A stretch of 24,714 nucleotides of DNA from a virus: positions 1 through 24,714 of IMG/VR virus record IMGVR_UViG_3300029953_000151; one strand, given 5' to 3'. Every line of letters begins with the position of its first letter. Positions within the stretch are counted from its first letter, which is position 1. A program made the position numbers and the translations under genes. Under the pieces are notes generated by a model. That model saw only the letters and a program-made list of their open reading frames with translations. It did no database searches and was not told where the DNA came from. Below, piece after piece: positions 1 to 24,714 of this stretch.

Positions 1-330
1 AGCAGAGAGGATGCAGGACAGCGGAGAGAGAGCAAGGCACCCGGCAAGCGCCCACCGGCAAGCTGGACCCCCGGCAACCCATCAACAAGCTGACCATCCC
101 ACCGGCAGGACTCGCGCCGATCTTCCACCCGGCCTCCGCTCTGCTCAGCTTCGCGCCCTGACCCGGCTCTGCTCCGGCTCCGGCCCGCCGCGCCGCGCCG
201 CGCTCGCCGACGACGCGCCGCCGCCCCTCCACGTCACGCGCACAGGTGGGGGGCAAGGGGCTACTCCCCCCCGTCGCCTTCGGCGACTAACGCCATCAGC
301 ACAAATCCGATTCATTGATTTTTGATGTAG
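1..330. other. C-rich low-complexity region, no supported gene
   Basis: No gene is supported here. The + strand is unusually C-rich, with short reiterated motifs (CCGGCAAGC-like words near 50-85, CGCCG repeats near 187-225). The rest of the window is purine-rich on the + strand. An open frame from 11 to 325 exists, but its translation is a proline/arginine/alanine-rich string with no domain and no ribosome binding site. A 6-bp hairpin (GTCGCC/GGCGAC, 273-287) is present. The region could be a genome-end or contig-edge sequence, or a non-coding junction. Confidence 0.4.
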
Positions 331-339
331 GCAGGAGGG

Positions 340-372
340 GATTTATTTTATTTTATATTTTGATATTTTTGA
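340..372 (+). promoter_or_regulatory. AT-rich tract, possible promoter region for the first gene cluster
   Basis: A sharply AT-rich segment (runs of TTTA and TATATT near 341-372) separates the C-rich start of the window from the first gene with a good ribosome binding site. TATATT at 354-359 resembles a -10 box, and TTGATT/TTGATG words lie at 315-327. None pairs with it at the ideal 17-nt spacing, so only a promoter-like region is claimed. Confidence 0.25.
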
Positions 373-440
373 GTTGCGGGACTTGCGAAAGTGGAGTATG
401 GGGGTGTAGGGTGATTTGAGGGGGAGAGAGGGAGGGGAAA

Positions 441-716
441 ATGGGGAACAAGGTACAGGAGTTGGTGGATAACCTCGGCAAGTTGGTAGAGTTGCGTGAG
501 GATGCACAGGTGTTTGTGATTGTGCATAGTAAGTCGGGATTGGAGTTGATGTCGAACTGCAACGACTTGGTGATGAAGTTGGGGATGCTGGATGTAGCGA
601 AGATGACGGTGATGGACATACACGCACAAATGAGCATGGAGATGGTGGAGGAGGGTCGGAAGGCAGTACAGACGGCTCTGGCGGTTATGGGGAACAAAGT
701 GGGACAGGTGAACTAA
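441..716 (+). CDS. Hypothetical protein, 91 aa
   Basis: I do not recognise a family. The start is fixed by a strong ribosome binding site (GGAGG at 431-435, five bases before the ATG). The product is rich in Val, Met, Leu and Glu, and looks helical and soluble. The first half reads as a helix plus a strand (VFVIVHS), followed by long amphipathic stretches; there is no signal peptide or membrane segment. It is the first convincing gene of a tightly packed + strand cluster of small genes and is followed after 9 nt by the next start. Function unknown; gene reality likely from its Shine-Dalgarno site and operon position. Confidence 0.65.
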   Translation: MGNKVQELVDNLGKLVELREDAQVFVIVHSKSGLELMSNCNDLVMKLGMLDVAKMTVMDIHAQMSMEMVEEGRKAVQTALAVMGNKVGQVN

Positions 717-725
717 GGAGGGGTG

Positions 726-959
726 ATGGAAGGATACGCGACGGAGTTGGAAAAAAGAATCGCGGCTGAGGATAAAATCACCGCGGCTTGCGTCAGGGTG
801 TGCCGAGGGGACGTAGCGGCTGGCCGGAATATGGCACAACGGGTGATGGCACGGACGGAGAAGAGTGCGCGAGAGACGAGGAAGATCCTGAAGTCAATGG
901 CTCTGACTGATGCCGGGGTGTTTACGGTTTTGGGGTATGACCGAGTGAGGGGGTTATAG
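726..959 (+). CDS. Hypothetical protein, 77 aa
   Basis: The family is not recognised. The frame opens at a GTG at 723, but the ATG at 726 sits at better spacing behind AAGGAGGGG (716-724), so the ATG start is preferred. The product is helical and charged (many Arg, Lys, Glu, Ala), with two cysteines near residues 21-25. It lies in the same transcription unit as its neighbours, 9 nt after the previous stop and 2 nt before the next start. It could be a small DNA-binding or regulatory protein, but nothing in the sequence proves this. Confidence 0.6.
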   Translation: MEGYATELEKRIAAEDKITAACVRVCRGDVAAGRNMAQRVMARTEKSARETRKILKSMALTDAGVFTVLGYDRVRGL

Positions 960-961
960 GG

Positions 962-1363
962 ATGGGGACGGAAGAACAAGAACTGGCAGCTGCGCGGGAG
1001 CATTTGGGGTACTGGCAACGGGAGTTGCGGCTTGACCACATCGACTTCGAGTTACGAATGATGGCAGTGGAGGAGAGTAACGGTCAACTTGCAAATTGTT
1101 TAACCGCACCGGGGAGACATCGCCAAAAAATTTCGATACGCCATCCAGCGGACAAGACAGATAAAGATCGAGCGGTTTTCCGGCGCGATTTGGAAGTTTG
1201 CATTGTGCATGAGTTACTCCACACGAAGGAGATGTTGTGGAGGGATCACCCAAAGGTGGAAGCGGTTTTGGACGAGGATGCGTGGTTGAAGGGACTCCAC
1301 GAGGATAGTTTGGACGCAGTAGCAGAGGCGCTTGTAAGGGCGCGGAGAGGGATGAGGAGGTAG
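962..1363 (+). CDS. HELLH zincin-like metallopeptidase-type protein, 133 aa
   Basis: The protein carries a clear HExxH zinc-binding signature (HELLH, residues 83-87) preceded by hydrophobic residues (VCIV), as in zincin metallopeptidases. A downstream helix with Glu/Asp (residues 114-128, around HEDSLDAVAEAL) could give the third ligand or pack on the active site. The layout, a short N-terminal helix, a strand-rich middle, then HExxH and a C-terminal helix, matches small phage SprT/metallopeptidase-like proteins. There is no signal peptide, so it should act inside the infected cell. It is 2 nt from the upstream gene and 2 nt from the downstream gene. The motif is seen; peptidase activity is inferred and the substrate is unknown. 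Confidence 0.7.
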   Translation: MGTEEQELAAAREHLGYWQRELRLDHIDFELRMMAVEESNGQLANCLTAPGRHRQKISIRHPADKTDKDRAVFRRDLEVCIVHELLHTKEMLWRDHPKVEAVLDEDAWLKGLHEDSLDAVAEALVRARRGMRR

Positions 1364-1365
1364 TC

Positions 1366-1992
1366 ATGGGATTCGAGTTTTTTGACAGGCGTAAGGAGAA
1401 GGCGGCAGCAGAGGCAGCGGCACCAATGGAGCCAGAGGTTTTCGCGGCTGGGCTGGGCGGTGCTCTGGAGGCGGCTGTGGCCGGCGGGGACGTGAAGGAG
1501 ATCAACCGGGTGTCGTCCGAATGCGGCGGCGGTCCCGAGCATAAGGTGGTCGAGTTCAAGAAACAAGTCCACGGCGAGAAATTGTCGTGGAAGAGCGTCG
1601 GATACGTGATGGTCATCATGCCGATGGGACCGCCTGGGCCGGGACAAAATCAGTTGTTTATGATTCGGGCGGTTGGTTTGCGGACTGACGAAATGATTTT
1701 CACCGCGGACTATGCTTTACCTCCGATCTGGGAGGAGGGCGCCGATTATGCGGGTGAGGCCAAGTATCGGCTGGACACGTTCAAGTCATGTGCATGTGAC
1801 ACACGCGGCCGGTGTAAGTTTCACGGAGAGGTCTGCATAGGGCCGGCAGGTCCAGGGCGTTGGATTGAAGAGGACATCAAGCGTATTAAGAAGATCCAGA
1901 CCGAACCTGTGCCGGAGGCGGTGGAGGTTCTGATGAGGGCTGAGGCAGAGCGGGCTCAGCGGCGGATCGTGGTTCCAGGGAGGGTCCAATGA
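1366..1992 (+). CDS. Hypothetical protein, 208 aa, with Cys-rich segment
   Basis: The family is not recognised. The start follows GAGGAGG (1354-1360) that overlaps the previous stop, so the two are translationally linked. The N-terminus (residues 8-45) is an Ala/Glu-rich helix. The middle (60-120) looks like alternating strands with the hydrophobic run VGYVMVIMPMG. A cluster of Cys and His at 144-160 (CACDTRGRCKFHGEVC) could bind a metal. The C-terminus is a basic/acidic helix. The stop overlaps the next start as ATGA. Its small-gene cluster setting suggests an accessory role rather than a virion role. Confidence 0.65.
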   Translation: MGFEFFDRRKEKAAAEAAAPMEPEVFAAGLGGALEAAVAGGDVKEINRVSSECGGGPEHKVVEFKKQVHGEKLSWKSVGYVMVIMPMGPPGPGQNQLFMIRAVGLRTDEMIFTADYALPPIWEEGADYAGEAKYRLDTFKSCACDTRGRCKFHGEVCIGPAGPGRWIEEDIKRIKKIQTEPVPEAVEVLMRAEAERAQRRIVVPGRVQ

Positions 1993-2222
1993 GAAAGAAA
2001 ATCAAACTGATGCTTATATTTGAATTGAGCGGGAAGTCCAACAAACCACAAGTGTCATTCATCGGCGAGGGCAAGGGGATCGGAAGTCATGGTGTTCCAT
2101 TGACCGGCATGGGCGACGTACCAGGGACGGTTGGAGGGGATGCGTTTGCGGCTTTCAGCAAGGCGGCGCACAAGTTCTGCGAGGAAATGCGGGACCAAGG
2201 AGAGTTTGAGGAGGATGATTGA
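1989..2222 (+). CDS. Hypothetical protein, 77 aa
   Basis: The start ATG overlaps the previous stop (ATGA), with GGGAGGG a few bases upstream, so it is probably translated by coupling. The N-terminus is very basic (MRKKIK) followed by a short hydrophobic strand (LMLIFEL). It lacks the length for a transmembrane helix and there is no cleavage site. A Gly-rich middle (IGEGKGIGSHGVPLTGMGDVPG) and an acidic C-terminus (EFEEDD) follow. No known family is recognised. Confidence 0.6.
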   Translation: MRKKIKLMLIFELSGKSNKPQVSFIGEGKGIGSHGVPLTGMGDVPGTVGGDAFAAFSKAAHKFCEEMRDQGEFEEDD

Positions 2223-2224
2223 GG

Positions 2225-2605
2225 ATGAGCTACAAGCGATACGTAGTACCGGAAGGCATGAAGCAAGCAGCAGAAGAAGCCGAAGAGGAGTACTTGTGTG
2301 ATGGCCAAAGCCGTGATGTGTGCCGGAAAGTGATTCTCAAAGCGGCTCTGCGCTGGCAGGCAGAGAACCCGATTGTGCCGACTCCGGAGCAACTTAAAGA
2401 CCTGTGGGCGGATTATCGAGGCGACGGGTGGAAAGCCGTATGCGAGTATTCTGCCGTTGAGTGGCAGCGCCGGATGTACCTAGCGCCGGAGCCGGAAGTC
2501 TCGGAAGGGATTAAAGACCTTCTGTCCGGTGGCAACTTAGACAAACTCATTATCGAAGCCGAGAGCCGTGGATTCCTGCGCGGCCAGAAAGCAGGTGCGA
2601 AGTGA
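2225..2605 (+). CDS. Hypothetical protein, 126 aa
   Basis: The frame extends upstream to a TTG at 2219, but the ATG at 2225 behind GAGG is the more likely start. The product is helical and charged, with an acidic N-terminal helix (residues 13-25, Ala/Glu-rich) and Trp residues at regular places in the middle. The C-terminal part (85-110) looks like a helix-turn-helix of moderate hydrophobicity, but I cannot assign it. Its stop overlaps the GTG start of the next small gene (GTGA). Confidence 0.6.
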   Translation: MSYKRYVVPEGMKQAAEEAEEEYLCDGQSRDVCRKVILKAALRWQAENPIVPTPEQLKDLWADYRGDGWKAVCEYSAVEWQRRMYLAPEPEVSEGIKDLLSGGNLDKLIIEAESRGFLRGQKAGAK

Positions 2606-2733
2606 AAGCACACCTGACCGACCAATGGCGTGAACGAGCAGACGAGATATGCGGATTCGGCAAGTATCGTCGATCTATGATGCGGCTGAAAGCAGCATGG
2701 TGGGAGATTCAAAGCCTTTTGGGAGCGCGATAG
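2602..2733 (+). CDS. Small hypothetical protein, 43 aa
   Basis: A 43-codon frame starts with GTG inside the stop of the previous gene (GTGA overlap) and ends with TAG immediately before the ATG of the deformylase gene. It fills the 128-nt gap exactly, which is why I call it. The product is basic and Trp-rich (two adjacent Trp near residue 33) and mainly helical. There is no recognised family and no independent strong ribosome binding site, so translation would be coupled. It is easily missed because of its length. Confidence 0.5.
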   Translation: MKAHLTDQWRERADEICGFGKYRRSMMRLKAAWWEIQSLLGAR

Positions 2734-3324
2734 ATGAAGCTCTTCTTCTACGGGTCTGAGATGGTTTCACAATCCGAATACCCGGAAATTGAAATCGTCA
2801 ACTCGGAGGAGATGAAGTATCTCTGTAAAGTTGAAGAGTGTATGCTTGCAGTTATCAACCAGTACGGGATTACTGGGCTTTCCGCTCCGCAGTTAGGGTT
2901 TCCGATGCAAATGATTGTTGTACGGCTGGCTGGAGGGAAAAAGTTAACCCTGTTGAATCCAAAGATCGAACGGATGTACGGGGCGGAGACGGATTATCCT
3001 GAAGGCTGCATAAGTTGCCCGCCAGGAGGAAACTATTGTCCAACGGCAAGGATGCAATTCATCAACGTGGTGGCGAGTACGATCGAAGAACCCGATAGGG
3101 TGAGAGACTGGCAATTCACGAGCGGGGACGCAAGGAAGGTCCAGCACGAGGTCGATCACCTCAAGGGGACATTCTTTTTAGACAGGGCAAGCGTGGTAGA
3201 CAAGGCTAAGGTGTTGGAGCAGTTCCACCAGTGGAAACGCACATTCAAACAGGACGGGACTGGATTCCCGTGTGGAGGAAACGGACATGGCAGATCAACC
3301 AGTACCCAAGCACAGCATTCCTGA
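2734..3324 (+). CDS. def: Peptide deformylase (first copy), 196 aa
   Basis: Peptide deformylase removes the N-formyl group from nascent proteins at the ribosome exit. All three family motifs are present: motif 1 as GITGLSAPQLG (residues 45-55; Ser replaces one usual Ala), motif 2 EGCIS (90-94, metal-binding Cys92) and motif 3 HEVDH (138-142, two His ligands and catalytic Glu139). An unusual Cys/Pro/Gly segment directly follows motif 2 (CPPGGNYCP), and about 50 residues follow motif 3, making it longer than most phage copies. The last 38 nt overlap the next gene, so the extreme C-terminus may be dispensable. Phage deformylases are known, for example in marine cyanophages. A second, different deformylase lies at 22164-22637. 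Confidence 0.92.
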   Translation: MKLFFYGSEMVSQSEYPEIEIVNSEEMKYLCKVEECMLAVINQYGITGLSAPQLGFPMQMIVVRLAGGKKLTLLNPKIERMYGAETDYPEGCISCPPGGNYCPTARMQFINVVASTIEEPDRVRDWQFTSGDARKVQHEVDHLKGTFFLDRASVVDKAKVLEQFHQWKRTFKQDGTGFPCGGNGHGRSTSTQAQHS

Positions 3325-3550
3325 GCAGTCGCCGATTGACGGTGGAACGGTCATTTGCGGCGGCTGTGGAAATCCAATGAATATGACGGTGAAGATGGGC
3401 CGGCGTGGAGTGGAAGCATTGCGGTATGAGTGCAATAACGAAGAGCGCGGCTGCTCCTACTTCTTCGAGACGAGGGTGTATGTGAACGCGGAGATGAAGG
3501 GGATTCGGAAAGACGGGACCGAGGTCAAGGTTCCTGAATCGAGGGTGTGA
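3287..3550 (+). CDS. Putative zinc-ribbon protein, 87 aa
   Basis: The frame can be extended to a GTG at 3272, but GGAGGA (3274-3279) lies 7 nt before the ATG at 3287, which fixes the start. That places the ribosome binding site and first codons inside the end of the deformylase gene, in another frame. The protein shows CGGC (residues 24-27) and a second pair, C49 and C56, the spacing of a zinc ribbon or knuckle, with strands between them. The N-terminus is Pro-rich. Such small ribbons in phages may bind nucleic acid or the host transcription or translation machinery, but nothing here specifies a partner. Confidence 0.65.
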   Translation: MADQPVPKHSIPEQSPIDGGTVICGGCGNPMNMTVKMGRRGVEALRYECNNEERGCSYFFETRVYVNAEMKGIRKDGTEVKVPESRV

Positions 3551-4038
3551 TGAACCAGATACTCAGCGGTCTGGCCGGCGCGGTGATTCTGGCAGCAACC
3601 TACGCAACCTTCAAACTGGCGTGGAGGATCGGTAAGGGCGCATCGACTCTCACGGCGGCCCTCGGAGGCATCCCGAAGTTGGTGAAGTCGAACCAAGAGG
3701 TCGCTGTGGCTCTCCATCGGTTCTCTGGGGAGTTGGAGTTCTTGCGGACGGCGATGGTCGGCGGGACGCCAGGAGACGGCTCTCAGGCTAATCCAGGGGC
3801 GCCAGCGGCTCCGCAAAATCCGAGAGGAGGTCCACTGCCGCAGTTTCCCGCGTGGGCTCCCTTTGTGGCCGCTACAGACGTTCCTGACGCAGAGGAGAGC
3901 GATACAGAGGTGATCGACACCCCTGACGAAGAGTTGGCCGAGATGGAAGCGATCGACTTAATCCGCGGCCAAGGTCACGCGGCCGGCCCGGAGGCAGATC
4001 CGATGGAGAACCCACCGGGAGTGACGGCGAACGTGTAG
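3550..4038 (+). CDS. Putative membrane-anchored protein, 162 aa
   Basis: The start overlaps the previous stop (TGATG) behind GAGGG. Residues 3-25 form a single hydrophobic helix (ILSGLAGAVILAATYATF) with positive residues after it (K, R), suggesting a membrane anchor with a cytoplasmic body. Residues 30-65 are helical. Residues 70-100 are a Pro/Gly/Ala-rich linker, and the last 60 residues are very acidic. A spanin-like or holin-associated role is conceivable from the layout, but there is no lysis enzyme next to it. A run of ten G (4053-4062) lies just after its stop. Confidence 0.6.
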   Translation: MNQILSGLAGAVILAATYATFKLAWRIGKGASTLTAALGGIPKLVKSNQEVAVALHRFSGELEFLRTAMVGGTPGDGSQANPGAPAAPQNPRGGPLPQFPAWAPFVAATDVPDAEESDTEVIDTPDEELAEMEAIDLIRGQGHAAGPEADPMENPPGVTANV

Positions 4039-4072
4039 TAACCCACTGCTCCGGGGGGGGGGCATATTGCAG

Positions 4073-4087
4073 GTCCAAATTTTGGAC
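4073..4087. repeat. Intergenic palindrome copy A
   Basis: GTCCAAATTTTGGAC: perfect 7-bp arms GTCCAAA/TTTGGAC around a single central base. It ends 16 nt before the ATG at 4104, with the ribosome binding site GAGGAGG between. It is one of six related sites in the window (7556, 7834, 16913, 20045, 21912). The form is that of a dimeric DNA-binding protein operator. Confidence 0.85.
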
Positions 4088-4103
4088 TGAGGAGGAATCG
4101 GTT

Positions 4104-4550
4104 ATGAGTATCACGGAGAAATTCTCAAATTTGTTGTTTTCGGTAACGGACGCGGGAAGGGAACTCAAAAGCCAGCGTGACCGACTGATTTTCTTGATCG
4201 TTAGAGTGCGAGACCAGTACGTGAAATTCGGCCTCTTATCTCCGAGCGTCGAAGAGGAAGTTGATACTGTTATCGACGACATAAGAGGGGAACTCCCACG
4301 CAAGGCCAGAAAGGTTCTTGAGGACAACAGTTACTCCTCTAAAGATCACCACCTTCTCCCTCCTGCGGACTACAAGAAGCTAGTGGAGGATAACGACATA
4401 CTTCGATCAGCCAATGAGATATTGGTCTTATCCAACACAAACCTCCGTCATTCAAACGACCGCCTGTATTCTCTTGTTGAAAAAATGAAAGCGGAGAAGT
4501 TTGCAGCGCCCCAGCCGGAAATCAAACCAGAGGAAGCGCCCAGCGTATGA
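4104..4550 (+). CDS. Coiled-coil hypothetical protein, 148 aa
   Basis: The start lies behind GAGGAGGA and 16 nt after palindrome copy A, so this gene may be individually controlled. The N-terminal half is helical and basic. Residues 95-130 (EDNDILRSANEILVLSNTN and beyond) have the heptad-like Leu/Ile pattern of a coiled coil with many Asn. The C-terminus is Pro/Glu-rich. Its stop overlaps the next start (ATGA), linking it to the terminase small subunit candidate. It could be a terminase partner or an unrelated accessory protein; no family is recognised. Confidence 0.65.
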   Translation: MSITEKFSNLLFSVTDAGRELKSQRDRLIFLIVRVRDQYVKFGLLSPSVEEEVDTVIDDIRGELPRKARKVLEDNSYSSKDHHLLPPADYKKLVEDNDILRSANEILVLSNTNLRHSNDRLYSLVEKMKAEKFAAPQPEIKPEEAPSV

Positions 4551-5146
4551 GCAAGGCACTCGCCAAGAGGGGGAAGACCGACGCTCGTCACCTGATGCGC
4601 TACATCAAGTCGAAGGTGATGGACCCGGCCGCGATAGCGAAGGCGGAGCACGTCTCGCTGGCAACAGTGAAGGATTCGATCAGGTCGATCGAGATGTACG
4701 AGAACCAAAACAGCGAGGGCCAGTTGCAGTTGGCAGTTCGGGATCTGGTGATCTCGACCATCCCCCAGGCGAAGGAAACGATCAATGGGTTACTCACCTC
4801 CACCGAGCTTGTGATGAAGAAGAACCTCAAGACCGGGAAGGACGAGTATGTGACGGTGGAGGACAAGACGACGCGGCTCGAGGGCGCACGGTTGGTGAGG
4901 GATTTGATTGTTGGGTTGCAGCCGAAGGGGCCAGGAGTGGTGGTGAACGCCAACCAGACGAACCAGACGGCGAACATCGGAAGCGCGGAGACCTACGAGG
5001 AAAGACTTCGCAGACTCAGGGAGAAGGTTAAGGAGTTCAATCTTCTCCCTGCCGAGGTGACAGCGGTCCCCGACAGCATCGATGCCCCAGACAATGACGA
5101 CGACGGAGATGGCGACGACGACGACGACAAGGATGGGTATGAGTAA
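4547..5146 (+). CDS. terS: Probable terminase small subunit, 199 aa
   Basis: The small terminase recognises phage DNA and regulates the packaging motor. The call rests on position directly before the large subunit (TAATG overlap) and on a helix-turn-helix-like segment at residues 27-50 (AAIAKAEHVSLATVKDSIRS), typical of the DNA-binding end. A helical middle (60-110) could form the oligomerisation core. The C-terminal tail is extremely acidic (Asp-rich, residues 180-197), which may contact the large subunit or keep the protein off DNA. The start overlaps the upstream stop (ATGA) with only a weak GAGGA site, so coupling is likely. Family membership is inferred, not proven. Confidence 0.72.
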   Translation: MSKALAKRGKTDARHLMRYIKSKVMDPAAIAKAEHVSLATVKDSIRSIEMYENQNSEGQLQLAVRDLVISTIPQAKETINGLLTSTELVMKKNLKTGKDEYVTVEDKTTRLEGARLVRDLIVGLQPKGPGVVVNANQTNQTANIGSAETYEERLRRLREKVKEFNLLPAEVTAVPDSIDAPDNDDDGDGDDDDDKDGYE

Positions 5147-7296
5147 TGGGTATTCGTCGTGGCAACCCTCACTTAGAGGAGATTATCGAGGTTTTGGATA
5201 TGCACCTCCAGAAGTACGGAGGAAACCAGTCTAAAGCCAGGGATTACCTTCAGAAAGAAGACAGCAAATGGATAGACGATGAAATCTTCCACTGCATGAC
5301 CAACACAAGATATTTTCTATCAAACTACTACGCTATCAAAACGGAGGATGAGGGGTTCAAGGGTCTGTACCCGTTTTGGGATTCTCAGGAGTTGCTACAC
5401 GACGAATTCAGAAAACTGGAGAAGAAGAATGGTCGTGTGAAGGCAATCGTCAATAAAGCTAGACAGATGGGCGGTTCCACTTATGTCAGTGGGGAGTTGT
5501 TTCATAAGACGATTTTCTCCGAGCATGTGAATACAATTGTGGTGGCTCAAGACGCCAAGCAAAGCCGGTTCATTCTCGATATGTATGCTGCGGCAATCGA
5601 CTTCCTTCCGTGGTGGATGCGCCCAAGAATCCGTTATCAGGAGGCCGGATCGTTTATTGATTTTGATGAAAAAGATGAGACGCAGAGGCTTCTTCGTCCA
5701 GGTCTCAAGACTCGCCTCTATGCCGACAACGGGAACAAGCCGACCGGGGCCGGAAGAGGACAGACGTTTGGTCGGGGGCATTTGGATGAGTTGGCGTTTT
5801 GGGTTGATCCTGAAACCCTAACGGAATCCTTGTTTCCTACGATGAACTCATTAGACGGATTCTATGTAATGATTTCGACTCCGAGAGGGCGTAATACTCC
5901 GTGGCATAATCTATGGAAGTCCGCGGAGTCGGGGGATATTGATTGGAGCCCAATCTACATACCATTCTACAGAAGAGAAAAAACATACTCTATTCCACTG
6001 GCGAAAGGGGAAATCTTTGTACTAACAGAAGAAGAGGCGTTGCTTCGAGATCAGATACTCAAAGACGAGAAGTTTTTCATCAAAGACGAGGTGCTAAACT
6101 GGAGGAGAAAAAGCATAAAAGCGTTCATCGACACACATGGAGATGATAAAAAATTCAATCAGGAATACTCAGCCAAATCTGAGGACTCATTTCAATCCTC
6201 TGCCCCAACTGCATATCCACTGGGAATCATCAACCGACTCTCAAAACTTACAAGACCACCACTGTACATAGGGGAGATAGAATACGACTTCGGTATCGGA
6301 AGACCAAAACCTAGACTCAGGAAGGTAGAACAGAACCAAAGAATAAGATACCCCAAGAGGGAGGATAGGTTCCATGTATGGGAGTTTCCAGAGGTAGGAG
6401 CATCTTATGTTGTAGGCGTGGATGTCAGCCTCGGAAATGGAGGGGATTACTCTTGCTGCCAAGTTCTGAAACTCAGCGAACTTGTACAGGATAAACAGGT
6501 GGCTTGTTGGCATGGGTACATCGATCCCGAATCACTCGCAGAAGTCGTGTTTGCGATTTGCTGGATGTATAACGAGGCTCTGGCGGCGATTGAAGTTAAT
6601 TCGATGGGAATATCCACGAACAATAGGTTGGTGAGAGGGTACGAGTACGAGAATCTTTACCGCTACAAGCACCTCGACAAGATGACTCGGTGGATGACAG
6701 ATACCATTGGATTCTGGACAACCGATAAAACGAAGAGAGCGTTGATGTCTAAGATGTCGAAGTCTCTTGTTGATAAATCCATTGACATTCCAGACAAGTT
6801 CACGGTGGACGAGTTTTATGATTTCACTGAGGCTGGAGCAATGGATGGACACGATGACTACATGATGGCTCTTCACATCGCTCTCTACTGCGGCCATGAG
6901 AACGAGTACCGCGAGATGCGGGAGGGGACGAGCCAGCAAGAATCGACGAAGCAGAAAAACGAATTCAAGGTGTTGGACAGGTTCGGTACAATCGTTCAGA
7001 CGACGAATTCTCAACAGGAAGCCGAGCGGGTGTCAAAGAAGAACATCGGCAGCAGCATTGTGAGGGAATCGGGAGCGACAGCGATCGTCAATCTGAAGGG
7101 GGTCGGGAAGAGGCGCGTTCCTAGTGATTTCCAAAACAGCGACTATAGTCCTGTGTTTGACGGGACGGGTACGGCGTCCAAGATGTACGAAGAAGGAATA
7201 GCGCCGGAGGAGATAACCCCGGAAGCGATCGCGCTGTACGAGGCCGAGATGGAAGAAGCGGAGTCGGACGATCAGAACGCATGGCTTTATCAGTAA
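5146..7296 (+). CDS. terL: Terminase large subunit, 716 aa
   Basis: This is the ATPase-nuclease motor that pumps DNA into the prohead. The ATPase shows a Walker A-like ARQMGGST (residues 105-112), a Walker B HLDELAFW (212-219, Asp214-Glu215) and the coupling motif STPRG (244-248). The RNase H-like nuclease has its acidic residues in GVDVS (Asp426), AIEVN (Glu483) and GHDDYMMAL (Asp570/Asp571). The linker KFNQEYSAKSEDSF (337-348) is typical. About 130 residues follow the nuclease, with a Gln/Glu-rich tail, making it longer than many large terminases. The start overlaps the small subunit stop. The stop is followed by AAAGGAGGGG for the next gene. No key residue is missing. Confidence 0.95.
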   Translation: MGIRRGNPHLEEIIEVLDMHLQKYGGNQSKARDYLQKEDSKWIDDEIFHCMTNTRYFLSNYYAIKTEDEGFKGLYPFWDSQELLHDEFRKLEKKNGRVKAIVNKARQMGGSTYVSGELFHKTIFSEHVNTIVVAQDAKQSRFILDMYAAAIDFLPWWMRPRIRYQEAGSFIDFDEKDETQRLLRPGLKTRLYADNGNKPTGAGRGQTFGRGHLDELAFWVDPETLTESLFPTMNSLDGFYVMISTPRGRNTPWHNLWKSAESGDIDWSPIYIPFYRREKTYSIPLAKGEIFVLTEEEALLRDQILKDEKFFIKDEVLNWRRKSIKAFIDTHGDDKKFNQEYSAKSEDSFQSSAPTAYPLGIINRLSKLTRPPLYIGEIEYDFGIGRPKPRLRKVEQNQRIRYPKREDRFHVWEFPEVGASYVVGVDVSLGNGGDYSCCQVLKLSELVQDKQVACWHGYIDPESLAEVVFAICWMYNEALAAIEVNSMGISTNNRLVRGYEYENLYRYKHLDKMTRWMTDTIGFWTTDKTKRALMSKMSKSLVDKSIDIPDKFTVDEFYDFTEAGAMDGHDDYMMALHIALYCGHENEYREMREGTSQQESTKQKNEFKVLDRFGTIVQTTNSQQEAERVSKKNIGSSIVRESGATAIVNLKGVGKRRVPSDFQNSDYSPVFDGTGTASKMYEEGIAPEEITPEAIALYEAEMEEAESDDQNAWLYQ

Positions 7297-7306
7297 AGGA
7301 GGGGAT

Positions 7307-7555
7307 ATGCCAGTTATGCTTAGGATGCAAGAGAACCCGATGAACCTCAAAAGAACCGTTGTGGCTACTTTTGATGAATTTGCAGAAAAATACACGACAG
7401 AATCGATTTGCAGAGAGATCGTCGAGAAAATATCCAACCAGTACGTGAAGGAGAACTATCAGCGGATTGTTTCTGCGATTGGAGATGAATCTGTTCTTGA
7501 CGCAGTAAGTCAAGCGGTACGCGAGAAGGTGAAACAAATTCTCGAAACGAAGTGA
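7307..7555 (+). CDS. Hypothetical protein, 82 aa
   Basis: A strong ribosome binding site (AAAGGAGGGG) directly precedes the ATG, 10 nt after the terminase stop. The product is almost all helix, charged and soluble (many Val, Glu, Lys, Ile), resembling a small oligomeric helical bundle. No family is recognised. Palindrome copy B starts right at its stop codon. Confidence 0.65.
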   Translation: MPVMLRMQENPMNLKRTVVATFDEFAEKYTTESICREIVEKISNQYVKENYQRIVSAIGDESVLDAVSQAVREKVKQILETK

Positions 7556-7570
7556 GTCCAAATTTTGGAG
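7556..7570. repeat. Intergenic palindrome copy B
   Basis: GTCCAAATTTTGGAG: 6-bp arms TCCAAA/TTTGGA around one base, differing from copy A only in the last position. It begins immediately after the stop of the 82-aa gene and ends 17 nt before the ATG at 7588, upstream of the ribosome binding site AAGGAGG. Confidence 0.85.
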
Positions 7571-7587
7571 AAAACAAGGAGGAGAGG

Positions 7588-7830
7588 ATGAAAGAGATTG
7601 GGATTTGGCAGCACCAATTCGACGAGATTTTCAGGAAACTTCCCCCGCATAAGAGAAAACTTCCCGATCCACAATATCGGGTGGGTCAGTTGTCAATGCA
7701 AATTGGCGACGAACTTATTGTGTTTGTTGACAGACATCTGGTCTGCGGAGAACTTAAACCTCAATTTATGCCAGTGCTTGATCTGGAAGTAGATGAGGCC
7801 GTTAGAAAAGAGATGCAGACGAATTACTAA
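7588..7830 (+). CDS. Hypothetical protein, 80 aa
   Basis: The reading frame is open back to a GTG at 7552, but that would translate through the palindrome. The ATG at 7588, behind AAGGAGGAGAGG, is the real start. The product has a basic N-terminal helix (EIFRKLPPHKRKLP) and then strands (ELIVFVDRHLVCGEL), like a compact alpha/beta domain. No family is recognised. It is flanked on both sides by palindrome copies, so it may be regulated separately from the terminase operon. Confidence 0.62.
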   Translation: MKEIGIWQHQFDEIFRKLPPHKRKLPDPQYRVGQLSMQIGDELIVFVDRHLVCGELKPQFMPVLDLEVDEAVRKEMQTNY

Positions 7831-7833
7831 CCA

Positions 7834-7848
7834 TTCCCAATTTTGGAG
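7834..7848. repeat. Intergenic palindrome copy C (degenerate)
   Basis: TTCCCAATTTTGGAG matches copy B except at the first and fifth bases. The right arm TTTTGGAG is intact and the left arm has one mismatch. It lies 3 nt after the previous stop and ends 16 nt before the ATG at 7865, the same spacing as copies A and B. This common spacing supports it as a true member. Confidence 0.7.
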
Positions 7849-7864
7849 TTAGAGGAGGAAAAAG

Positions 7865-8131
7865 ATGAAACTGAGCGAGATGCAAATGGGGTTCGGAAGT
7901 ACATGGTGGGGACTCGACAAGCCAAAGATACTTGCCGGAAAGAAAGCCGGTGAGTATTTCAGGAGACAGTTGAGGACCAGATTCAGCCCAGGATACGAAA
8001 CTTTTAACGGAGTAGAGATACAAGACGATGATTCTCTACCAGACGATTTGATCCGGTTTGTGGCAACTGGGAATGGATCACACGCAGGAGAAACATACGA
8101 CGTAGTTATCGAGGAGGAGAAAAATGGGTGA
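7865..8131 (+). CDS. Hypothetical protein, 88 aa
   Basis: It starts behind AGAGGAGG, 16 nt after palindrome copy C. The N-terminus has Gly/Trp residues (GFGSTWWGL), then a basic helix (KAGEYFRRQLRTRF) and an acidic C-terminal half ending in EEEKNG. No motif identifies it. It overlaps the next gene by 8 nt, so the two are probably translated together. Confidence 0.62.
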   Translation: MKLSEMQMGFGSTWWGLDKPKILAGKKAGEYFRRQLRTRFSPGYETFNGVEIQDDDSLPDDLIRFVATGNGSHAGETYDVVIEEEKNG

Positions 8132-8348
8132 AAAGAAGTTGTACGCTGTTCGACCAAAGGACACGCCTGGAGGGTTTATAGGTCTAACAGAATGCGCCGA
8201 AGTTGAAGTATCTGAAATATGCCGTGAGTGCTGGAATAGAGGGGTTATCTGGCATGTGCATGGAGATATTGAGGAGCATCGTGGTTCCGATTCGTTTAAG
8301 AAGAATCGGATAACAGGAAAAGATGGTTTTGCAAATCTAACGATCTGA
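8124..8348 (+). CDS. Hypothetical protein, 74 aa
   Basis: The start lies within the end of the previous gene behind GAGGAGGAG. The middle holds C-x2-C with nearby histidines (ICRECWNRGVIWHVHGD, residues 32-48), which could bind a metal. It is short, soluble and of no recognised family. The next gene follows after 11 nt with its own strong ribosome binding site. Confidence 0.6.
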   Translation: MGEKKLYAVRPKDTPGGFIGLTECAEVEVSEICRECWNRGVIWHVHGDIEEHRGSDSFKKNRITGKDGFANLTI

Positions 8349-8359
8349 GGAGGAGAAAG

Positions 8360-8995
8360 ATGCCAGTATTGAAGACGGAATTTAGTTGCCCCAAGTGCAA
8401 GCGTGAGACGGGCAAAGCGAACCAGATTTCAGCCGCCGAGGGCAGGTTGGTCTGCCCAGCTAATTCAAACCACAGATGGGAAGACACGGTGGCTTTCTAC
8501 GCAGATGGTCCGCAGATGGAGTTCAAGGTAGAACCAGCCAAGTTCCCCCCGGTGGAGGGACAGGCGCCAATCACTCTGAAGATTCCTCTCCGGATCAAGA
8601 CGGAACTGGCGGCTCGGTGGGGGACGGACGAGGCGGTTTCAGCCAAGGTTTCGGACGTGCTTTTGCAGTTGGTAGACGGTGACGTAATGATTGTCGGGGA
8701 GACGGACATGAACCGGCTTTCCGAGCGGCTGGGCCAAAAGTTTGCAAATTCCAGTGAACTTGTTGGCGTGGTATGGGCTAAGATGTGTAAAGTGGATGAG
8801 GCCAAGGCTGAGGCTACGGCGGCCATGGAAGACCTGAAGGCATACGAGAGCCGTTCACCGGGGCGGGTTGTGGTAGACCTCGGTGACCAGTACGAGGCCG
8901 CTAAAGACAAGGCGAAGAACTCAGAGCCTCCCATGCCCCTCAAGGTGTGGGTTGAGGATCGGATTCAGATGGTCATTCGAGAGAACTGGGTTTAA
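8360..8995 (+). CDS. Hypothetical protein with N-terminal zinc-finger motif, 211 aa
   Basis: It starts behind GAGGAGGAG. Residues 10-38 form a C-x2-C ... C-x5-H arrangement (CPKC at 10-13, Cys32, His38), typical of a small zinc ribbon. A Pro-rich linker (55-70), a beta-rich centre (PITLKIPLRIK and VDGDVMIVGE) and a helical C-terminal half follow. The position directly before the portal suggests a packaging or head-related role, but the ribbon could equally mean nucleic-acid binding. The portal ribosome binding site overlaps its stop. No family name is assigned. Confidence 0.65.
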   Translation: MPVLKTEFSCPKCKRETGKANQISAAEGRLVCPANSNHRWEDTVAFYADGPQMEFKVEPAKFPPVEGQAPITLKIPLRIKTELAARWGTDEAVSAKVSDVLLQLVDGDVMIVGETDMNRLSERLGQKFANSSELVGVVWAKMCKVDEAKAEATAAMEDLKAYESRSPGRVVVDLGDQYEAAKDKAKNSEPPMPLKVWVEDRIQMVIRENWV

Positions 8996-9007
8996 GGACG
9001 GTCCAAG

Positions 9008-10840
9008 GTGATAGAAGACTTCCCGGAGATAAGGCCGAAGCCGGACGAGGACGACAAACGAACCACCTCGCGCCGGGAGTATTACACCCAACTCAACGAC
9101 TGGTGTGATGCGGCCGTAGAGGAAGGGACAGCCCTTCAAGAGAACGTCCCCGAACTCAAGGACATTCAAAACGCCCTCGACTATCTGGTAGGGATGCAGT
9201 GGAAGGATGCCATGCCTTCCTACCGGGCGAAGCCGGTATCCAATGAGTTCCTGTCGATGTTTTGGGAGACGATTGGGCTCATCACGGATATTCGTCCCAC
9301 CTCTCACATCGTCGATATAGCCAACGACGGAAAATACTCTGACATTCAGAAGATTCTCAACAACCTCAACAAAGGGTGGGTATCGACCTCCGGGTACGAG
9401 CGCCGGATGGCGTTCTGCATTATGTGGGCGATGTTCACTTCGGCGCCGGCCAAACTCTATTGGAATCCGTTTGCTAGGGGAGACAGCGGAGATCCCGAAG
9501 ATGGAGACTTGGCGCTTGAAGCCCTGCCGCCAAGCTCGATTCTGCGGTTGGGGATGGGCGACGACCTTCAGGAAGATGAGTGTGTTGTCTACCGGAGGAT
9601 GCGGACGCTGGCGTGGATTCGGCGGGCCTACCCGACAATGGGAAAGTACGTCCAAGCCGAAGAGACGAAAAGCCGGTACACGATTGATGTTCAGAGTCCC
9701 ATCGGGGTCAGCCCGCAGTTGTATCCCCCGTTATCGCCGGGTATGAAGAGACTCTTGGGAGCCGGGGACAAGACCTCCTATGAAAGCAACTTCCCCCAGG
9801 CCGAGGTGCAGGAGTTCCATCGGAAAGACGATTCGATCAATGAAGGCCGCGAGCAAGTTTGGATGGGGCCGAAGGGGGCTGCATGGGGATATTGGGTCAA
9901 GCCGGGAAAGAAACTGTATCCCCGCGGCAGAATCTTCATTCGCTCTAACCGAGTGACGCTGTACGATTATCCTTCCCCCTACTACCACCGCAAGAAGCCT
10001 TTTGCCTCACTCGGGCTCTATGGAGTCCCGTGGCAGCAGTACGCATTGAGCGTAGTGAAGCCGTGGATGAGCCAGCAGGATATTCTCAACCAGATGATGT
10101 CGGGGATGCTTCAGACGGTGAAGAAGGCCATCAGTCCAGCCCTGATGGCGGCCAAGAGCGCAATCAATCCGGCCGCAATGAAGGCGATCGACAGTTCCAA
10201 GCCGAACCTGAAGATCACCTACAGCCAGAACGCCCCACATCCTCCTTCGTGGCAGGCGCCCCCAGTTCTACCCACCTACGTCTTGCAAATCTACACGCAG
10301 ATCCTCCAGTCGATGAAGCAGAGTTCCGGCGCCTCGGCCGTGGGAGATGCTCTTGGGAAGAAGCAGGTTCCTTCAGGAGACTCCCTCGACAAGATCCAGA
10401 TGGCAAAAAACACGCCAATCCGCGTGATGGGCCGAAGCGTCGAATGGTTCAATGACGACATTGGCCAGCAGTGGGTCGCGGATGCTTTGCAGTTCTATGA
10501 TGCGGGTCGCAGGATGGAGTTGCTTGGAATGGCCGGGCTCACAAAGGAAGACATGGACGACAGGCCGGGGTCGTTGATCCCGGACGGCATTCAGTCGGAG
10601 TCGTTTGTAAGAAGGTTCCACTTCAGAACAGAACGTGGAACGCTACTCCATGTTGAGCAGCAGGAACGTCTCCCCATCGCCTTCCAACTTCGCAAGGGGC
10701 GTGATCTGTCGAGGAGGCAGGTATTCAAGATTCTGAAGTGGAACATCAACGAGCAGGAGAACAATGAAGAGTTGAAGGAAGAGGCCGCGGCGATGGCCCA
10801 AGCTCAGGCCGGCGCACCACCGAAGGGCGGGCACAAGTGA
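9008..10840 (+). CDS. Portal protein, 610 aa
   Basis: The portal forms the dodecameric ring through which DNA enters and leaves the head. The call rests on length, on order (terminase, portal, scaffold, capsid), and on the pattern of podovirus-type portals. That pattern is an N-terminal region with Trp/Tyr-rich helices (ALDYLVGMQW), a wing region (200-340) and a long helical stem segment (PWMSQQDILNQMMSGMLQTV). After it comes the Gly/Ser/Pro loop before the long crown helix (QSSGASAVGDALGKKQVPSG). The C-terminus is Ala/Gln-rich and basic. The start is GTG behind AAGGA, right after the upstream stop. Its stop overlaps the GTG of the next small gene. No break is seen. Confidence 0.9.
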   Translation: MIEDFPEIRPKPDEDDKRTTSRREYYTQLNDWCDAAVEEGTALQENVPELKDIQNALDYLVGMQWKDAMPSYRAKPVSNEFLSMFWETIGLITDIRPTSHIVDIANDGKYSDIQKILNNLNKGWVSTSGYERRMAFCIMWAMFTSAPAKLYWNPFARGDSGDPEDGDLALEALPPSSILRLGMGDDLQEDECVVYRRMRTLAWIRRAYPTMGKYVQAEETKSRYTIDVQSPIGVSPQLYPPLSPGMKRLLGAGDKTSYESNFPQAEVQEFHRKDDSINEGREQVWMGPKGAAWGYWVKPGKKLYPRGRIFIRSNRVTLYDYPSPYYHRKKPFASLGLYGVPWQQYALSVVKPWMSQQDILNQMMSGMLQTVKKAISPALMAAKSAINPAAMKAIDSSKPNLKITYSQNAPHPPSWQAPPVLPTYVLQIYTQILQSMKQSSGASAVGDALGKKQVPSGDSLDKIQMAKNTPIRVMGRSVEWFNDDIGQQWVADALQFYDAGRRMELLGMAGLTKEDMDDRPGSLIPDGIQSESFVRRFHFRTERGTLLHVEQQERLPIAFQLRKGRDLSRRQVFKILKWNINEQENNEELKEEAAAMAQAQAGAPPKGGHK

Positions 10841-11007
10841 GTGATTCTGACATCAGTAAGAAGGTAGCCGAGCAGGAGATTCCGAAGATTCTAGCTGCGA
10901 TCCAGTCCGCGATCGAGGCGAAAAAGAAGTGGACACTCGTAGTCGAGGGCAGCGACAACGGGGGAATCTTGGACATTCAACTTACGCAGAAGAAGTCGTT
11001 CAAGTAG
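10837..11007 (+). CDS. Small hypothetical protein after the portal, 56 aa
   Basis: A 56-codon frame starts with GTG in a GTGA overlap with the portal stop and is therefore likely translated by coupling. The product is a charged helix (KKVAEQEIPKILAAIQSAIE) followed by a strand pair (KWTLVVEGSDNGGILDIQLT), a sensible small alpha/beta fold. It ends only 3 nt before the stop of the antisense endonuclease gene. Small genes between portal and scaffold are common in phages. Function unknown. Confidence 0.6.
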   Translation: MSDSDISKKVAEQEIPKILAAIQSAIEAKKKWTLVVEGSDNGGILDIQLTQKKSFK

Positions 11008-11010
11008 GGG

Positions 11011-11523
11011 CTACCCAAAACAGACAAAGTCTCCATGACACGCCGCTGCCGTGTAGCAATATGCAAGGTAAGCCTCATAGCTTGTCTTGTAGTAGCCAAG
11101 AGACTTATTCTTTCCATTTATTTTGATTTGCGCTCTCCACAATTTGCATGATTGGACATAAGATACCCCTTTGTATCCGCTAGAATTATCCAATCTTTTC
11201 CCTTGATTATGCTGTTGATCGTGCTTGTCTGACAGACGGATGTTTTTATCGGTATTATCGAGAGTTCGATTGTGGTCAACGTGATCTCCCTCAATCGGAT
11301 TTCCGTAATTTAACCCAAGAAAATCGCGGTGCATATAGATCATATAGCGATCTCCATTAGGGAGAACGTCCATTCGTGCAGCGTAAAATTTCCTAGAAAG
11401 TCTATTCCAGTGCGCAAACCACTTAAAATGAATTGCACGATCGTACCGATGAGGACTAACGTAGCAAATCTGACCCTTTGTTAGCTTGATAATGCGGTAT
11501 TCTACTTGGGGTGGGGTTGTCAT
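11011..11523 (-). CDS. HNH homing endonuclease with AP2-like DNA-binding domain, 170 aa
   Basis: Homing endonucleases cut DNA that lacks their gene and so spread it by repair. Residues 78-96 carry the HNH core (GDHVDHNRTLDN, with His81, His84 and Asn94 of NIR). Residues 115-160 match the AP2-type tail (SGYKGVSYVQSCKLWRAQI, then LGYYKTSYEAYLAYCYTAA). The start has AAGGAG 6 nt upstream. It lies antisense to all head genes, between the portal-linked gene and the capsid-side genes, with only 3 nt between convergent stops. Its base composition is more AT-rich than its neighbours, as expected for a recently acquired free-standing element. It is intact as read. Confidence 0.9.
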   Translation of the reverse strand: MTTPPQVEYRIIKLTKGQICYVSPHRYDRAIHFKWFAHWNRLSRKFYAARMDVLPNGDRYMIYMHRDFLGLNYGNPIEGDHVDHNRTLDNTDKNIRLSDKHDQQHNQGKRLDNSSGYKGVSYVQSCKLWRAQIKINGKNKSLGYYKTSYEAYLAYCYTAAACHGDFVCFG

Positions 11524-11625
11524 GAATCGCTCCTTCTAAGCGGTTTTGGCCTCGCCGGGGCAGCAACCCCGACAACCCCATCATACCCCCTCTACAATAA
11601 AAATCAACATCCATTCATTTTCCGC

Positions 11626-11654
11626 TTGACGAAGTTCTTTGAACGGATAATGAT
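11626..11654 (+). promoter_or_regulatory. Candidate sigma70-type promoter upstream of the head genes
   Basis: TTGACG (11626-11631) and AATGAT (11649-11654) are separated by 17 nt, in an AT-rich pocket after the endonuclease gene. A GATAAT word also lies at 11646-11651 but at too short a spacing. The predicted transcript would start near 11661 and meet the hairpins and terminator at 11675-11732. Confidence 0.4.
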
Positions 11655-11660
11655 TGCGGT

Positions 11661-11733
11661 AGAGGCAAGTGAAAGGACCACTGAGAAATCAGCCCGGTCC
11701 AATCGGCCGCATCCTTAGGGGTGCGGCTTTTTG
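11661..11733 (+). ncRNA. Candidate small RNA or attenuated leader
   Basis: Between the candidate promoter and the terminator lie about 70 nt that fold well. GGACC (11675-11679) pairs with GGTCC (11696-11700), enclosing CTGA/TCAG closed by a GAAA tetraloop (11685-11688). The terminator hairpin then follows at 11706-11732. This is the architecture of a short structured RNA or of a leader whose termination controls entry into the capsid operon. The ends are estimates. Confidence 0.35.
11706..11732 (+). terminator. Rho-independent terminator
   Basis: A 9-bp stem, GCCGCATCC (11706-11714) with GGGTGCGGC (11719-11727) containing one G-U pair, has a TTAG loop and is followed by five T (11728-11732). 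It separates the portal/endonuclease segment from the capsid-side genes on the + strand. Confidence 0.7.
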
Positions 11734-11854
11734 CGTCTAGGGTCCACGAATCCTTCCCGTGGAGCAACCCTGGTTGGAGGACCGCCTTCGAGCAATCGAG
11801 GGTCAAAACCCAGGCTGAAGGCCGCAAGGCTGAAGGCCGGAAAGGATCTACCCA

Positions 11855-11914
11855 ATGGCAAAGCGTGGCAAGGGCCGGAAGCACAAGGGCGGACGCAAGT
11901 CGGGCCGCAAGTAA
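11855..11914 (+). CDS. Tiny highly basic peptide, 19 aa
   Basis: A 20-codon frame starts 8 nt after AAAGGA. Ten of 19 residues are Lys or Arg, plus one His, with Gly between. Its end (GGRKSGRK) closely resembles the end of the 50-aa basic protein at 16418-16570 (GGRKSSKR). That similarity plus the ribosome binding site argue that it is translated. It is preceded by a 13-nt direct repeat (AGGCTGAAGGCCG at 11812-11824 and 11827-11839). It may bind DNA or RNA non-specifically. It is very short, so it could also be a remnant of a longer gene. Confidence 0.4.
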   Translation: MAKRGKGRKHKGGRKSGRK

Positions 11915-11939
11915 TCAGGGCAACCTGAAGGCAGTGAAC

Positions 11940-11965
11940 GAGGGGCGGTAACCACTCCGCTCCTC
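11940..11965 (+). other. Intergenic hairpin
   Basis: GAGGGGCGG (11940-11948) pairs with CCGCTCCTC (11957-11965), nine pairs including one G-U, with an 8-nt loop. It lies in the 77-nt gap before the 65-aa gene at 11992. No T-run follows, so it is not a classical terminator. It could be a processing or stability hairpin. Confidence 0.4.
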
Positions 11966-11991
11966 CACAACATCGCAAGGGGAGCAACCCG

Positions 11992-12189
11992 ATGGCAAAG
12001 CGCACAGGGATGGCCGAGACGATTGAGCAAGGCCACTACATTCATACCTCCGCCCCCAAGTTGGGCAAGGGAACCTTCGATCAGGTGGGAACATTCATCG
12101 ACGAAGGCGAGATGACGACCACGACTCCGAAGGGTACGAGCGTCAACGTGAAGACCGGAAAGCTCCAGAACAACGAGAACGGATTCTAG
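11992..12189 (+). CDS. Hypothetical protein, 65 aa
   Basis: The start follows GGGGAG (11980-11985). The product is Thr/Gly-rich with a basic N-terminus (MAKRTG, echoing the MAKRG of the 19-aa peptide) and a likely beta-strand body (TFIDEGEMTTTTPKGTSVNV). No family is recognised. The place between portal and scaffold suggests a small head-associated protein. Confidence 0.6.
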   Translation: MAKRTGMAETIEQGHYIHTSAPKLGKGTFDQVGTFIDEGEMTTTTPKGTSVNVKTGKLQNNENGF

Positions 12190-12192
12190 CTT

Positions 12193-12522
12193 ATGCCTCC
12201 AATGACACAGCCGCCGATGGCGCCGGACGTACAGGCTCAGATGGGACCAGGGCCGGCATTTGGCGCTCTGGCTGGACAGGCCCAGGCTCAAGCGGGGAAG
12301 AGTCCGGTCGAGACCGCGGTAATGACCGTGGAGAAGATCCTCTCCGGGATTCAGGATGAAGCGATGCGCCCCTTCATCCAAAAGGCAATCGCCACTCTGA
12401 AGGTAGGGTTGGCGCAGTCGGCGCAAAAGCAACCACAGTCGGCCGGTATGGGAGCCCCACCTCCGGGTGGCGGTCCTCCGCAGATACCGACGCCACCGAC
12501 GCCGGGGCAGATGCCGGCGTAG
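12193..12522 (+). CDS. Pro/Gln/Met-rich hypothetical protein, 109 aa
   Basis: It starts 3 nt after the previous stop with only a weak ribosome binding site, so coupling is probable. Both ends are Pro/Gly/Gln-rich and probably disordered. The centre (residues 38-78, PVETAVMTVEKILSGIQD and on) is an amphipathic helix pair. Short proteins of this type commonly sit just before the scaffold in podovirus-like phages, but I cannot assign a specific role. Confidence 0.6.
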   Translation: MPPMTQPPMAPDVQAQMGPGPAFGALAGQAQAQAGKSPVETAVMTVEKILSGIQDEAMRPFIQKAIATLKVGLAQSAQKQPQSAGMGAPPPGGGPPQIPTPPTPGQMPA

Positions 12523-12608
12523 GGCAACAATAACAGGTAAGCAGTCGGAAACGGCAGTCTTATCCGAAGCCCCGCGAAGCCCGAGAGGGAAGCGAGGAAG
12601 GATGCGAG

Positions 12609-13547
12609 ATGGCAGTCCAAACGTTTGATGAAATCATTGCAGCCGCGCAGCTTAGTGCTGAGGAACGCAAGCTCTTCGACAACACATTGCAGAAAGTCCC
12701 GGCTCTTAGAGAGGGTTTTCTTCGCCAAGACGACTACAGCCGAAACATCCAGAAGTTGAAGGGTCAAGAGAAGGAGTACACCGAAGCTCTTGACTACAAC
12801 AAGCGGATGAAGGCGTGGGCAGACGAGAAGGTTCCGATCTGGGAATCCCTAGTAGAAGCAGGGGTGATCGATGACGAATCGAAACCGTTATGGCCTGAAG
12901 AGAAGGCCCGGCTTGCAGAAGAACTCGAAGCAGCCAAGAAAGCAGCAGTTGGAGGCGACATGGACCCGGCAGAGTTGGACAAGCGCGTGAAGGCAATCGT
13001 GGCGGATTCGGGCTTAGCCCTGAACGCCGAGCAATACCGAAACCTGTATGCCAGCGAGGGCAAGAAGCTGGTAGAGGAGACGGTCAACGCAAAGTATGCG
13101 GAGTTCCAAAAGGACTTCAACGAGAAGACGATCCCCTTCACGACCGGATTCGCAACCTCTATGGCGATTGCGGCCGGCAAGTACGAGAAGGAAACCGGCA
13201 AGGAATTCACCGACGAGGACCAGAAGGCCGTTTTTGAACTGATGACGAAGGAGAAGGACTTCAATCCCCGGTCGGCTGTGACGAAGTACATGGAGCCCAT
13301 CGTCCGCGAGAAGAAGACGGCGGCTGAAATTGAGCGGCTGGCGGAAGAGAGGGCAGCAAAGATCATCGCCGAGCGCGGCGGGATGCCGGGCGGCGGCAGC
13401 GAAGGAAGTTATCCGACTGGCGGGGCCAGGGGCAGTCTGCAAAAGATGTTGGAAGATAGCGCGGCGGCCGAGGGTGATGTTGAATCCTTGGCAGCGGCGG
13501 CGGGAAGAACGGCTGCGGCTGAGTTGAGGGCGGCCGGAAAGTTTTAA
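12609..13547 (+). CDS. Probable capsid scaffolding protein, 312 aa
   Basis: Scaffolds guide capsid assembly and then leave the head. The call comes from position directly before the capsid gene and from composition: almost entirely helical, very rich in Glu, Lys and Ala, with coiled-coil-like stretches at about 95-115 and 225-260. The C-terminus is Gly/Ala-rich and helical with several Arg/Lys, as expected for a capsid-binding end. The start is preceded by AGGAAGGA. There is no protease-like motif, so a fused maturation protease is unlikely. No direct domain evidence beyond this pattern. Confidence 0.75.
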   Translation: MAVQTFDEIIAAAQLSAEERKLFDNTLQKVPALREGFLRQDDYSRNIQKLKGQEKEYTEALDYNKRMKAWADEKVPIWESLVEAGVIDDESKPLWPEEKARLAEELEAAKKAAVGGDMDPAELDKRVKAIVADSGLALNAEQYRNLYASEGKKLVEETVNAKYAEFQKDFNEKTIPFTTGFATSMAIAAGKYEKETGKEFTDEDQKAVFELMTKEKDFNPRSAVTKYMEPIVREKKTAAEIERLAEERAAKIIAERGGMPGGGSEGSYPTGGARGSLQKMLEDSAAAEGDVESLAAAAGRTAAAELRAAGKF

Positions 13548-13778
13548 GGCATTGAGGTAGGCGGGACACCTTGAGTTTCCGCACTGCATCTCCATAGGAA
13601 GCATGAAATCCATGCGGAGCCTTCAGGGATAGCAGGGGTGAGTCGGAAGAGAAGCCTCTCGGGGCGAAGCTCGGACGGCTAGGGCGACAACGGCGCAAGC
13701 CGAGGTTTTCAATCATCTCTGGCCCAAAAGGGCGACTCGGTAGAGCGAAAGCTACTCCGAAGAAAGCAAAGGTCTTCC
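13548..13778 (+). promoter_or_regulatory. Structured leader of the major capsid gene
   Basis: No gene is seen in this 231-nt gap. Close to the capsid gene are three short hairpins: CGGC/GCCG with a GCAA loop (13691-13702), GCCC/GGGC with AAAA (13722-13733), and AGC/GCT with a GAAA loop (about 13746-13755). A long untranslated leader before the most abundantly made protein suggests control of RNA stability or translation. No convincing promoter pair was found. Confidence 0.4.
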
Positions 13779-14747
13779 ATGCTAACCTGGAACGACGTAA
13801 GCGGCAAAACGAACGACTTGATCGTACCGATCATCACCGACAACGTGTTCAAGTCTTCGCCGGTATTCACCCGCCTCCGCAAAAAGCGGAGATTCGCATT
13901 TCCCGGCGGCTTGACCATTCGCCACAACATTATGTACGCGCCGCTGAAGGGCGGGTTCTTCCAGCGCGGCCAAGCCTTCGACACCTCGGCGGTGCAGACA
14001 GACACGGCGCTTCAGCTCAACCTGAAGTACGCCTACGTCAACATGACACTGTACGGCGTCGATCAAGTTCTCAACCGCGGCACCGAAGCGGCCATGAGCT
14101 ACGTCTCCTCGAAGATGGTCAACTCTTCGGGATCGATGGCTCAGATTCTCGGAACTTCGGTCTTTGGCGACGGCCAGGGTACGGTTACGTCCACACTGGA
14201 GCTTGACGGCTTCAAGGCCGCAGTTGACAGTGGGACAAACTATGCCACCTACGGCGGCATCACCCGGTCGGACATCTCCAGTTCGGCGAATGCTGGCATC
14301 AACTCCTACTATGCGGCGCCGGCGGCTTTCAACCTGTCAGTCATCCAGACGGCCTTCGGGGCAAGTTGGTTTGGGCAGGAGAAGCCGGACATGCTGGCGA
14401 CGACCCAGCCGGTGTGGGATGCTTTCTGGAACAAGCTCCAACCTCAGCAAAAGTTCAATGACGAGACCTCCGATGTGCATGTGGGGTTCAAGTCGTTCAA
14501 CTGGAACGGTGCTCAGGTGGTGGTTGACCAGTACCTCGCCACCAATGGAGGAGCGTACACGATGTTTGGGTTGAACACCAACTACATCTACCTGTACGTC
14601 TCCGACGTGCCGAAGTACCAGTTCGGTTTCACGGGCTGGAAAGAGGCCCAGAATACCGATGATGTCGCTGGGCAGTATATGTTCGGCGGCAACATGGTGG
14701 TTGCGGCGCCCCGTTTGATGTTCCAAGAGGCATTCTCCGCCCTGTAA
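13779..14747 (+). CDS. Major capsid protein, 322 aa
   Basis: The shell protein of the head, probably of the HK97 fold. Evidence is position after the scaffold and family-like features. These are an N-terminal segment with a basic stretch (RLRKKRRFAFPGG, residues 32-44), a long beta-rich body and an Ala/Gly-rich helix (TEAAMSYVSSKMV). Late phrases PDMLATTQPVWDAFWNKL and PQQKFND (residues 206-230) are typical of capsid proteins of this type. A weak ribosome binding site (AAAGG) precedes the ATG. It ends in a hydrophobic strand (MVVAAPRLMFQEAF). No break is seen, and it is followed after 24 nt by a virion-type gene. Confidence 0.88.
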   Translation: MLTWNDVSGKTNDLIVPIITDNVFKSSPVFTRLRKKRRFAFPGGLTIRHNIMYAPLKGGFFQRGQAFDTSAVQTDTALQLNLKYAYVNMTLYGVDQVLNRGTEAAMSYVSSKMVNSSGSMAQILGTSVFGDGQGTVTSTLELDGFKAAVDSGTNYATYGGITRSDISSSANAGINSYYAAPAAFNLSVIQTAFGASWFGQEKPDMLATTQPVWDAFWNKLQPQQKFNDETSDVHVGFKSFNWNGAQVVVDQYLATNGGAYTMFGLNTNYIYLYVSDVPKYQFGFTGWKEAQNTDDVAGQYMFGGNMVVAAPRLMFQEAFSAL

Positions 14748-14771
14748 TCGGGCTGAAAAGAGGAAACGGCA

Positions 14772-15410
14772 ATGGCATTTCTCAATCCATCGAATCAACT
14801 CATCCAGATCGACACTGGGAGTGTGCTCACGTACTGCTGGAACCCATCGGCTTCGCCGATCTCGGTTTATGCGAACATCGGAGAGATTCAGACTCTTGGG
14901 CAGAGGTACGTGGGTGTCACCAACGCCACGGCAGCCAACCCGGCCGGCTCTCCGGCGATCTACGTGTTGGCGAAGTACCTTTCGACATCAGCGACCACTC
15001 TGGCGAACTGGCAGACGGCCAATGCGCCGGCTCCGGTCTACTGGACCGACAACACGTTCACTACGGTCACGGGTATCACGACTGAAGGTATCGGCGGAAC
15101 GACTCTCGGGTTGAACTTCCCCGCCGGCTATCTGATGGTCAACTACGCATCGGCGCCGAAGTTGACACTGGCGCAGTTGCTTGGCGGCTACGTGTTCGTG
15201 CAGGTGGCAGGCTACCTCAAGGGCGCCTACTGCTCGGGAACGTCCCACCCCGGTATCGGATCGACAGTGGTTCCTCTGGCGGGTATCTTCAGTTCTGATA
15301 CCGTTGCAGAGGGAACAGCCTCTACCTACTCTCAGCCCTTGGGCCGTCAGCTTACCGCGCTGGTAAGCACCAACTACTGCGACGTTCTCGTTGGCAGCGA
15401 CAATTTCTAA
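14772..15410 (+). CDS. Probable virion structural protein, 212 aa
   Basis: A beta-rich, Thr/Gly/Ala/Ser-rich protein with few charges, typical of head decoration or minor capsid proteins. The start is behind AGAGGA, 25 nt after the capsid stop. The N-terminus (NPSNQLIQIDTGSVLTYCW) and the Gly-rich C-terminus contain many short strands and no membrane helix. Position just after the capsid gene supports a decoration or cement role, but no specific family is recognised. Four cysteines are spread over the length. Confidence 0.65.
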   Translation: MAFLNPSNQLIQIDTGSVLTYCWNPSASPISVYANIGEIQTLGQRYVGVTNATAANPAGSPAIYVLAKYLSTSATTLANWQTANAPAPVYWTDNTFTTVTGITTEGIGGTTLGLNFPAGYLMVNYASAPKLTLAQLLGGYVFVQVAGYLKGAYCSGTSHPGIGSTVVPLAGIFSSDTVAEGTASTYSQPLGRQLTALVSTNYCDVLVGSDNF

Positions 15411-15422
15411 CCGGAGGGCATC

Positions 15423-15758
15423 ATGGCTTACGTAATCACAAAACAGCCCGACGGCGATGTGAGCCTGGGGAATTTGAACGGCGAGATTGTGTCGCTGTCG
15501 GATTCCATCTCAGACTACGCCACTGGCGGGTACGCAATCACGGGCGGAGAGGCATACAACGCGAACTCCAGTCTGACGATCAACTGCGATCTGTGGCGCA
15601 TTCTGACGGTGCTTCCAGTCAGCGGGCAGAACGGGTATCAGCCTGTCTGGAATTCCACCACGCAGAAGCTCCAGATGTACAGCAGCGCCAACACGGAGGT
15701 CACCAACGGAACCGACCTCTCGGGGTTCGTGTTCTATCTCTTGTTGATCGGGTACTAA
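15423..15758 (+). CDS. Probable small virion protein, 111 aa
   Basis: It starts behind CGGAGGG, 12 nt after the previous stop. The composition is again beta-rich (Ser, Thr, Gly, Asn, Tyr). Its C-terminal phrase (GYQPVWNSTTQKLQMYSS ... LSGFVFYLLLIGY) resembles small phage head proteins encoded next to the capsid gene. The hydrophobic end (FVFYLLLIGY) is too short for a confident membrane span and more likely an interior strand. A decoration or cement role is inferred. Confidence 0.65.
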   Translation: MAYVITKQPDGDVSLGNLNGEIVSLSDSISDYATGGYAITGGEAYNANSSLTINCDLWRILTVLPVSGQNGYQPVWNSTTQKLQMYSSANTEVTNGTDLSGFVFYLLLIGY

Positions 15759-15781
15759 GCCCTGCGGGGCAATCACCGGGG

Positions 15782-15811
15782 GGCCGCTCTTCAATGGGGC
15801 GGCCTTTCGTT
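15782..15811 (+). terminator. Probable terminator after the capsid genes
   Basis: GGCCGC (15782-15787) and GCGGCC (15799-15804) form a perfect 6-bp stem with an 11-nt loop, followed by TTTCGTTTG. A weaker GCCC/GGGC hairpin lies just upstream (15759-15770). The T-run is interrupted, so partial termination is the more likely outcome, lowering expression of the downstream basic protein genes. Confidence 0.5.
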
Positions 15812-15825
15812 TGTAGGAGGATGTC

Positions 15826-16212
15826 ATGTACGGATACGCATACGGGTTTCTTCCAATGCGGTTGCTCGACAATAACGGCGATAGTGGTGGAAGTAACTCC
15901 GATACCAACGCGGCAGCGCGTCGTCAAGGGAAAAAGGACGATGAGCGTTCCATAGCGGCTCAGATGTCGTCTATGGGAAGGCAGTTGAACGAGAATTCCG
16001 CGGCGAGGGCAGAAAGCATTCGCCCGGTCCAGTACCGGAAGGGCGGCAAGGTCCGCAAGACGGGCCGAGCCATCGTCCACAAGAATGAGCGCGTAATCCC
16101 TGCCAGCAAGCGCAAGAAGGCCGAGAAGGTCATGCGGAAGGCCGGGATGAAGCTGACCAACAAGAAGCGCGGGAAGAAGCGGAAGGCGGGGCGCTCGGGC
16201 GGGAGGTCGTAA
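15826..16212 (+). CDS. Small basic virion-type protein, 128 aa
   Basis: A strong ribosome binding site (TAGGAGG) precedes the ATG. The N-terminal 60 residues are Gly/Asn/Ser/Asp-rich. Residues 70-92 carry the phrase YRKGGKVRKTGRAIVHKNER, a GGkVxkTGxAxVHxxErV pattern I recall from phage tail or virion proteins. The last 35 residues are heavily Lys/Arg-rich (KKRGKKRKAGRSGGRS). This suggests an internal, nucleic-acid-contacting virion protein. It is the first of three consecutive basic genes with stop/start overlap (TAATG) to the next. Confidence 0.62.
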   Translation: MYGYAYGFLPMRLLDNNGDSGGSNSDTNAAARRQGKKDDERSIAAQMSSMGRQLNENSAARAESIRPVQYRKGGKVRKTGRAIVHKNERVIPASKRKKAEKVMRKAGMKLTNKKRGKKRKAGRSGGRS

Positions 16213-16415
16213 TGCCGCTGATCGAATCCACGTCGAAGGAAGCGACTCGGAAGAACTTCGAGGAGCTAGGCCGCGGGAAGACGTACAGCCGCACGAAGAA
16301 GAAGGGCGGCAAGCGCAAGGCTGACAAGCAGCGGATTGCGATCGTCCTCAGCAACAAGAGGAAGGCCCAGGCGAAGCACAGCAAGCGGTTTAAGGGCCGC
16401 AAGAAGGGAAGGTAG
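16212..16415 (+). CDS. Small Lys/Arg-rich protein, DUF6496-like, 67 aa
   Basis: The start overlaps the previous stop (TAATG), with GGGAGG upstream. 25 of 67 residues are Lys or Arg. The pattern MPLIESTSKEATRKNFEEL, then a basic linker, then KQRIAIVLSNKRKA resembles the short phage protein family known as DUF6496 (recalled, not searched). The end is almost pure basic (KHSKRFKGRKKGR). It is probably DNA-binding inside the capsid or during packaging, but this is inference. Confidence 0.62.
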   Translation: MPLIESTSKEATRKNFEELGRGKTYSRTKKKGGKRKADKQRIAIVLSNKRKAQAKHSKRFKGRKKGR

Positions 16416-16417
16416 TC

Positions 16418-16570
16418 ATGGCGACCAGGAAGATGTCAAAGCGTCAGATGGACGATCACGACGACGCTCACTTTGATGGCAACCCGGCGTTCAAGCCGGC
16501 GAAGCGCGGCGGGAAGAAGGCGGCGGCAAGGGGCAAGAAACGTGGCGGCCGGAAGTCGAGCAAGCGGTAG
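16418..16570 (+). CDS. Small Lys/Arg-rich protein, 50 aa
   Basis: A 50-codon frame starts 2 nt after the previous stop. It has 17 Lys/Arg plus an acidic patch (DDHDD) near residues 12-16. The C-terminal half is a Gly/Lys/Arg string (KRGGKKAAARGKKRGGRKSS). This resembles the tail of the 128-aa protein two genes upstream and the 19-aa peptide at 11855. The stop lies 1 nt from the stop of the antisense HNH-like gene. A nucleic-acid condensing or charge-neutralising role is inferred from composition only. Confidence 0.58.
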   Translation: MATRKMSKRQMDDHDDAHFDGNPAFKPAKRGGKKAAARGKKRGGRKSSKR

Positions 16571-16571
16571 G

Positions 16572-16874
16572 TCAGGAGACTGCGTGACGTTTCAAGTGGC
16601 ACTCACGGCACAGCCAAATCACTTCGAGTGGTTTATCGTAATCCTCGTGATGTTTTTGAGCCTTTGGGTTTCCGCAGTCAACGCAAGGTTGTTTCTTCAA
16701 CTGTCCACGTCTCTCGTAAACATTTGCGTAAGACCTGCAAATCATTTTCTTTCGTTGGTCTGGGGTGAGGGGTGTGACTTTACGAAGCTGGCGCATCGCA
16801 GCAGCATGATGCTCTTTGCAATAGCGGCCAGATTTACGGGGCGGATTAGAGCAAAGAGAGCAAGTCGTTTTCAT
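16572..16874 (-). CDS. HNH-like endonuclease / zinc-finger protein, 100 aa
   Basis: Residues 65-98 show a treble-clef type HNH arrangement: CVDC, then HHEDY, PLEVIWLC, and CREC followed by HLKRH. The N-terminus has further Cys/His (CSLC, YCKEHH), suggesting a second zinc site. The pattern HHxDYxxPLxVxWLCxxCH is common in small free-standing phage HNH proteins. The frame extends to a TTG at 16898, but the ATG at 16874 is preferred; neither has a good ribosome binding site. It lies antisense between the basic genes and the connector gene, an insertion typical of a mobile homing gene. Promoter not identified. Confidence 0.72.
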   Translation of the reverse strand: MKTTCSLCSNPPRKSGRYCKEHHAAAMRQLRKVTPLTPDQRKKMICRSYANVYERRGQLKKQPCVDCGNPKAQKHHEDYDKPLEVIWLCRECHLKRHAVS

Positions 16875-16912
16875 AGAACAAGTGTACCACTGAAACAAAC
16901 GTGGAACACTAA

Positions 16913-16927
16913 GTCCAAATTTTGGAG
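16913..16927. repeat. Intergenic palindrome copy D, also acting as ribosome binding site
   Basis: GTCCAAATTTTGGAG lies between the divergent HNH-like gene (minus) and the connector gene (plus). It ends 6 nt before the ATG at 16934. The GGAG in its right arm (16924-16927) is at exactly the right distance to be the Shine-Dalgarno sequence, and there is no other candidate. A protein bound here would block both the promoter region and translation signals. Confidence 0.85.
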
Positions 16928-16933
16928 TAAGTC

Positions 16934-17914
16934 ATGCCTGTCGTAATCACGCAGAATCCGAATTTCCCGATGCAAGTCGGCCCGAACGGAACGCAGGCGT
17001 ATGTCCAATCCCTCAATTATAGGCAATGTATCAACGAGGTCTGCCTCTGGAATCCTGATCTTGACCCGATGATTGCCGGCCGGTTCATCAACAACGCTCT
17101 GCGGGAAGTGGTGGACAGCTATCAGTGGTACGCTCTCAAGGTGCGCGGGAACATCAACATCCCCAAGGTAACGACCAGCGGCACTTGCACACTCACGAAC
17201 GGCAGTAACACTGTACAGGGAATCGGGACGGCGTGGACAAACGCGCTCATCGGGCTGCAATTCCGTGGAGGTTTTCAGGGGCCGTGGCGCACAATAAACA
17301 ACGTCAACGCCCTTGCTCAAACCCTCACGATTGATACTCCATACGGAGGAGCCACTCGGACGGGCGGATACCAATGTCAGGCGGTGTACGCAACGCTCGG
17401 CGCCAACATCAAGTATCTTCTCCACTCGAAGAATCAGAACATGGGATGGCCGATCGAAGTCAACGGCAACCAGGAGACGATCGACGCATGGGATACGTGG
17501 AGGACATCTCTCGGTTGGACGACCTACTTTGCAACGCTTCCCCCGACACCGGATGGGCAGTTTCAGATCGAGATGTGGCCTACACCATACTCTGCCCAGG
17601 TGTTTCCTTTTGAGGCATACATTCAGCCGCCCGACATGGTTCTTGACACCGACTCTCCTCCATCGTTCATCCGGGCCGACGTGCTTGTGCGGAGAGCCAT
17701 CGCCGATGCGAAGATCTTTGGCGGCCGCACCAGCAAATACTACGATCCCACGGTATCGGCTCAGAAAATGGGAGAGTTCAGGACCACTCTTGAGCAGATG
17801 CAGAACGCATCAAATATGCTTGACCAGCAGGACTGCACCTGGGACTATGGGCAAGAAAATGGGCGCGTCGGATTCGGTCCCGGTTCAACTTTTTGTCAAA
17901 ATCATGACTGCTAA
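16934..17914 (+). CDS. Head-tail connector / adaptor-like virion protein, 326 aa
   Basis: The N-terminal 70 residues (INEVCLWNPDLDPMIAGRFINNALREVVDS) are helical in the manner of phage connector adaptors that dock on the portal. The middle is beta-rich with Thr/Gly/Asn (TSGTCTLTNGSNTVQGIGTA, residues 77-96), like an inserted domain. The C-terminal part (PTPYSAQVFPFEAYIQPPDMV, then a helix RADVLVRRAIADAKIFG) again fits a connector. Its position several genes after the capsid supports this. The start uses the GGAG of palindrome D. An alternative is a minor tail protein. The exact family is not recognised. Confidence 0.68.
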   Translation: MPVVITQNPNFPMQVGPNGTQAYVQSLNYRQCINEVCLWNPDLDPMIAGRFINNALREVVDSYQWYALKVRGNINIPKVTTSGTCTLTNGSNTVQGIGTAWTNALIGLQFRGGFQGPWRTINNVNALAQTLTIDTPYGGATRTGGYQCQAVYATLGANIKYLLHSKNQNMGWPIEVNGNQETIDAWDTWRTSLGWTTYFATLPPTPDGQFQIEMWPTPYSAQVFPFEAYIQPPDMVLDTDSPPSFIRADVLVRRAIADAKIFGGRTSKYYDPTVSAQKMGEFRTTLEQMQNASNMLDQQDCTWDYGQENGRVGFGPGSTFCQNHDC

Positions 17915-17969
17915 CAGAATCCACTAGCGACAACGGCTTAGATTCCCCATAATGATTGCAGGAGGTTTT

Positions 17970-18470
17970 ATGACCGAGACAGAAGAGATCGTAGAAGGCG
18001 GGCCGCTGACCTCGTTTGGGGAAGAGGTGAAGGCGGCGGTTGAAGAGAACTGGTTGGACAAGTACCGTGAGGGCGGCCGGCGCCGCGGGGTGCTTTGTGC
18101 GAACCCGGACTGCCGCTGGCACAAGGAAGTGAAGGGCGGGACATTCAACTATTCGGATAGGTATCGCGGGTTTGTTTGCTACGACTGCCTTCACATCCCC
18201 CTGCCTTCGGATTGCATTAACAGGTGGGAGTTCGACACGACTCACTTCAACGGCGAGAGGATTCACGTAAAAGACCGGAATCACCTTGACCTTCTTTGCA
18301 AGCAGTTCGGAGTCAGTAATCATGCCAGAGAAAACGATCGTTCAAATTGGGACACGCCCCCCTCGGTACGGCCGCAGCCAATGAACCCCGAGCTTGAGCG
18401 GATGCTTGGGAAGGCGCGGGAGATGGGCGGCGGTGGCCGCTCTGAGGTATCGGGTGGATGGGAACGGTAG
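17970..18470 (+). CDS. Hypothetical protein with Cys4 zinc-finger motif, 166 aa
   Basis: The frame is open from an ATG at 17952, but GCAGGAGG (17958-17965) sits just upstream of the ATG at 17970, so that start is used. Cys43 and Cys48 (CANPDC) pair with Cys70 and Cys73 (CYDC), a compact zinc knuckle embedded among Arg, Lys and aromatic residues. Residues 30-40 are very basic (KYREGGRRRG). The C-terminus is Pro-rich, then helical and Gly-rich. It may bind nucleic acid. Embedded among connector genes, its own role is unclear. Confidence 0.6.
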   Translation: MTETEEIVEGGPLTSFGEEVKAAVEENWLDKYREGGRRRGVLCANPDCRWHKEVKGGTFNYSDRYRGFVCYDCLHIPLPSDCINRWEFDTTHFNGERIHVKDRNHLDLLCKQFGVSNHARENDRSNWDTPPSVRPQPMNPELERMLGKAREMGGGGRSEVSGGWER

Positions 18471-18503
18471 GGAAGTGGCCTACGGGCCGAAGGAGAAGGA
18501 ATC

Positions 18504-18764
18504 GTGAAGCGAAAGACAAGCCAAAGCGCGATCGAGACGCACAACCTCTCGTCAAGGCAGTTCCCCATGCCGGGGACGGATCTGGGAACTACCAACGCCA
18601 TCCCGTTCAATGACGCTTATGATGTGGATATGAGCGGCGGCCGGCAGAGCGAGTATTGCCTTGGGACCGGAGACAGAGACAGCAATTTTTCAAGGGTCGT
18701 AGCCGGGCGGGAAGAGTCTCTCAAGCCTGCCAAGAACCCGACGCGGTTCAAGAGGAGCGAGTAA
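18504..18764 (+). CDS. Hypothetical protein, 86 aa
   Basis: A GTG start lies behind GAAGGAGAAGGA. The product is hydrophilic, with many Ser, Arg, Asp and Gly and few hydrophobics, so it is probably largely disordered or a flexible linker protein. Its stop overlaps the next start (TAATG), so it is in one operon with the virion-type protein that follows. No family is recognised. Confidence 0.55.
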   Translation: MKRKTSQSAIETHNLSSRQFPMPGTDLGTTNAIPFNDAYDVDMSGGRQSEYCLGTGDRDSNFSRVVAGREESLKPAKNPTRFKRSE

Positions 18765-19306
18765 TGTTCAGAACCTTCGGACTTCAAACGATTACCGGGA
18801 CGAACGCTCAGCCTTTGTTTGGCGACAAACTGACGGCGGCCATGCCGATCCCCCTGGCGGGCGTAGACGCAATTGCAACGGTGGCGAACACGGCGATCTA
18901 TCAAGCGGGCGACAGGATCAACATAGACCCCGGCCTGGCGGCTCAGGACACGCTGTTGGTGACGACCATCCTCACCGCGACGACCATGCAGGTCACGTCA
19001 CAGGGAGGGGCAGCGCAGCACGCTCATGCAGTCAACGCGCTCATTTCACTTTCAATCCCCGCGGCTGAGATCATCGTGCAGTTGATGGATGGAAGCTCGG
19101 CGAACGCATTCCTTGGGTCCGACAGTTCCGTGACGACCGTGCCGGGAGGGAATGTGATTGCGAAACTCTTAAAGACGGCCTCTGGTACAGCGACGAACCC
19201 TTTCCGATTCACAAACAGCGTGTCGTACAACATGATTCGGACGGACGATGCTTGGATCATCGGAACGGCGAACGATACCTTCATCGCAACGGCTGAGATC
19301 GTCTAA
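18764..19306 (+). CDS. Virion-type beta-rich protein, 180 aa
   Basis: The frame is open upstream to 18656, but the ATG at 18764 overlaps the previous stop (TAATG) behind GAGGAG and is the true start. The product is rich in Thr, Ala, Val and Ile with a strand-turn pattern (QAGDRINIDPGLAAQDTLLV, TTILTATTMQVTSQG). This is typical of phage structural proteins such as head-tail joining or decoration proteins. The C-terminus (NDTFIATAEIV) ends in strands. No family is named, but its composition and position in the connector block support a virion role. Confidence 0.62.
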   Translation: MFRTFGLQTITGTNAQPLFGDKLTAAMPIPLAGVDAIATVANTAIYQAGDRINIDPGLAAQDTLLVTTILTATTMQVTSQGGAAQHAHAVNALISLSIPAAEIIVQLMDGSSANAFLGSDSSVTTVPGGNVIAKLLKTASGTATNPFRFTNSVSYNMIRTDDAWIIGTANDTFIATAEIV

Positions 19307-19317
19307 GGTGGACAAGC

Positions 19318-20019
19318 ATGGCGATCACGCTGGCGGATTTGCTCACGGACCTCGCGGGAAGGGTTGAGGAGGAAAACCCCAACTCTCCCGTGTTTTGGTC
19401 GCTGACGTATGAGTTTCTTCCGGCACTGGTCGATGCAATGTTCGAGGCCGCTCTGGTCACAGGGACCGTTCAGGCGGTGAATATCCCGGTGAGTCTGCCT
19501 GCAAACACCACGTACATCTCCCTCCAAAACAATACGGCCATCGGCATTCCGGCCGGCGTGATAGCGGCCTTGCGGTTGCGGCAGCCGTTCCCGGTCAGGA
19601 AGACGACGTTGAAGGCGCTGGGGGACATTACTCCGGGATGGGAGAACGCGGCGCCGGCGGCGAGTCTACAAGCGTGGTTCCCGCTGGGCGTTTCGATGTT
19701 CGGGATCTACCCGCAGTTGAGTTCTCCGGTGACGGCTATCATGGACTTTATTGTGAGCCCGGTGAACGTGCCTCGGCCGTACACGACGGCGATAGCGGTT
19801 CCCCTTCAGACGGAGTTCACGGACCTGCTCCCGATGGGAGCGGCGGTGACTCTGCGGAGTAAAGAACTGGGTGGCGAAGCGGAGGAAGCGGCTCAAGTCA
19901 TGCAGGACTTCGTGGGGCAGCTTCGGGCCTTGAGCCTGTATCAGTCGCGTTTGGATGCCCAAGTATGGACGGCGGCCTACGGCGCCAAGGCAGGCGTGCA
20001 GAAGCGCGAGATCGTGTAG
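19318..20019 (+). CDS. Head-tail connector-like protein, 233 aa
   Basis: It starts 11 nt after the previous stop behind AAGGTGG. The N-terminus is helical (TLADLLTDLAGRVEEENPNS), followed by a beta-rich centre (VNIPVSLPANTTYISLQN) and a C-terminal helix pair (EAEEAAQVMQDFVGQLRALS). The layout of two helix blocks around a strand domain resembles connector proteins of podovirus-like phages. It shares this overall layout with the 295-aa protein at 20743, from which it is separated by the inserted methyltransferase gene. Confidence 0.65.
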   Translation: MAITLADLLTDLAGRVEEENPNSPVFWSLTYEFLPALVDAMFEAALVTGTVQAVNIPVSLPANTTYISLQNNTAIGIPAGVIAALRLRQPFPVRKTTLKALGDITPGWENAAPAASLQAWFPLGVSMFGIYPQLSSPVTAIMDFIVSPVNVPRPYTTAIAVPLQTEFTDLLPMGAAVTLRSKELGGEAEEAAQVMQDFVGQLRALSLYQSRLDAQVWTAAYGAKAGVQKREIV

Positions 20020-20044
20020 CCCCCTTGACTTACTCGCCTATCCA

Positions 20045-20059
20045 GTCCAAAATTTGGAC
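20045..20059. repeat. Intergenic palindrome copy E, abutting a start codon
   Basis: GTCCAAAATTTGGAC, perfect 7-bp arms, is the reverse complement of copy A. Its last base directly precedes the ATG of the methyltransferase at 20060. No separate ribosome binding site is visible; GGA at 20056-20058 is too close to the start to serve as one. Confidence 0.85.
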
Positions 20060-20701
20060 ATGGGGAAAATCAAAGCATTGGATTTATGCTGCTGCGCTGG
20101 TGGAGTGTCTATGGGACTCCACCTCGCCGGCTTCGATGTGACGGGTGTAGACCTGTCTCCACAGCCTCGGTATCCCTTCAAGTTCATCCAAGGCGATGCA
20201 CTGACTGTAGACCTCGACGGATACGACTTCTATTGGGCCAGCCCGCCGTGCCAGCGGTATTCTGCCGGCGCCGCCAAGTGGGGAACCAGCGAGAACCATC
20301 CTCACATGATTCCAACCATTCGAGAGAGACTACAGGCCACAGGAAAGCCATACGTGATTGAGAACATCGTCCCGGCGGCCGAGTTTCTTCATAACCCCAT
20401 CATGCTTTGCGGAACAATGTTCGATCTTGGAGTATTCAGGCATCGGTTATTCGAGTGTTCTTTTGGCGTTCTTGCCCCCCCCCATTGGCCGCATAAAGGA
20501 AAGATTGGAGACGGGAAGTATTGCACGGTCGTCGGCCATGCGGGAGGGTCGAGCAAGCGGGACGGTTGGAAGAATGGCGGAGTAGGAGAGTGGAAGACGG
20601 CGATGGGGATAGATTGGATGGTTGGAGACGAGCTTGCAGAGTCGATTCCACCAGCATATAGCAGGTTCCTCGCCGAGCAGTTCCTTGCACAAGCGAAGTG
20701 A
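20060..20701 (+). CDS. DNA cytosine-5 methyltransferase (small phage type), 213 aa
   Basis: The motifs of C5 cytosine methyltransferases are present: the AdoMet-binding LDLCCCAGGVSMG (residues 7-19), catalytic SPPCQ (61-65, Cys64), ENI (101-103) and RHR (127-129). The protein is much shorter than bacterial Dcm-type enzymes and has little room for a target recognition domain. It matches a small phage-type subfamily that I recall, with phrases like GVDLSPQPRYPF and VVGHAGG. The frame is open upstream to 19955, but the ATG at 20060 starts the conserved region and abuts palindrome E. It is inserted between two connector genes and may protect phage DNA. A run of nine C (20475-20483) codes residues 139-141. 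Confidence 0.88.
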   Translation: MGKIKALDLCCCAGGVSMGLHLAGFDVTGVDLSPQPRYPFKFIQGDALTVDLDGYDFYWASPPCQRYSAGAAKWGTSENHPHMIPTIRERLQATGKPYVIENIVPAAEFLHNPIMLCGTMFDLGVFRHRLFECSFGVLAPPHWPHKGKIGDGKYCTVVGHAGGSSKRDGWKNGGVGEWKTAMGIDWMVGDELAESIPPAYSRFLAEQFLAQAK

Positions 20702-20742
20702 AATCGGTAGACGTTCTCCCAGAATGAGTTGAAAATGGATTC

Positions 20743-21630
20743 ATGCCCATTCCCGCTCCCACGGCCGACGTCGGAAGTCTGATCGTCAACGACCTGTTGA
20801 CCGATGTGAGCTACCAACTCTTCGAGCCTGTCGTAAACGCCGCGGTCCCGGCCCCAGGCTTCGCCGCAGGCGCACGGACGGTCCTTGTGTGGGATGCAAG
20901 CCTCTACGTGGGCGCCTACGTGATCGTGGGGGTCATTGGAGGGAACGCAGAGGTGGTTCTCGTGACGGCGACGAACCCCGGCACATCCTTCACGGCGACC
21001 TTCCTGAATGCTCACGTAGCAGGTGACCCGATTGTTGGGAGTACCTTCCCGGTCCAGAATACGGCCGGAGATCCATTCTTTGAGCAGGCCGAGATGCTGG
21101 GCTACGTCTCCGAGGCTTTGAACGATTTCCTCTTGCGGGTTCCGCTGGTCTACGCGGTGACGGATTCCATCACCATGCCGCCGACGATGAAGTTCACGGC
21201 GCTGCCGGCGGATTGTATGCTTCCGGTACGGGTAGCGGCTTTCGGGGTAGGTTTGCGGGAGACCAGTCAATCGAACCTCGATGGGACTGACTTCAGGTGG
21301 CAGCAGCAGACCGGGAACCCGCCGCAGGTCTACTACCGGGACAAGATCGGCTTGCAGCAGGTGGGGGTGTGGCCGGTCCAGAATAATCAGACAAATCTTG
21401 AGATCGTCTACCAGCAGCGCAGTCCGCAGTTCTTGCACCTCGGCGACGGCTTCTTGCTGCCGGACCCCTTCATTCCGACGATCAAGGCGCGGGTGTTGAG
21501 CACGGCCTACAGTAAGGACGGTGAGCAAAAAAGTCCTGCAATGGCAAAGCTGTTTGGGGACAAGTACGAGGCCGGCGTGAAGGTAGCGAAGGTTATCCTC
21601 GACGTGATCGAAGCTCAAGAGATGCAGTAG
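20743..21630 (+). CDS. Head-tail connector-like protein, 295 aa
   Basis: The central 130 residues are beta-rich. The second half (LGYVSEALNDFLLRVPLVY, then TALPADCMLPVRVAAFGVGL, later VYYRDKIGLQQVGVWPVQNN) has the feel of podovirus adaptor proteins that sit under the portal. The C-terminus is helical and acidic (EAGVKVAKVILDVIEAQEMQ). The start has no strong ribosome binding site. Its place after the connector at 19318 and before the membrane protein fits a late structural gene. An alternative is a minor tail protein. A long opposite-strand frame exists here but has no support. Confidence 0.68.
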   Translation: MPIPAPTADVGSLIVNDLLTDVSYQLFEPVVNAAVPAPGFAAGARTVLVWDASLYVGAYVIVGVIGGNAEVVLVTATNPGTSFTATFLNAHVAGDPIVGSTFPVQNTAGDPFFEQAEMLGYVSEALNDFLLRVPLVYAVTDSITMPPTMKFTALPADCMLPVRVAAFGVGLRETSQSNLDGTDFRWQQQTGNPPQVYYRDKIGLQQVGVWPVQNNQTNLEIVYQQRSPQFLHLGDGFLLPDPFIPTIKARVLSTAYSKDGEQKSPAMAKLFGDKYEAGVKVAKVILDVIEAQEMQ

Positions 21631-21691
21631 CGGTCAATTCAGTACAGCGTCCAGTTCTCTAAAGGGAGCCTACTCTACTTGAGGTGTTCCC

Positions 21692-21910
21692 ATGATCGGT
21701 TTCTTGATTACGCTTCTCATCGTCTGCTTGATAGCGTCCGTGGCTTGGTGGATTATTTCAGTCATCCCGTTTCCCCCGCCTCTGGCGAGCGCCCGGATTA
21801 TTCTCCAGATAATCGTTGCGGTCATACTTTTAATTTGGCTTGTTTCCGCCTTGCTTCCGTTAGCCGGCGGCGGTTTTGGGATGCACCCGCTGTCTGGGCC
21901 GATCAGGTAG
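21692..21910 (+). CDS. Two-helix membrane protein, possible holin, 72 aa
   Basis: Two hydrophobic helices (about residues 3-24 and 34-56) are joined by a short Pro-rich turn (IPFPPPLASAR). The C-terminus is short and weakly charged. The pattern resembles the small membrane family I recall as Thivi_2564, often seen in phages. A holin role is possible by size and topology, but no endolysin gene is next to it, so the function is open. The start has GAGG upstream. The gene ends 1 nt before palindrome copy F and converges with a minus-strand gene. Confidence 0.68.
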   Translation: MIGFLITLLIVCLIASVAWWIISVIPFPPPLASARIILQIIVAVILLIWLVSALLPLAGGGFGMHPLSGPIR

Positions 21911-21911
21911 G

Positions 21912-21926
21912 GTCCAAAGTTTGGAC
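21912..21926. repeat. Intergenic palindrome copy F between convergent genes
   Basis: GTCCAAAGTTTGGAC has perfect 7-bp arms around a central G. It exactly fills the gap between the stop of the membrane protein gene (+) and the stop of the leftward gene at 21927 (-), unlike the other copies, which lie near start codons. No T-run flanks it, so a simple terminator reading is weak. Confidence 0.85.
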
Positions 21927-22154
21927 TTACTTCCCATCATCAGCGAACGGATTGATTCCTCTCTCCCGTAGGAAGCAGAGATCCGCGTGTGTGAGTTCGA
22001 GTAGGGGATTCTCGGAGACGATGAACACGTCCTCGTAGTTGAACTCAGGCCGAGTGCTGTGCGTTATAGGCAATCCGGCATAGGGGTTTGGGAGCGGCCG
22101 GCGGTAGGAACGTATTTGCCTCAAGGGATGCCTCCGAACTTGCAATCTTCTCAT
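21927..22154 (-). CDS. Hypothetical protein, 75 aa
   Basis: The ATG lies 9 nt after the stop of the upstream deformylase with no clear ribosome binding site of its own, so coupling is likely. The N-terminus is very basic (MRRLQVRRHPLRQIRSYRR). The C-terminal half (FNYEDVFIVSENPLLELTHA, then LCFLRERGINPFADDG) looks like a real folded part. No family is recognised. The stop directly adjoins palindrome copy F. Confidence 0.5.
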   Translation of the reverse strand: MRRLQVRRHPLRQIRSYRRPLPNPYAGLPITHSTRPEFNYEDVFIVSENPLLELTHADLCFLRERGINPFADDGK

Positions 22155-22163
22155 GCGGACAGT

Positions 22164-22637
22164 CTACTTCACCGCGGCGGCTTCGGCTACAGCCTTAGAT
22201 GTGAATAGAATCCCCTGACCGTGATCGTACTCATGGTAGAAGCACCTCGCCTCAAGTCCCCTCAGATCGCCGGAGAGGTACTCACCCCTCAACCCACGGC
22301 TCTCGAAGCCTACGCGGGTAGGTCGCGCCACGGGAAGGAACACTCCAGGGATCGAGAGGCAACCCTCTTCGTCGGTCTCAAAGGTCGAGGTGGAGTGAAC
22401 GATTCGGGGATTGATAAAGGCGATGGGGTTGTGAATGCTCTTCCCGCGGCGAACGTCGATGACGAAGACGTTCTTGAGGACACCGATCTGCGGGGCGGCC
22501 AAGCCCACTCCATCGGAATCATAGAGGGTATCGAACAGGTCGGCGACCAGGGTGTTCAGCTTCTTGTCGAACTTGGTCACGGGCTCGCAGACGGTCGTAA
22601 GCCGGTCGTCCGGCACTACAATGATTGTTCTCTTCAT
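22164..22637 (-). CDS. def: Peptide deformylase (second copy), 157 aa
   Basis: All three motifs are canonical: GVGLAAPQIG (residues 43-52), EGCLS (91-95, Cys93) and HEYDH (135-139 with catalytic Glu136). Length is that of compact phage deformylases. It is the middle gene of a three-gene minus-strand operon, 13 nt after the PP-loop enzyme. The ribosome binding site GGGGGAATGGGGA lies just upstream. It differs strongly from the first copy at 2734: motif 1 has the usual Ala, and the Cys-rich loop after motif 2 is absent, so the two are not a recent duplication. The enzyme should act on nascent peptides at the ribosome. Confidence 0.92.
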   Translation of the reverse strand: MKRTIIVVPDDRLTTVCEPVTKFDKKLNTLVADLFDTLYDSDGVGLAAPQIGVLKNVFVIDVRRGKSIHNPIAFINPRIVHSTSTFETDEEGCLSIPGVFLPVARPTRVGFESRGLRGEYLSGDLRGLEARCFYHEYDHGQGILFTSKAVAEAAAVK

Positions 22638-22650
22638 TTCCCCATTCCCC

Positions 22651-23460
22651 CTACTCGCAAAGATTATATATGCTCATGCAGGACCGGGCCGGAAACATCG
22701 GCATCTGGTCTTCGTCTACGCTTTCGATATAGCGAAACACATCCTCCGCCCAAGGGAACGGCTTGCCGCTCTTTTCATCAAACCCTTTACAGAAACGGGT
22801 TGGAATGTAGGTTGGCTCAAAGAAGCTCCGGCCTACCAATTTTTCAAGGTCGATAATTCTGCGCTTCAACTCTGGACCCAGTTCGCCGCTCAGGTAGGCT
22901 TTCAGTTCCCTCATATTGACCATCACGCATGGGAAGCATCCAACGCGCCCAGCGCCCATCAGATAGAGAGGGTTTGGCTTGACGCCCTTCTTGGCCATCA
23001 GAGCGAAGCACTGCGCGGCGGTCCAGGTCAGAAGAGGTCTTTCAATCCAAGCGTCGTAGTCGTCGCTCCACTGCCGCGCATCCATCTTGGAGCGGGACAG
23101 CGACTCGTCGGCTCGGATGCCTTGATAGACCGTTGCTTCGTCATCGAGAGTCTTCAACCATGCGATCATCGGCGTCACCTTCAGAGCCTCTGTGCAGAAT
23201 CGTGCCTTCGGCGAAGGCACACGGCCCTTCAATTCGCAAAGTTGAACAAACCCTTTGGGGTACTTTTCACTGGTTAGTTTGACCAGCTTGCCGCCTAGAA
23301 GTGTTTGGTTGATCTCCTCGATATAGGCGTAGGTGATCGGATGTTCCCATCCGGTATCACAGAAGACAACAATGATGTTCTCTATCCCCAGGTTCTCGAT
23401 TGCCCAAAGCAGGAGTGCCGTCGAGTCCTTCCCTCCACTAAAGCAGATAATGTGTTTCAT
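22651..23460 (-). CDS. PP-loop ATP pyrophosphatase, PAPS reductase family, 269 aa
   Basis: The PP-loop SGGKDST (residues 8-14) starts the domain, followed by strands and helices of an alpha-hydrolase-like fold (IIVVFCDTGWEHP, 29-41). Cysteines at 89, 175/178 (GCFPC), 261 and 268 are in places where related sulfur enzymes hold an iron-sulfur cluster. The family includes PAPS reductase and the phosphorothioation enzyme DndC. The substrate is not readable here. The frame extends to an ATG at 23475, but the ATG at 23460 behind GGGGGA starts right at the domain. It is first in the leftward operon with the deformylase and a small gene. Confidence 0.85.
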   Translation of the reverse strand: MKHIICFSGGKDSTALLLWAIENLGIENIIVVFCDTGWEHPITYAYIEEINQTLLGGKLVKLTSEKYPKGFVQLCELKGRVPSPKARFCTEALKVTPMIAWLKTLDDEATVYQGIRADESLSRSKMDARQWSDDYDAWIERPLLTWTAAQCFALMAKKGVKPNPLYLMGAGRVGCFPCVMVNMRELKAYLSGELGPELKRRIIDLEKLVGRSFFEPTYIPTRFCKGFDEKSGKPFPWAEDVFRYIESVDEDQMPMFPARSCMSIYNLCE

Positions 23461-23767
23461 ATCTCTATCCCCCATGTCAGAAAGTGTAACAGAAGGCCGC
23501 GGTTCCCCGGCGGCCGGCGCCAGCGGAAGGAAGATATTTTGATTTGCAAGCGGAAAGAACTACCGGGAAGGGATGTGATTCGAGGACATTGGAGGTGCTG
23601 GCATTGGGAAGAGTATAGCACCAGAGACACCAAAGGCCCCCTTGCGGGAGCCCTTGATGTAGGAGGGAGAATGGACAACCGTTGTACGCAGATTGAATAG
23701 TACACCCGGAGAAAAGATTTTGCAAATATCACTTGCGTTGCGCGTGACGTTACGATAGAGTTTGCAA
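23461..23767. other. Divergent intergenic region between the leftward operon and the replication gene
   Basis: This roughly 300-nt region must contain promoters for both directions. It has a perfect 6-bp hairpin GGCCGC/GCGGCC (23495-23515) in the leader of the leftward operon. A TATAGC word lies near 23615. A 9-codon frame (23671-23700) behind TAGGAGGG could be a leader peptide. Two TTTGCAAAT sites (23719-23727 and 23761-23769) and GTGACGTTACG (23744-23754) lie just before the replication gene. Confidence 0.45.
23744..23754. repeat. 11-bp inverted repeat flanking the replication gene, left copy
   Basis: GTGACGTTACG here is matched exactly in inverted orientation by CGTAACGTCAC at 24225-24235, after the replication gene. 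Three tandem GTGAC units (24205-24219) precede the right copy and overlap the stop codon. Together with TTTGCAAAT at 23719 and 23761, this looks like binding sites of the encoded protein. Confidence 0.6.
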
Positions 23768-24208
23768 ATGGCATTCGTTAAGTTGGACACAAAGATACTT
23801 GACTCGACCCTATGGATTGAGCGCGACCTGCGAGAGATATTCATTACAGCGTTGCTCATGGCGGAACCGAGGGAGTTCCAACAACCCATTCGGCAAATCG
23901 AAGTAGGCCGTCTGGAGTTCACCGAATTTGAAGCACCTCCTGGCTGGTACGGTTTTGTTCCTGCGGCCAGTCTAGGAATCATCAACAGGGCGGGAGTTGA
24001 ACGAGAAGCTGGAATCGAAGCCCTTACCAAGCTCGGAGCGCCAGAAGTCGAGAGCCGGTCAACCGAGTTCGATGGGCGTCGAATGATCCGCACCGATGGT
24101 GGGTTTCTCATCCTCAACTTTATGAAATATAGGGACAAAGACCACACTGCGGCTGACCGTCAAAAGCGGCTTCGAGCGCGAAAAAAGGCTCAATCTGTTA
24201 CGCAGTGA
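23768..24208 (+). CDS. Replication-initiation-like protein (winged-helix N-terminal type), 146 aa
   Basis: The pattern FVKLDTKILDSTLWIERDLR at the N-terminus and the later APEVESRSTEFDGRR, GGFLILNFMKYRDKD (residues 92-125) match the DNA-binding domain of many phage replication or replisome-organiser proteins. The C-terminus is strongly basic (RQKRLRARKK). The protein is short: relatives often carry a further helicase-loader domain, absent here. The frame reaches a TTG at 23762, but the ATG at 23768 is preferred. The ribosome binding site is weak, overlapped by TTTGCAAAT. Direct repeats and hairpins follow, consistent with an origin next to its initiator. Role inferred. Confidence 0.72.
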   Translation: MAFVKLDTKILDSTLWIERDLREIFITALLMAEPREFQQPIRQIEVGRLEFTEFEAPPGWYGFVPAASLGIINRAGVEREAGIEALTKLGAPEVESRSTEFDGRRMIRTDGGFLILNFMKYRDKDHTAADRQKRLRARKKAQSVTQ

Positions 24209-24285
24209 CGTGACGTGACAAATACGTAACGTCACACAGGCAGATAGCAGAGTTCAGATAGCAGATGCAGAGTTCAGATGCAGAG
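24205..24285. repeat. Iteron-like repeats after the replication gene
   Basis: Three tandem GTGAC units (24205-24219) and the inverted copy CGTAACGTCAC (24225-24235) come first. Then GCAGAGTTCAGAT occurs twice with a 20-bp period (24247-24259 and 24267-24279) and a third partial GCAGAG at 24280-24285. CAGATAGCAG also repeats (24241-24250 and 24255-24264). Directly repeated short units beside an initiator-like gene are the mark of replication origins. Confidence 0.6.
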
Positions 24286-24335
24286 GGCAGAATCAGAACC
24301 ATAAACAGACCCTCATCCACTGCCGAGCGAAGCGA

Positions 24336-24446
24336 AGGCTGTGAAGCCTAGCGCAGCGGAGAAAAGCTAGTGTAGTGGAATACGCGAGGAAAACCGCTGC
24401 GCTGAGCTTCAAGACCGCTGAAAAGCCCAGCGGCCTTGGGCGTCTT
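24336..24446 (+). other. Strongly structured intergenic element (candidate ncRNA or origin hairpin)
   Basis: GAAGCCTAGCGCAGCGG (24343-24359) pairs with CCGCTGCGCTGAGCTTC (24394-24410), 15 standard pairs plus one G-U and one C-A mismatch, around a 34-nt loop. A small hairpin AGGCT-GTGA-AGCCT (24336-24349) is mutually exclusive with it. CCGCTG/CAGCGG (24415-24433) follows, with AAGAC (24411-24415) able to pair with GTCTT (24442-24446). No coding frame is convincing here. No gene is seen in 24209-24542 as a whole. Confidence 0.5.
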
Positions 24447-24542
24447 TCGGGAGGGGTTGAAATAAACCGGGCCGGGGCATTGACAGTTACTCGTAGGGGA
24501 CTCATCATTGATGAATGGGGATTACCAGACAAGAGGAGGAGT

Positions 24543-24714
24543 ATGGAAGAAACAAAAAGCAAGACGTTTGAAGAAGTTCAAGCGAAGTGGAAGAAAGACT
24601 TTGAGGACCAACAGAAGGCCGACGATAGGAAGTATGTCCCCGAAGAATTTCAAGGCAGTTTTCAGGCGATGCCTTTGAGTGGAGGGTTATTCGGAATGGG
24701 CGGATTGGACAAAG
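24543..24714 (+). CDS. Hypothetical protein, truncated by window end (57 codons seen)
   Basis: A strong ribosome binding site (AAGAGGAGGA) precedes the ATG. The visible part begins with a charged helix (MEETKSKTFEEVQAKWKKDF) and ends in a Gly/Met/Leu segment (MPLSGGLFGMGGLDK). The gene continues beyond the window. Position after the replication initiator and candidate origin suggests an early replication gene, but the family cannot be told from the visible part. Confidence 0.6.
   Translation, partial: MEETKSKTFEEVQAKWKKDFEDQQKADDRKYVPEEFQGSFQAMPLSGGLFGMGGLDK

Follow-up and report, generated by a model that had tools for sequence, protein, structure and literature searches.

Probable protein-binding sites: a conserved, clade-specific palindrome network of uncultured phages

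The closest described counterparts of the repeat reported here are the stoperators of cluster A mycobacteriophages. Phages such as L5, Bxb1 and TipsytheTRex carry more than 20 of these short sites, mostly in short intergenic spaces (PMC6550527, PMC9283540). Among related phages, the letters of the stoperator and the repressor vary together (PMC6550527, PMC9283540). Repressor bound in the short intergenic spaces has been proposed to halt elongation (PMC9283540). Another system is the SAS/ESAS family of cluster K mycobacteriophages, in which some of the genes have repeats near their translation starts (PMC3203893). A third is SPBRE of Bacillus phage SPbeta, a 15-bp intergenic repeat that is found across a large phage genome and is bound by MrpR (PMC10516654).

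By sequence comparison, the palindrome described here is a real, conserved and clade-specific network in an uncultured phage group. Its layout resembles that of stoperators and start-associated sequences, as the initial annotation proposed, and its sequence differs from both. The likeness to stoperators lies in number and placement: two relatives of 79 and 97 kb carry 17 and 20 perfect-core copies, slightly fewer than in cluster A, and these are mostly intergenic. However, a stoperator is an asymmetric 13-mer that a monomer binds and that works in one orientation, whereas the site of this phage group is a near-perfect palindrome of 13–17 bp with symmetric flanks. Cluster A phages are also temperate, with an integrase or parABS, neither of which was found in six larger relatives. 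SAS is the non-palindromic sequence GGGATAGGAGCCC, confined to the non-structural half of the genome and lying 3–7 bp from starts; the present sites are palindromic, lie mostly 5–18 nt from starts, and are also found inside genes, ahead of terminators and in the structural genes. SPBRE is found in the promoter regions of a temperate phage, whereas these sites show no enrichment of sigma-70-like promoters (p 0.38). Finally, MrpR is tyrosine-recombinase-like, and the larger relatives here gave no phage-integrase match.

The window, meaning the whole stretch of DNA that was analysed, is a phage fragment of 24.7 kb (a 24,714-base IMG/VR virus record). Its sites and the genes near them are as follows.

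4073–4087, no strand: palindrome GTCCAAATTTTGGAC, 16 nt before the ATG of the 4104–4550 gene
4104–4550, plus strand: open reading frame downstream of site 4073
5146–7296, plus strand: terminase large subunit, the basis for a motif-independent choice of relatives
7556–7570, no strand: palindrome GTCCAAATTTTGGAG, abutting the stop codon of the 7307–7555 gene and 17 nt before ATG 7588
7588–7830, plus strand: open reading frame of 80 aa downstream of site 7556
7834–7848, no strand: degenerate copy TTCCCAATTTTGGAG, 3 nt past a stop codon and 16 nt before ATG 7865
7865–8131, plus strand: open reading frame of 88 aa downstream of degenerate site 7834
16913–16927, no strand: palindrome GTCCAAATTTTGGAG, whose own GGAG is the likely Shine-Dalgarno sequence for ATG 16934 (6 nt)
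16934–17914, plus strand: conserved gene of the structural module that follows site 16913, 45–84% identity to relatives
20045–20059, no strand: palindrome GTCCAAAATTTGGAC, immediately before ATG 20060, where the C5-methyltransferase gene starts
20060–20701, plus strand: gene for a C5-cytosine methyltransferase-like protein, after site 20045 (phrog_363, E 6e-34)
21912–21926, no strand: palindrome GTCCAAAGTTTGGAC, occupying the space between two convergent genes

The initial annotation listed six copies. Three of them, at 4073, 20045 and 21912, match GTCCAAANTTTGGAC (GTCCAAA-N-TTTGGAC) exactly, and those at 7556 and 16913 have one mismatch. These five are well beyond chance: base composition predicts 6.5e-5 exact and 2.9e-3 one-mismatch copies in the window, and no exact match arose in 100 dinucleotide shuffles. 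The copy at 7834 has three mismatches, a level at which the window should contain about 10 by chance. Its position fits, but alone it is at chance level and is poor evidence. The distances to start codons were given correctly for all sites (16, 17, 16, 6 and 0 nt for the starts at 4104, 7588, 7865, 16934 and 20060), as was the position of the last copy between convergent stop codons.

Neither PHROG nor Pfam matched the 4104–4550 gene, the 16934–17914 gene gave a weak tail-fibre PHROG match, and the Pfam DNA_methylase match of the 20060–20701 gene (E 0.0013) is below the cut-off.

Several relatives of the window came from a scan of viral contigs for the 14-base pattern. Since such a choice depends on the motif, relatives were also picked by alignment of the terminase large subunit. 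The motif is common to most of these: 16 of the 23 terminase-picked records carry it at up to one mismatch, and a mirrored control pattern occurs in one (G029). Copy numbers at this threshold reach 16 in G021 (78,982 bases), 7 each in G025 and G023, and 4 in G024. G021 has 17 perfect-core copies (TCCAAANTTTGGA) and G022 (97,230 bases) has 20; permuted palindromes average 0.00. When all short palindromes are counted, TCCAAA-N-TTTGGA ranks first in both genomes, and the next unrelated one has at most two copies. Distant terminase relatives (24–27% identity) and Roseobacter phage CRP-7 have no repeated palindrome. No close isolate of the phage group was present in the searched collection, a terminase search of genome contigs for a prophage or host gave no match, and a literature search with the repeat sequence gave no relevant one.

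The letters of the site depend on the clade. Aligned sites of the window's clade (A) read A-GTCCAAA-W-TTTGGAC-T, and those of a sister clade (B) read A-TTCCAAA-N-TTTGGAA-T. The TTCC...GGAA form is used by records at about 50% terminase identity, and additional records with it (G044, G045 and G047) have 14–18 copies each (control 0). Outer bases were counted in non-redundant perfect-core sites, 54 from clade A and 63 from clade B, a set in which the core is invariant by construction, since sites were selected for it. On the left, the outer base is G or T in a ratio of 45:1 in clade A and 4:46 in clade B (Fisher p 1.7e-21, only indicative because the sites of one clade have a common descent). 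On the right, it is C or A in ratios of 30:0 and 3:43. Among 60 clade A sites chosen with one core mismatch allowed, 58–60 agree at each core position. Around the core, the A and T flanks are symmetric, giving 17 bp in total.

Position is preserved along with this change of letters. For instance, the orthologue of the 16934 gene keeps its site at 6–7 nt in G000, G021, G026 and G022, with GTCC...GGAG in G021 and G026 and TTCC...GGAG in G022. Likewise, the orthologue of the gene at 8360 has a site at 15–16 nt in the letters of its clade (G021 and G015; G022, G029 and G030). The site at 4073 recurs upstream of the homologous gene in G007 and G015, and a junction copy similar to that at 21912 is found at 28976 in G021. 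Letters that change genome-wide between clades suggest a trans-acting factor.

A further reading is a recombination or boundary word, marking the ends of cassettes where accessory genes are swapped. Site 4073 and the 4104 gene are jointly missing from G021 and G026, and the interval between the terminase and the 8360 homologue, which holds site 7556, contains variable genes in the relatives while sites recur within it. However, sites also lie inside genes and at fixed spacing before conserved core genes, and the whole-genome change of letters again points to a trans factor; this explanation is highly improbable. A homing-endonuclease target was considered as well, since site 16913 has an HNH gene next to it, and was rejected: relatives keep the site without that gene.

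Placement relative to genes was surveyed in 95 non-redundant sites, with gene calls from a simple in-house model that makes the counts approximate. Outside called genes lie 75 of the sites, though 81% of the sequence is coding. A start codon follows 5–18 nt downstream in 43 sites, compared with 7.6% of random intergenic positions. An upstream stop codon lies at −1 to +6 nt in 45, and about 10 are found just before an intrinsic terminator. The initial description of the sites as placed at gene starts is thus incomplete. Its other statement, that copies never fall in coding regions, holds in the window, where no significant copy is inside a gene, but fails for the family. Twenty of the 95 sites are in genes, as are 28 of 117 perfect-core copies (9 of 54 in clade A, 19 of 63 in clade B), about a quarter.

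The sites are spread over the whole genome, structural genes included. They are spaced more evenly than expected at random in G021 (P 0.001) and, weakly, in G022 (P 0.046), but not in G047 (P 0.49). Such coverage would suit a genome-organising or partition-type site, which would serve ParB/parS-like clustering or nucleoid folding and not gene control. We regard this role as very unlikely. AAA_31 (ParA) gave no match in the six larger relatives (G021, G022, G023, G045, G047 and G051), ParB_N gave none above the cut-off, and a snug fit in gene junctions is unnecessary for such a role.

The repeat could instead act as RNA. In this unlikely model, a hairpin in the mRNA between stop codon and Shine-Dalgarno sequence sets translation start, mRNA processing or decay. 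The 43 sites shortly before starts would suit it, as would the GGAG of the repeat, which is the likely Shine-Dalgarno sequence at several sites, and a stem of 5–7 bp with a 3-nt loop can be drawn. However, such hairpins have little stability (−3 to −6.6 kcal/mol), the stem bases show no covariation within a clade, and Rfam gave no match. The outer pair is frequently non-complementary (G/G, C/C or T/G), copies occur within genes and between convergent genes, and the centre base has no consistent strand bias; for these three reasons a DNA site is favoured over an RNA element.

As a DNA site, the palindrome might be a promoter element, used by a polymerase or activator specific to the phage to begin mRNAs, short or leaderless, at gene junctions. 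Sites just upstream of a ribosome-binding site and ATG recall the layout of T7-type promoters. The copy that abuts the methyltransferase ATG also overlaps a promoter-like −10 hexamer (20048–20053), a promoter match at chance level. Nevertheless, the sigma-70-like promoter score at the sites equals that at control starts (p 0.38; the test covered this promoter type), and no −10 or −35 is conserved near them. PF00940, a model for T7-type RNA polymerase that may not cover N4-type virion RNA polymerases, detected its positive control and is absent from G021, G022, G045, G047 and G051. A giant protein of 3,828 aa matched only helicase families in Pfam and PHROG, and no RNA polymerase. A promoter element, which we consider distinctly unlikely, is further opposed by the symmetry of the site, which leaves it without direction, and by the copies that lie between convergent genes, ahead of terminators or in genes. 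Classical promoter operators were rejected because sigma-70-like promoters are not enriched at the sites. N4-like hairpin promoters for a virion RNA polymerase are disfavoured, as the giant protein is helicase-like.

The sites of the network are, on sequence grounds, most likely protein-binding DNA with an operator- or stoperator-like function. More specifically, the palindrome is probably, by a modest margin of confidence, a double-stranded recognition site with about 17–20 copies per genome, at which a DNA-binding protein, most likely phage-encoded, would bind as a dimer or pseudo-dimer. A dimer, already proposed in the initial annotation, is still the simplest reading of a symmetric, sequence-specific, genome-wide network that is kept in relatives.

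Conserved phage helix-turn-helix (HTH) proteins are found in all larger relatives, encoded outside the window fragment. Two types, an XRE-type protein (b) and a tandem winged-HTH protein (d), occur in G021, G022, G045, G047 and further contigs; another XRE-type protein (a) occurs in clade B and in G021. The candidate binders are the XRE-type (about 118 aa, with a range of 118–123 aa) and tandem winged-HTH (about 215 aa) proteins. Contigs L341/L268 have a perfect copy of the palindrome in a divergent intergenic region near the XRE (a) gene. AlphaFold models of the candidates are of modest confidence (mean pLDDT 70 and 68); the XRE model weakly matches CylR2, SinR and DdrO folds, and the tandem-HTH model weakly matches MerR-like domains. 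An attempt to single out the binder by covariation failed, as the recognition helices of both types vary among phages that use the same letters within a clade.

The binder could also have been a host protein. The 17-mer has 44 matches in 257 Gb (84,980 bacterial and archaeal genomes), compared with about 60 expected by chance, and no notable multi-copy neighbourhood was seen among them. This lack of enrichment argues against a widespread host regulon, which was rejected.

A phage-encoded protein bound at the junctions would block or meter transcription through long co-directional operons, as proposed for stoperators, and in some places might overlap a promoter. By this analogy, we infer a stoperator-like halting of elongation in these phages. 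The role of a lysogeny repressor is unsupported, since Phage_integrase, Resolvase and AAA_31 gave 0 matches in the six larger relatives, whose completeness is known indirectly (G022 has a 127-bp terminal repeat). With no sigma-70-like promoter enrichment, T7-type polymerase, integrase, serine recombinase or ParA, the layout is closest to that of stoperators. A more extended proposal, which is tentative and rather doubtful, is that phages without detectable lysogeny genes use near-evenly spread palindromic stoperators and their own dimeric HTH protein to control lytic, whole-genome operons, with letters and protein drifting together between clades.

An uncultured phage group thereby gains a regulatory code that can be read from its sequence. 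Because its two sister clades write one network in different letters, they offer a natural experiment on the joint change of a DNA-binding protein and about twenty sites, a process so far studied mostly in mycobacteriophage stoperators. If the network silences elongation where lysogeny genes are missing, stoperator-like control would be separable from immunity.

The same core is also seen in G006, G009/G012 and G010, which have no detectable kinship to the window, and in the distant G013. These records were retrieved by the motif scan, so convergence is possible. One of them, G010 (IMG/VR 3300044225_001384), is a fragment of an L5-like actinophage that carries integrase, L5 gp82 and GP88 families. 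It shows no kinship to the window by protein comparison and has the flanks T...A instead of A...T; its sharing of the core may be convergence. It holds 12 copies of GTCCAAANTTTGGAC (up to one mismatch) in 18 kb, several of them just before ribosome-binding sites.

Window features near the palindrome GTCCAAA-N-TTTGGAC, or otherwise discussed here, are as follows.

2734-3324, plus strand, peptide deformylase gene
4053-4062, intergenic, run of 10 G just upstream of the palindrome copy at 4073
11011-11523, minus strand, HNH-type endonuclease gene
16572-16898, minus strand, HNH-type endonuclease gene, about 15 bases from the copy at 16913
20475-20483, run of 9 C within the methyltransferase coding region
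22164-22637, minus strand, peptide deformylase gene
22651-23475, minus strand, PAPS reductase-family gene (Pfam, E 8e-24)

Both HNH-type endonuclease genes are oriented opposite to the main direction of transcription. The site at 16913 is also present in relatives that have no HNH-type gene adjoining it in the position of 16572-16898.

Relatives share a giant protein of 3,828 amino acids with helicase-type domains (AAA_34, ResIII). It is encoded at 51517-63003 of the larger phage record G021 (L199/L200) and at 6893-18379 of G002 (L131). In G021, copies of the motif occur inside this gene, at 51650 and 58051. G021 also carries an acyl carrier protein-like gene (68899-69138), the PP-binding family being found among its proteins with an E-value of 5e-16. 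On contig L341, such a gene (near 12367) directly follows a perfect copy of the motif.

Another larger record, G022 (97,230 bases), has a 127-bp direct terminal repeat at its ends, which suggests that this genome is nearly complete.

Near-exact copies of the palindrome, 12 in number and with different flanks, are found in G010 (L141), an 18,456-base fragment of an L5-like actinophage with integrase, L5 gp82, and GP88 families. Alongside the TCCAAA palindrome, the fragment G009 (L140) has a second palindrome family, built around TCTAGA-N-TCTAGA, in four copies.

Two peptide deformylase genes lie within a single phage fragment, the window. For the PAPS reductase-family gene, no homologue was found among the relatives compared.

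The G-run upstream of site 4073 differs in length among phages, since relatives show 8, 9, or 10 G at the equivalent place. The C-run in the methyltransferase gene, a possible slippage site, is also 9 long in the near-identical sequences L107 and L142.
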